In this document: piece by piece, positions 1-64,000 of the stretch
Numbering within the stretch: position 1 is the stretch's first letter
Layout of the letters: every line of letters starts with the position of its first letter
Origin: Undaria pinnatifida
Taxonomy: Eukaryota > Sar > Phaeophyceae > Laminariales > Alariaceae
Reading direction: 5' to 3'
DNA: 64,000 nt
NCBI GenBank assembly: GCA_012845835.1
Contig: JABAKD010000026.1
Span: forward strand, 4,789,699-4,853,698
Notes under the pieces: generated by a model
Database searches by the model: none
Seen by the model: the letters and a program-made list of their open reading frames with translations, nothing else
Told to the model about the DNA's origin: nothing
Program-made: the position numbers and the translations under genes

Positions 1-499
1 TAGCCCATGAATAGTGTTTAACGGCTGCATGCACGCGCTACCCGAGTGGGTACAACGCGCCGCCGACTCCACAATTAGGCACAGGCGGCGCCCAAACCAG
101 CTGAAACTTCGTGAGCATTTGTGACGTGCGTGATGGAGATGGGCGTTTTGCGTCTGCGGATGTGCCAGAACATGGGATCTCGAAAATCGGAAAATCAAGG
201 GGTGCCTTGGGGGCGAGGCGGACACACAAAAACCCAACAAGATTTTTGAATGTTGGTCTGAAACGCGTGCTATGAGAAACTTTAAGGTATTGTAAGTATA
301 ACTTTTTGGTTGAATGGATTTCTGATTGGCAGGCCTCCTAAATCGAAAATCGTCCGAAATTCACTGCCAGGTAAGTTTTTGAATAGTTGTCTTTGAACAC
401 GTAGGCCATCGGACTGTCATTGTGTAGCACTTGTATGTTTCCCCAATTCAGTGTTTTGGAGAGGCATGGAACTCAAGCGAGGAGCCCCAAAAACCAAAC
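1..499. other. No gene recognised
   Basis: Only short unrelated open frames; I see no splice-flanked coding block, RNA gene or repeat here. Confidence 0.5.
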
Positions 500-609
500 G
501 GTGCATTCAAATGGTGCATTCAAATGGTCCATTCAAATGGTGCATTCAAATGGTGCATTCAAATGGTGCATTCAAATGGTGCATTCAAATGGTGCATTCA
601 AATGGTGCA
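500..609. repeat. 13-bp tandem repeat (ATTCAAATGGTGC)n
   Basis: About eight to nine near-perfect 13-base units. The three overlapping plus-strand frames across it are repeat artefacts. Confidence 0.95.
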
Positions 610-1804
610 CTGCTCGTAGAATCCTGCCGAAGGTAGCTCTACCGACCGAGAGGTCCAGGGGCTTGAAGAGTATAAACGATAGTCTTGTACTAGTTGGTTC
701 ACAGCTTGAAGTGCCCCCGATAGGGGAGCATCAGATCACACAACCTACACACAACCCACCGATGCAGAAGCGTCAATCGTCGACATAAAAATGAACAGAC
801 AAAATACTTTGTAACCGTCAATCTCCGTATCTGATTGGCTAACGCGATATCAGCACAATCTGGCATCTATTGCAGACACTAACGAACAAATGGTTCACCC
901 CTACGTAGCGTGCCTCTGTTCACGGTAACCATTTTCAGCCGAGGGCCTCCAAACAATTTGTGGAACTCATTCTATTTGCACGCCGACTTGTTCATTCACC
1001 ATGCTTGTCCTTCGTATATATATTGCTTTGGCGATCCACGAAAGAGGTAGCGGTGATAAAGTGATTCTCTCGACCTGGTAAAAACATTTTTCGGGGCTAA
1101 ACCCCTTGAAAGGAATTGAGTCGGTCGCCTCTGCGTGCCCACTCCCCCGCTAAAAGCCACTCGTACCCGTTCGTAGTTTGCCAATCAGCATTGTTCGCCC
1201 TCGTTCCTGCTGGGGCGAGGGGCGGGGCGAAAGTTTGGTTAGACTTGCGTAACTTCTCTGCCGTCCCGTTGTTTCCGTTTTTCGGGGCAGACCGAACTGC
1301 TGTCGGCTTAGCTTCTGTCGGTGTCATAGCGTTGGCCTTGTGGTGATACGCTACCGCCATATGACTTCTTCGCAGGAGGAAACAACTTGCTAAAAGTAAG
1401 CTACACAGAACTACTACAATTCAAAAAATCTTCATCTTCAACCGCAAAGCGTTGACAAAAATCGGCCGAAAGAAAGCGACGAATACAGTATTGGCCAACC
1501 GAAGAACCACGGATTGAGAAGGTAGGGAGTGTGTCCGAAGTACGCCCAGCGGGCAAGCTCGCAGCATCATGCTTGTCTTGCTGCACTCTCTTCTTAGAAG
1601 GTTCGTCACATCATCACATCATCACATCGCACATGCTGCCTTTAAGGCCGCGCTTTCCTCAGAAATATCGCATTTACTTTTTGTGTGTAGCATCAAAACG
1701 GGATTTTATTCATGGCGCCCTAGCAGCACACATGCAGGTACCTGGTGTCCTGCAATACTGCAGCCTTGTATTTTACAGAGCTTGTTGCGGTTCATTAGCC
1801 TACC
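610..1804. other. Unrecognised sequence with one GC-richer open block
   Basis: Positions 1097-1360 are open on both strands (76 and 87 codons) and GC-richer than the surroundings. I do not recognise either product. No clear splice sites or start context; possibly part of an old transposon. Confidence 0.3.
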
Positions 1805-2615
1805 AGCGGGTCGGATCAAAAGGTTTTCAAAACCTCGCCGGCCAGGTCCGGTCGGGTCAAGAGGTTTTCAAAACCTCGCCGGCCAGGTCGGGTCGGGTCA
1901 AGAGGTTTCGAAATATCACGCGTCGCGTCGGGTTGGGTCAGGAGGTTACGAAATCTCACTAGTCGGGTCGGGTCGGGCCAAGAGGTTTTGAAATCTTGCG
2001 GGTCATGACACGCGAGATGCGGGTCGTGTCACGGGTCGGGTCGGGTCGCTTTGACCCGAGAGTTGTTTTATTCTGACGCGCGGGTAGGATCGGTGGATCT
2101 GACCCGCGGATCCAACACATTAAAACCTTACAATTCCCTGTCCGAGGGCTTCTGTGGTCCTGACACTCCTTTTTGATGTCATTCGTACGTTAAAACGCCG
2201 CCAAATGTGTATATTCATCTCCAGATCCATCCATATCCACAACGTCCAGGTCACACGTCACTGCGGTGGAGTAGTACAAAGACACATAGTAAATAATTTT
2301 CGAAGTGTCGACCCGCGGGTCGGAAGGAAATTTCTCGCGGGTCAAAGTGATCCGACCCGCGACATGACCTGCATCTCACAGAGTCATTCGGAGCCTGGTT
2401 GGTCGGGTCGGGTCGGGCCAGGGGGTATTTTCAAAATCTCACGGGTCAAGTCGGGCCCGGTCGTAAGGTTTTGAAATATCACGGGTAGGGTCGGATCGGG
2501 TCAGGAGGTTTAGCAATCTCACGGGTCGGGTCGGGTCGGGCCGGGTCAGAAGGTTATAGAAATCTCACGGGTCGGGTCGGGTCTGGAGGTGACCTGACCC
2601 GTGAAAAGCCCTGGT
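1805..2615. repeat. GGGTC-rich minisatellite (GGGTCGGGTC...AGGTTTTGAAATCTC)
   Basis: Irregular array of about 45-base units made of repeated GGGTC/CGGGT plus an AAGAGGTTTTCAAAACCTC or GAAATCTCACG core. The second half (2290-2615) resumes after a 190-base break. A second array of the same family is at 43085-43275. Confidence 0.9.
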
Positions 2616-2767
2616 ATTTCACGTAGCGAGCTTACGTGAAACTGGGTGACCGAGCAGGGGGGGCGCCCCGGCCAAAAATCCGCGCGAGAGTGCGGTCCGC
2701 GGCGGGAGAGATCCGCAAAAATCGGAACGTGTGAGCTGCGACTGACTTTTATCATAGCCACATTTAC

Positions 2768-2830
2768 TCGGGGGGGGGGGGGGGGGTGTATGTAAGTGAG
2801 TAACGGGGGGGTGTAAGTGAGTAACGAGTT
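2768..2830. repeat. Poly-G tract and short GTAAGTGAGTAACG duplication
   Basis: A run of about 18 G followed by two copies of a GTAAGTGAGTAACG unit. Poly-G runs of this kind recur at 9060, 16095, 35520, 57123, 57235 and 57590. Confidence 0.85.
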
Positions 2831-5610
2831 TTGAATTTTGTATTACACGAAAATCGTCTCCCTACGTACGCAGTCCAACCCATCAAAAACCGGCGATACC
2901 CTGCCTCTGGGTCACAAGCTAGGCCCGTGAATACAACAACACTTTCTCCCTCTATCCATCCCGAGTTCCTGCCTTGAATGCCCATGTCAAACAAAGGGTC
3001 CAGGGTTCCCGACGTTCGTCGACTTGCTTCGCGTCACGCCGCGTCAAACGTTGTGCTCACTCGCGCTGGGTGGTTATACCTTTTCACCACGAGAGAGGGG
3101 TGTTTATTGACGTCGACACTAGCCACCGTCTTCAACAGACGCGCCACGGTGTACAAAGCCCCAACTATCTGGACATTCTCCCCAATGATCTATCCCAACG
3201 CCAAATCGCTCAATCGATCAAGCCGAACTTACACCGGCCACCGCGGAAATAGGCGATGTATTCGCTGGCACGGTACGATATGGAAGAACAACAATGGCTG
3301 TTTAAGGTCAACCACCACAAGTCTCGCACATTTATATTATTGAAGACGACACCTCACAGAACGGCAGCTCTACGAGCTAGCGCAGGGAACTCGTTAGACC
3401 GATACTCTACGAACCATCGCGGGGAAACTCTTACCAGGTATCACCGGGGAACTATGTACCAACTATCGCGAGGTAGAACTCTACGAACCATCGCAGGGAA
3501 ACTCTTCGAACTATCGCAGGATACCTCTACCAGCTACCGTGAAGGCGCGGAGCAAGACGCTGGAAGCAAAACTTCAAGCGGCAGAGAACGGCAAACGCGC
3601 ACGAAAAAAAACAACCAAGCTTCCCCGCGAGAAAATCGACCATGCCTTAAGGCATCGTGTCGTCGGACACAAGACTTGAATACGAAAACACGGCAAATCT
3701 ACGGTAACACTTCAAAAACTGCTGCCGCTGCCACATACAAAATAGAAGCGCATGGCTGGACATACCTGATACTGGCTTACAGGAAGCCACGTTGGTTCTT
3801 AGCAAGTAACACGTACTGGTACTAGTGTGGTGCCACAGTTAGATCTACTACTATTAGTGCTACTGTAGTACCCTGGCTGAGCGGGTGCGAAAGGCACCCG
3901 CCTACAAGTGTCACTATCTCTTTGGGGATCCATGTATATCGACCAAACAAACAACGAGCGCTATCTTACCAAGCGACTACACCAATAAAGACGTGCGGCA
4001 CTACGATTACCACCACCATGGTGTGCGGGTGTCGTATAGTTGTTGGCATTGCAGGTCAGACACATACTCCACACACCCTGCTCCAGCACCCCGAGTTTGT
4101 TCCTCAAGCCGACGCGGTAATCGGCACTGCTTCGACACTCCTTCCCCGCTCTGATGCAGTACTACAGCAGTAGCCTCATCGGGGTTCACGCATCCGCTTC
4201 ATACTCAATCCAGTGTTGAGTATTGCGTTTTCATCGTATATTAACTTTTATCGTATCGTGTAACGCACCAGAATCCCCTGCATCAACACTAAAACGACGC
4301 TGCCATGTCTACCTCAACGACAGAGAACCCAAAACAGCACCAACCCTATTCAATGACTACTACGGCCGCCTCAAGGCAGAGCCACAACCAAAAACGTTAC
4401 TTGCATTCATAGCGACCAAACAAAAAACAACGTTATCATTCCGGCGCTGAAACCAACGAACACACTACTCACCGAGGAAAATGTGTTCTTTTTTACGTTT
4501 TTCGACAAATCACAAATATCAGCACGGAGAAATTACCATACCCACAAAACTCTTCACATACCAGTACCAGGTAGCTCATGAAGCCCCCGTTAGCGGGAAA
4601 CACCATGAAAGCAGACAGAAACGCCAAAATAGCTCAACCCTTCCTCTTTCTCTTGACTTGACTTGACCCCTTCTCCAGGACACTACCTTTTCGGGCACAG
4701 CCGAAGGCGCGTCTCATGCCATGACTCACAATAGCAGATACGCGGTAGAAATCTTAAAAAACAATAGATCCAGCTCTAGCCGTCGACTTTCGCCGCTAAT
4801 AGGACCGTTTTTTTCTTTTCCGTCCCCGGTATGGCTAACATCCAAATAAATGTCGAATGTTGGACCGCTTGTGAGGGCGCAGGTAACGCGGTTACTGCCT
4901 CGGCGTGGTGCTGCTGAAGCAGGCAGTAGCAGCAAAAGCCTCAACAATAGCAGTTATGGTCATCTCCATAGACCGTCCCCGGCGATCAACTCACGCGTCA
5001 TCGCCCGTTCTCCCGGACCACCTGCATCGTGGGGAATAGAAAAGAAAAATGCAATCGATTTCATCATCCTGTCAGTATAGCTAGTGGCAAATATGAGGCA
5101 ATGACGGAGCAATCAGTCACACCTCGAACAGATCAAGATCAATATATAGATATAGAAAGTAGACCCTCGTAATAACTGGCCAAATAATAACTAGTCGGCG
5201 ACCCGCCAATAGCATATGATTAATATAATATTAGACTAGTATAATAAGAACACTCACAGTTCCACTAGTGTAATACGGTACCAACAAATAACCACAGACC
5301 GTCGCCAGTCGACTTTCCTAGTTGAGCACGCAAGGTCTTGCCGTGAGAACGCTTTATTATTTTTTCCCCGAAGGAGATAAACACGTTCCTCATACTCGAA
5401 ATTTTAGATTATGATACAAAGCACCTGGTATTGTTCAAGTCAAAAATGATCAACATCAACGGCACCCGTGCGGGGATAGGTTTCGGCAATAGCCGTCGAC
5501 CGCACAAAAAAAAACGAATTCGACATATACCCTGTCGAGAAGCAGGCTATACAACAAATTTGGTATTTCGAGGGGGGGCGTCTCTCAACCAAATTGCCTC
5601 TCAACCAAAG
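2831..5610. other. Unrecognised sequence; weak 36-bp tandem repeat at 3365-3545
   Basis: The longest open frame (3256-3825, plus strand, 189 codons) covers repeats of the type ctctacgaaccatcgcaggg, and I cannot assign it to a family. The block 2974-3343 is open in two frames and may be a decayed mobile-element frame. Nothing else recognised. Confidence 0.35.
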
Positions 5611-5617
5611 GTCAATT

Positions 5618-5702
5618 TCATGTATCATCTTCCATGTATCATCTTTTATGTATCATCTTTCATGTATCATCTTTCATGTTATCATCTTTCATGTATCATC
5701 TG
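5618..5702. repeat. 14-bp tandem repeat (TTTCATGTATCATC)n
   Basis: Six units with small changes. Confidence 0.9.
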
Positions 5703-6689
5703 TTTTTCAAGACTGCCAATCCCGATTTCGTTTGTTCTCTTTGCGATCGATGGATGCTGCCATTTAATGGTATGCTCAAGAATAAAAGTTATCTTCCCGG
5801 GGAAATCCATCTCTTTCAAACAAAAGAAATCCTTCATCTCATCGGAAATACCACTCTCAATAAAGGAATCGGCCGTAAATTAGTCGGCTACGTACTACCA
5901 GGTATTACAGTAGTTCGTATACTCAGCCCACTCCCAACCCTAGAAATGAGACAAGACTAGAGTCTGCGAACTATTGAGTACAGCAGTCGGCGACACAAGA
6001 ACTATTCACAGAACTACCAATGAGACAACAGCAGCAGCATCAACTAATGCCAATAATCAGTCGGTGACTCAAACATGAATAAGCCGGTCGCCCCGGCGGC
6101 GTATCAGGTTAACCTCGAGCCTGGCATAGGTCAGTTTCGTGAGTTCGAGCCCCGCCGAGTGCATACTCGTATAAATTCGTTGGGACTTTTTCATGTGCAC
6201 AAATTGACTTGCGGAAAGCGCGAGAGCGCGATTTAGCAACACTCGATGAACAATCCACGAGCAGTGGGAGTGCTGAGCCCTATGCGCGATAAAAATTGAA
6301 GGCAAGAACCGGGGGGGAGAAGGGACGACACCTGTGACCACGGCTTGTCCAGAAGCTGGAAAGTAAAAGTGTGCGAAAAAAAAAAAAAAAAAAAAAAAAA
6401 TCAATTCGCAGAACAAATAATGAGACAACAGCGGCATCACTACTAACCAGTCAACCACTTCTAGCCCTCAGTAATACCAGGTAACTCAGCCCCGTCAGCG
6501 TAATCAACACCTGGCCAACTGATGAACTAAAATAAACTAAGGTAAAAAACACATGTATATGTATATGTTAGCCGACTTACAGCCCTACTGAAGAGACAAG
6601 AGCGGATCTGACAAATAAACAGGGTCGGCAACTAAATACAATAATTCGAAGCAGTCAGAAAAATTCACACCTCTCGTACCTACGGGACA
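5703..6689. other. Unrecognised sequence with a 25-bp poly-A run
   Basis: Poly-A at 6376-6400. A tRNA-like box at 6080-6160 is not convincing as a gene. No coding block recognised. Confidence 0.4.
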
Positions 6690-6832
6690 GTCGCAGTGTC
6701 ATATCGAATGAAGCAATCGCGGTACGATATCGAACGGGACAATCACGGTACGATATCGAATGAGACTATCGTGGGGTCATATCGAGTGAGAAAATCTCGG
6801 TACCACATCGAATGAGAAAATCGCGGTATGAC
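6690..6832. repeat. Tandem repeat of about 36 bp next to the gene's stop
   Basis: Four to five units of the type cacggtacgatatcgaatga, ending a few bases from the stop codon of the fusion gene, so it probably lies in its 3' UTR. Confidence 0.85.
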
Positions 6833-6835
6833 ATC

Positions 6836-6937
6836 TCACTTGAGGCGCATCTTGATGGTTCCCCTCGCCTTCTCGCCAGTGAGGTCCCACTCGTTGTCAA
6901 GCTTGTCGGAGTTCGCAATCACCTCGGCCACGTTCAC
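6836..6937 (-). CDS. Fusion gene exon 24: C2B last strands and stop
   Basis: Residues 1381-1413 and TGA. VNVAEVIANSDKLDNEWDLT then GTIKMRLK, the usual final C2 strand. Acceptor gatgcag, phase 0. As in exon 22, the ending AAG TGA overlaps a donor-like AA|gtgaga, so a further exon cannot be excluded; I find no convincing one in 1-6835. Two degenerate copies of the acceptor edge lie upstream (7078-7145, 7258-7325). Confidence 0.85.
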   Translation of the reverse strand: MNVAEVIANSDKLDNEWDLTGEKARGTIKMRLK

Positions 6938-9900
6938 CTGCATCATCAATCAGGCATCATCAATCAACCCATCGAACAAATATTGATCATGCATCGATCA
7001 ATTAACCAAAAGACATCATCAGCCAATCCATCAACAACCAACGCATGACCTACCAAGCCATCATCCGTGCATCAATATTCAATCCCGTTCGCTGTTACGC
7101 TTGTCAAGGTTTGCGATGACTGCGGCCACGTTCACCTGCATGCATCGATCGAGTATGCATCGTCCATAAATCCATCAACCAACTCATCATCAACCAACGC
7201 ATGGTCAATCACTCCATCAACCAATCAATCGCCAGTCAATGCACCATCAATCAATCCTATAAGCTACCAATCGTGTCAAAGATCACCATCACTTCGCCCA
7301 CGTTCGGCCGCATGCATCGATCCATCAACCAAAATGCACGAGCAACGAATCCAATATCAAACCAACGCAGCATCACTCACTTCATCAACCAACGCATAAT
7401 CAGTCATTACATGACCAATCAACGCACGGGTGCGCATTCCAGCACGGCTACAAAAAAAAATCCGGATTGAACGAGGAAAACTCCTTGCCGTGTGAGGTAG
7501 TCAATCAAGTATTGGGCTAGAAAAAGGCAAGAATAAAGGGAGAATAATCTCCGAATTATCAAAAATTTCAACATCATTTTTTTTTATCCGAGAAACGCGG
7601 ATCGTGCTTGTGAAACTCTTAACTCTGTGTCCAAGTAAAGCGCGGTAGTAGTACTACTAGTAGTAGCACGACAGAGGTAGCACTTTTTGGATATTTTTTT
7701 GTTTCTGAACTACACGGCTCCTTAACCCACCTCAACCAACCTTAACCCACCTTAACCCACCTTAACCCACCTTAACCAACCTTAACCCACCTTAACCAAC
7801 CTTAACCCACCTTAACCGCAAATCGTCGGCATGTCGGAATGTCGGAATGCCATTTTTTTATTTTTTTGTTGCAGTACTTTTTTTGTTTACCTAGGGCAGA
7901 AAGCTACAGTAGATCATCTCTTGATCGGGTTGCGCTTTCAGTTTTCTAAAAAAATCAGCTTTTGGGTTTATAGGGTTTTTATAGGGAAATACGAAGTACG
8001 GTATAGGGCTCCTCAAGTAATGAGCCCCAGAAAAAAAGAATAATGGTTGGTACACCCCTACCGTAGCATGTGTCAAGTCCGGTGTACCTTTTTTTGGCGA
8101 AACGCCTACTCGAGCCTGCTTCACAAAACATTCCTTAGGGGTCCCCCGCGGCCTTAATTACCGCGTTTGGAACTGAACCCACGCTCTTGGCAAGCGAACC
8201 ACTTGAGGTGAGCGTTTTTCTTTCGCAGTCTGAACTATGCACCGGCTTCGAGCCAGAGGCAACCGTGCCGAGAATATTTCCGAGAATCAATCCGAGAACA
8301 TTTCTGAGAACCACTCCAATAATCATTCCAAGAACGTTCCAAGAATATTTCCAAGAGAATCATTCGAAGAAGATTTCCTATTTTTTCTCCGAGAATCGTT
8401 CCAAGAAACGTACGAGGAATTTTTCGATAACAGTTCCAAGAAACTTCCGAGAATCATTCCCACAATCACTGTTTTTTTACCGTTTTCCGTCAGTTATCAT
8501 CAATAGAATACCTTGAAGGAGCCCAAGCACTTGTCGTTGCCGATGCTTTCCTTCTCCTTGAGCAGGACCTCGACGACGGCCGTTTTCGCTCCCTTTATGA
8601 GGAAGTGGAACACTTCGGGACACACGAAATCAGACATGTTCTCCACCACTTGTGTCTTGCGTTTCATGTTGCCACAGATGACCGACACGTAGCGGTCTCC
8701 TGGCTTCACCCCCCTATTTGGCGAACGTGGTATTCGTGTCGCACAGCAGCAGGCAAGTTTATATGGATGCGAGGATAAAAAGACAGCAGGCGGGGCGGAG
8801 GGGTGGGGGAGACGGGGGTTAGAAAACAGTGGCGTGTATGGAATTTTAAGCGAACAGGTCATACGTGTTGCACAGAAGCACACAAGTTGATATGGGCGCT
8901 AGGGAAAAAATCAAACAGCAGACCGCAGCAGGTGGGTTGGAGGGGTGGAAGAAATAGTGGCATGGAGCATAAACAAACATGTCATACAGCAGCAGTTGAT
9001 AAGGGTGCGAGGACAAAAGCAAAGAGTAGGAGGGGCGGACACATCATTTAATGCGGGGAGGGGGGGGGGGGGTACTCATTTGTTGCTTACCTTAGTCACT
9101 TAACCCTCGACCACGCATCCCTTTCGAGACGGAGCACCGTTCCTACTCCTAAACGAGACAAGTCCAACCTTTCCGTTAGGGGAGGGGGGATAGACAACAG
9201 TGACATGGAGCGTTCGCAACAAGATGATATCCTCGAACGCGGACAAAGAAATACGGTATCGTGATGGGGTCTCATTCGACAGAAGTCACCATATACCGTG
9301 AGTCTCGCGGTACAACACAACGCGCCAGCACAAGCACCGCACGCCGTGCAGCTACAGTAGACTCACTTGCACTCGATCCCCATGACGCTGATCACGCCCA
9401 GGCTAGTGTCCGAAGGGTTCAGCACTGCGGTCGGCTTAAGGGTGCTGGGGTCGGCGGCGGGGCCCGCGCGGGGCTTGCCCTCCTTGGCTAGCTTCATGGG
9501 TTGTCCGTCGGCCGAGAGGTTATGGTAGACGTCCGCGGCGACAGTGTCATCTGTGACTTCGCCAGCCACAACGTCTACGATAACGTCCTCGTCGGGTTGC
9601 TCCATGCGCTTGTCCCCGCTTGAGAGGGCCACGAACCTGCCAACAGCAGGCGAGGAGGAATAGGGCGGCGACAAGGGCAATAAGTAACAGCAGATATACT
9701 ACTTGTAGGAGCTACTGCAAGAGCTACCCCTGCCTGGAAATATGAGCAACATGTTATTTCCATGGCAATATCCAAATGTGTATTATATTTACGGAGATAG
9801 TGGTATTGACGTATTGACGTTCTACTACAACTACTGTAGAAGCTACTGCTGTAAGAGCTACCGGTATTGTACTAGGAGCTACTGCTGCAGTAGTTTCTGC

Positions 9901-12900
9901 AAAAGACACTGCTTTGCGCCCCTTGAGATGGGCACATACCTAACACAGCGAGAGTAGAAGAGGTGGGCGACTTCGGCAAGGCTTTTTTTTCGAGAAATAA
10001 CGAGCGTAACTGGGGGAAACACAGCCATTTTTTTTGTTAATGCTCATTAGATCGTTGCTAATGGCAAGACGATGTTTGACAAAAAAGTATAACTTTCGAA
10101 GATACCTGCCAACGTATTCCGGTACGGCTGTCTATGGGCCCGTTTGCATTTGTATATTGGGTGATTTCCAAACTTTCGGACTAAATGGATTCCTGGCGGC
10201 AATCTTGGGCAACATCTGCTTGTGAAAACTTTCAAGCAAAATCTTTCATTAGAAGCGGCCAGATTATGTGTGCTCCACGCACTTTAAATCAACCACAGCG
10301 TCGTGACCTCCGCACGTGGCGAACTCGTTACGGGCTCCAACCCACCCTTGGCGTACAGTGCTCACACTGCGGCCGGTGATGTGTGGAGCGTGCCGACCAT
10401 ATTTTATGTCCGGCGGCTGGCGTGTGGAAAACAGAGACAGCACTCTCGATCCTCTTCCAACGGGCAAGAAATAAAGTTTTGAGCGGGTTTGACGGAAGAC
10501 CACAGGACAATGCGGGCAACCTCTCGCGCCCTAGAGCATGGATCAACATGATGAGCTCTTCGGCGCTGTCTCCCACACTCATATGACCTTGTCCGAAATT
10601 TGTCGTAATGAAGAGGGCTGCTCGGGAGGCGCCTCTATCTCGAGATCGAAGGTCAATCGATGTTGTTGGACAGCATTGACCGAGGCTTGATGAAAACTGA
10701 CAAATTGGGCCGCTTGACAACAAAAATCGTTTTACGTCGTTTTTCGCCGACAGCGACGGTACGAAAGCATCTTCAGCAAAATACTCCCAACAAAAGTTTG
10801 GAGATCTGTTCGTTCAAGATCGCCTTGCCATTAGCAACAGTCTTATCCTGCAAAAAATGAAATAGGGGGAAATAGCAGAACGGATACGCTACCGCCCCCG
10901 CCATAAGAAAAGAGAGACTCACAAGAAACCTTACAAAACAAATACGGGGATTTTGTTCAAGATCGACATGTCATTAGCAATGGTTTTATCCCGCAAAAGT
11001 AATAAAATAGAGGAGAAATAGTAGAACGGATACGCTACCGGCCCCGTCATAAGAAAAGAGACTCACAAGAAACCTTACCAAAAAAAAATATTGTGCAAGT
11101 ACAATACGGGGATTTTGTTCAAGATCGCCATGCCATTAGCAACGGTTTTATCCCGCAAAGGTAATAAAATAGAGGAGAAATAGCAGAACAGATACGCTAC
11201 CGGACCCGTCATAAGCAAAGACACTCACTCAACTCACTCACACGGAACTGTGTAAAAAACAAGTACGGGGGTGCGAGAGATCCGTCCACTGTTATACGTA
11301 CCAGGTTATTCTGAAGTTTGCGCCTGTTGTACTGGTACCAGGTAGCACGCGCCACAATGGAGGAAGTAGCAGGTACTTTTCGTCTGAAACGAATGTTTTG
11401 TGATGAAATCAAAGGGCTCCTTGACCCAAAATCGTCGGGAAAAAAGAATAATAGGACATGTTCTTTGTTTTTTGCCTGATTGATTTTCATTCCATACCTA
11501 GCCTAGGCCATGGTGGGATGTTTCGTCTGGTAGCAGTTTCAAGTAGCTCCAAACTTAGGGTTAGGGTTAAGAAGGACATGTCTATCGTATAGCATGTCTA
11601 TCGTATAACGTATATCATGTTTATCGTCTATCGTATACGAAGTATCACGTCTATCGTCTATCGTATATCATGTCTATCGTATATCGTATCTTATGTCTAT
11701 CGCACAACGTATACCGTGTCCATCGTATACCATGTCTATCGTCCATCATGTCTATCGTATATTATGTCTATCGTATATCGTATCTCATGTCTATCGTATA
11801 ACGTACATCGTGTCTATCGTATATCGTGTCTATCGTCTATCATGCCTATCGTATATCGTACATCATGTCTATCGTATATCGAATCTCATGGCTATCGTAT
11901 AACGTATATCGTATATCGTATATCGTATACGAAGTATCATGTCTATCGTATTAACCTCCTGAAGTGAGGAACCTAAGAAAAAACGTGGGGCACCTCTACC
12001 GTGTACTGAAGCTTGCGCAGGATAAACCCTTTCTCAACACATCAGTATCCTATCCTATCCTAGTCTAGTCTAACTCCAAGTAGTTCGTTCCCCCGTCGGG
12101 ACTGCGGTGCTACAAGGCTTAATAAAAGGCTCAATGAAAGGCTTAATCGAGCCTACATGCCAGATAATATTACTCGCTAAATAATATTTCTGGCATATAG
12201 GTTTGTTTCTCATTAGAGGGTCACTACTGCATTAGCTTCCTCACGTGGCCTTGAGTGGAATGCTGCTTTTCTTGGACGTAAATTAGAATGCTGCTCTTCT
12301 TGCGTGTTGTGCGAGGTCCTTAAAACAAACTAAAATGAGAAATAAACGCGTATCCCTAGTAACCCCCAAGTACATACCCGGGTACCCCAAGGGTACATAC
12401 CCGGGTACCCCAAGAGTACATACCCGGGTACGCCAATGAGATATACCCGGGTACCCCAAGAGTACACACCCGGGTACCCCAAGAAGATATACCCGGGTAC
12501 CACAAGAGTAGATACCCGGGTGCCCCAAGAAGATATACCCGGGTACCCCAACAGTACATACCCGTGTACCCCAATAAGATATACCCGGGTATCCCCCAAG
12601 AATAGATTTTCTTTCATATCCCGCTGAACATGCCCTTGCAAGGTTTCCACTCACGTGGCCTTGAGTAGAATACTGCCCTTCTTGGTCTTGGAGAGGGGTA
12701 TGTTGTGCGAGGTCTCGATGTCCGTCTGCAGCACGGATAGGGGCAGCTCGCACACTCCGAGGCAGTCGTCGTCTCCCGGGCCGGCATCTCGGTCGTAAAC
12801 CGCGAACTCCATCACCTTTCACGATATAAGGCACAAAAAAAGACCAACACGTGAGGCTTATACTTCGAAGTATCCATCATCATGCCATTGATAACAATTC

Positions 12901-15900
12901 TGTTGGAATAAGTGGTCGTTTTTAAGAGCGAACAACTTGCAGATTCGGGCATGCATTCGAGCACGAACGAGCAAAATTGAATAATTATCGGCCGTAAACC
13001 GGTAAGCCCATCAACTTTCACGATGAAAGGCACACAAAAGCGATGAAAAAGTCAGGCTTACAGTTGGAAGTATCCATTACTATGCAATAATAGCAACAAA
13101 ATAATTAAGGCATGATTGGGCGTTTTCTAGAGCGTAAAACAAGCAAAATTAGGGCATATTATTCGCGCATCAATGAGCACAATTCCACACATTAATTGCC
13201 CGTCGTACAACGTGACTTTCATCACCTTCCATGATTTAAGGCACAAAAAAACGATATGAAGCTAAGCATAAAGATGTTATGCTAATATTCGAAAGTATTT
13301 TGGCGTACTCTTCGGCATTTTGAGCTTTAGTCGAGCAAAACGAGCAAAACGAGCATACTTGTCGGTCGTACACCGTGAACTCCACCGCCTTTGATGATAT
13401 AAGCCACAACAAAACCATTGCAACGCCGGGCTTGTAGAAACAATCAAAATCAAGCTCGGAGGGCCTGTTAGGACCAGCTACGTAGCCCAAGGAGGCCGGC
13501 TTTTAGCGCTAGAAGCTGACAGCAGGCGACGACGCACAACACGAATAGCCCGCAGCAGGCGAGCTTCTAGCGTCAGCTTCCGAGGTGACGTGCGCACGGG
13601 ACGACTAGCCTTTGCTTCGCCAGTAATGACAAAAAACAAACGTACGCACACATTGCGCGGTTTGCCCGCGTCGTCGTTGAGTTCATCGGCACAACACGAA
13701 CACACACGCAGTACAGACGATCCAAGTTCAAGATTTAAACACGAACGGTATCATACAACTCCCGCCATCACCTTCTCTATTGAGGGAAAGAAACAACTCT
13801 GCTCCTACCAGGGCGAGCAGTTTTCTAGGCAAGTCACTAGCCTGGGCGGGCGAAATCACCCAACGCCCCCCGTCCCCTACGAACAAAATCCATATATATC
13901 AAACCCCATTATTTGCTCATCGGGGACCGGGGAGCCAGATTTGCGCAAGGCCTGACCCCCGGGAACGGGTCCTAAATGCTCTAGCAGTCTTCACTTAAAT
14001 CTCGCCTACGTGGTCGCGACCACTCTCCGCCAGCAAATAGCTGTCGCGGGTGGGTCCTCCGCTGAGCAAACCCCAACGCCGTGCCCCTTCCTCAAAATAT
14101 GGCCGACATTCGAGCAAAACAACGGCCAGGCTGATGCACGCGCAAACTTCGATGACAATCGACCAGCAGGAGGAATGCCAAACGCTATGCTCGAAAAAAA
14201 AAAGAAGGCACATGCCAAGGGAGAGAAGGGAAGACACCCCCCTAACCATGACCTTGACCATGACAATGACCTTGTACTTGTGCTGTCCTCTTATCCAGAA
14301 AGCCACTGAGGGTAAAAAACTCTCATTATACGGGTTGAGCTGGAAAGTAAAAAGCGACGATAAAAAAACAAAAAAACAAAAGTGCGCGACGTATTCTCAT
14401 TCACTTACTCCGTCAATTTCTGTACCTGCCCGTGTGGCCACTTGGCCAGCCGGGAGATCGAGGCACGGGTCGATTTTTCCCGCAACCTCGAGTGATTTAG
14501 GGAAGCTACGATCCCCCCCCCCCCGGGGATCCTACTACCGCCTCCAACTTCCTCTCTACCCTCCGCGGGAAACAGTGGGCACATGTTGCTCGCAGGATCC
14601 TCGAGCGGCCTCCATGGCCGAAGACATGAACTTTGACCGGACCATAGAGGACGACCGTTTCACGGAAGTTATGGTCTTCTCTCCTCCGGGGACCCTGCCC
14701 TCGCCAACCCAACCTCCTCTCCTTCCTCCTCGGGAAATGTGGCAACGGTACGTTCGGCAGGCTACGTACCCAAGCATACCGGACATATTTTGCTTGGTAC
14801 ATACCCTACGGAAACCTTCGGTAAGGTTCGGGTACCACCTCAATACCGGTACCCGACACTACGGAATTAAGTTCGGTACGGTCTCAATACCGGTACCCGG
14901 CGCCTCCGTAAGTTCGGTACGGCCTCAATACCGGTACCCGACGCCACGGAATGAAGTTCGGTACGATAAATACCGGTGCCTGACGCCTCGGTAAGTTCAG
15001 TACAGCCTCAAAGCCGGTACCCGTGATCAAGGAATCAAGTTCGGTACGACCTCGATACCGGTACCCGACGCCTCGGCAAGTTCGGTACGACCTCAATACC
15101 GGTACCCGACACTTCGGCAAGTCCGGTATGTCCAATGAGATTACCCTCGGTACCGATATACCCTACCGACCACACCCTTAAAAATATTGAGCGCATGTTG
15201 CTCGAGCCCAAGAGTGGCGCTCTTTCCGACACCCCAAAGCGAGCTATGTAAAAGGCGGGATACATTTAGAGCTTCAACCACACCATGGCCCAGATGCTCG
15301 CTATGGTGCATAGCCACTAAAGGCATCGAGGCAACAAAAACACCCCAAAAACAAAAGACGAAGAAAACGCATGTGCTGCCAATTGGTCTGCCTTGCGCCA
15401 AGCTCACCTCGACGGAGGGCTCGTAGACCAGAAACTATCACGACGCGGAACGCGCTGAATGCATGCCAACACGCGGAAGACATACAGACACCGAACACTC
15501 GGAAAAGATATACTTGCACAGACACCAAGAGCCCCAACAACAATACCCTGGCAAGATACACTACAGAAAAATCGCTCAGTTGGCCTTGCGTATGATACGT
15601 AACACACCTCGACGGAGCGCTCGTACACGAGAAGGTCGAACGTCGCGTTGAACCGGGGGTTGAGAGTCCGCTTGATCACGTCCGTCTTGTCCTCCTGCCC
15701 CATGCCCAGCTTCACCTTCACGTACGGGTCCGACTTGCCTGCTCAAATAAAGGTACCATACATAACAGGTGAAACACAACCAAGGTACAAGGTTGCCTGT
15801 TCAAACGCCATGCGAAGTATGCAATAAAACAAAAAAAAGCTGTAAGGTTGCCTAACGAAAGGCCATGCAATGTAACACACAATTCAGAGATACAAGGTTG

Positions 15901-18900
15901 CCTGTGAAAAGACATCCACAACATAGTCGGGTGCAATACAAAAAAAGTATAGTACCAGGTATAACATAAGGTGACCGGCATGAGACGGTGCTAACAATGG
16001 CGGTCACGGAGAAAATCGCAAAAAGGGAACAAGTTTGACATTATTACCTATTTTTCGGAGAGCTAGGCAAAAGTTCGCCAATCGTCGACAACGGGGGGGG
16101 GGGGGCGAGGTACATAAATAGGGCATAAAAATCAGATCTACATTATTTGTTATCTCGTAGAGTGATCGCCGATTAGCGGGGCGGGGCGGAGGTAGTGATT
16201 GGTTGCTTGCCGTAGTCATTAGAGCATACCTGGTACCATTGACCACGCATCCCTTTCGAGACCGCGCACTGCTCCCACTCCTAACCGAGACACCTCCAAC
16301 ATTTGCCAACATTTGCCAACATTTGCCAACATTTGCCAACATTTGCCAACATTTGCCAACATTTGCCAACATTTGCCAACATTTGCGAGCTCATTGCGTT
16401 TCTTCCTTATATGGCGCATGAAAGCTTTTTGCTTATGGTACATATTTTGCTGTGTTTTTTTTTGGGGGGGGAAGCTAAATAAAGCAGAACAACATAATAA
16501 CACCGTGTTGTTTAGACCCAGGTATTACGACCTAAGAATCGACAAGCAAGGAAGTGCGGTTTCACCACCCTTCCACACCTCGGACACATCACGATATAGA
16601 CTGTATCATCATATAGATCCCGCAGATCATACAGATCATTCAGATCATATATATCATCTAGACCATACAGATCATATAAATCAAACATAATCTACTGTAG
16701 ACCCTAGAGTTGTCGTAACGGTGTCTAGATGATGCAGATCGTACGGCTCCCACCGGATAACATGAGCTATTGATCGATCACACACATCTTCCCGAAATAT
16801 CTAGGTCGTCAAGTGGACATCAATGATCTGTCGGTGATCTATCTTTCCGACGTGTGAAAGGCTAACCCTGACAGGAAGAGGGCGCAAAAATCGCGCAGTC
16901 GCGGACAATCACTACTACTCATGACAACTTACTAAAACCGGATGACAGGTGCAGCCATTCCGCAGCTTGCAAAGATGAGTGCCGACCCTGAAAATTTGTC
17001 CATCTCACAGCTGACGTCCTTGAAACTATTTAATAAAATAAAAGCCACGCCCTCTTTTTTCCAACTTCTATTTCAGAATGAAACCTCACCGCCAAGGTCG
17101 GCAGCGCGCAAGTCATCGCAGCCCACAATCGTCAGCTGCACCACCCCCGTCGGAGTCGGGTTTGTCAAGTCCTGGATGCATGCGAGTTTTCGATAGGGCG
17201 GGCAAAATCGGGATGGGTTAAGCCGCACAGTACATCTTGGTTACAGTATACCTTGGTTACAGTACACCCTGGTTACAGTACACCTTGGTTACAGTACATC
17301 TTGGTTACAGTACACCTTGGTTACAGTACACCTTGGTTACAGTACACGTTACAGTACACGTTACAGTGCACGTTACAGTACACCTTGGCTACAGTACACG
17401 TTACAGTGCACGTTACAGTACACGTTACAGTACACGTTACAGTACACGTTACAGTACACCTTGGTTACAGTACACCTTGGTTACAGTACACGTTACAGTA
17501 CACCTTGGTTACAGTACACGTTGAAGTAATTCATACTCAAGTACTAATTCAGGAAGTTAAAATAGAATCCACCTAGGAGTCAGGCGATCTAGTCGGACAG
17601 ACAGACAGACAGACTCGGCTTACGATGCAAGGGTGCCGCGATAAATGTTAAAACCATTGTTGTTGTTGTTGTTGTTGTTGTTGCTCTCACATTAACTCGC
17701 ATAATCAAATCCGTGGTCACAGGACAGGCTCCAGTCACTCTGGAGCTGAGGAATACCCCAGGGAAAAACACACACAACCCAAGGTGGTACACGCATATAT
17801 CACAGCTGACGCAATTCATGCCTCCACCAGAAACATATAAAAGTGAAATCGGGAGTCAGTCTACGATGTGCCAGGTCCAGGCCGGTGTAAAACCATACAC
17901 ACGGTCAAGCTGGTCACTCGATGTTACATGCCCCCAGCTGGTCGGTGCTACTTGCCCGGTCATGATACTTCGAAGTATCATACCTGGTACTCCGTATTAA
18001 ATAATTATTACAAGGACGTCAGCTGTGAGTTCGACGAATTTAGGGTCGATACTCATCTTTGCGAGCTGCGTACTACATCGATCGCCCGTTTTTAGCAACT
18101 TTACATTTTCCCAAGATTTCCTATTACTAGTGGGGATCCCCCTATAGTGCCCATTTAACAGTGGGACCCTGCACTGCCGCTAGGAGATGTTGCGCAGGAT
18201 GTGCACATATGGAGTGCAGATTCAACCCAGGAATCATGCGCAGAGCATGCAGACCGTGCGACTCCCACCCAGTGACATCCGCCAGATCACAACAGATCTT
18301 CCTTGAAAGATGTAGATCATCAAGTAGAGATAGCTCGTCATCTGTCGGACGTGCGAAAACTATACAGGCTGGTTCACGTAAAAACAAGACAAATTATCTC
18401 CGCGGCGAATGCCGCTCGCAATATCCAGTCAAAGCGTGAAAATTTAGTATTATACTGACCCCAATTTGACCAATGGAAGAGGGTGGCATGGCCTAAACTC
18501 GTATCATCGACCAATGACAGGCCTTCATATTCTTCAAAAATATTCAGGCCCCTTTTCCAACCGGAGGCGAGAAAAAAAAAACTGCGCCGCAGTTTGCACG
18601 AACCGGTTGGAAGTACTTCAAGGCATGTCTGTACACATTTTCGCGAAAAAAAAACGAAGATCTGACCCGCCTGTGTTCAACAATAAGCATAATCTAGCGA
18701 AAAAACGGGATCCCACACTAAAACCAAATAATTATAAGGAAATTACGTACGGGTATCTTACTCATTGTACGCACAACAGTCCAAATGTCCATGCCGTTTC
18801 TGAGAGATAGACCTTGAAATTTTGCACACATGTTCTACATTATATGCCCATCCCGAGGCATGACCTCCAGGTTTTACTTATTTATATATTTTTTCGCCGA

Positions 18901-21900
18901 ATAATTTTGGTCCAAGGTGTGCCAAATTGCCATAGAATCTTAACTGACGAAAAATCAGACAAAAAAAAAAACAACGACAGGTGAGGTCTTCGCAATTACA
19001 CATAAAAGACGTGTGCAAAATTTGACGGTCTGAATCCACAAAACGGCGTGGACATTCGCCGGGGAGTAAATTGGGTTTTTTTACGTGAACCAGCCAGTGT
19101 ATTGCCAACAAGAATGGCATAGCATACAACATAGATCCTTCGGGGTTAAGAACATCGATCCTTCGGGTTTAAGGAATAGCTAATAGATAGCCAATGCCCC
19201 CCCCTGAAATCTATAGCCCATGGTAACAAAAAAAGGCAAACAAAGCAAAGCAAAAACATCCCGAGGAAAGAAAAAAATATATACAAATATACAAATATTA
19301 TGTGCACCGCAGTAGAGCAGTAGATATGATAGTAGTGGCCTTTGACCATTTTTCAAGACCATCCGGTTCAAGACTTTCAGACCTGCAGTAGTACAGATCA
19401 CCATCTAGATAATCTAGATAATCTAGATAATCTAGATAATCTAGATCATCTACAGTAGATCCTGCATCTGCCGTTACCCTGTGTTGTGCACGATCTGTCT
19501 ATAAATAGAATAGATCCAACCCAGGAAAAAGTTTGCTAGATCATGCAGATCGTACGGCTCCCACCGGGTAACATGAGTTGTTAATAGATCATACAGATCA
19601 TACATATCTTCCCGAAAATATCTAGATCATCAAGCGGGAACAACAGATGATCTGCTGATCTCTGAAGATTCGGGACATAAAACCAGGTAAATCGGCTTTT
19701 CAAGACAAAAATAAACAGTACATTTTGTGTTTTTTGCTCATCCCATCCATCATCTTCGCACCTTGTACACATATTTCTCTTCTCTGTCTCTTCTCTTTCT
19801 CCCCCCTTACGAATAAACGTAGCTCAGGTCCAGGGTCACCAATCAGGCCCTTCTTCCCCTTCGCCACTACGGTACGCGCCTTCGTTTTTATCGCGCGAAT
19901 ACTTCACTATTTTCTTCCCGTGTCGACTCGCATCGACTTTGCATGGGATCATCTTTGCGGTAATAAAAAAAATAACAATTTCGTACGTAGACACATTAGA
20001 GAAAAGCCCACCAACATTGGCTTACCACGATTCAACACTGTATACCACATAAACTTCGCCAAACTCGGCTGCTGTTGGAAAGCGATCTCATAGAACCATC
20101 CTCCCTGCGCGCGTGCCAGCAAAGCCACAACTCACAAAGACTAAAAAGCGATGTCATGTAATCATCCTCTCTACGCGTGCCAGCAAAGCCACCACTCACG
20201 CATATGTCTTGGTCGTATAGGATGGGCACCGGCATCTTCTTTGGGAACACCAGCATGTCCTTGATGGCGTTGTGGATTATGTCGCCGACCATGTTCCCCA
20301 CATTCATGTCGCCCGGGCCAATGCTCATCACGTCCAGTTTCCCCAGAGAGAACTTGAAGTCGATGAACGGCTTCTCCATGAAGGTCAGCAGTACCGCCCC
20401 GAAGCAAGGGAACTGTTGCATCGACAGTAGGCGTGGTAGAGTCAATAGGCATTGTCAATATGAATCATTAGCAGGCACAATATCACAAAGCACCACTATA
20501 AATAGCGCATGTCGTCAACGGGGCATTGATGGTCAGTAGGTATTGAAGGCCAATATTCAATGACGATCAATAGGTATTGATCGTCAGTAGGTATCGTCAA
20601 AACGTATTTACAGTAGGTATTGACCGTCAATAGGCATTGGTCATCAATAAGTATTGATCTTCAACAGCCATCGTCAGTAGGTATCGACAATGCGTATCGA
20701 TCGTCCATAGTGTTGATCGTCAATACGTATTGATCGTCAAAATTGTATTGAACGTCAACAGGTATTGATCGTCAGTATGTGTTGATCGAGGTATCGTCAA
20801 TGCGTATTGATCGTCCATAGTGTTGATCGTCAATACGTATTGATCGTCAAAATTGTATTGATCGTCAACAGGTATTGATCGTCAGTATGTGTTGATCGTC
20901 GATAGGCATCTTCAATAGGCATCGTCAACAGGTATTGACTGTCAACAGGTATTTTTTAACAATTTTTTTCTAAACGTCACCTGTGAGTTCGACTAATTTA
21001 GGATCGATACTCATCTTTGCAAGCTGCGTGACACACCGGCCGCTCGTTTGTGCTACGGATATTATGAGAGTGAACAGGTATTGACCGTCAATAGGTATTG
21101 ATCGTCAGTAGGTTTAACAGCCTATTTGGTCTCACCTGCGCCACGAGCGGCGCGAGCTCAACCCGCATTCTTCCCGAGAAGCAAATCTTGTTCAGCGTCA
21201 CCAGCAAGGGCACGGGCTTCACCCCAGCCTCGACCACAAACTCGGCGTTACCGGCCCAGCGGATGTCAATGTCAATCACCACCTTGTCCTCCAGAGTCTC
21301 CAACGCGCGCACTCCCACGATCTGCACGGTGAGGGACGAGGGTAATGAGGGACGAGGGTGATGAGGGACGAGGGTAATGAGGGACGAGGGTGATGAGGGA
21401 CGAGGGTAATGAGGGACGAGGTAATGACATGATCTTTGCCGACACCACCTTCCAGACCTCGCACAGATCACAATTTAGTTCACAATTTAGATCACGTAGA
21501 TAATCTATATCACATAGCTCATCTAAATCATACCTGGTAATATGTACATATCCTCTACGGTAGGATCCTGTATCTGCGTATCTGGCGTTATGAGGTGCCG
21601 CGAATAATCTGTATACCGGCAGTACAGATCCCACCCTGGAAATATTTGCCAGATAAAGCAGATCAAATAGCTCCCACCCGGTAACATGAGCTAGACCATA
21701 CAGATCTTCTCTAAATGATCTACATCATGACGAGATTCTACCAGCGCTTGGCGCAGAAGGGAACAACCAGTAGTGGCAGTATGCGGAGTAGTGCCGGTTG
21801 CCGATATAGTGCCGGTATTTCCCTCTGTAGTGCACATACCGGCACTATGTGGAGGGACCACGAACAACACCAGGTACTACCCAATTTACACCATCCAGCG

Positions 21901-24900
21901 CATACAGCAGTAGCCACACGCAGTAGAACGTGCGTAGCAAGGACACATTACTGAAGGTACAACAGTGTCATCACCCCGCACACTCACTACATGTAGCAAC
22001 TGCAGAACATTTTTTTCCCCCCATCCGCCGGAGGATAAAAAAAAAAAAAAAAAATGCAGAACATATTTGATAAATTGCAGAGCGTACGATACAGCTCACA
22101 CAGCTTACACAACATTGAACACACAACACGGTGTCACGTACTAGATAGAGCAAATGAAGAACATACGATACAGCTCATACAGCTCATACAACAAGATGAG
22201 GCATGGTATCATAGACATGGGGTGGTTACCTTGGGCGGGATGGTGCCAAGCGAGACCTTGCGGAAGCCCAGAGCGCTGAAGCCCGGAGGCTTGTAACTGT
22301 CGAGGATAGGCTGGATCGTCGTAGCAAACAAATCCTGCGTCGCGCCCGAAGCCGCTACCCACATCTGGCGTGACGGTGACACCACACGTACGACGTCAAA
22401 TGGTACAGCCGTGGGCAGTCGTACAGCGTGCAGCTCGTCCGTCAGGAGCGCAAGCGTATACCATGTAGCGTATACCATGTAGCATATACCATGTAGCATG
22501 CGAAGCGTACAGCGTGTAATCGTATACGACGTATTAATAGTGTGTTGTTGTGTTGTTGTCGTTGCTGTTGCGTCAATCGATGTCGTTGCTGTACAGCGTG
22601 CAATCGTGTAATGTGGCGGTGTGTTGTTATCATCGCTGTTGTTATCATCGCTGTTGTGTTCAATATGTTGTATAGCGTGCAACGGTTTACCAAGTAATAC
22701 GGTTTGGTGCTGTCGTCATTGCTGTCGTCATTGCTGTCGTCATTGCTGTCGTCATTGCTCTTGTGTGAATTGATGTTGGACAGCGTGCACTCGTATAATA
22801 TGGTGTTGTGTTGTTATTGCTGTTGTAATCGTATAAGATGGTGTGGTGTTATTGCCATTGCTGTTGGGTTGATTTATGCCGTTCACACTTGCTTACTGGA
22901 TGAACAGAGCGCCGGAAGCTTATTAGCTCATGGTCGCAAGAGAGGCTCGAACGTTCTCAAGAAATTAAAGAAAGAACAAAAACAAACCCGAAAAGGAAAA
23001 CGGAGTGAAGTCAAACAGTGCGCACGTCGTACCTTGTCGAGAATCTTGTTCATCCAGTCCACGCGCTCCACTTCAGAATCGGTGTACCACGGGGGGAGGA
23101 AGTCGGTGACGAGTTTCAGCACCTGTCCCGCAAACATGGCAACACCACAAAGGTTGGGCAAGGCGCGGAGGTATCAGCCACATGCACAAAGCATAAAAGC
23201 GTATTATCAATTATCATACGATGCAAACCCTGCCACACACCGTTACAACAAGAACATTAACGCCGTACAAATGTCAGGGAAAACCTGTACCTGTTAGAAG
23301 CTGAATCATGCTTATATGGTGCTTATATGGTGCTTATATGATTATTGTACGAAGACGATAAGAATACTTCGAGGTACCGTCGTATATGTTCATATTTTTT
23401 TCATCGGCCACCCGCAGAATAGCCCGACCTGGTGGAGTACGGGACCTGAAAAAACGACACGACACCGCCCTTTACCCCATCACCCCCCCCCCCCCCCCTC
23501 CCTTCCCAATCCCACCACACCACACAAAAGCAAGAATGGAGCCACACCTGAGTACCCTTAACGACGCCAAGGGCGAGCGCCTTGTGGGGCAAGTTCTTGG
23601 TGCTACCCCCCCCATTCCCCCCCCCGGCCCCCTTCCCCCCCGATCCCACACCACACCACACCACACCTCACCACCGACAACACACCACACCACCTACACC
23701 ACAGCACAGCAACAACGGAAGCACACCTGAGGATCCTTGACGATGCCGAGAGCGAGCGCCTTGTCAGACAAGTCCTTTCGGTGTTGCAGGTAGCTCACGA
23801 ACACGAACGCTGTGGGCAGCACCCAGAAAGCGCTCAGCTCGAACCTGCGAAAAACAAGTGAACAATATCATCAACAGGCGATCGATCGAATCACGAATGT
23901 GAACATCATCAACCCAGCAGCAACAGGGTCATCGCACGTTAGGGATTGCATTTTTTGGGGCAAATGCTTCCCTCACCTTCTGACGTTCTGTATGAGCTGT
24001 TCTGATTGGTTGAGGGAACCATCGGTAACACTACTACTAGTATGGTATATTAATAAGGAATAGCGCGTAGAAATGTTGGTCGGATTGCGCGAACGAATGC
24101 CTTCCAAGTCATGTTTCGGGTGATGTTGTCGATGATGGATGATGATGATGATGATGATAATGATGATGATGATGATCGATGATGATTGATGATGATGATG
24201 ACGATGATGGATGATGATGATGGATGATGATGATGACGATGATGGATGATGATGGATGATAATGGTGATATTCAGCTAGCTCTTGGTAGGAGTTCAGAAA
24301 ATTCTTAGAACCTTCTGCTGCACCCCTGGAGTGGTGCGAGTGTACTGGATTATACTATACCACACTACTTTGAAGTATACCATACTCTACTCTACTGGCG
24401 TCAGCAAGGGCGGACCATCAACAGATGGCCGAATCAACTAAACTAAAAGTGGTACTTTGTATAGTACCCTTCTCGCGATAAAAATGAAGGCGTCTACCGT
24501 AGCGGGGAGGGGGGAGAAGAGCCTGCTTACTGACCCCGGGTCTGAGTTGCGGCTATTAATAGGGAGGGAAAGAAAGAAGGGGAACGAAAACATGAGAAGA
24601 CAATAGACGGGATGAGCAAAACTAAAATAAAACAACTTTACTTTGTGGTAGAGTGACTTTCCATGCAACGAGCAAGGAGATCATGGACAAAGGCAGGTGC
24701 CGCACAACTACACCATACGGCGCACAGTAGAGTATGTACAGCAGTTGTTGTTGTTCTCACATTAACTCACACAATCAAGTCCGTGGTCACAGGACAGGTT
24801 CCAGTCACTCTGGAGTGGAAATATGCCCAAGGAAAAACATTAACACCAACAGTGGTACACGTATACGTCTTATTATAGCTGCAGGAAGTCGTAGATCCGC

Positions 24901-27900
24901 CAAAAGAAAAAGAAAGTGAAATCGTCGGCGACCGCACGCACGCACCTGGGCCATACTTCTGTAGTACATACGTTTCGAGACTCGCACCTGAAACCGACTA
25001 CACCGCACGTGACCAAGAGTACAAGGAAAATAAATAAATAATAAATAATAAAAACAACGCAGCTTGCAAAGATGAGTATTGACCCGAAATTTGTCGAACT
25101 CACGGCTGACGTCCTTGGAATATTTTTATAAAATAATGCACAAGAGTACAAGACACCAAATAATAATACGTAAGCGATCGAGCTGGTCCAGGCTGGGTTT
25201 CGTATTCAAGAAGGGGTGTTTTTTCCTGTGTGCGGGAGCGACTTACCATGCAATGAGGAAGGGGATCATGGCCAGAGGCAGGTGCCACACCGGGCCGAAG
25301 TTCCACACATCGTGCGTCTTGGCCAGGCTCTTGAGTTTGCCGGTGGGGGTACCTCCTGCAGCCAACGATGCGAAGCTCATGCCAGGCCTTTCCGACGCCT
25401 TGAGAGATAACAACGGTAACCCAGGTGAAGCGGCGGTAACAGAGGTGTCAGCTGTCAAAAGATGGGAACATCGGTGAAAAAAATCGGTTGAAACGTAGGC
25501 TTGAAGAGTAGGGCTCAAAATGCAAAAACAGACTCAATTCTGCCCCTGCGGGACGTGTAAAAACAGCTGCCAATAACTTGCCTACCTCTTTCAGACCTCG
25601 GAGGGAAAAATTGACGACGAACATTAGCGAATACGGATTAATCGGCCACTGCAGGTTGGCGATGAGGATGATAAAATTGGTGTCCGAACGACAAGAGTGC
25701 AATAATTGAAAGACTCTCTCGTACGGAACAGGTGCAGCATGACGCTACTCGTACCGCTGCGCGCTCGCGGTAAAGGCAGACGCTTGAAAATACCGCGATC
25801 GATCGTGGATTCTTTCGTCCTTATGCACGGGCCCCAACAAGGGTAACAGCCCAATGCTTATTACTATTATATGTGCCAAATGCACCTGGTCGTTGTTAGT
25901 GCTTGGGCATAAATTGGTCAGTTTTTTCAACTAGATTACGACAATGCTAAGACCGTTGCTAATGGCAAGGAGATATGAACAAAAAACATAACCAAGCTTT
26001 TTTCTTGGGTATTTCGCTGAAGAGATTTTCGTACCGTCGCTGTGGGGCAAACATATTATTTTCTAGGTTTTTTTTTTCTCAGGCGGCGCAATTTGTCGAT
26101 TTTCGACAAGACTAGGTCGACGGTGTCCAAGATCCGACGTGAGACCTTCAATCTCGAGAAAAGAGATGACCCACAGCCAACCCTGTTCGTTCCGAACAAG
26201 GCCACCTACATGCAGGTGACGGCGCCGAAGACTTTAGGGCGATCCACGCTCTATATAGGGCGCGAGAGGTTGCCCGGTTATCCTGTGGTTTTCCGTCAAA
26301 TCTGATCAAAATTCTATTTTCTGCCCGTTTGGGGACGATCTAGAGTGAAAATATCTGTTCTCTACACACCAGCCGCTAAACGTGTTCTTAACAGAAGCAA
26401 GTCGGCGCCCGCCACACATGACCGGCCGTACGTTGAGCACTGTACGCCAACGGTGAGTCGGAGCCCCTCACGAGCTCGCTACGTTCAGATTTCACGACGC
26501 TGTCGTTGATTTCGTCGAACGAAGCGCACGCGAAAGCTTGCCGCTTCAAATCCAAGACTTGCTCGAGAATTTTGAAGCAGGTGTTGCCCCAAGAGCGCCT
26601 GCAGGAACCCATATTTTCTGAACAAACGGGCAGCTAAAAAATAGTAAAAATGGACCCAAAGGCAGAGTCGTACAGGAATACTTCGGCTGGCATCTTCGAA
26701 ACCTAAACTTTTTTGGGCAACATCGCCTTGCCAGTAGCAACGATCTACTTAACACTATGCTGTGGTCGTATAAAAAATCGCCATGTTTCCCCCTCAAAGT
26801 CCCGCAAGGTATAACAGGTATCACAGGTATCAATCGCTTATGATCGCAGCAGCTGGAAAACTCGTCGAGACCAGGAACGAGGACGAAGCAACACAAAAAA
26901 CAACACGGAAAAAAAACTCACCGGTAAGCCACTGGCGAGCCTGCGGAACTCCCTGCGCTCGTTCTTCTCCGCCACCGCGATCACGGCCTGGGCTTCACGT
27001 ACCACCCGCGGCACCTTGTCTATCAGGCCAGAGGAGATGGCTCTAAGCAGAAACAGCAAGTGTTCTGCCACAACCACCAGCACCACCTGACCGTCACATT
27101 CGTCGTCACATTTGTCGAGTAAACACACCACCGCTGTTCAGCGAGGTACTTGCAATTTACACCATCACCATCGGCAACGATACTGACATCACATCAACAA
27201 TTGATACTGACATTATACGAAGTACTGACATCAATAATTAATACTGACATCCATCGATAATTGATAGTGACATCACATCAACAATTGATACTGAAATCAC
27301 ATCAGTAATTGATACTGACACCACATCGATAATTGATAGTGACATCACATCAACAATTGATACTGACATCACATCAACAATTGATACTGACATCACATCA
27401 GTAATTGATACTGACACCACATCAATAATTGATACTGACACCACATCAATAATTGATACTGACACCACATCAATAATTGATACTGACATCCATCGATAAT
27501 TGATAGTGACATTACATCAACAATTGATACTGACATTACATCAGTAATTGATACTGACACCACATCAATAATTGATACTGACACCACATCAACAATTGAT
27601 ACTGACATCACATCAGTAATTGATACTGACACCACATCAATAATTGATACTGCCACCACATCAATAATTGATACTGACATCCATCGACAATTGATACTGA
27701 CACCACATCAATAATTGATACTGACATCTATCGATAATTGATACTGACATCACATCAATAATTGATACTGATATCCATCGCTAATAATAACGGCATCAAG
27801 ACCAACGAAGACGGTCATAATGGTCATTCCAGCGAACACGTATGTATCGCAAAGACTGTCATCAAGACGGACGTAAATCAGCAGGCGTTCTGCCACCACC

Positions 27901-30900
27901 ATTAAGACCACCTGACAGCCACACCAGTCACCAAGCGAGTCAACCGCCAGCGTTCCAAGAGGCCTTATTGGCGCTGGTATCGCCATCGAGGAACGATATA
28001 AGTCATGCAAATCATACAAATAATGCAAATGACGTAAACAATTGGCATGTGTGTATTGTATGCATTGTAGTATTGCATCTAGTATTGCGATTGCTGCCGA
28101 TGTTGGCATCAACAATCAAGACGGACGGGAGGGGGGCAATTAAATAAGTAATGGTACCAGGTATGGGATAATTACATTCGAGGGTATGCAGGGGGTGAAA
28201 TTTTGTTTTTACTTTTTGTGCAAAACGGGAATCCAAAACGAAATTAAAAATTAAAAATGAGAAGAATTGGCATCGCCATCGCTCCATACCGACCTTTGTA
28301 CTTGACAATCAACACGGACATACAAGGGCACATGTATCGCAATCATTATAATATATAGACTATATGTTCAAGCAAACGTGTGTCGCAATAACTGCCACCA
28401 CCATACATAAAACGTTAAAAACAGCACGTGCTCTGCCACGACCACCACCACCATAACCACCCGAACCACCCGACAGCAGTACTCGCCACGTGAATCAACC
28501 ATGAACGTTCGGGGAGGCATTATTGGCATCGGGGAGGCATTACTGGTGTGTACGTAGTCTATAGGGTATGTGTTGTGTTGCGTTGACCTAGAGGCGTCTT
28601 GCAATCGGGGTCGCAGTCCCTACCGAGAGCAAAAACAGCACGTGTTCATGGGGGAAGCAGTGGCAAAAGGTATCGCCATCGCCATCGCCATCGCCAACGG
28701 TGTTTTCTCTTACTTTATGAGAGATCCACTGAGAGATCCACTGAGAGATCGACCAAGAGATCGACTAACGTAGAGCCTCATGCTGCACAGTGTCGCACGG
28801 CAAAAACAAGAGACTAAGCTACATACGAAGTACTCTAATGCTAATGAATGCACTCTAATTATAATGAATGATGAATACATGAATAGCCGGTGTTGCTTGC
28901 CGGGTTACTTGCGAGCTCGGTGGCTCACTGTTTTTTCTTCAGTGCTCAGTACCGCACTGTAGAGGTTTGTTCCCCTTTTCAACTTTTCAAATTAACGCCT
29001 TCACCACTGGAAACCCTTTTTTTCGACAAGTTTACTTCAAGTAGGTATAGGGAGGGGTTTCGAGGCTCTTAAGGGGGTAAGACACCTCCCGGGATTTCAA
29101 GCCATGATATGTATACGAACCACATTCCGGAGGGGAACCTTGCAATACAACATTGGTACTGGTATGCCATTACGAGCAACATGAAAAAATTGGTACCGCC
29201 ATCGCTCTACAACGGGGCCAACATCATCACTAATCACTAATCACTAATCACTAATCACTAATCACTAATCACTAATCACAAATCGAGATGGACGCTCGAG
29301 CGAACACGCAGGTCGCATTAATTGTCGTCGAGATGGACGTTCAAGCGAACACGAAGCGCATAAAATCGCAATCGAGATGCGCATATCGTCACTATCATAC
29401 CAGGTATATCGTACTCGCAGCGTGCACTTGTCTGCGCCACACGCTATCATCTGCCATCATCTGGCATGCCTCGTTTGTGCCAGACGCCGTAGTCGATCGT
29501 CTATCATCGTCTATGGTCCGCTTAAGCCGCTCCTTACCTTTCCCTCAAAGCTGCCAAGCTGCTCCGACATGGTCTTTGGGACGTAGGAGGTCACATTCTC
29601 CGACACCATCACGGCTAGCAGGAGGTTCGTCATGCACGCGACCACTCCGATCATCTCCAGGCACAGCTGCCAGGCCCCGATCGAGGCCTCTTCGTGACTC
29701 TGCATTCGTTCGGCATCCGACGGTTTCACAACGGTATTTGGCGGTTTCATATGCAGCATTCGACGGTTTCATATTCGGTACCTGCTATACAAGGGATTCG
29801 GTAACCTCTTCATATTTGGCATGTACAAAAATCGTAGTTGGCACTTGACAGCTTAATATTCGGCATTTCATGATTTCGCATTCGGCACTTGACGGCTTCG
29901 TATTTGGCGTTTGGCGGTTTACATTCAATATTCTGTTCTCTATTCGACGGTTTCGCATTCGACATTTAAAGGGTGCACATTAGGCGTTCGACGGTATAAC
30001 ATCAAAGACGTGGGTTGACGGCACTCTTGCCCCTTGACAGACAGCCGTCAGGGAACTAACTCCACATCCTAAAACTAGTATGATAAGGCCAAACACGCCT
30101 TGACGGATAAAAAAAACTAGATCGTCAACCGACATCTTTGTTTAGCATTTTGCATGTAACGACCTCCTGTTTCATACGTATCTTTCAACATGGGGCGGTA
30201 TCGCATTCGACAGTCGACGGTTTCGCATTCGGCAGTTGACGGTTTCATATTCGAAAGCCGACGACGGTTTCATATTCGGCAGTTGTCAGGTTCACATTCG
30301 GCAGTTGTCAGGTTCATATTCGGCATGCAACGGTTTCATATTTCATGTAGGCGTACAACGGTTTCATATTCGGCAATCCGACGGTTTCGCATCCGGCATT
30401 CGATGGTTTCGTATCAGCATTTTTTCGACGGTTTCGTATACGGCATCTGACGGTTTCGATACGGCATCTGACGGTTTCGCTTTCGGTATGCGCCGTTTTG
30501 GTATTGCGGTGGAGCAGGCCATGGACGAACACGGCAAATGGTCAAAGGTCAATGGCTTACCTGGGGTCGACGGGTCTTGACGAGCTTGGTTTGGTCAACC
30601 TTGAACTCCCACACGTTGTTCAGGATCGCGAAAAGAGGGGCAAGCGGGAAGACGACGAAGAACATGGCGATGTACCCGAATTGCAGCACCTGTTTCAGGT
30701 TGTCGCGACGGACAGGAGAGCATACGCGTTAACACGTTTACATCTCTATAAAATGATATACAGCCCTCATACAGACACAGATACAACATTGCAGGTCTCC
30801 ACTAAGCAGAAGCTACGATGTTCACTCACCTTGTTAATACTTGAAAAGCTCTTTGTATTATGCCCTCTGTCACGAACGGGTCACGGCATAACTGAAGCTA

Positions 30901-33900
30901 CAGCATTGTAGTAGGGTTACAGTAGGGTTACAGTAGGGTACAGTAGGGTACAGTAGAGTTACAGTAGGGTACCGTAGGGTACAGTAGGCGTCCCCCGGTA
31001 AGGCGGTGGTGTGCTACAGAGAGCAATATGACCGCCTTATGGGGGGAAGCCGCCTTATTAATCCTATTCAATCCAGGTTATGACTGCAGCTCCTCGGTCG
31101 TGGCAAGCGATTTGGACCGCCTTATATCGGGATACCGTCCAACATAGGGATACCGCCTTGTTGGGGGACCCCTGCGGTACGAGGCTGGTGCAAACTAGTA
31201 AAAACCCAATTCCGTCATCCCATCCTTCCTATACACACGCCTTCACAGACATGTGAAACCTTGTCATCCTATACTCATATCCAACATCCAGGATCCTAAG
31301 CCGTTGCCAGGCTCCCAGGGCAATACGATGACACTAGCCCACCCTGATTTTGGCCCCATGTAACCCCGGTATCCCCTCTATAAATAATCTACACCCAGAT
31401 ATACCATACTTCATATTAACGTTCGTAGGAGTATAAAAACACAAGCACAAACACGAACACAGACACAAACACACGCTCCTATTTCCGAGCGGTCTTGGCG
31501 TAACGTAGTTATCAGCGCACTCCTAAAATGGGGACAGAGCACTTGGAATCGGACCTTTAATAAGACCATTGTAGGAGTTGAAAAAAAGATCAACACTTAC
31601 ACCTTCACCATTTCACCTATCGCCCCAATCTCCTTGGTATCAAGTGCTTTGGCCACGACCCCGTTTAGCACTACACCCGCATTCGAGAGTACGAACCACT
31701 TCAAAACGGCAAAAGGAAATGATATACGTTTTGGCGGGATCGGGAACCGGAGCTAGAACACCTCGTGGCTTCTTGTTGGAGAGGCAAGTTGGTTAATATT
31801 CCTGACGTTGAATAATTGATCTCGATGGCGGCAACGTGACACGCAAAAACATAGCACGAAAAAAAAAACAGACCCACACAAAAAAAAAAAAAATAAACAA
31901 CCCAGAATTTTCTGAGAACTTTCGAAGGAACCAGAATTTTCACAGAGTTTCGAATAAAGCAGAACTTTCTGAGAGAACTTTCGAAAAAAACAGATTTTTC
32001 TGATAACCTTTTAATATAGGGTGATATACTTTTCTGAGAAACTTCAAGTGTCACTCGCCATCTCTAGGTATTCGCTCTCCACGTCCGCCGGGTCAGACTT
32101 CATCTCCTCCAGCAGCTCCTCAGCATCGATGGTGCCCGTGTGCTTCACCAGGAAGGTGGGGTCTTTGGGAGGCTGAGGCGAGAAAAACAGGGGGGGGGGA
32201 GAGGGGTACTCATTTCTTGCACGGCCGTAGGCGTATGACTATAGACTCCTACAACGCACGTCGGGTTTGCACCGGCCAGGCAGACAGCCCTTGCACCAAA
32301 AGCGCGAATCGCCGTGAGGTGTTTTCGGCAAGTTACATGAAGGGCGAGCTGCATCCTACTAGGAACCGCTTGTGAGGCGGACACCGGCATCGGGGGCGGG
32401 CGGGGGGTACTCATTTGTTGATTGTCTTGGTAACTTAACGACCAACCAGTGACTACGACTTCGTAGTTTTGTTTTGTATACACGAAAGTTAAACGCGAAT
32501 CGACCCTCTCTTCCACATTTATTTTTTCAAATCTCTTTACGTTTTTCTTAGAAATCGAGCATCATGTACAATACCAGGCATATCATTAAAAAGCCTCACG
32601 TTCTTCTTGTCGTTGCGGTCCTTGAGCCAGCGCATGGCAACCGGCTGGTAAATCTCGACAAACTGCGAAATGAACTGCTTGACCATCATCATCATCATCA
32701 CCAGCTGCCGCAGGCGGTCGATGTCCCGAAGCCAGAACCCCACGTACAGCAAAGCGCAGTAGGAGTTCACGAACTGGAAGGCGAACATCTGCGAAAAAAG
32801 AAAGGCAAGCAGGCGACGCGACGCGAGCCGAGCGAGGGCCACAACAGGTGTATTATGGCGGGCGGGCGGCACCCCAGAGGTTACAATGCAAAACAAGCCG
32901 CGATAGATATCACCTGTGTGTTTTCGTTCCATACTAACGAAGGAGGCGTTATTCGTTCACCTTGATGAAGGCATTAACGTGGTTTCTGCCAAAGGTGGGG
33001 GGTGCTCCTCGAAGTCAATCATTCTGTCTCCCGGAGTCCCGAAAAAAAGTCAGTAAATAAGAGTTTCGTATTGAGCCCAGTGTAAACGCGGAAAACATTT
33101 CGCTTCTTATCACAAATCGCCACGTATGTTGCTCTTCCTTATGTTGGCGTTTCTTGCCTGGATCGCGAAAACGAGCTCATTTTCCTATTGGCAACTTCTT
33201 AGGTTCGTCCAAAAAGTACGCCTTAGGTTCTTATCGCGTTATTTTTTACTCGTGGGCCAATAATATACACATAGTTTCCCCATCCCGTGTTGAGTAAACT
33301 AATTAAATCACCCGCCTTCTCCCTTGTGGGGCATCATTACATCTTGATTACAGTATATCTTGATGATATCTTGACTACAGTCTAGCGACCACAAAAACGA
33401 CGATCGATCGCGACATTTTCAATCGTCTGCCTTCACCGTGAGCGCGCAGCAGCGGTACGAGTACGATCATGCTGCACCTGTCCTGTCCCGTTCCGTTCCG
33501 TACGAGAGAATCTTTGAATTAGTGTATTGTTGTCATTTTTTTTCGGACACCAATTTCATCATCACCAACCAGCAGCGGCCGATTATGCCATAATCGTCCG
33601 TTTTAGACGTGAACACTCTCAAGTCTCAGAAGGGTGAAATTACAATTTGCAAGGAGGCGTTTTCTTGTTCACCTTGATGATGAGGGCGTTTTTCTTTCGG
33701 ACGTCCGTGGGGTGCTCCTCGAAGTCATTCAAGGCCCGAGCCAGGAAGTCGTAGGCGAAAGAGGCCACGATCGGCACAACGCTGTACAGCAGCAAAGGGT
33801 AGTACTGCATGTACGAGTCCGCCCCGTACACCTGTAATACCCGACACGGCCAGAAAGCGAGAAGACGAGAGAGCATCAAGACATCATCAAGACATACTTG

Positions 33901-36900
33901 GGGTTAGGGCGTCTAGACAATCAATCCGGTACAAAAGGTCCAAATACACAGGAAGTCGCGGCGGCAGGAAAACCCAGGATCGTATCGCCTGCCCGGGGAA
34001 GGAACATCAACAGTTGATCAACCCCAACAACATAAACAACGATGAGTGCCACCCCGTTTGTTATTACGATGTATATTCTTAATGAGGCGTCTACCGTTCT
34101 TACCTTGACAGCGTTATCGCTAAGCCAGATGCAGTAAAGCATGACACGGATGACCACGTAGATGGCAGCCAGGATGATGGGTACTGTCATGCACAGCTTT
34201 CCGGCCGGGCTGGGCGAGAACTCCCCCTCCTTCAAGACCGTGCACCACCATCACCATCATCATCACCATTACCATCATCATGACCATCATCATGACCATC
34301 ATCATCACCATCATCATGACCATCACCATCATCATCATCACCGTCACCATCATCATTACCACCACCACCGACACCATCATCAACAACACCACCACCACCA
34401 GCATCATCAACACCATCACCATCACCAACACCAGCATCATGATCATCACCACCATCATCACCACCGCCACCAAAAGCACCATCACGACCACCACCACCAC
34501 CATCATCAGCGTCGTCATGATCGATACCACGACAACCAATAGCACCGTCAGCCGCGAAGAGGTCCGGGATTTAAAGGAGGACAGACAACGTGCCGCGACA
34601 AAATACACACACGAGAGAGAGAAACCACACAGGCACAAGTGATTCGAGTCAGATCAGCAACACATACGCCAGAGAAGCCACATTATAACATGCAAGTTAA
34701 GGCAGACCACATCAAGTACAGCCTAGTTAGTCGGTGGGCATGAACGTGCAAGGCACTATAAAGATGCCAAGACGGCGCGCTGTCATTGCTGTCACTAAAC
34801 CACGATTTGAACAGCAGACAGAGCTAACCGAACCCCGGAAAAGCTTGCCGTGCCGAGCTGCAATCAGCATTAACACACATCAATCGCCAAACATTGATCA
34901 CTGTTCGAAGGTGATCAACCAACCTTCCTAGGAAATCAACCATCTTACTCCGTATTATATTCGTAGATAAGAACCTAACCAACAATCCTTCCTAGAGCAG
35001 GTAATCAACCATCAACAACCAACGGCAACCAACGGCCAGCAATCAAAAATCAACAACCAATAATCCATAATAGCAGTATGCATCTTCCTTGCTTCGTTTT
35101 CTGTATATTATGAAAATTAAAATACACTCCAGCTGTGAGATCGAAGATTTTGTCGAAACTCATCTTTGCAAGCTGTGTGTGATACTCCGATCGCGCGTAT
35201 TACGGGTTGTGTGTCCTCATTAAGGATATAGGTCGGCGACTCCCCTTGCAACTACAGTGTAGCTATCAGGGTCAACATGGTGATGTTAGAGTCTGTGCGC
35301 GGAAACTATAAAACCCGTTTCTGAGGGGGACAAAATCTGACAGCTGTGGAAGGAAATGCATCAGTTTATCAAGTGAATCCTGTAAGTCGAATACCCGGTG
35401 AGGGGAGGGCGGAGTTTTCAAGGACGTGGGGGCCTGATTTTGATCAAAAGGGGGGCGGGAGGGGACGGGTGGGGCAGGTCAATTTGTGCGTGGAAACTAT
35501 ACATATTTCTTGTAGAGGAGGGGGGGGGAATGTGGCGGGGAGGGCCGGGGCCGGGGGGGGGAGGGCTTTAGGTGGCATAGATGTAGGGGTTTGATATACG
35601 CGTGGTGCTAGGTCTAGGCAATGGTGCGGGTGGTGGGGATGGAGGGGGCGTTGGGGGCGGGGGTGGGTGGGAATTGCAGCAGCGGCATGGACGGCTCTGA
35701 AACGATAACGAGGCGATATCTAGGGCGTGGAAGTGTTTATTACTCTGGCGGATTTCGATAGTAGGTGGGGCGTTTAAGCAAGAGGAAGCGAGGGAAAAAA
35801 AAAAAGGCGGTGGGTGGGGGGGGGGGAAGGGTTTTCAAGAGGTTTAGGTCACATATAATATCAAAGTCAAGGATTTGGTCGACACTGGTGTTCGCAACAT
35901 TGTGTGTGATCCTCCGATCGCGCGTATTAATCATATATGTAGGGGCTTGCTATACGCGCGGTGCTGGGTCTAGGCGATCGTGCGGGGTGTGGGGAAGGAG
36001 GGGGCGTTGGAGGGGGGGAGGGGGGATGAATGAAAACTACGTCATGGATGGCTAAAAGGATAATGACGTGATATCAATTGCTTAGAAGTGTTTATTACTC
36101 TGGCCGATTTCGATTGTAAGTGGGGCGTTTGAACGAACTGGGTATATCTCGTGCTTTTGCTGTTTCTTATTTCTTCCTCTTTTTTGTTCTCAGATTAGTA
36201 GATACATTGCACACAGCAGTGTAGTTGTTTTCAGCTGTGAAACGTATGAACACATAGTGAGGATTGTGGGCACGAAAAGTGAAATGCGACGGAAAGCAGA
36301 CGTATGAATAGGAAAACCGAATAACGCGTTTTTTACTTTGGACGATTATGCTTCTTACCTTTCAGGAATACAGCATTAATCGCCATTGTCATTGACTAGT
36401 AGATATTCAACCACTGACAACCAACATGCAGCCAGCAATCGGTGAACAACGACCAGCAATCAACAACAATATCAAACATACACCAGGTATCAGGTAGTCA
36501 GTCATTAGCAGCCCATAACCAACCAGTAACCCTTAATCCATTTTGTATGGGTGTAACCACCAACCATCAGCCCTTGACCCTCAAGATCAAACATTTCGTA
36601 CATAATCAACAATCGACCAACCAGCATCAACCAACAACCAACAGCTGTCCATTGATAGGGTTCTTGGCTGTTGGCCTGCTCGCTCCTCACGCACCTTCAT
36701 CGCCGAGATCCGCATGAGCTCTTTGTCCTCCACCCCATCCACACCCCAACGGAAGGCGATCTCACTGTTGCGGCGCCGCCATAGGTCCAGAAACATGCCC
36801 GTCCACACCATGATGAGAACGCAGAACATGGGCAGCAGCAGGCTGTCCGGCGAGCCAGCCCTCCACTGGTCCAAGAACAGGAAAAGGCCTCCGATGCTGG

Positions 36901-39900
36901 GGACTACCAATGCCCTGATGGACGAAAAAACAAGGGGATTGCTTAGTAGGGTATTTTTTTCATTTGCTTATTTTTTGCTCATCCCATCAAGCATTGTCGT
37001 CACAATCTTTGTTTGTCTTCCCGCCCTAAACGTAATTCAGACCCGGGTATATACCGGGGTACCACATCTGTGAGTGAGTGGTGATACTCGGGTATGTACC
37101 CGGGTACCGGCAGAGCGTATTATACCCTTCGTACTGAATATGACTTTAGAATAATCACTGTGGTGCATCGTTGACATATGCCAAAAGGGTGTTGTGGTTG
37201 TTTTTAATAACTTTTGAGCCGTTACTTAGTGCTGCGTTATCGGTGTAATTGTAGGGAGGCTGTTGTAAAAAAATTATACTTCGAAGTATGATAAAATGCC
37301 TGATGCATGAACGGTTCAAGGATTTGGTTAGTAGGGAATATATCTACGCACTCCAGAATACACGGGCACAACATCTTACGTATCGTATTGTTGGAGATAC
37401 TCCGATCGCGCGAATTACTGGGTGTGTGTCCTCATTAAGGATATACTAGGTAGGTCGGCGACTCCCCTCAGACCTAGCTGGTACCAGGGTCAACAGGGTG
37501 ATGTTAATCACCGTGTACCAGGTATGTATAACCCTATTTCCATTAAAAAAACATAGCTCAAGTCCAAAAAATAATATCCCACCTCGTGTAGAACCCCAAC
37601 CAGGCGAAGTACATCCCAATATAAGGTCCAAAGTAAGCGTTGACGGCAGCAGGAGCCTCCTTGTAGCCCGTCTTGGCTACACCGTCAAGCGCCGTTTTGT
37701 CGTGCAGAAGGGTCATCTGCGGAAACACACGTCAAAACATACCACATTCTGAGAATTCAGTACGCATTCGCTAACCTCTTTACATACGCATCCACGTCTA
37801 TGGGGACACACTGCTTGGAGTCAGTTCGATAGGGGGGGGGTGTTTGTGATTACCAAATTATCTTGGGTAAAAAAAAAGAAAAACATGAAAACGAAACACA
37901 AAACAGAAAACCTGATTCGCGGCCTCTCAAATCTTGGTGAACAACTGTTGGCTAATTGGGTTGGAGTTATCCAGACCAACCCCAGCCAATAAGTATCAAG
38001 GGGGAGGTGGACAAAAAGGGCCATTTCGGGCGTCTGTAGCTAATTTTTCGTGGGTTGGGTTGGCCTTGGGATATATATATAATATGACATTCGTCGGTTT
38101 CAAGATATGTTTTTTTTAAATGTTTTAAAGACGTCAGCTGTGAGTTCGATTTATTCAAGGGTCGATACTCATTCTTGCAAGATGCGTGAAACTCCGGTCG
38201 CACGTTGTTACTTTTTAAAGATATGTAAATCCTTTGCATCTTTGTCAATGGCGATTTCGTGTCCACAACATGAATGCTAATTCGCTTTCTCCTACCCAGC
38301 CAAATTGAGCATCCCGCAAACACGGTATTGTGCGTGTCGTTTTCTTCCAGCATCGCCCTACGTTTTCGACCCCTCCAAAACTGCGTGCACTAAACCACCA
38401 GTAAACCACCAGTAAACCACCTATCAGGCAATCAGCAAGCAACATGCACATACTTTACGCTCCCACGGAAAATCTGCAGCAGAGAGTAGTGACACAAAAG
38501 CGACATCGACGACCTACAGCAGACGCAGGCGCGACGGCAGCGTGCGCTCCAAACACAAAAACAGGGAAAAAAACACGTCGTGGATACAACAAAAAAACAA
38601 ACAAACTACAAGAAGGTACGAGGGTATTGACCCCTTGACCCCTGACAGCAGCAACGCCTTCATATCATTCTACACCGCGGTAAGGGGAATAATTTTCAGC
38701 GGGGTGTCGGCGGCGGCGCCCCCCAGCGTGCTCCTGAAAAAGCAAACCACAGGGCATGCACCGAAGCGGCTCTCACCTCTTTGTACTGCACGCCGGAGCG
38801 CATGATAACCTGGAGGGCATCGGCGCAAAGCTGAGATATCTCGCCTGACGTGTAATCCCCCCTTGGCTTGGTTGGCAGACCCCTTTCCACAGCCGACTTG
38901 ACCATGAGCTTAGGCCCCATACCCAGCACCATGGTCATCGTCGGAGGCACTACATCCCCATGCAGCATGGACTGACAAACGAACGTCAAGGGTTGGGGTC
39001 AGGGTGAGGGTTCTTGAGGATAGGGTTAGGGTCAGGGTCAGGGTTCTTGAGGGTTAGGGTTAGGGTTAGGGTGAGGGTTCTTGAGGATAGGGTTAGGGTT
39101 AGGGTGAGGGTTCTTGAGGGTTAGGGTTAGGGTTAGGGTGAGGGTTCTTGAGGATAGGGTTAGGGTTAGGGTGAGGGTTCTTGAGGGTTAGGGTCAGGGT
39201 TAGGGTGAGGGTTCTTGAGGATAGGGTTAGGGTTAGGGTGAGGGTTCTTGAGTCAGGGTTAGGGTTGGGGTTGGGGTTCAAAAAAGGCGGTCGAGGGGAA
39301 GGGAGGATGCGAGGGGTTTGTTCTAGACTTAGAGCTATAGGGTTGAAACTTAAAACACGTTGGTCGAGGGGACAACCAGACGCGCCCGTTTAGGGGTAAG
39401 GATATAACTACTACTCTAAATTACTCTCAATGAGGGTCCAGGTATAGCGACAAAAAACACGTCAAACGCGGCGTTAACACCCGTGTAAGGAAGCTAGAGC
39501 GTGCACCAGTGTGTCATCTTGATGCCTTCACATGCGGCGTACACCTCCCTACGCTTCGGACACGTCTTCTACCCCAGTACTCCACTAGTCGGGGCTGCTT
39601 CGTGTGGGCGATGCTGCAATTGAGTAATGTTGTTCGACATGTTTTCCAAGCACCACATCCTACCAGCACACCAGCAGACCATACCAAACCAAGCACCGCA
39701 CCGTACATAACATCACACTTTCACACCATTCCAAACAGCAGCATCACTCTATTAATACCGTAGTACTACAATGTACCATAACATTATCACGCCATATACC
39801 ATATACCATATTACCATATACCATAACCATATAACCTATAACCATAAACCATCAATTAGTTGACTAAGCGTCGATGGCTGATGCTATACCATTTTAATGA

Positions 39901-40786
39901 TCATACCAGCACACTGTACCGGAACACCATACCATACCATCACATCATACCATAACGTCATACAAGAAAAACGCAATCCACTCTCCTCTATGATCCATCA
40001 GCTGCACAGCAGTAGCTGTACACCACCAGTGCAGGTGCCACGACTGGCAATACACGCTCACAACATACACCACACCAAACTTTACCGCAAAGCAAACACA
40101 TGCAGGGCACAGGCTCACCACGTGCACAACGAAGCCAACGCATGACACAGTCTCACGAAGTGCATAACGATGCCTCCGGTTCTGAGGTGGGGCATGGCCG
40201 CATCACGGTGATCCTCAACGTTACCCGTAAAGCCCCAATATCGCTATCACATAATACCAACCAAGCGCCATCGCCACCCTGCCCGGTCTGCCGGTGCCGA
40301 GCGTGGGCTTTGGGGGGGTCCCAAGGGGCCACGCTTTTTCGTAGAAAACAAATCTATCGAGGGGGGGCGTTTGGCATCGCCTACCATACCATACCATACT
40401 ATACCAAATCAAGCACCGCACCATGCCATAACACCACCATCATATCACACCAAACCTAGCACCTCACCATGCCATCACACAATCACATCACACGAAATCA
40501 ACCAAGCACACCTCACCATGCCACCACACCATCACATCACACCAAGACAAGCATCACACCATGCCGTCACATTCTCACCAAGTGCACAATGAAGCCCCTG
40601 GTCCTCAAGTTCAGCATGGCCGCATCCGGATCTCCCTTAACCCCCATCATCACAATCTCCGGCGCCCCGAACACCGGCCCACCGGCCACCGTTCTCGGCT
40701 TCGGAGGCTCAGCAGCAGCAGCAGCAGCAACGGCAGCAGTAGCAGGGGCAGCAGCGGTAGCATCCCCTCCCGCAGCAACACTTCCC

Positions 40787-40832
<46 letters not shown>

Positions 40833-41322
40833 CAGGTGTAGCGGTGGCGGTAGTGTTCGCAGCAGGCTTCCCCGTCGATAGGGACGGGAGGGTATCCGTT
40901 GTGCCTGCAGGTGCCCTAGCTGCTCCTACGGCCGCTGCTGCCGCTGCCGATGCTGCTGATGCTGCTGCTGCTACTGCTGCTGCTGCCCCAGCAGGTGCTG
41001 CCGCTGGAGCTTGACGGGGAGGAACCGGGGGGGGCATCGGCTTTACCGCATGTTCAGCTCCCCCCCGGGAGATTCCTTTCCCCGACTGGCCGGCGCTGTC
41101 GGGGCTGTCGGGGCCGAACAAGCTGTGGGGCATGGAGTGGATGAAGCTCGACTTCGCGGATTTGCGAGACTTGACCGACGCGGGAGACTTGGTGTCATCT
41201 TCATCGCTGCTAGAGCTGGAATTGCTGCGCTTGAAGGGGTTGTGTATCTTTTTGGAAATCCGCGAAGAGAAACTCTTTTTTTTTGGCAATCCTCCTGATT
41301 CGGCGCCGCTGGTATCGGACAT
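6836..41322 (-). CDS. TMEM16 (anoctamin)-SMP-C2-C2 fusion protein; 24-exon gene (whole span)
   Basis: Joining 24 exons on the minus strand gives 4242 coding bases: 1413 residues plus TGA. Seen: all junctions keep phase, and each exon matches the next piece of a known fold. Residues 1-248 are low complexity. About 300-800 is an anoctamin domain with YFAWLGFYT, FQFVNSY, the EYLE and NNxxExxxD calcium-site motifs and a tenth membrane segment. About 835-870 is a hydrophobic hairpin. About 905-1098 is an SMP (TULIP-type lipid-transfer) domain. About 1105-1225 is C2A, and about 1305-1410 is C2B. Family knowledge: TMEM16 proteins are Ca2+-gated scramblases or channels; SMP-C2 proteins (E-Syt/tricalbin) tether ER to plasma membrane and move glycerolipids. 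Inference: a contact-site protein that transfers and scrambles lipids. The alternative is two adjacent genes split near exon 12/13, but phase continuity and a good acceptor argue against that. The start chosen is ATG at 41322 (G at -3); an in-frame ATG lies 21 bases upstream. Confidence 0.85.
6938..7400. repeat. Intron 23: two degenerate copies of exon 24's acceptor edge in CATCAATCAACC repeats
   Basis: On the minus strand, 7078-7145 and 7258-7325 repeat the acceptor plus first about 45 bases of exon 24 (tgcatgcag|GTGAACGTGG in the nearer copy). Both lie upstream of the true exon. The spacers are CATCAATCAACC-type low complexity. Confidence 0.85.
7718..7820. repeat. (CCTTAACCCA)n tandem repeat
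   Basis: About ten 10-base units with CCTTAACCAA variants. Confidence 0.95.
8265..8470. repeat. (TTCCGAGAATCA)n-type degenerate repeat in intron 23
   Basis: Degenerate units of 12-18 bases such as CCGAGAATCATTCC. The open frames across it are repeat artefacts. Confidence 0.8.
8512..8713 (-). CDS. Fusion gene exon 23: C2B core
   Basis: Residues to 1380. PGDRYVSVICGNMKRKTQVV, then VEVLLKEKESIGNDKCLGSF. The C2 fold is clear, but loop 3 reads KEKE instead of D-x-D and loop 1 lacks its first Asp, so Ca2+ binding is unlikely. Acceptor caaatag, donor gtattc, phase 0. Tandem duplicates of the upstream intron follow at 8848-9042. Confidence 0.9.
8718..9042. repeat. Three tandem copies of an intron 22 segment abutting exon 23
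   Basis: Units at 8718-8812, 8848-8950 and 8968-9042 share the order gcgaacrtgtcatacgtgt, cacagcagc, agttgatatgggtgcgagg, ggaggggtgg. The first abuts the acceptor of exon 23. Confidence 0.85.
9367..9636 (-). CDS. Fusion gene exon 22: linker and C2B first strand
   Basis: About residues 1223-1312. It finishes C2A (TFVALSSG), gives an acidic/Pro-Ala linker and opens C2B with LGVISVMGIECK. The donor AA|gtgagt overlaps an in-frame AAG TGA, so retention of intron 22 would end the protein at once, without C2B. Acceptor ttggcag. Phase 2 on both sides. Confidence 0.85.
9638..10040. other. Intron 21, part: short CTACTGCTG-type repeats
   Basis: Contains clustered gagctactgc/agctactgctg units at 9700-9900 and no coding block. 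Confidence 0.5.
10045..10846 (+). mobile_element. About 800-bp inverted-repeat element, copy A
   Basis: Both ends carry an inverted repeat of about 80 bases: GTTGCTAATGGCAAG at 10050 and its complement (CTTGCCATTAGCAAC) near 10830, continuing inward with related sequence (cgaagatacctgcc... and ...gaaagcatcttcagc). A second copy in opposite orientation at 25945-26750 matches along the interior, e.g. TTGGCGTACAGTGCTCA. No transposase is recognised; the interior frames are short. Probably a non-autonomous DNA transposon. Target duplications were not resolved. Confidence 0.75.
10814..11235. repeat. Three tandem copies of the 3' end of element A plus flank
   Basis: Units of about 150 bases each begin with the element's terminal CAAGATCGCCATGCCATTAGCAAC-like sequence and run through cagaacggatacgctaccgg, gtcataagaaaagag and caagaaaccttac. 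They look like tandem duplication after insertion. Confidence 0.88.
11575..11955. repeat. (GTCTATCGTATATCAT)n minisatellite
   Basis: About 25 imperfect units of the type ATGTCTATCGTATATCGT. The tyrosine/arginine-rich frames here are artefacts. Confidence 0.95.
12240..12328 (-). repeat. Broken copy of exon 21's 3' edge with donor
   Basis: On the minus strand it repeats ACCTCGCACAACA...AAGAAG..GCAT..CTCAAGGCCAC|gtgagg, matching the last about 60 bases of exon 21, and lies downstream in intron 21. Frame is not kept throughout. Confidence 0.85.
12358..12600. repeat. About 23-bp minisatellite (ACCCGGGTACCCCAAGAGTACAT)n
   Basis: About eleven units, each with a palindromic CCCGGGTACCC core. It lies between the copy and the real donor edge of exon 21. 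Confidence 0.95.
12655..12815 (-). CDS. Fusion gene exon 21: C2A calcium loop 3
   Basis: Residues 1170-1222. VMEFAVYDRDAGPGDDDCLG supplies the D-x-D pair (Asp1177, Asp1179) of calcium loop 3, then the last C2 strand GSILLKA. Acceptor gtgaaag, donor gtgagt, phase 2. Three upstream copies of its acceptor edge and one downstream copy of its donor edge are visible in the flanking introns. Confidence 0.95.
12816..13445 (-). repeat. Intron 20: three upstream copies of exon 21's acceptor edge
   Basis: On the minus strand, segments around 13360-13440, 13200-13285 and 12995-13080 each repeat the branch/acceptor region (gccttatatcatcaaag-like) and the first about 30 bases of exon 21 (GTGATGGAGTTCACGGTGTACGACCG-like). 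Spacing is about 160-220 bases. The copies decay into AT-rich intron sequence. Confidence 0.88.
13446..14815. other. Intron 20 middle: no coding block recognised
   Basis: A plus-strand frame of 314 codons (14050-14994) runs through here, but it ends in the CCGGTACC minisatellite, and its composition (Ser/Pro/Arg) looks non-coding. No family recognised. Poly-C at 14512-14524. Confidence 0.4.
14820..15178. repeat. CCGGTACCCGA..GTTCGGTACG minisatellite, array 1
   Basis: Units of about 55 bases built from CAATACCGGTACCCG, CCTCGGTAAGTTCGGTACGGCCT. The same family occurs at 58470-58870 and 59475-60050. Confidence 0.9.
15400..15441 (-). repeat. Copy of exon 20's 3' edge with a consensus-like donor
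   Basis: Minus strand reads ..TTTCTGGTCTACGAGCCCTCCGTCGAG|gtgagc, matching FxLVYExSVE at the end of exon 20, 170 bases downstream in intron 20. An in-frame TAG immediately precedes it. Confidence 0.88.
15608..15738 (-). CDS. Fusion gene exon 20: C2A core
   Basis: Residues to 1169. KSDPYVKVKLG with Asp1129, then TDVIKRTLNPRFNATFDLLV, the standard C2 order K-x-x-x-I-x-x-TLNPxWNExF. Acceptor tgagcag, donor gtgtgt, phase 0. The donor is weak; a copy of this edge at 15400-15441 carries a better one (gtgagc) but has an in-frame TAG just before it. Confidence 0.95.
15787..15912 (-). repeat. Three short copies of exon 20's acceptor edge
   Basis: AAGGTTGCCTGTTCAAA-type units at about 15790, 15845 and 15892 repeat, in complement, the tttgagcag|GCAA acceptor of exon 20, all upstream of it. 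Confidence 0.6.
16288..16386. repeat. 10-bp tandem repeat (CAACATTTGC)n
   Basis: About ten perfect units. A related but unexpanded flank (CCACGCATCCCTTTCGAGAC) occurs at 9110-9180. Confidence 0.97.
16620..16870 (+). repeat. Dispersed repeat family D (GCAGATCGTACGGCTCCCACC), copy 1
   Basis: Shares with copies at 18200-18380, 19400-19680 and 21480-21730 the order gcagatcgtacggctcccacc, gtaacatgagct, cagatcttcccgaaa, tctagatcatcaag. Preceded by ATCATATAGA-type repeats. Origin unknown. Confidence 0.8.
16957..17045 (-). repeat. Dispersed repeat family B copy
   Basis: Inverted copy of the CAGCTGTGAG...ACTCATCTTTGCAAGCTGCG family, ending 45 bases from the donor of exon 19. Confidence 0.85.
17090..17171 (-). 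CDS. Fusion gene exon 19: C2A first strands
   Basis: Residues 1099-1126 (phase 1 end). GVVQLTIVGCDDLRAADLGG is the first C2 strand and calcium loop 1, with Asp1123. Acceptor atccag, donor gtgagg. Intron 18 (17172-20199) is 3 kb and holds the TTACAGTACACC minisatellite, a SINE-like repeat and two or more other dispersed repeats. Confidence 0.92.
17230..17527. repeat. (TTACAGTACACCTTGG)n / (TTACAGTACACG)n minisatellite
   Basis: About 22 units of two interleaved types, 16 and 12 bases, in intron 18. Confidence 0.97.
17650..17890 (-). mobile_element. SINE-like repeat family C, copy 1
   Basis: About 230 bases, found five times in the window. On the minus strand it runs from about GACTGACTCCCGATTTTACTT to GACTTGATTATGCGAGTTAATGTGAG and ends in (CAA)n, like the microsatellite tail of a SINE. 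Conserved internal part: CTCCAGAGTGACTGGAGCC. No promoter boxes proven. Confidence 0.75.
18010..18098 (+). repeat. Dispersed repeat family B copy
   Basis: gacgtcagctgtgagttcga, then ggtcgatactcatctttgcg, then gatcgcccgttttt: the core form of the family. Confidence 0.88.
18200..18380 (+). repeat. Dispersed repeat family D, copy 2
   Basis: Diverged copy: gcagaccgtgcgactcccaccc, agatcatcaagtagagatag, tctgtcggacgtgcgaaa (the last also in copy 1). Confidence 0.7.
18381..19395. other. Intron 18 middle: AT-rich, nothing recognised
   Basis: Several poly-A runs and no conserved coding block. Confidence 0.5.
19398..19680 (+). repeat. Dispersed repeat family D, copy 3, with (TAGATAATC)n
   Basis: Starts with five TAGATAATC units (19398-19445), then the family core gcagatcgtacggctcccacc and gatcatcaagcggg. 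Confidence 0.82.
20079..20140 (-). repeat. Copy of exon 18's donor-side sequence
   Basis: GCGATctcATagaaCcATCCTC..GCGTGCCAGCAAAGCCACaACTCAC duplicates 20145-20200, which contains the donor of exon 18; it lies downstream in intron 18. Confidence 0.85.
20200..20412 (-). CDS. Fusion gene exon 18: SMP domain end
   Basis: Residues 1028-1098. FPCFGAVLLTFMEKPFIDF and DIIHNAIKDMLVFPKKMPVP match the last SMP strands and the closing V/WP-x-x-x-x-VP motif. Acceptor gcaacag, donor gtgagt, phase 0. A duplicate of the donor side lies at 20079-20140. Confidence 0.95.
20515..20960. repeat. (TATTGATCGTCAATAGG)n minisatellite in intron 17
   Basis: About 25 units of 14-18 bases with higher-order duplication: the block at 20690-20790 is repeated at 20800-20900. 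Confidence 0.95.
20965..21062 (+). repeat. Dispersed repeat family B copy
   Basis: acgtcacctgtgagttcgac, ggatcgatactcatctttgc, aagctgcgtg, cggccgctcgt. Confidence 0.85.
21136..21321 (-). CDS. Fusion gene exon 17: SMP domain
   Basis: Residues 966-1027. Beta strands of the lipid-binding barrel: VVIDIDIRWAGNAEFVVEAG (D-x-D-x-x-WAG-x-x-x-x, an SMP motif) and RMRVELAPLV. Acceptor gtgcag, donor gtgaga, phase 0. A GGGACGAGGGTAATGA minisatellite begins 8 bases outside the acceptor. Confidence 0.95.
21330..21428. repeat. 16-bp minisatellite (GGGACGAGGGTAATGA)n against exon 17's acceptor
   Basis: About six units alternating GTAATGA and GTGATGA. It begins within the polypyrimidine tract, which is therefore made of repeat. 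Confidence 0.95.
21480..21730 (+). repeat. Dispersed repeat family D, copy 4
   Basis: agatcacgtagataatct, aggatcctgtatctgc, agctcccacccggtaacatg, catacagatcttctc. Intron 16. Confidence 0.75.
22230..22364 (-). CDS. Fusion gene exon 16: SMP domain
   Basis: Residues 921-965. PILDSYKPPGFSALGFRKVSLGTIPPK follows the SMP pattern: P-x-L...YRPPG...I-x-F-x-x-x-x-LGxxPP. Acceptor gccag, donor gtaacc, phase 0. Confidence 0.95.
22440..22870. repeat. Intron 15 short repeats: GTATACCATGTAGC and TGCTGTCGTCAT
   Basis: Four units of the first at 22449-22500, five 12-base units of the second at 22708-22760, and TGTTGTTATCATCGC between them. Confidence 0.88.
23033..23122 (-). CDS. Fusion gene exon 15: SMP domain start
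   Basis: Residues 891-920. Contains LPPWYTDSEVERVDWMNKIL. The E-x-V-x-W-x-N-x-x-L block is the hallmark opening of SMP domains (E-Syt, tricalbin). Acceptor gggacag, donor gtacga, phase 0. Intron 15 (22365-23032) is filled by TGCTGTCGTCAT and related short repeats. Confidence 0.94.
23540..23607 (-). repeat. Diverged copy of exon 14's 3' half with donor
   Basis: Minus strand gives KNLPHKALALGVVKGTQ|gtgtgg against KDLSDKALALGIVKDPQ|gtgtgc in the real exon. Frame, length and donor are kept. It lies 120 bases downstream in intron 14. An AG (ggtag) precedes it within a G-rich run. Either a decaying duplicate or a usable alternative exon end. Confidence 0.85.
23727..23844 (-). CDS. Fusion gene exon 14: second half of hydrophobic hairpin
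   Basis: Completes residues to 890. A hydrophobic run (AFWVLPTAFVFVSYL) then a charged stretch with KALALGIVKDPQ. Acceptor tttcgcag, donor gtgtgc, phase 0. A second, diverged copy of the 3' half with donor occurs 120 bp downstream at 23540-23607. Confidence 0.88.
24120..24265. repeat. (GAT)n microsatellite with GGAT interruptions
   Basis: Long GATGATGAT array in intron 13. Confidence 0.97.
24648..24722 (-). repeat. Copy of exon 13's 3' edge with dead donor
   Basis: gactttccatgcaacgagcaaggagatcatgg...aggcaggtgccgcac repeats 25240-25300. The copied donor reads GCATG|gaaagt, so the GT is lost. It lies downstream of exon 13 in intron 13. Confidence 0.9.
24735..24975 (-). mobile_element. SINE-like repeat family C, copy 2
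   Basis: Matches copy 1 from TTGTTGTTCTCACATTAACTC through GGAAAAACA to AAGTGAAATCG, more diverged at the far end. Confidence 0.75.
25045..25140 (-). repeat. Dispersed repeat family B copy
   Basis: Inverted: cgcagcttgcaaagatgagt, cccgaaatttgtcgaactca, cggctgacgtccttg. Confidence 0.88.
25247..25398 (-). CDS. Fusion gene exon 13: linker and first half of hydrophobic hairpin
   Basis: Residues 801-851 (last codon split, phase 2). A Gly/Ser/Thr-rich linker, then VWHLPLAMIPFLIAW. Acceptor tctcaag after a pyrimidine-rich tract, donor gtaagt (perfect consensus). In E-Syt-like proteins a hydrophobic hairpin sits just before the SMP domain, and this segment occupies that place. An internal Met (ERPGM) could start a separate SMP protein if the fusion were wrong. 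Confidence 0.85.
25586..25648 (-). CDS. Fusion gene exon 12: linker
   Basis: A 63-base exon, residues 780-800, reading WPINPYSLMFVVNFSLRGLKE. Acceptor cctgcag, donor gtaggc, phase 0. It joins the anoctamin tail to exon 13. If this donor were skipped the frame would run on to a stop at 25448, which would give an anoctamin-only protein. An inverted degenerate copy of this exon's 5' edge and the preceding intron lies at 33424-33600. Confidence 0.75.
25945..26752 (-). mobile_element. About 800-bp inverted-repeat element, copy B
   Basis: Inverted relative to copy A at 10045-10846, with the same terminal GTTGCTAATGGCAAG motif at 25952 and its complement near 26738. The interiors align over most of their length, e.g. 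GACGGAAAACCACAGGATAA against gacggaagaccacaggacaa. Sits in intron 11. Confidence 0.75.
26922..27086 (-). CDS. Fusion gene exon 11: anoctamin TM10 and cytosolic tail
   Basis: Residues 725-779. A membrane helix (VVLVVVAEHLLFLL) precedes LIDKVPRVVREAQ, equivalent to the anoctamin ending IPDVP-x-x-V. Acceptor ggtcag, donor gtgagt, phase 0. Degenerate copies of the 5' edge of this exon occur upstream at 27876-27935 and 28420-28490. Confidence 0.93.
27165..27785. repeat. 24-bp minisatellite (AATTGATACTGACATCACATCAAC)n in intron 10
   Basis: About 25 units. It starts about 80 bases from the acceptor of exon 11. The Val/Ser/Ile/Asp frames on the minus strand are artefacts. Confidence 0.97.
27876..27935 (-). 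repeat. Copy 1 of exon 11's acceptor edge
   Basis: Minus strand: gctgtcag|GTGGTCTTAATGGTGGTGGCAGAACGCC, reading VVLMVVAER against VVLVVVAEH in exon 11; 0.8 kb upstream. Confidence 0.85.
28420..28490 (-). repeat. Copy 2 of exon 11's acceptor edge
   Basis: Minus strand reads VVVVVAEHVLFL over the same register, 1.35 kb upstream of exon 11. A further fragment (caaaaacagcacgtgttc) is at 28627-28652. Confidence 0.8.
29228..29282. repeat. (CACTAAT)n microsatellite
   Basis: Seven to eight 7-base units of CACTAAT. Confidence 0.95.
29538..29699 (-). CDS. Fusion gene exon 10: anoctamin TM9
   Basis: Residues 671-724. IGAWQLCLEMIGVVACMTNL corresponds to the family IG-x-W-x-x-IL segment, then a short lumenal/extracellular loop, shorter than in animal TMEM16A. 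Acceptor aatgcag, which lies directly against a CGGTTTCATATTCGGC minisatellite filling intron 9. Donor gtaagg, phase 0. Confidence 0.93.
29700..30500. repeat. CGGTTTCATATTCGGCA minisatellite filling intron 9
   Basis: Irregular units of about 20 bases (GACGGTTTCATATTCGGCATT) begin immediately outside the acceptor of exon 10 and run almost to exon 9. The middle (29990-30180) is unrelated. Confidence 0.9.
30561..30689 (-). CDS. Fusion gene exon 9: anoctamin TM7-TM8
   Basis: Residues 628-670. QFGYIAMFFVVFPLAPLFA followed by ILNNVWEFKVDQTKL. Glu655 and Asp659 match the E730/D734 calcium ligands of mouse TMEM16A (recalled numbering). Ends RRPQ, as in the family. Acceptor gaaacag, donor gtaagc, phase 0. 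Confidence 0.96.
30905..30988. repeat. (GTTACAGTAGG)n repeat
   Basis: Seven to eight units of 11-12 bases directly before the MITE-like element. Confidence 0.9.
30988..31172 (+). mobile_element. GGCGGT-rich MITE-like element, copy 1
   Basis: About 185 bases bounded by GTCCCCCGGTAAGGCGG and CCGCCTTGTTGGGGGACCCC, with multiple internal ATAAGGCGG motifs in both orientations. A second copy in opposite orientation at 45181-45381 aligns end to end. Terminal inverted repeats and no coding capacity point to a MITE. Intron 8. Confidence 0.75.
31895..32035. repeat. About 38-bp repeat (CAGAATTTTCTGAGAACTTTCGAA)
   Basis: Three to four units just downstream of exon 8. Confidence 0.85.
32059..32172 (-). 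CDS. Fusion gene exon 8: anoctamin TM6-TM7 loop; GC donor
   Basis: Residues 590-627, an acidic loop ending ESEYLEM. Glu623 and Glu626 match the paired glutamates (E-x-x-E) of the TM7 calcium site. To keep frame with exon 9 (next residues VLQFGY, exactly the family order) the donor must be ATG|gcgagt, a GC-AG intron. The nearby GT (gtgaca) would break the frame. Intron 8 spans 30690-32058. Confidence 0.88.
32205..32350 (-). repeat. Dispersed repeat family E, copy 1
   Basis: gcacgtcgggtttgcaccgg, ccaggcagaca, cttgcacca, gcgaa..cgccgtgaggt also occur at 57255-57415. The minus-strand frames share R-x-FGA-x-x-VCL-x-G-x-NPTC, so the family may derive from a coding element. Intron 7. Confidence 0.7.
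32600..32788 (-). CDS. Fusion gene exon 7: anoctamin TM5-TM6 with calcium-site Glu
   Basis: Residues 527-589. Begins MFAFQFVNSYCALLYVGFW, the most conserved anoctamin block. Helix 6 includes five consecutive Met from an ATG run. KQFISQFVEIYQP aligns with the TM6 calcium-site motif of TMEM16A: Glu571 sits at the E654 position, whereas the Asn (N650) position is Ser567. Acceptor ttcgcag, donor gtgagg, phase 0. Confidence 0.95.
32937..33026 (-). repeat. Broken copy of exon 6's 3' edge with donor
   Basis: gaaggaggcgttattcgttcaccttgatga...gtggggtgctcctcgaagtc repeats 33650-33735, i.e. the last part of exon 6 and its donor, 0.65 kb downstream in intron 6, with internal losses. Confidence 0.88.
33424..33600 (+). 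repeat. Inverted copy of exon 12's acceptor edge and upstream intron
   Basis: Plus strand matches the minus strand of 25635-25795: cgtctgcctt, accg, gagcgcgcag, cggtacgagta, catgctgcacctg, cgtacgagag, cggacaccaattt, cagcggccgatta. It therefore spans intron 11 sequence, the acceptor and the first bases of exon 12, but is inverted and sits in intron 6. Confidence 0.88.
33673..33831 (-). CDS. Fusion gene exon 6: anoctamin TM4-TM5
   Basis: Residues 474-526. It holds a membrane helix (YYPLLLYSVVPIVASFAYDF) followed by FEEHPTDVRKKNALIIK, the counterpart of the family motif wE-x-h-x-T...L-x-x-K. Acceptor ttacag, donor gtgaac, phase 0. Intron 6 (32789-33672) contains a broken copy of the 3' edge of this exon (32937-33026) and an inverted copy of the exon 12 edge (33424-33600). 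Confidence 0.95.
34104..34229 (-). CDS. Fusion gene exon 5: anoctamin TM3 region
   Basis: Residues 432-473, starting EGEFSPSPAGK, which matches the anoctamin F-x-GE...P-x-TGK segment, then a membrane helix (VPIILAAIYVVIRVMLYCIW). Acceptor cttgaag abuts an extended (CAT/CAC)n tract, so the polypyrimidine tract is poor. Donor gtaaga, phase 0. Confidence 0.88.
34243..34520. repeat. (CAT/CAC)n tract against exon 5's acceptor
   Basis: About 280 bases of CAT/CAC/ACC triplets. The plus-strand His-rich frame (126 codons) and minus-strand Met/Val-rich frame are low-complexity artefacts. Confidence 0.95.
35105..35345 (+). repeat. Dispersed repeat family B, long form
   Basis: aatacactccagctgtgaga, ctcatctttgcaagctgtg, tccgatcgcgcgtatta, tcctcattaaggatataggt, cggcgactcccctt, agggtcaaca, tgtgcgcggaaactata: the long form also present at 56700-57010, 60045-60300 and 61115-61335. 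Confidence 0.9.
35346..36100. repeat. G-rich low-complexity DNA with a partial family B copy
   Basis: gggggg runs and two similar halves (cgcgtggtgctaggtctagg at 35600 and cgcgcggtgctgggtctagg at 35955), with a family B fragment at 35850-35945. A matching stretch is at 57175-57245. Confidence 0.75.
36101..36660. other. Intron 4 end: CAACCATCAACAACC-rich, nothing recognised
   Basis: Low-complexity ACCAACCA/CAATCAAC sequence up to the donor of exon 4. Confidence 0.5.
36695..36914 (-). CDS. Fusion gene exon 4: anoctamin TM1-TM2
   Basis: Completes residues to 431. Two hydrophobic stretches (VVPSIGGLFLFL and LLLPMFCVLIMVWTGMFLDLW) are followed by WRRRNSEIAFRWGVDG, the anoctamin cytosolic loop motif (typically WKRxxxxLxxxWG). 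Donor gtgcgt, phase 0. Intron 4 (34230-36694) is 2.5 kb and contains the His-codon-like CAT/CAC tract, two dispersed repeats and G-rich low-complexity DNA. Confidence 0.95.
37365..37545 (+). repeat. Dispersed repeat family B, partial
   Basis: agatactccgatcgcgcgaa, gtgtgtcctcattaaggata, cggcgactcccct, agggtcaacagggtgatgtt. Confidence 0.85.
37583..37716 (-). CDS. Fusion gene exon 3: anoctamin LHDK and TM1 approach
   Basis: Residues 314-358. It contains LLHDK and the diagnostic YFGPYIGMYFAWLGFYT stretch, the classic anoctamin signature entering the first membrane helix. Acceptor tttccgcag, donor gtggga with phase 2, completed by the first base of exon 4 to give Arg. Intron 3 (36915-37582) includes a partial dispersed repeat at 37365-37545. 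Confidence 0.95.
38120..38225 (+). repeat. Dispersed repeat family B copy
   Basis: gacgtcagctgtgagttcga, gggtcgatactcattcttgc, aagatgcgtg, ccggtcgcacgtt. Intron 2. Confidence 0.85.
38777..38971 (-). CDS. Fusion gene exon 2: anoctamin N-terminal cytosolic domain
   Basis: Residues 249-313, acceptor ttgtcag, donor gtgaga, phase 0 on both sides. The segment reading ISQLCADALQVIMRSG just before the LHDK motif of exon 3 sits where the cytosolic dimerisation domain of anoctamins ends (family knowledge). Sequence similarity is weak before that point, as usual for this domain. Intron 2 (37717-38776) holds one dispersed-repeat copy (38120-38225) and otherwise nothing recognised. Confidence 0.85.
38995..39285 (+). 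repeat. Interstitial telomere-like TTAGGG array in intron 1
   Basis: TTAGGGTTAGGG runs alternate with GTGAGGGTTCTTGAGGATAGGG in a higher-order unit of about 55 bases. TTAGGG is the telomere repeat of many stramenopiles and animals. The Asn-Pro frames are artefacts. Confidence 0.93.
39286..40145. other. Intron 1 middle: ACCATACCATA-rich low complexity
   Basis: CCATATACCATA and CACACCA repeats at 39650-40100; no coding block. Confidence 0.6.
40146..40220 (-). repeat. Broken copy of exon 1's 3' edge with donor
   Basis: Minus strand reads DAAMPHLRTGGIVMHF against DAAMLNLRTRGFIVHL at the end of exon 1, followed by gtgaga as in the original. It lies 0.4 kb downstream in intron 1. Confidence 0.9.
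40579..41322 (-). CDS. Fusion gene exon 1: low-complexity N-terminus
   Basis: Residues 1-248. It begins MSDTSGAESGG, followed by a Lys/Ser-rich stretch (KSRKSAKSS), a proline patch (PMPPPVPP) and then about 100 residues of almost pure alanine from (GCN)n. It ends GFIVHL before the donor gtgaga (phase 0). The Ser/Lys part could be a phospho-regulated or membrane-binding tail. The poly-Ala part comes from a CAG/CTG-type repeat and may vary in length. The frame stays open upstream to 41529, so the true start is uncertain. Intron 1 spans 38972-40578. Confidence 0.75.
40697..41000. repeat. CAG/GCT triplet repeat inside exon 1 (poly-Ala)
   Basis: Runs of GCAGCAGCA (longest near 40793-40830) are translated in the alanine frame of exon 1. 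Likely length-variable. Confidence 0.95.
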
Positions 41323-43080
41323 CTCGGGTGGACCTTGAACCATTAGCAGACACGCCGCAAGGTGGCGGATGCCAGGCAGCCCGAGGAGGAAGTCGCGGAC
41401 AGCGGCGCAAAACGCGGTCGGGGAAAAACGCGCAATGGTTAATACCTGATTGAAATAACCTCTTGATTGCTGAAAAAAAAATCCCACACTATTTCGAAGT
41501 GAAAAGTCGACCGAAAAAAGAGAGTGCACGTCCGCGTAGCGGTAAGACTCGTGTCAAAAACAACGAAGACAAAAAACAGTCCCGAGGGAGGAAGTGCTGC
41601 CTGCGCTGCTTGGATCGTCTCGTGCTACTGAGGTGTTTGGGGCACTGCCGGGTAGCGTTATCTGTGAGGCAGTGGTGCACGCCCATCAAAGAGGAACCAC
41701 ACGCAAAATCCCTGTGTCTCTATTGCTGCTGTGCTTGTGTTCCTAGCTTAAATCCATGGAATTGAACCTGTAAAAAGTGAAAAATGGGCTGCTTGATTCT
41801 TGGGCTTCGCGGGAACGGACAAGTGAAATGTCGGATGGAATAGCGCCTGACAGCGAAAGCGCCTAATGGAACCATTTCTTTCACACGATACCATAACAGG
41901 ATCGTGTTGGCCACATTACTCGTTTCTCGTATTGGGCATCTGCAAGCGTTCACGTTCCCAGCTGGTATCATAGGTACTAAAATATTAACATATAGTTAAA
42001 CTACAGTACGAGCTGGTGCGCATACTGAACGTTAACATAAGTATCCACCGCACAAACTAATATACTACTAAACCATAAATATTATATCTAGGTATACTGT
42101 AGACTAGTTAGCTAACTGCTGCAACTGAAGTCTGTATCGTAGGGCACAGCGCAATAGGCAATCGATACACCAGCCTTCGCTAGTACACACCAATACCTAT
42201 GCAAGTTGCCATATACCTAGTGAAGTCCTCGAGTTGCGACGTATGGCATAAGCTTGAATCGGAACACTAGGCGCGAACCTTGCGTTTAAAACACTGCGGC
42301 CAACTTTGAACAGAGGTACCAGTGCTCGGTATTCGGTTCGAAGGGATCGTGAGAAAACCGCCCGGCCTGACGTAGCAAGGCATTAATAGCCTAAGGTGTA
42401 GTCTAAATGTGACGTTATATGAGCACGTGCTGCTGCTGTTGTTGCCGTGTTTCCGTGCACGAAAATAGCATCGGTTACTGCCTGTTAACATATTACGGAA
42501 TAGAATAACAGGGGCTATTGGCGGAATATATGTGTTCATACCGTCATAGCCACTGCTGACACCTATAATCTACATCAGCACCGACTAAAAATATAGTCTA
42601 CATCAGCACCGACTAAAAATACTGCTTGCTGAAGGAACTTCTATGGACTCTCGAACCTAAGGTGAGCTTATCATATACTAGTACCAGGTACCAGTTATTA
42701 CAATAAAGGAGTACCTGGCTGGTCCAACCTCCGACTGTAACCGATACAGCCGGCAGACAACAACTACACCACTGACTACCTGGTACCGCTGTACCTACTT
42801 CGAAGTATAACAGCAGCCTCGATAACTTACTTAAGAGGCAAAAAGCGGCTTTCTAGGTGTATGTGCCCTACGAAAGACCACGTAGACACCACAATTAACC
42901 AGTCCTTTTCGAATCACACCCACGTGTTTGGGGACAAACTGCTTGAAAATAGTATGAGATCATTTTCGCATTTCCAGAAGTCCAAAATGCAAAATGAAAC
43001 GACGATTCTAGCACCGTTCAGCACCACTCCAGCGCCGGCCACACGAAGCAGCGAGGGTTAAAACTGAGGGCTCTTCACAG
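41323..43080. other. Upstream of the fusion gene: no gene recognised
   Basis: Presumably contains the 5' UTR and promoter; I see no convincing core element. A direct repeat of about 40 bases (acatcagcaccgactaaaaata) is at 42570-42620. Confidence 0.5.
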
Positions 43081-43084
43081 GCCA

Positions 43085-43275
43085 CGATCCGACACGCGGG
43101 CCGGGTGGGTGAGGAGGCTTCTAAACTATCGCGGGTCGAGTCGGGTCGGGTCAGATGTCTGACGGGTCGGGCCAGGTCAAGTGGTTTTCAAATCACGGGT
43201 AAGGTAGGATCATCTAGGGTCGGGACACCCTCAATCGACCCGACCCGCGACAAGTAACATGACCCGTGAAGTGCC
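43085..43275. repeat. GGGTC-rich minisatellite, second array
   Basis: Same family as 1805-2615: cgggtcgagtcgggtcgggt, ggtcaagtggttttcaaatc, gacccgacccgcgacaag. Confidence 0.85.
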
Positions 43276-44029
43276 CTGAAAAATTCGAGCGTAGGTGGGA
43301 CGCGTTCCTAAGGTACCTGCTGCTGCCGCAACGAACTGCTGCTGCTGCTGCTGCTCACGAGGATATAACATGTGTTCGAACAGAAAAAAGCTCGCCCGTT
43401 GTTCGGTCTCTCTTGCATCTGTTTTTCTTGGGAGATATCGGTCCTCGGACGGGACAGGGGGCTACGGAGCTTCGGGCATGCGATACTGCTGTAAAGGAGA
43501 CCTTACTATTTTGGGGGGCGTCGCAGTAAATTGGAAACTTGCTCCGCTCAAAAAAAATAACAAGTGTCGATAATGTTATACACGGCTGCGCGTTAAATAT
43601 GCGACTGACTGCCTCTATACAAGTATGAGAGCAGTCCGCTGGAAGGCCAGGGCGTGGAAGCGGAAAGCGGAGGACACCAAGTCCCGTGGCCATCGGAAAT
43701 AAAGTCCCCCCCTATTCATGGCAGCAACTCCCGGAGAATAGTACCGCACAGCAGCAATAGTAATGCCGCAAAAGTATTTGTGCTGGCTTGCATATATTCC
43801 GCCGCCTCATTGGATGCATTGCATGGCCAAATCACCTGTGTTCGCAATGTGCATCTCTGTTTTGTAGTTTGCGACCATACAGAGCTCGTCTCCCTACTAT
43901 AGCAGGAGGCATCGGGAGCAACACTGAAGGTGATTTGTGATGGGTGTGAATTAGATGGGTGGAGATGTCAGTTGAATATCACCAACACACAGTAACAATG
44001 GGACTTCATAATTCGGAATTAGTACTGTG
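43276..44029. other. No gene recognised
   Basis: A short CTGCTG run at 43315-43355; otherwise unremarkable. Confidence 0.45.
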
Positions 44030-44300
44030 CTGTTGTTGCTCTTGTTGTTGCTGTCACGTTAACTCGCATAATCAAGTCCGTGGTCACAGGACAGGCTCCA
44101 GTCATTCTGGAGGGGAAAACTACCCACGGAAAAAAATAAAACATCCCAAAACAAAAAGTGGTACCAGGTACATACTTGTATCCGTTTCATATCCATGATA
44201 TTATAGCTGAATGAAGCAAGTCGTACATCCGCCACAAAAAGATGAAAGATAAGAGTGAAATCGGAAATCAGCGTTCGTACGTATCAGGTCCATACTGGTA
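44030..44300 (-). mobile_element. SINE-like repeat family C, copy 3
   Basis: ttgttgttgctgtcacgtta, actcgcataatcaagtccgt, ggtcacaggacaggctccag, then gtgaaatcgg near the far end. Confidence 0.78.
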
Positions 44301-45180
44301 CACATATACTCAGTATATGTTCAAGCCTCGCAAAAATTGAAAACGTCAGACTCGTCGAGGAAACCAAGTGTTGCGAAAAATGTACAAACCCGAAGAGATA
44401 AAAAAGGAAGAAAGAAAAAACGAGAGAAATAGACAACGAGGCAAGGAAGATTTCTCACCAGTGGGACCCCCTGAATTGCGGTACCACGGCACAACCGGGA
44501 TAGATCAGATAGGATAGATAGGGAGGTCCCACTATGCTCGCAGGGCAAATAGGTTTTGGATATCGTCGTCTACGCACGGCATACACGGCGGTATGCACAT
44601 AATACTGCTGTAACCAAACTAGATGGAGAGAGTGGGATCCCCGCTGCTGTACGAGCAGTCTGACAGAAGTCTACGAGTATTTTGTCTAATTGTAGTGCTT
44701 TGTGATGTTGTGCTGTGTGCTGGTTTCGTGTTTCCAGTCCTCCAACGATGGTTGATGTTTTCAATCAAGTCCCCCAATCATTTGTCATTTGCCCAGCTTT
44801 GACATTTGCATGTTTGTTTTCTGGTTTTCATGTCCATGTGCCAATTTTCAAATTTCGATGTTTCGACGTTTTATGCATGATATGTACCTCGATGATACGC
44901 GAAATGATGGAACGATTATCCTTAGCCCTGGTACGAATCTAAGCATACTGGTGTGCTGGCCGTATCGCACTCTCATTCGATTTTATTTGTCCTGCCGCAC
45001 TGCTGTACGAGTACTGCCATGACATACTTCACATTTCAGACGTACCATGTGCGCACGTTATATAGCTGGCACTGCTGCACTGCTGCTGTACTCAGTACAG
45101 CAGCTGCGCACCGAAGCCCTTTTTCGCTTCTATTGGTCGGCTCTCTCACTAGAAGTAGAAACCGGAAATACAGCAGCAGC
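44301..45180. other. No gene recognised
   Basis: AT-rich, no coding block or repeat that I recognise. Confidence 0.45.
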
Positions 45181-45381
45181 GGGGGTCCCCCTCCCCCTAC
45201 ACGGCGGTCTGAATAAGGCGGTTCACCGATATAAGGCGGTCAAAATCGCTTGGCGCGACTATTAATAGGTAACTGCACTCCTAACCTATGGAATGAGTAC
45301 GGTGGGTAAGATCAGTAAGGCGGCTTCCCCCCATAAGGCGGTCGTATTGCCCTGGCACACCCCGCCTGACCGGGGACTCCT
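45181..45381 (-). mobile_element. GGCGGT-rich MITE-like element, copy 2
   Basis: Opposite orientation to copy 1 (30988-31172). It begins GGGGGTCCCCC and ends ACCGGGGACTCC, and includes GTAAGGCGGCTTCCCCCCAT, the complement of copy 1's ATGGGGGGAAGCCGCCTTA. Confidence 0.75.
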
Positions 45382-45394
45382 ACTAGACCTGGAA

Positions 45395-45600
45395 CATCGT
45401 AGACTGACTCCCGATTTTACTTTTATATGTTTTTGGTGGAGGCATGAATTGCGTCAGCTGTGATATATGCGTGTACCACCTTGGGTTGTTTGTGTTTTTC
45501 CCTAGGGTATTCCTCAGCTCCAGAGTGACTGGAGTCTGTCCTGTGACCACGGACTTGATAATGCGAGTTAATGTGAGAACAACAACTACTTGTTGTACAA
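45395..45600 (+). mobile_element. SINE-like repeat family C, copy 4
   Basis: Opposite orientation: gactgactcccgattttact, ggaggcatgaattgcgtcag, ctccagagtgactggagtct, gttaatgtgagaacaacaac. Confidence 0.82.
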
Positions 45601-46660
45601 AGTACCAACTCCGCAGCTTTGTTGTACTTCAACGTGCGCGGTAGCTGGTATCATACGGGTAGTATCCACCTTCTTCATATGCTAAACGTACACCCAGAAC
45701 GCCCAAAGGCCATCCTCAGAAATCATAGACCCTATGCACCACTTTTCTCTCCACCGTGCTTGTAACTTGTATCTTGAGCTGGCATAACATGGCCATGAGC
45801 ATTTGGCATTTGGGCATGCTGCGATGCCTTCGAGCATCGCAGATTTCGATCCTCGAGCTCTGAAGTGCGACTCGAAAATGTTTGAAGAGACAAGAAGAAG
45901 AGATGTTTTTTTGTTATTACGCCGTCTGTGTTCTGCGCTGACAGAAAGGAGGAGCAAACACGGAAGCGATACTTGTAGCGATACCTGGTACAGCTTTCAC
46001 ATAGGGCTACACGTGACCTAGTAGTAGGTGCATTTCAAGTGCACTACGGTCTGGCCTTCTAAAAGCTGGTTAACCAAGCCGTGTCATACACCATAGATGC
46101 ATAGCGGCGCGACTCGGGCGGCATGTCGGCTTGGTGACAAATTTAAACTTGAATATAAAGACCTTTGTTAATTAATATTAGTGAGTTGATAGATATTATA
46201 TTTTCACCCAACATGATACTACGTTCAGGCTAAAGGAATTAAGGAGTCAGTCGAGAGCGAACGCGAGGCATATTCCGACCGCGAGCTCTTCAAAAGCAGG
46301 CAACTCAGCCATTGCTTTCGAGCCTACATACCCTCACCTTTAGACAAGCGACCGTTCCGTGTCGGCACGCGGCAGTTCGACTTTGTTCACGCTCTGCTGG
46401 TGCGCATATACCAACGCCAGAGCTGTTCTGTTAGGGTACGCTTACCGAGGAGGAGAGATGGCGTGCGCTATGTGATCTGGAAGGCACACCGATAAGGGGT
46501 TGATGTTGGCGTTTTCTGGGGTTCATTCAGATTTGACTTGCTTTGCTTTTTCTTTTGTCTGTTGTTGGTGTTGGTTGTTTTCTTTCGCAGTTTCTCTGTT
46601 GCAGCGTGTGGTTTGGTTGGAACCAGGACCACCTCGTAGAGGCGAGTGGGATAGAATAAA
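45601..46660. other. No gene recognised
   Basis: Possible promoter region of the following plus-strand exon. Pyrimidine-rich at 46540-46600, just upstream of it. Confidence 0.4.
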
Positions 46661-46662
46661 TC

Positions 46663-46786
46663 ATGGAACACATCCTGCAAACGTATGCCAGTAGCTCTGA
46701 CGACGGTGAAGACAAAGAACAACCTCCAGGAGGTTCTGTGTTGGGTGAACTTCCCGTCGAACTCCGCAGCATTTTCGCGGACAGCG
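46663..46786 (+). CDS. Possible first exon of an unknown plus-strand gene
   Basis: ATG opens MEHILQTYASSSDDGEDKEQ and about 20 further residues including GELPVELRSIF, then AGCG|gtgagt, a consensus donor. The acidic Ser-rich start resembles the N-termini of several nuclear/RNA-processing proteins, but I cannot name it. No convincing continuation is found before the copia insertion at 47320, which may lie in its intron or have disrupted it. Confidence 0.4.
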
Positions 46787-47012
46787 GTGAGTTTTTTTTT
46801 TCGTTCCTTGGAGTATGCCGTCCTTCCTCTTTTTGGTCTCCTTGAGCATCGCCTCTGGCCCCTCTGTCCCCTGTGGAGGCCCTACTCTGTACTCGTATGG
46901 TATGTACAGATAGGTGTGTAAGGGGCCGCGTGCGCGCGCAAGACAACATGAATCATGTCCTTCATTGGCCGATTTCTCGCATCTTCTGTCGGTTGCGGGT
47001 CTGGAGTAGGCG

Positions 47013-47190
47013 ATGTCAGATCGAGAAATCAAATTCAAACTGCCGTCACGGACTGCAAGCCCGGAGATGCTTACCAGTATAACTTACAAGGCGCTTCGCT
47101 CCGTGGGCGGCATTCACGGCCCGCTACGCTCGCTCAGGAACGACAAGACATCAAGTATGTACGTGAATATTGTGCAGTACTCGTACCAGG
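47013..47190 (+). pseudogene. Fragment resembling V-ATPase subunit B N-terminal barrel
   Basis: The frame reads ITYKALRSVGGIHGPLRSL then YVNIVQYSYQ. V-ATPase B subunits have Y-x-x-V-x-G-x-x-GPL-x-x-L...Y-x-EIV at this place (recalled). No ATP-binding part follows within the window; the copia element starts 130 bases on. It could be a truncated copy or a chance match. Confidence 0.3.
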
Positions 47191-47324
47191 GGGGGTTCGC
47201 CGCGGCGGGCTGTCGCCCGCCTTGGCTCCGCGCATGCCCGTAATTTTCGAGGATGCATGGCATGCATTATGAGCGTAGGATTACGGGTAAATCGCGGCTG
47301 TACATGCGACAGAGCGCTGCCAAG

Positions 47325-47693
47325 TGTTCAATTAGCGCTGATATGCGATGGATGGATAAGCTCCCAACAGCCACACTAGGCTGTGAGCGAGGCACTGCAA
47401 CACGCAGTGTGTAGAAGATAGTTTAAGATGTCTTTATTATGTCGGCCCGGAAAGGGATAGACGAATGCAGAGGGAAAAGTGGAGTGGGTCATGTGGGCCA
47501 ACTCTCCACAGCCCAGTAACAACCGCTCGTAGTCGAATACCTAAACCTCCTCGCATAGTGCCTACTCGTACATACCCGTGGGACTGCTCGTGGGTGATAC
47601 CACGAGACGATCCCTGTAACTTACCTCCGTGACACAACGTATGTAACCGTAACTTATTGCTAGGCTGTTCGTTGAGACAAGCTATACCGAACA
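47325..47693 (-). repeat. Copia 3' LTR
   Basis: 369 bases, TG...CA ends. Contains gtctttattatgtcgg, which in the minus direction gives an AATAAA-like signal (cataataaagac). Confidence 0.96.
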
Positions 47694-47781
47694 CCCTCCC
47701 TGGCGGTGGATCAACTAACAAGCCTCGAAAACACAAACACCATCCACAAACAACAAATTACTGTATTCCTAACAGAAAATC

Positions 47782-50700
47782 TCAGTGTTTCTCAACACTC
47801 CCTTTGCCAATAGCCTTCGTGAGAATGTCCGCATGCTGGTCATCCGGCCGGAGATACTTAACCAACAAGTCTCCCGTCCCCACCAACTCGCGCAGAAAAT
47901 GGTACCGTACATCGATGTGCTTACTGTTGGATGAGCTTAATGGGTTTTTGGCCAAGTCTATCGCCCCTTTGTTGTCTTCAAACACTCCAATACTCGGCGA
48001 CCCCAGACTGGGCATCAGAAAAACCAACACTCCTCTCACGTAAAGGGCTTCCTTCACCCCGTCGGCCATGGCTACGTACTCTGCCTCGGTGGTTGATAGG
48101 GTGACGCACTTCTGCGTCCTAGAAAACCACGACACAAGTGTACCCCCGCAACAGACAGCCACGCCAGAGACCGAACGCCTATCGTCGGCCTTGTGGGCGT
48201 AGTCCGCGTCCACGTACGTCTCCAAGTCGTATTCCAACTGCACTTCTTCGAGTTTACTGTCCTTCCTGAACGTCAGACCCAAGTGAGCCGTAGCGCTCAG
48301 GTACTCGATTATCTTCCTAGCCGCCTAAACATGTACCTCCTTAGGGTCATGTGAAAACCTCGCAACCGCCCGTACTGCGTTGGCGATGTCCGGCCTCGTC
48401 TGACTCGCAATCCACATCAGACTCCCTACCATTTCGCGGTATCTAGCGTCCACCGCAGGGTCCTCACCACTCACGTGCCTGAGGTCCAATGACGGAGAAG
48501 CGGGGATGGGGCTGGTTTTCGTGATTCCAAAACGTTCGACAACATTTCGAATACACTGAGTCTGCGAAATCTCCAAGGTCCCCTTCTCACGATCTCTCTT
48601 GTACTCGCTACCCATGTACCACGTAACCTCGCCAAGATGTTTCGTAGGGAATCTCTTGTTGAGATCCGCCACTACTGACTCCGTAATTTCCTTGGTGGCT
48701 GTGATCTTGATGTCGTCCACGTGGACCACCAGCATCGCTGCAACCTCGTCATCCACCATCAGTCGAAAGACGCACGGGTCTACCAAGCACTGCTCAAAAC
48801 CACACTCAACCAAGGTTGACGACAGTAGCTTATACCACGAGCGACCACTCTGCTTCAGCCCATAAAGAGCTTTGTTGAGTCGGACTACCTTACCCGATGA
48901 CCGCCCACACCCAGGGGGCAATCTTGAGAAAATTCCGGTATCCAACTCTGACTGAATAAAGGCCTGGTCAACGTCCAAGTGCCTCAAGTCCCAGTCAAGT
49001 TTGCATGCCATTGCTGCAACGATGCGGTTAGACGTGGTTGATGCAGTAGGGGCAAACGTATCAAAGTAGTCAACTCCCTCTACCTGACTATAGCCCTTAG
49101 CTACCAATCTCGCCTTAGCTCTATCAATCATGCCATGCTCGTCGCCCTCCCACTTCAAGAGCCACTTTGATTCAACAATATTGCTACCCGCCGGAACTTC
49201 GGAAATCTCAGTGAAAGTGTCAGCGGCCTCTAGTCCATCAAATTCCGCTTGCGTAGCCTCCACCCAAACGCCAGAGTAGATTGACGAACGTGCCGCGGAG
49301 TAAGACGTCGGTTCCGGTTCCACCTCGTTGAGGAGGCAATCCGGCAACCGAGTAGGTTCACCACCTGTGTCTTGCGCCGCCAGTAGGGCATGGAATATGC
49401 GGCCCCCCTCACAGGGCCCGATCGTACTAATCAGCCCCGTTGCCGCTTCCCGGTTGAGCGCTCTGGTCTGCGCTCTCGTTTTTCCCGCCCGAATCTCTTC
49501 ACCATCGCCCGGTCCTGACATGTGCGCTCCAAGTTGGCGCGCAGCAGTCCGGATAGCAACCGGGGTCGGAGCTCCATCGTCAGAGGAGGACGCATCGTCG
49601 TCATCTCGAGATGAAGTGTCGCTTTCGGGCGGTCCGCTGCTGACCCTTGATGAATCGTTCAGCTCCTCACTTTCGGCTCGCAAATCGCCGCCAGCTTGCG
49701 TCATCGGAGACACCGCACGGAGTTGGTGAGGAATTCCCCTCCCCAACACCGGCAGTGGAGTCGTCGGGGCGGATTCATAGTCATCCGTCCCTCCCGGCTC
49801 AGGCGCTTCTTCTAGGTACACGGTCCCTCCCTGCTCCGGCATCTCCGGCAGCGGGGGCGACGGCGTTCCTATACTAAGCGTTGCCTCCCGGGTCACGTCC
49901 CTTGTTTCCACCACCTTGTTCGCCCGCGTGAGCATCCGCAAAGAGTCACTTGGGTGGTCGATGCCCGGCCCGAGGTAAAAGCAGCTTTCGGCCCGGGGGT
50001 GCGACTTCGTCGGGCGTTTCCAGCGACAGAACGCTGGGCGAAGGAACGGGTGCGGTGAAGCAGGTGCGGCAGTTCCGTACCACATTTCGTGCGGCGACCG
50101 GTTCCCGGGGTTTGCAGTGGTCGCGGTGTGGTTCAGGGCGTCACAAGCCCAGTGCACCGCTTCCGCCCACAGGGATTTAGTCGGCGGCAGTTGAATGTGA
50201 GGAAAGATGATGGGCGCTTGGATGCACGCGGCGAGTCCCGCGTTCTAGATGATACCTAGCGCTCTCTCTACTACACCGTTCTGCTTAGGGCTATCGGCAT
50301 TGGTGAATTCCTGCTTGATGCAATACTGTTTGCACACCTCTCCAAACTCACCACCGTAAAACTCCCCCCCGTTGTCAGACCTTACTATCTCAACTTTCGA
50401 GGGTACTCCGTCGGCGCGCGCGTCAGCCAAAATCTTCCTCAATGCGTCTCCTGAATCCGATTTATGCTTCAGAAAATACACCCACGCGTGGCGAGAGTAG
50501 CCATCCTTCACAAGCATGACATACCGCGCACCCGTCAGGGAAGGTGTTCTCTTAGGTCCGCTGAGGTCAACAAAAACTCTCCCCAACTTCTCTGTCGCGC
50601 GTGATTTAGTGCTGTTGGGGATAGGCTTGCGGTAGCCTTTCGCCATAGAGCATCCCGTACAGGGCTTAAGTTTTCCTACCAGTTCTAGACCGAGTGATTT

Positions 50701-52614
50701 TGCGGTCTCTCGCAACAGTAGTTCATTCGAGTGACCTTGCACGCAGTGAAAAACGTTGATGTCTACCCTAGTCTCAGTAGACGCGGTACTACCGGGTGCA
50801 AGCATAGGAAAAGCAAGGGGAAAATCGCAACCATATTCAATACAAGTCTCGGGAGGTTTGGTGGTTTCAAGGGGGGGCGGCACATAGCCGTCGTCTGGCT
50901 CTATTCTGTAAGCGAATCCGGAGTAACTGGATCCATCACCTTCAAACCTCAACCTCCCATTGAAAAGAGAAATGCACAAGTCTTTCTCCTCAGTCGTAAA
51001 TGTTACTCCCTGCTTGTGCGCCGCCATCAGCGAGAACAAGTTGAATGCGATTTCCGGCACGTAGGCTACATCCAACAGCTTAACAGTCAGATCCCCTGGG
51101 AATACAACAGTTAGCGTTCCGTACCCAACCACGTCGATCAGGTGGTTGTCACCGATCCTAACCTTGTCATCGCACAGTCTTACATCGCTCAAAAGGTCAG
51201 CTGAATGGGTCATGTGGAAGGATGCACCACTGTCCGCTATCCATTTCTCACCGATGCAATCACTACGTTCCTCATTACACGAGTCATCGTTAGTACCAAG
51301 CATGCACTTCGCAAGACAACACACAGTCTCACCGCCGTTGTTCTGGCCTTGCGCACCTCCGCCTGATGTCTGCTCTGGTGCAGGGGGGATGTGAGCCTTG
51401 CACTGGGACCAGGTGTGCCCGGGTTCCAAGCAACGAATGCATTTTCCCTTGACGTTGTCGAACGCTGAGGGGGGTTTATGTGTGGGGGCTTGGGGGTTAC
51501 TGCTACTCCTACCCTGACTGTTCTTGCTTGCTGTGTCACTGCCACCTCTCGGCTTACCGTTACTTCTATGCCTACCTCTACCTGCACGGCCACTTCGAGC
51601 AGCGCCATTCGAAAATAGAGCCTGGCCCACGTCCTTACCCTTCGGCGCGGGAAGGCGCAAGTACGGCTGTCGGATGATGCTCTCGATCTCCGCTCGAGTG
51701 ACATCCTCACGGTACAAGATAGTGCGTTGCTCTATTTCGTAGTCTGATGTGAGGGTCATGATGATCTTGCGGTTGACGTCTGCTACCGACTTGACCACAC
51801 CTAGCGACGCGAGCACTCCAACAATCTTGTCTATCCGACCAAAGTACTTCATGGGCTCTTCTCCCTTCTCCATTTTTGCGGAGTCGAACGCTACCGACCA
51901 CTTGACCTGTTCAGCCATGGTCTTGGGCATGAACCAATCACACAACATTCTCCAGCCAGCACTAGGTGATTTTGTTGCGAACAATCTACCAAGCAGATCA
52001 CGGTTCACAACGCTCTCTGTCAGGCAAGTCCAAGCTACTCTAGCTGTCTTAACATGTTCCTCACTGAACCCCTGCGAGAGAAAGTATTGAGTGTTCTTCG
52101 TAACGTCGCCTATCATCATATCATGATCTACGAGGAACGCCGACATGCACCCAACCATGGAAGTAAACACCTCGAAGTGTTCCTTCCACAATGGAAAGTC
52201 TTCCGACTTTCCACTGAATTTAGGAACCGACTGCTTCAAACTTCCAAATTCGCGAGAACCAACTTCAGCCCTATGACTATCTACGCTGCTACTCGCACCA
52301 CTCCTTGGCAGGCCTATTGCCGCGCCAAGACCTGGCTAACTCCCACTGGAGCTGACTCCCCTTACTTCCCCTGCACTGGTAGTGGTTCCGACCCGCTCAC
52401 CAGTAACACCAGACGCAACCTCACTAACCGCAGCAGTTCTGCGATGCATCTCCTCGAAAATCTGCGTCTTCAGTCGCTCATCGTCTTGACGTCGCAGCTC
52501 TCGGTCGGTCTCGCGTCGATCTTGGTCTTCTCTCCTGTCCGCCGCCAGCTGCCTCAAGAGACTGGCCAGGTCGTCCATCTCGGACGACCCGTCCACTGGG
52601 GTTCCACTCGGCAT
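47782..52614 (-). pseudogene. Copia gag-pol, one frame of 1611 codons with three internal TAG codons
   Basis: From ATG at 52614 to TGA at 47784-47782 the frame is continuous except for TAG at 52338-52336, 50247-50245 and 48327-48325. Seen: coiled, charged gag start; CCHC knuckle CIRCLEPGHTWSQC; protease DSGA; integrase zinc part with CTGC, then SDNGGEF and SPKQNGVVER; RT with KARLVAKGYSQ, ALYGLKQSGRSWY and VHVDDI (VxDD instead of the usual YVDD); RNase H with VDADYA, STTEAEYVAM and ED-x-x-GAI. No frameshift is seen. Either nonsense decay of a young copy, or readthrough/recoding of TAG. I give it as a broken gene and do not reconstruct it. Confidence 0.93.
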
Positions 52615-52651
52615 GATCAGGCTGCTTGCTCGAACAATAAGCCCGTTAACG

Positions 52652-53020
52652 TGTTCAATTAGCGCTGATATGCGATGGATGGATAAGCTCCCAACAGCCA
52701 CACTAGGCTGTGAGCGAGGCACTGCAACACGCAGTGTGTAGAAGATAGTTTAAGATGTCTTTATTATGTCGGCCCGGAAAGGGATAGACGAATGCAGAGG
52801 GAAAAGTGGAGTGGGTCATGTGGGCCAACTCTCCACAGCCCAGTAACAACCGCTCGTAGTCGAATACCTAAACCTCCTCGCATAGTGCCTACTCGTACAT
52901 ATCCGTGGGACTGCTCGTGGGTGATACCACGAGACGATCCCTGTAACTTACCTCCGTGACACAACGTATGTAACCGTAACTTATTGCTAGGCTGTTCGTT
53001 GAGACAAGCTATATCGAACA
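52652..53020 (-). repeat. Copia 5' LTR
   Basis: 369 bases, almost identical to 47325-47693. The next inner bases on the minus strand (cgttaacgggcttattgttc) are the expected primer-binding region; I do not recognise the tRNA. Confidence 0.96.
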
Positions 53021-53109
53021 CCAAGGGGTACATTCAAATACATGATATTGGAATAAAGAGATGTCAACCTGTTGGCCGCTGTTTATGGTACCCCGATGTA
53101 GGCCGTAGA

Positions 53110-53345
53110 TCTTGATCTTGTTGTTGTTCTCACATTAACTCGCATAATCAAGTCCGTGGTCACAGGACAGGCTCCAGTCACTCTGGAGCTGAGGAATTCC
53201 CCAGGGAGAAACACAAACAAACCAAAAGTGGTACACGCATAGACTATATCACAGCTGACGCAATCCATGCCTCCGCCAAAAACATATACAAAGTGAAATC
53301 GGGAGTCAGCCTACGATGTGTCAGGTCCATGCCGGTGCATACGTC
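53110..53345 (-). mobile_element. SINE-like repeat family C, copy 5
   Basis: gttgttgttctcacattaac, aagtccgtggtcacaggaca, ggctccagtcactctggagc, agtgaaatcgggagtcagcc. Closest to copy 1. Confidence 0.85.
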
Positions 53346-53459
53346 TCACTACTCGTGCCTGGAAAAACCGACTTTAACCGCTTGCCACCCAAGAAAGACT
53401 ACCACGTATATATTGGACGTAGTACCTATCACTACGCATCCGCAAGTCAGACGCAAGTC

Positions 53460-53600
53460 AATTGGAAAAAAGAAACAACGCAAAGAAAAGAAGAAAAAGG
53501 AGAGGAAAGGAAAGGAAATAAAAGAAAGCGAAAAATGAAAGAAAAGAAAATAAGAGACAAGAAAAACAAGAGACGACAAGACAAGAAGGGGAAACGTCAT
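53460..53600. repeat. AAAGAAAAG-rich purine tract
   Basis: GAAAAAAGAAA/AGAGGAAAGG low complexity. The Lys-rich and Phe-rich frames are artefacts. Confidence 0.9.
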
Positions 53601-54049
53601 ACTAGCAGACCCTAGGAACTGGCTAAAGACGGCATTGGGCTCATAGAGGGTGTCAAGTGCATCATCAATGGCACTGGGGAGAGGACGCAACAAGGCGAAG
53701 AAGTCAGGGCGGTCTTACGCTATCTTGTGACGGCCATTGGAAGTCTCACAAATTCAAGACGATGATGGCCAGACCCAGACTTCAGTCTCTTGGGCAGGAC
53801 GCCCCCCGTCGCCCCCCCCCCCCTCCCCCCTCCCCCCGGCCGCTTAGAGATGTCGACGGTAGATGGCGCTGCCGCAGCCTTTGCGCGTCGCTCTGCTGCT
53901 TTGCGTCTCTCCGTCCCACGCCATTGCCGCATGAACATCTCGGCTCTCTCCTCTACTCGTCGAAACCATCTGCCGGCCTTCTAAGCAGCCTTTCGCCACC
54001 CTTCGAATTTCATTCCGAAGACCGACATATCCTCCTTCAGATGCACCAT

Positions 54050-54362
54050 CTAGTCCTTCTCTTGCCCCCCTGAGTAACCTTTACCCCCAACAAACTCCCC
54101 AAACATCACCCTCTGTGGCAGATGGTCCTCCCCCATGCGTGCCACGAATCCCGCGAACAATATCCTCCGTTTGCGCACTATCGCCTCTATGCTGTAGGAA
54201 GCTGTCTTGGCAAGCGCGTCGGCGTACGATAGGGTGTGGTCGTCGCGCTTTTCGTTTCTGCCATCCGAGGCATCGGAGGAGCATGGAGTGGTGAACCCGT
54301 TGTAGCCTGTCATAGTCAAGCTTGTTCGGGCTCCACGTCATGCAACCGTAGAGTTTGATCTA
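54050..54362 (-). pseudogene. LINE ORF2 C-terminal remnant
   Basis: Two shifted minus-strand frames together show MTWSPNKLDYDRLQRVHHSM, then ASDGRNEKRDDHTLSYADAL and RKRRILFAGFVARMGEDHLP. This is the C-terminal region after the reverse transcriptase in non-LTR elements (recalled pattern: LGWxKRKxDDHxLSYADAL...GxxARM). At least one frameshift. Probably the same lineage as the LINE at 62605-64000. Confidence 0.75.
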
Positions 54363-54399
54363 TACATGATTTGCCTACAGTAAGGTCTGAGTACACTGC

Positions 54400-54920
54400 A
54401 TGTGGAGACGAATGTTGGTTCTGACAATTTCCAAGATCGGAAATCCACCGAAAAGGGGTGTTTCGTCCCGATCTCAGCTGAGATCGGGACAAGGTATTTC
54501 TTCTCCAGATGTTGTCTGGAGGTTAGGCCCCAAAGTTGCCCCCGCGCGCACACACGCACAGAACACCAGTAACTCGCGAAGATGCGGCAGCCCCCTGGGC
54601 CATTTGCCGAGCAGCTGCCGCTTGACCCTCGCGCACCTCAATCGCCATGGTCTGTAGCGTGTTGTGACGCTGCGGCGCGTATGTGTATGTTTCGGCTTTT
54701 CGAAATCGTACAACCACCCCTGGGAAAAATGCCAACGAATACATTGAACATTGCTGTTATCTTCTGCATCTAGACTCGTTTTTACCATACACACTGTTTG
54801 GAAATGTTTTGTCGGCATCTTGATCTTTAGGCGGCGAAGCGAATGTCAGGAATATCTGTGACCTGGATCGGGGTACCACAAACAATGGCCTGTGAGACGT
54901 GAAAAAAAAAACACACTAAA
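54400..54920. other. No gene recognised
   Basis: Contains a short inverted repeat cccgatctcagctgagatcggg at 54466-54489. No coding block that I can support. Confidence 0.4.
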
Positions 54921-54924
54921 AAAA

Positions 54925-54992
54925 AGTGTTCGTAGAGGGAATCGAAGCACTCAATCGAAACTGCGACCTTTCAAGCTGCGGCCTGTGGTCGC
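54925..54992 (-). mobile_element. tRNA-like SINE fragment 1
   Basis: Minus strand has aaggtcgcagtttcgattga then gcttcgattccctctacgaa, a B-box-like stretch (GTTTCGATTCCC), similar to the copy at 55425-55505. Confidence 0.45.
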
Positions 54993-55424
54993 CAGGGGAC
55001 ATCCGGGATGTATCCCTGGGGTTCCCTTTATTTGATTTTTCATCTTGATGGTAAAACGGGTACTGCTGCTTGCTCTGATATCATCGCGCACAGCAGCAGT
55101 CGGTGGGTTTTGTCGGTATTCGTTCTGGTCTTACGTCGTAGGTCGGTCCGGGGAAAAGGGCAACCCCGCGGCTGCGGGTCAGCACTCTCTTCTCTTTCTC
55201 TCCGTGGATCCATCGGTCTGGGTCACAGGCGGTGAGTCTGTTACCTTGGACCGGAGGGGGGGACAGGTGATACATATTTCTCTGGGGTCAACTCTCCTGT
55301 GTTGGGTGATCATCTCACTAGTTGGGATCGAAACCCGAAGGTCCTAATAGACCTTCCAACCATGACGAACACATGCCAATATGTTGAGATATGGACAAAA
55401 AATCACAAAAGAAAAATGGTCGTA

Positions 55425-55505
55425 TCATAGAGGGAATTGAAACCGCGACCTTCCAACCAAAACCAACCAGTATCAGCATATCCATCGTTTGAGCCACTCG
55501 ACATT
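55425..55505 (-). mobile_element. tRNA-like SINE fragment 2
   Basis: Minus strand opens gtcgagtggctcaaacgatgg (A-box-like) and ends aaggtcgcggtttcaattccctctatgat (B-box-like). A full tRNA cloverleaf is not supported, so a tRNA-derived SINE is more likely. Confidence 0.5.
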
Positions 55506-55509
55506 ACTG

Positions 55510-56210
55510 TATGTACACAGCTCAAACTGATGTACCAGGTACATCTTTATGAATGCGTAGAAACTTGAAATCGGCGCAGAAATTTTGTCAAAAATCAAAA
55601 CTAGCACTCGCTCTCGGGACTCGATGAGAGCACTGCCGAGGCCACCCCCGGCAGCGTGGGGAGGGGCGAGCAAGCTGAGGCGCGTGCAGGACGTGGCGAG
55701 AGGTGGACCCCAGCTCGAGTTGTCTCGAAGACGGCTCAAAACCTGGTCTAAATCGGAGCCTTCGGCTGCTCTCGTGCAACCTCTGGATAATCCTCGATGT
55801 ACCATGCATGTACTTGTTAATAGTACGAAGAAAAAAAATGGATTAGGTGTAGAGCAAAGGGCCAACACTCAATCAATAATTCCAAGTCCATGACGTGTAA
55901 CAAACAAAATTGCATGAAGCGGACAGAGATCTACGATTGACTATAGGTGCAAACTGGCGAGTTGACAATGCCAAGAGTCCCGCCGTTATGCTCCAGGAAA
56001 ACAGTCCAGACGCCACATGCATGAGTGTACCGTATGTCCCCTACTTCCGAAATAGACGTCTGTCTCGAAATGTATTAATACAGCAGTAGTACAGAGCTTT
56101 TGTTCTCTAAGATGACGAATCGGCACGGACGCAGGGTGTGGATGTGCTGCGTGTCGGTGGGTGAAAAAAGCAGTACAATAAAAAAGCGCATACAGCAGCA
56201 GCGTGGAATA
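55510..56210. other. No gene recognised
   Basis: GC-rich at 55600-55760 with open frames on both strands, but no family or splice structure that I can support. Confidence 0.4.
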
Positions 56211-56214
56211 TATA

Positions 56215-56330
56215 TAAAAGAAAATACACTACGACACACAGCTGTGAGATCGAAGATTTCGTCGAAACTCATCTTTGTCAGCTGTGTTTTATACTCCGAT
56301 CGCGCGTATTACTGGGTGTGTTGCCATAAG
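56215..56330 (+). repeat. Dispersed repeat family B copy
   Basis: aatacactacgacacacagc, tgtgagatcgaagatttcgt, ctcatctttgtcagctgtg, tccgatcgcgcgtattactg. Confidence 0.9.
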
Positions 56331-56870
56331 GCTTAGTTTGGGTAAGCAATTGGTTAACCTTTTGCAAGTGGTCAAACGGGCTAATACCCCACTAATTCTT
56401 CAACAAATGGCGTCGTCGGCAGGACCATGGGTTTTTGGGTCGTGGGCTCGAATTCCACCATTCACAACGATAAACTTTTACGACTTTCCCATATCGAACG
56501 TGAAAAATACTCTCCACGGTGTACCCAGGAAATGAAACCGCTTGGATATGCACACGTCCTCCCGTATATCCGACGGACCTGCTATCCCGCCGTTTCAGGG
56601 GGGAAGAGTGTTATAAGGCTTAGTTTGCGTACGAGTAAGCAAGTGGTTAACCTTTTGAAAATGGGTAAAGGGACTTATCCCCCACTAATTCCTTAACATG
56701 GGTGTGTGTCCTTATCAATGATGTAGGTCGGCGACTCCCCTTAGAACTAGCTTGTACCAGCGTCAACATCAACAGGATGATGTTATCAATGAGGCTCAGT
56801 GTGGGTAAGCAATTGGTTGACCTTTTGCAAGTGGTCAAACGGACTAATACCCCACTAATTTCGTAACATG
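56331..56870 (+). mobile_element. tRNA-like SINE, three related copies
   Basis: Units at 56331-56465, 56610-56700 and 56785-56870 share ggcttagtttgggtaagcaa, ttggttaaccttttgcaagt, ggtcaaacgg and accccactaatt. The first also has gtgggctcgaattccacc (B-box-like). The A-box-like start and B-box suggest Pol III origin. They alternate with family B fragments. Confidence 0.6.
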
Positions 56871-57010
56871 GGTGTGTCCTTATTAATGATAGGTCGGTGA
56901 CTCCCCTTAGAACTAGCGTGTACCTGGGTCAACAGGGTGATGTTATCAATCTGTGCACGGAAACCATATTACCCGTTTTTGAGGGGGGCAAAATCTGACG
57001 GTTGTGGAAT
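56700..57010 (+). repeat. Dispersed repeat family B, long form, two partial units
   Basis: gggtgtgtgtccttatcaat, gtaggtcggcgactcccctt and gggtgtgtccttattaatga, ggtcggtgactccccttaga, then gtcaacagggtgatgttatc and tgcacggaaacc. Confidence 0.85.
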
Positions 57011-57059
57011 GCATCAATTTTATTTTATTTTGTTACTGGTACTGGTATGTATATCCTTT

Positions 57060-57245
57060 AGTCGTATGACTGGTGAGGGGAGGGCGGGGTTTTTAAGGGG
57101 GGGGGAGAGGGGGATGAAGACGGGGGGGGGGGGGATTTTCAACATTTTTAGGTTACATAAAGGAATATTGGAGCTTACTGCACGCGTGGTGCTAGGTCTA
57201 GGCGATCGTGGGGGCGTTGGGGAAGGGTTGGGGCGGGGGGGGGGG
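57060..57245. repeat. G-rich low-complexity DNA
   Basis: gggggggg runs and cgcgtggtgctaggtctaggcgatcgtg, matching 35600 and 35955. Confidence 0.8.
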
Positions 57246-57254
57246 CTCGATATT

Positions 57255-57420
57255 CAATCGTGGCCGTAGTCGTATGACCATAATGGTATGTGGTATGACC
57301 CTCGCGTCCGTACAATGCCGGGACGGAGCACGTCGGGTTTTCACCGACCAGGCAGACATTGCTTGCACCAAGCGCGAAGCGCCGTGAGGTATTCGGCGAG
57401 TCGCATGAGGAGGGGGTGAA
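57255..57420 (-). repeat. Dispersed repeat family E, copy 2
   Basis: Partner of 32205-32350: gcacgtcgggttttcaccga, ccaggcagacattgcttgca, gcgaagcgccgtgaggtatt. Confidence 0.75.
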
Positions 57421-58465
57421 GGTTAGTTGGAACTTGAAGACCATATACCAGGTAATGGATTGGAGCTACTACATGGATGGCTCGAAAGGTAAAGAGGTTA
57501 TATCACCTGTCGGGTGGTGTTTATAACTCTGGCGGGTTTTGATTTTTGGTAGGGCCGCGGGAGAGGGTGTGTGTGTGGCGGGGGGGGGGTGGGGGAGGGG
57601 TGTGTGTTGGGGAGGGGGGTTGTGGGGCCGGAGGGGGGGGGAGGAAACGGAGGTGGATGTGAGCAAAATATTCTACATGCGTGCTGAATGCAGATGCCTA
57701 ATATTTCAAAGATATCTATGAGGTGGATGGGAGCAAAGTTGTTTTTCGTTAATTTTAGTGGTTTTTCACTTCCTTATAGTATCAGTACGAGCTACGAATG
57801 ATACTTATGGTGTGCTGTGTATGCCTAGGAGCGAATTATTGTACGACCGTCTAGATGAATATACGATGGTGTCACCTGAGCCACAGACAACCAATGGGGA
57901 CCTTAGCCCTTTGGATGAACCTGCCGTATGATCGAACAACCATGCCTGGCTATCTATGTGATGAGCATGTTAGTAGAAGATAACCATTTGGAAAGGTCGC
58001 ACAAATTGATTATAGGTTCACGGCATATTACCATACAGGGATAGGGTAGTTGGACATAACCGTATGGTGGGACATTCGACACAGCAGCAGTACCATGACG
58101 ACCATGACGACTACCAGTTATTTTGTGTGACTTGTGTGTGAAGCTTGCGAAATACTACTGCTGTTGCTATAGATTACATACCACTTATATAGCGTGCCAA
58201 GAATATAGGATTCGTAGCTACTATTGAACGGGTGTGTGTTCTTGTATATTTCCACCCGTCTACGTCGTACATTCAGTGCAACCAGTATCCGTGCCGATGC
58301 CCCCTAGAGCGATGAGCTCTGAAGTCACAAATAATGAGACACAGATACACGTTGCAAATTCAGCAAGGTGAATATGTGATTAAAGTGACAGCAATGAGAC
58401 GGCTGATGTAGGTCACGTCAATCACACCTTATGTTTCACGCTATGATACTGCTGCTGTAAATATT
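57421..58465. other. No gene recognised
   Basis: G/T-rich run at 57555-57650, then AT-rich sequence without recognisable features. Confidence 0.45.
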
Positions 58466-58469
58466 TTGT

Positions 58470-58870
58470 AAATCCGGTGCCGGTATTGACGTCGTACCGT
58501 GCTTACCGAAGTGGCCGGTACCGGCATTGGAGGTGTAGCGAACTTATCGAAGTGTCCGGCACCGGTACGAAAGTATGTACCAGTACCGCCGGTACCGGTA
58601 TTGATATCGTACCGAACTTACCGAAGTTTCCCGTACCGGTATTGATGTCGTACCGAATTTACGGAAGTTTCCGGTGCCGGTATTGATGTTGTACCGAACT
58701 TACCGAAGCGTCCGGTACAGGTATGAAAGTCCGTACCGGTACCAGTACCGGTACGGACACACACTTGAATACGTATACCGCCAGTACCGGCGGTATATAC
58801 CGCCGGTAAGGTGCCGGCGCACACTTGCGCGTTGGTACATAAACTGGACATAACCTGGCGGTACAATTAC
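58470..58870. repeat. CCGGTACCGGTATTGATGTCGTACCGAACTTACCGAAGT minisatellite, array 2
   Basis: About seven units of about 57 bases, with palindromic CCGGTACCGG cores and a terminal GCCGGTACCGGCGGTATA hairpin-like segment. Confidence 0.93.
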
Positions 58871-58959
58871 AGAGCAGATCCGGTATTGGCTTGGGGTACC
58901 CGCTGAGGTATATAATTGAAGTGGATTATTGGTTCTTTTAATTCAATGTTTTTCTCTTA

Positions 58960-59400
58960 TTTCCTTTGTCTTGGTATGTTGTTCAAAAGGTAAGGTAAGA
59001 TCCCCTTTGGATTATCAGCAGGGCGCCGTCTTGTCGTCGATCGGATCAACGTACACGCCAAATCGAGTACATAAACGAGGCTTTCGCGCGTCCCTTCCCT
59101 CCGAAAACCGGCCGGCACCGGGAAACCATCGACGGCTCTGATCGTCTCCGCCGGCAACTCGTACACGTCTCCCGTGCGCGAGTTGCACACAAGAACTGGC
59201 AAAATCACCGGCACGGCTTTCTTTTCCGCGTCCACACCGATAACTTGTGCCGCTGGCGCTGGTGTGTGTGGGAGCTGGCGAAGATGACTCGCCACTAGAA
59301 GCGGTGGCATCACTGTTGGAGGCCACCTCATTTTGGGAATTTGCGCCGTTGCCCATGCGTGCTCAGAGTCTCGGTATACTAAGCGTACTGGAAGATGATT
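58960..59400 (-). other. Possible exon of unknown product
   Basis: Two minus-strand frames are open for over 110 codons. One starts MGNGANSQNEVASNSDATAS (Ser-rich); the other reads VILPVLVCNSRTGDVYELPA. Composition is more gene-like than the flanks, but I cannot name it or define splice sites. Confidence 0.25.
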
Positions 59401-59474
59401 GGGGACCGGGGTGTGTGTGGCTTGGAGTGCTGCCTGGAGCCAAAGCTCCAAGGGATGGCGTCACAATGTGGTGG

Positions 59475-60050
59475 AATCGGGTTGATATCGTGCCAAACGT
59501 ACCGAAGTGTCCGGTACCGAGTTGATGTTGTGCCGATCTTACCAAAGTGCCTGGTACCGGTATCGATGTTGTACCGATACCGGTACCGGCTCCGGTACAT
59601 ACGTGCGTAGCGGTGCCGCCGGTACCGGTATTGATGTCGTACCAAACTTACCGAGGTGTCCGGTACCGGTATTGATGTCGTACCGAACTCACCAAAGTGT
59701 CCGGTACCGGTATTGATGTCATACCGAACTTATCGAAGTGTCCAGTACCGGTATTTATAGTGTACCGAACTTACCGAAATGTCCGATACCGATATTGACG
59801 TCGTACCGAACTTACCGAAGTGTCCGGTACCGGTAAGAAAGTCTGTACCGGCACCGCCGGTACCAGTATTGATGTCGTAGCGAACTTACCGACGTTTCCG
59901 GTACCGGTATTGATGTCGTACCGAACTTACCGGAGTGTCCGGTACCGGTATTGATGTCATACCGAACTTACCGAAGTGTCCGGTACCGGTAATACCGGCG
60001 GTATATACCGCCGGTACGCCTCGGTACGTACCGTACGGATCACACCCTTG
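59475..60050. repeat. CCGGTACCGGTATTGATGTCGTACCGAACTTACCGAAGT minisatellite, array 3
   Basis: About eleven units, ending as array 2 does in ataccggcggtatataccgc. Confidence 0.95.
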
Positions 60051-60300
60051 AAAAATACACTTTGGTTGTGAGATCGACCAAAAAGTGTTTTACCAATACT
60101 CAGCTTTGCAAGGTGCGTGTGATACTTCGATCGCGAGTGTCACGGGGTGTGTATACCCTCGTGAAGGTTACAGGTCGGTGACTCTCCTGCTAATGCCAGG
60201 GTCAAAAGGACTAAGACGTTCAACATTGTTCTGCGCACGGGAACTGTATAACCCGAATTGAGGGGTACAAAACCAGACCTATGTATGTGGAATTCAGTAT
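60045..60300 (+). repeat. Dispersed repeat family B, long form
   Basis: aatacactttggttgtgaga, actcagctttgcaaggtgcg, cttcgatcgcgagtgtcacg, caggtcggtgactctcctgc, aatgccagggtcaaaaggac. Confidence 0.9.
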
Positions 60301-61114
60301 GCATGAAACAATAATTGTTACAGTGTGACTTAACTATTGGAGTGGGCTACTTGGGTCTACCGGGGTCGTACGCAAGTTCCTGTGTACTCCCTGTATATGT
60401 GGCAGGTCAGCAAAGGTCCAACCTAGCCCTGATGCTCGGGTTGTCAGTGCTGTCGAGTCATGATGGAATATGCGGTGGACATCGATCGCTACTGTTCCGA
60501 TGTGATCCCTCTTCTGCTCTTGATGTAATGCAAAGGCACACTCACACACCTGTATTGATGGAATGAAGACCGACGAGTGAGATCTGGCGTTCTGCATCAG
60601 GCGTGGGGCGATGCACACTTGATGCTAAAGCTCTTCGAACGCCCATCTCACGCACTAACAAGGGAATACACAAACTAAAGCGTGGATCCAAAACGCCAGA
60701 CCCCTGCATTCCTACAAATGGAAGCTCTTGCGCTAATACTGAATGATCAAAGGTTCGTGTCGCCGAATAGCCGATTGTTTTTGCTAATACAGAGAGCCTC
60801 CGTGGTCATTTCTGGGTGAAGCACCCGCAGGCCAAAAATGTTAGCTCACCTGTGTAACGATGTTGGGGAAAGTCGGAATTCATATCGTCAAAACCACGAA
60901 ACGACTTCCTCCATTCCATAGTTCAAGAAAGGAACTGTTTGAATGTTAATCGGGACTACAGCAAACGAGAAATTCCCGGATGGGTCGATTCCTCCGATGA
61001 GTCGACGTGTTAGAACCGGCATCACTAAAAGCGTGAGCCGTACATGGCCATCAGTTTTTTCGGGACACTCAGGCTACCTCGTGGGGGCAGTACCGAGCGC
61101 TTGATATAGTTAAA
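60301..61114. other. No gene recognised
   Basis: Short frames only; no repeat or RNA gene that I can support. Confidence 0.45.
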
Positions 61115-61335
61115 AAATGAAAAAATACACTCCAGCTGTGAGATCGACCAAAAAGGTTTGATCAAAACTCAGCTTTTCAAGCTGCGTGTGATGCTTTTCG
61201 ATCGCGCGTTTTACGAGGTGTGTATACGCTGGTGAAGGGGACAGGTCGGTGACTCCCCTGCTAATGCCAGGGTCAACAGGACTAAGACCTTCAACCTCGT
61301 TCTGTGCACGGAAACTGTATATATGTGTATGCCAG
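61115..61335 (+). repeat. Dispersed repeat family B, long form
   Basis: aatacactccagctgtgaga, actcagcttttcaagctgcg, ttcgatcgcgcgttttacga, caggtcggtgactcccctgc, aatgccagggtcaacaggac. Confidence 0.92.
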
Positions 61336-61785
61336 GGGGGCTTCGCCGCCATGTCCGTAAGACAGGTAGTAAACGAAGCTGAGAGGGACCGTAGAAGCGA
61401 CAAATTATTGCCAAGGGGTGCGGTGTGATATTAAATCAGTTCATAGTAGTGCAAATATGATGTGGAGTGAGTGTGGAGGGGGTTTGTATCATATTGAAGG
61501 GAGAAAATGGAACGGTCGGGAGGACGAGAATTTCATGATCGTGTCATATGCTAGGTACATACCAGTACCGTCGGGTAGTATGGCAGGACTACTACAACAG
61601 CAGCAGCAGTAATCGCTAAACTACCTCGTACCTGGAACGTACTGCTGCTGCATAATAGTTTTTAGCAGTCCAAGCATATGTACCCGGACCTCTCTCTTCT
61701 CTTCCCCCCTGCATGCGAGTACTCCTATGTATTTGCTGGCCACGAGACTCATGAATCACGCAGATTGCAACGTTGAATCTAGACC
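61336..61785. other. No gene recognised
   Basis: A CAGCAGCAG run at 61595-61612; nothing else. Confidence 0.45.
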
Positions 61786-61787
61786 GC

Positions 61788-61868
61788 TCGCCTGTTGAAA
61801 CTCGATATCGCCTGCTTAACTGGTCCAACTCACAGCTGACGTATTTGAAATAATTTAGCAAAAAAACG
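61788..61868 (-). repeat. Dispersed repeat family B fragment
   Basis: tccaactcacagctgacgta then tttgaaataatttagc, the inverted start of the family. Confidence 0.6.
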
Positions 61869-62604
61869 AGTACAGCACACCCTGCCAGCCGGCAACCTGG
61901 GCACGGTGCAAGTACGCCCGAGGTCTCTTCCGATACAGTCGGGGTTGCGGAGCAAGATGAGGGAGTTTCAGGCCGAGGGGTGATCCTTATCGCAAGCTAG
62001 CACGGCAAAAACTCAAAAATATGTCTAAGAAAAGTTGAGGAGCCTTCTCCGCCGAGAAGCAGCTTCAATTTTGTGCATGTACTTATATTGCATCTAGACG
62101 GCGGCCCATCTCAAGGCTGAGTGCCAGCGGTCCTTGGAAAAATCCAAATTGGTTGTTGTTGGCTGTGTTACGCGTGATTCAAAGAACAGTTGAGAGGTAA
62201 CTATGTACTTCGTATAAATATACTTCCCCCCGTCGGCTGCTCCCCGGCCAGGGTGGCGCTCGGGCCTGAGGCTCCCCCAACGCGTGCCAGAGCCCCTGAG
62301 GGTGTGTGGCATCGACCGTACTCGTGCTCTGAACTAGCGCTCGGGCATGGCCGAGCCGGCGGTGAAAGCCAGCGACAAGGCAACAAAGCTCCTCACGGAT
62401 TTTTTCAACGCAGCAGTCTTGCCTGCGGACGCAGTGTCGTGTCACCGCCGCGGAAAGCGTGGGGCTTGTATCAAACGGAGAAGAGAGCTCGAATTCATGC
62501 GAGTAGGCGCCAAAGTCGGGAAGGAAATGGACGTGGAGCGTCGGGATTACTCCCCCCTTCACGTTGGCATTTAGGCAAGAACCGTTAGGCATGAACCGGG
62601 CTGG

Positions 62605-64000
62605 ATGAAGGGAGACGGAGAGAGGGAAATACTCTGTTTGGGAAAAACGGAGGGTGGAAGGGGAGATAATCGGATGCTCGGAAGAAGAGGAAGAGATGTA
62701 GTAGGATTCGAAGAGCGGCTCAGAAACTACGCACATATGCAAGGGCTAGGTCCAGAGCGGGGGAAGTTATCGTGGGTGCGTTCGACGTTTTGCACACTCG
62801 CTTTCAAGGGCACGAACGGCATAGGCCACGCGGAGGTGATCCTGAAGACTTGGGAGGACGCAGGCTGTGACGTCATAGGACTACGAGAGGTGAAGCGCGA
62901 TGGACAAAGTGCTGGTACGGCGGCGGGATATGTTGTGTTTTGCTCGGGACCAGACGGAGGGAAGCACGAGAAGAAGGGGAACCACGGGGTAGGCGTAGCT
63001 GCTGGAGAGTCTATCGTGGCAGAGATGGATTAGGGCGGCGTCGCGGTTGAGTGCATCAGTGCTAGGTTGATGAAGGTTCGCATCCAAATCAAAGGGTAAT
63101 ATAACGGTGTGTATTTTATTGTAGGCTACACTCCCACTCTCGATAAGAGCACCAGCGAAAAGTACCACTTTTGGAGTTCACTTGACGAGGTGGTCAAGGG
63201 GGTTCCCTGTAGGGACCACCTCCTTGTCCTGATGGACGCGAATGCTCGTACCGGCATGAGAGGGATCGGGTGGACCGACCGTAAGATGATGAGCGCATAC
63301 GGGCGTGATGAACTGAACGATAACGGAGACCGACTATTGCTTCAATCAAGCAACGGACAACAAACTCGCCCTCCTCAACACGTGTTATGCCCCACCCTCT
63401 CGTGGAATATCGTACACGTTTTTAGAGTCCTAACCGAGGAAAGGCCCAGTACAGGCTTGACTACATATTGACATGGCAGCTGGATAGACGATTGGTACGT
63501 AACGTCGCTGTGCAGACCCCAACCAAGGAGAACGCTGAGTCGGACCACAATGCCGTCTTCGGAAATATTCGCCTTTTGGGTCGCATCGCACCAAATCGCC
63601 CAAAGAGAGACGTCAGTAACCGGCGGGCTTTTGATCTACCAAGGATAATGGTGGACCCATATCTCCGGATGGACCTCCGAAGAAGCGATAGCCCCCAAAC
63701 TTGCCTCCCCGATACCCTGTACTAATACTGGAAGCGTTGATGGCATGACCTCAGCACTAACCGAGACTCTACTGTCGAATGCGGCCGACATAGCGCCCCC
63801 TATTCGGAGCGAACAAGTACCGAGGGGTTGGTGTATGACCGAGGAGACGAAAGTGGAGTTGGATGCACAATGGCAGGATAGGGAAGACGCGAGGAAACGG
63901 CTTCGTTCTGCTCCAAATGATCGTGGTCTACGGAGAGCCTTGAAGACAATCAGCAGACAGCTCAAACGCACGCGGACGGAAGCTGTACAGAGGTTCTTCG
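62605..64000 (+). pseudogene. LINE ORF2 5' part (endonuclease), broken and cut by the window end
   Basis: The frame at 62605-63033 includes GHAEVILKTWEDAGCDVIGL and HGVGVAAGESIV. After a TAG and a TAA it continues as YFIVGYTPTLDKSTSEK, DHLLVLMDANARTGMRGIGW and YGRDELNDNGDRLLLQSSN. It shifts near 63365 to RLVRNVAVQTPTKENAESDH (SDH catalytic motif of the endonuclease/exonuclease/phosphatase fold), then shifts again near 63720 to APPIRSEQVPRGW and RLRSAPNDRGLRRALKTISR. Catalytic residues D-x-N and SDH are visible. Two nonsense codons and at least two frameshifts mark a dead copy. The RT would lie beyond 64000. Confidence 0.85.

What the first reader, a model, noticed from the sequence alone, without database searches (positions are those of the whole stretch)
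6836..41322. One polypeptide joins a TMEM16 scramblase-type domain to an SMP-C2-C2 lipid-transfer module
Seen: 24 minus-strand exons join in phase into 1413 codons whose order is anoctamin, hydrophobic hairpin, SMP, C2, C2. Established: TMEM16 proteins move lipids between leaflets; SMP proteins of the E-Syt/tricalbin class carry lipids between membranes at contact sites; bulk lipid-transfer proteins are thought to need a scramblase at each end (as proposed for VPS13-XK and ATG2-ATG9). Inference: here the two activities are covalently fused, giving a self-contained Ca2+-controlled lipid transfer and equilibration machine. I know of no described protein with this order, but I could not search.
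Basis: partly seen in the sequence, partly recalled or inferred. Interest (0 to 1): 0.93.

Follow-up and report, generated by a model that had tools for sequence, protein, structure and literature searches.

The report
Scramblase fused to lipid-transfer protein
A brown-alga-like genome carries one gene whose protein joins a flip-flop machine for membrane lipids (TMEM16) to a lipid carrier that works between membranes (SMP-C2), two activities normally found in separate proteins, and the same joined protein exists in distant relatives.

Summary
I rebuilt the gene as 23 minus-strand exons (41322..6836, 1392 aa, phases consistent; 21 GT-AG introns, one GC-AG), not 24 exons and 1413 codons. Pfam finds a near-complete anoctamin domain (E 3e-97), a complete SMP domain (5e-18) and two C2 domains. 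Joining of two neighbouring genes is very unlikely: 7 of 120 listed homologues carry anoctamin + SMP + C2 in one chain, at 69% or 36-39% identity. An algal protein recovers 22 of 23 exons in order. The TM10-to-hairpin linker is 73-75 residues in 8 of 8 full-length fusions, and an Ectocarpus model reads through the junction. The five acidic Ca2+ positions of TMEM16 are acidic in 9 of 9 rows, those of C2A in 8 of 8. Seven other anoctamin loci of this genome show no SMP exon within 20 kb downstream. Best reading: an ER-resident, Ca2+-regulated scramblase covalently coupled to an E-Syt-like lipid shuttle, a single-chain counterpart of yeast Ist2-Osh6. Activity, localisation and transcripts are untested. 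Eight literature searches listed no description.

The parts
40579..41322 (-). Exon 1 (aa 1-248): start ATG, disordered Ser/Lys- and Ala/Pro-rich N-terminus, then start of the cytosolic domain
   Evidence: 3' part matched by P0003 (40707-40579); a second in-frame ATG lies 21 bases upstream (seen)
38777..38971 (-). Exon 2 (aa 249-313): cytosolic N-terminal domain of the anoctamin half
37583..37716 (-). Exon 3 (aa 314-357): start of anoctamin Pfam match (residue 338)
36695..36914 (-). Exon 4 (aa 358-431), anoctamin
34104..34229 (-). Exon 5 (aa 432-473), anoctamin
33673..33831 (-). Exon 6 (aa 474-526), anoctamin
32600..32788 (-). Exon 7 (aa 527-589), anoctamin; holds the TM6 acidic position E571
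32059..32172 (-). Exon 8 (aa 590-627), anoctamin; holds TM7 acidic positions E623 and E626; followed by a GC-AG intron (donor gcgagt)
   Evidence: the GC donor was chosen because it gives YLEM|VLQFGY, matching the homologues' YLEM and QF(G/L)
30561..30689 (-). Exon 9 (aa 628-670), anoctamin; holds TM8 acidic positions E655 and D659
29538..29699 (-). Exon 10 (aa 671-724), anoctamin
26922..27086 (-). Exon 11 (aa 725-779): last anoctamin TM and charged helix up to the junction ...ASGLP
   Evidence: 9 of the 10 residues before the splice are the same in P0001 and P0003
25247..25398 (-). Exon 12 (aa 780-829): junction exon, linker and first arm of the hydrophobic hairpin
   Evidence: found by P0001 at 25404-25246, E 4e-11; Ectocarpus P0003 reads from exon 11 into this exon
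23727..23844 (-). Exon 13 (aa 830-869): second arm of the hairpin
   Evidence: (hydropathy maxima within 821-849)
23033..23122 (-). Exon 14 (aa 870-899): start of the SMP domain (residue 887)
22230..22364 (-). Exon 15 (aa 900-944), SMP
21136..21321 (-). Exon 16 (aa 945-1006), SMP
20200..20412 (-). Exon 17 (aa 1007-1077), SMP end (residue 1070)
17090..17171 (-). Exon 18 (aa 1078-1104), C2A start; acidic position D1102
15608..15738 (-). Exon 19 (aa 1105-1148), C2A; acidic position D1108
12655..12815 (-). Exon 20 (aa 1149-1201), C2A; acidic positions D1156, D1158, D1165
9367..9636 (-). Exon 21 (aa 1202-1291), linker between C2A and C2B
8512..8713 (-). Exon 22 (aa 1292-1359), C2B (degenerate, no acidic cluster by eye)
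   Evidence: Pfam C2 E 4.8e-6 on a piece of exons 21-23
6836..6937 (-). Exon 23 (aa 1360-1392) with stop TGA
26991..37644 (-). Span of the anoctamin (TMEM16) domain, aa 338-756 (coordinates worked out by hand from the exon table)
   Evidence: Pfam PF04547 1-456 of 460, E 3.1e-97
20221..23071 (-). Span of the SMP lipid-binding domain, aa 887-1070 (coordinates worked out by hand from the exon table)
   Evidence: Pfam PF17047 2-179 of 180, E 5.1e-18; E-Syt2 4p42 E 7e-18 over this piece

Best explanation
One gene encodes one polypeptide: a TMEM16K/ANO10-like scramblase domain, a conserved 73-75 residue linker, an E-Syt-type membrane hairpin, an SMP lipid-binding module and two C2 domains. Shown: the single open chain, the domains, the conserved acidic Ca2+ positions and the conservation of the fusion across divergent lineages. 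Inferred: the protein sits in the ER; the C2 domains (C2A by Ca2+) bind an opposed membrane, most likely the plasma membrane; the SMP module shuttles glycerophospholipids across the gap; and the TMEM16 half, opened by the same Ca2+ signal, re-equilibrates the two leaflets of the donor membrane so that transfer is not limited by depletion of one leaflet. TMEM16s and SMP domains both work as two-fold dimers and both ends that meet here are cytosolic (recalled, from no call), so one homodimer could hold both machines in fixed 1:1 ratio.
For: Exon chain in phase. Domains in order. Seven further proteins with all three domains, 1293-1418 aa, 36-69% identical to the window protein by alignment (Pfam rechecked on 5 of the 7). 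22 of 23 exons in order with one algal protein. Linker length 73-75 aa in 8 of 8 full-length fusions. TMEM16 Ca2+ positions E or D in 9 of 9 rows at all five positions; C2A positions D in 8 of 8 at four, and D in 7 and E in 1 at the fifth. SMP halves of the 8 fusions form one clade at 100/99 against 24 non-fused SMP proteins that I picked from 106. Best PDB sequence matches are ANO10 (E 1e-44) and E-Syt2 (E 1e-36), and an AF2 model of relative P0003 has human TMEM16K as its six best Foldseek rows. Ist2 scrambling sustains Osh6 transfer in reconstitution (PMC12617493, abstract and one section).
Against: No activity, localisation or RNA evidence for any fusion. TMEM16 sequence alone does not separate scramblases from channels. 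The position of TMEM16A N650 (number recalled) is S in the window protein and G in the other 8 rows. C2B has no acidic cluster. On the anoctamin tree the fusion label needs 3 changes, and 0% of bootstrap trees need one, because P0003, Phaeothamnion P0121 and Tribonema P0122, which lack an SMP domain as deposited, lie among the fusions; P0003 is marked partial and reads past the junction, P0121 stops in the linker and the match of P0122 stops at profile position 368 of 460, so all three may be cut models, but loss of the SMP half is not excluded. The clade that holds these 11 rows has 94/92 support, not starred. In the SMP tree the fused rows fill only 42% of the kept columns. Coupling of scrambling to transfer in cells is unproven even for Ist2-Osh6 (PMC13286939, passages; and PMC12617493 saw no effect of deleting the Ist2 TM domain on cellular PS levels or distribution).
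Confidence: 0.68

Rival explanations
1. The fusion is real, but the TMEM16 half is a Ca2+-gated ion channel or merely a multi-pass ER anchor and Ca2+ sensor, so the protein is an E-Syt with an unusual anchor and does not couple scrambling to transfer.
For: TMEM16 sequence does not by itself distinguish channel from scramblase; the chloride channel ANO1 also matches, and scores above ANO6 and the fungal scramblases (104 against 101 and 84 bits).
Against: The best match by sequence, and for relative P0003 by fold, is ANO10/TMEM16K (156 bits), called an ER lipid scramblase in the abstract start of PMC7335067. The acidic Ca2+ positions are kept over deep divergence, which a plain anchor would not need. 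A Dictyostelium TMEM16 is a scramblase (title of PMC5812556), as are the fungal proteins so named in the PDB.
Confidence: 0.2
2. One locus makes two proteins: an anoctamin and an SMP-C2-C2 protein, through an internal promoter or alternative ends, with or without the fused form. Exon 12 holds an in-frame ATG (MSFASLAAGG), and exon 11 read past its donor stays open for 27 more codons.
For: The in-frame ATG in exon 12 and the open frame past 26922. E-Syts normally start just before the hairpin (recalled). The other full-length fusions also have a Met somewhere in this linker.
Against: The Met is not at one column in the homologues. The exon 11-12 junction is read through in P0003 and P0001 and the linker length is 73-75 aa in 8 of 8. 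The seven fusions are single-chain models.
Confidence: 0.08
3. Two neighbouring genes were wrongly joined by the reader and by gene predictors.
For: Whether any of the deposited fusions rests on cDNA is not shown by the calls; they may all be computational models.
Against: The same join in at least three divergent groups (window/P0001; P0002; P0004-P0008), with alignable linker of equal length. The donor and acceptor at 26922/25398 keep the frame.
Confidence: 0.03

Closest known systems
Ist2-Osh6/7 of budding yeast (TMEM16-like ER scramblase that recruits an ORP lipid exchanger)
   Same: ER TMEM16 protein combined with a lipid-transfer activity at ER-PM contacts; scrambling sustains transfer in vitro (PMC12617493).
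   Different: In yeast the transfer protein binds non-covalently to a long disordered tail and is an ORD exchanger; here it is in the same chain, follows a 73-75 residue linker and is an SMP-C2-C2 module.
Extended synaptotagmins / tricalbins / plant SYTs
   Same: Hairpin, SMP, C2 order; E-Syt2 SMP-C2A-C2B matched at E 1e-36; C2A acidic positions present.
   Different: Known members begin with the hairpin (tricalbins: passage); here a TMEM16 domain comes before it. Only two C2 domains, the second degenerate.
TMEM16K/ANO10 (ER lipid scramblase)
   Same: Best sequence match (E 1e-44) and best fold match of relative P0003; same acidic Ca2+ positions in the printed alignment.
   Different: TMEM16K has no lipid-transfer domain (recalled).
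Bridge-type lipid-transfer proteins with partner scramblases (ATG2 with ATG9/TMEM41B/VMP1; VPS13 with XK)
   Same: Same logic of coupling bulk transfer to leaflet equilibration (ATG2: passage in PMC13286939; VPS13-XK recalled).
   Different: Separate proteins, a bridge and not a shuttle, and scramblases at both ends.

Membership tests
TMEM16 / anoctamin | Full-length anoctamin domain | tested here: met
   PF04547 positions 1-456 of 460, E 3.1e-97
TMEM16 / anoctamin | Acidic Ca2+ ligands on TM6, TM7 and TM8 (recalled as E654, E702, E705, E734, D738 of TMEM16A) | tested here: met
   E571, E623, E626, E655, D659; acidic in 9 of 9 rows. The recalled Asn on TM6 is not kept (S or G)
TMEM16 / anoctamin | TMEM16 fold | tested here: met
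   Tested on relative P0003, not on the window protein: AF2 mean pLDDT 69.3; six best Foldseek rows TMEM16K, TM-score by target 0.67-0.70
TMEM16 / anoctamin | Ca2+-dependent scrambling or channel activity | not testable with these tools
   needs protein
E-Syt / tricalbin / SYT | Complete SMP domain | tested here: met
   PF17047 2-179 of 180, E 5.1e-18; 4p42 E 7e-18
E-Syt / tricalbin / SYT | Hydrophobic hairpin directly before SMP | tested here: met
   Hydropathy maxima within 821-849, SMP from 887. Weaker in relatives: in P0004 and P0006 no 19-residue stretch there passes the 1.5 threshold
E-Syt / tricalbin / SYT | Hairpin is the N-terminal and only membrane anchor | tested here: not met
   A whole anoctamin domain precedes it, so it is not filed as an E-Syt
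E-Syt / tricalbin / SYT | Two or more C2 domains, at least one with Ca2+ ligands | tested here: met
   C2 family E 1.1e-27 for the whole protein, two stretches at E <= 1; C2B E 4.8e-6 as a piece; five Asp in C2A. In P0002 the C2B piece is below the family cut-off (18.2 of 22 bits)
E-Syt / tricalbin / SYT | Lipid binding and transfer | not testable with these tools
   needs protein
Ist2-type scramblase plus lipid-transfer system | Transfer protein recruited by a motif in a long disordered C-terminal tail | tested here: not met
   Transfer module is in the same chain after a 73-75 aa linker

The most novel reading that the evidence does not exclude
A single-chain, Ca2+-gated scramblase-shuttle: a dimer that transfers lipids from the ER to another membrane while re-equilibrating the ER leaflets, inherited since before the split of brown algae from the lineages of P0002 and P0004-P0008. 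It would show that evolution fixed scrambling and transfer as one obligate 1:1 machine, which is direct evolutionary evidence for the coupling so far argued from protein partnerships.
Probability: 0.55. Interest if true: 0.9.

Novelty: new variant of a known kind. Interest (0 to 1): 0.8.

Why it matters
Whether scramblase and lipid transfer are coupled in cells is stated as open for Ist2-Osh6 in a 2026 review (PMC13286939, passages). A natural covalent fusion, kept with a near-constant linker length and the acidic Ca2+ positions over deep divergence, argues that the coupling has functional value. It also gives a one-protein system in which either half could be switched off by point mutation.

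Tried and rejected
Two-gene reading: rejected on the conservation of the junction in other lineages. The GT four bases downstream of the GC donor of exon 8 was rejected by hand because it breaks the frame into exon 9. Viral and prokaryotic contig scans with the fusion alignment gave no relative. A profile search with alignment A1 found only P0001 and P0003 at E <= 1e-30, probably because the search words came from the low-complexity N-terminus, so it says nothing about distribution. In one search only the 7988 candidates sharing most words were scored and 120 of 146 hits were listed, so the seven fusions are a lower bound. Rfam (gathering threshold) and tRNA scans of the window: nothing. Literature: eight searches aimed at the fusion or its families and one on Ist2 listed no title or abstract start that describes an anoctamin-SMP protein; five papers were opened, in part; subscription journals and preprints are not held. 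[quoted passage not shown] this genome has 26 anoctamin matches outside the window, in about seven loci. The full fusion was not modelled: the full-length fusions exceed the 1200-residue limit and the spliced window protein is not letter-for-letter in the DNA. Stand-alone SMP genes of this genome: not determined, the search did not complete.

Full report
What is there. I read the minus strand of most of the locus and joined exons by splice sites and frame. The result is 23 exons from 41322 to 6836, 4179 coding bases, 1392 aa, with a single terminal stop and consistent phases at every junction. Twenty-one of the 22 introns are GT-AG; intron 8 is GC-AG, chosen because it gives YLEM|VLQFGY, which fits the homologues.

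Domains. Pfam matches, in order: anoctamin 338-756 (E 3.1e-97, profile 1-456 of 460), SMP_LBD 887-1070 (E 5.1e-18, 2-179 of 180), C2 with best stretch 1087-1187 (family E 1.1e-27 for the whole protein, two stretches); the second C2 on its own scores E 4.8e-6. A hydrophobic hairpin lies at about 821-849. In the PDB the best sequence matches are ANO10 (E 1e-44, query residues 302-755) and E-Syt2 (E 1e-36, 885-1220).

One gene or two. One search reported 146 proteins and listed 120. Of these 120, 7 carry anoctamin, SMP and C2 domains in one chain (P0001, P0002, P0004-P0008; 1293-1418 aa), 7 are anoctamin-only and 106 carry SMP-type and/or C2 domains without an anoctamin domain. By alignment to the window protein, P0001 is 69% identical and the other six 36-39%. 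Among the 128 fetched proteins plus the window's, 23 matched a profile of the anoctamin half, 114 one of the SMP half and 8 both, the window protein included. tblastn of P0001 against the window recovers 22 of 23 exons in order; part of exon 1 is recovered with P0003. The Ectocarpus sp. protein P0003 is marked partial and stops near the end of the linker, but it reads across the exon 11-12 junction (...RRRASGLPESERS...). The stretch from the last TM to the hairpin is 73-75 residues in 8 of 8 full-length fusions. Together these make two mis-joined genes very unlikely. RNA evidence was not available.

Phylogeny. SMP halves of the 8 fusions form one clade (100/99) against 24 other SMP proteins that I chose from the 106 non-fused matches. 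Two cautions: the fused rows fill 42% of the kept columns, and none of the 24 is known to me to be a stramenopile protein, so a single origin is indicated, not proved. In the anoctamin tree of all 23 matches, the 8 fusions, P0003, Phaeothamnion P0121 and Tribonema P0122 group together (94/92, not starred), but the fusions alone are not one side of a branch: the label needs 3 changes. P0121 stops within the linker region and its longest contig is 7.0 kb; the anoctamin match of P0122 stops at profile position 368 of 460. Both may be cut models; loss of the SMP half is the alternative. The source organisms of P0001, P0002 and P0004-P0008 are not named.

Own genome. The window is part of an unnamed 511 Mb genome in 68 contigs. 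By closeness to Ectocarpus (P0003, 72% identity) I take it for a brown alga (inference). Of 30 anoctamin matches, 4 are in the window and 26 in about seven other places. I took 20 kb downstream of each of the seven and scanned six frames with the SMP-C2A profile: no match at E < 0.05 in any of the 14 stretches, nor in L001-L008. In the window the same scan found the frames of exons 14 to 20, seven of seven, at E 1.4e-6 or better, and weakly (E 0.033) the frame of exon 22, the C2B exon. A very diverged SMP, or one further off, would be missed. Stand-alone SMP genes of this genome could not be counted, as the search did not complete.

Function. Five acidic residues that bind Ca2+ in TMEM16 proteins (positions recalled from TMEM16A) are acidic in 9 of 9 rows: E571, E623, E626, E655, D659 in the window protein; the TM6 Asn is not kept (S here, G in the other 8). 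In C2A the acidic positions are D in 8 of 8 at four positions, and D in 7 and E in 1 at the fifth. AF2 on P0003, a relative under the size limit that reaches past the junction, gave mean pLDDT 69.3 (231 of 818 residues under 50, mostly residues 1-212) and human TMEM16K as its six best Foldseek rows. From this I infer an ER protein in which Ca2+ both docks the C2A domain on the facing membrane and opens the scramblase, so that SMP transfer draws on both leaflets. The idea is supported by the yeast case: Ist2 scrambling sustained Osh6 transfer of phosphatidylserine between liposomes, although the same paper reports no effect of removing the Ist2 TM domain on cellular PS levels or distribution (PMC12617493, section read), and a review by authors of that line of work states that coupling has not been shown in cells (PMC13286939, passages).

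Novelty. The searches listed no description of an anoctamin-SMP fusion; the listed papers were seen as titles and abstract starts, and five papers were opened in part. The library lacks most subscription papers and all preprints. Both families are known; their covalent union, with a TMEM16 domain in front of an E-Syt hairpin, is to my knowledge a new architecture. I file it as a new variant of a known kind. Main uncertainty: function is inferred from homology alone.

Noticed in passing
window 47785-52749 (-): Body of a Ty1/copia-type LTR retrotransposon: gag (PF14223), zinc knuckle (seen by eye), Pol beta-barrel (PF22936), integrase core (PF00665) and reverse transcriptase (PF07727, E 1e-44), in frames interrupted by stops.
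   Followed up: partly
window 62575-63999 (+): Open frames that by eye resemble a LINE-type endonuclease/reverse transcriptase; Pfam gave no match at E <= 0.01 for the three frames scanned.
   Followed up: partly
window 38989-39279: Telomere-like AGGGTT array inside intron 1 of the fusion gene.
   Followed up: no
window 27228-27779: 24-base tandem array of 23 copies in intron 10, next to the last anoctamin exon.
   Followed up: no
window 40710-40986: GCT/CAG trinucleotide runs in exon 1 encode Ala-rich tracts; P0001 and P0003 are Ala/Pro-rich there too.
   Followed up: partly
G000 C2, C13, C22, C38 (three places), C57: About seven further anoctamin loci in this genome, although a 2018 phylogeny reports single TMEM16 genes in brown algae; two of them on C38 lie 37 kb apart and cover the same profile part.
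   Followed up: partly
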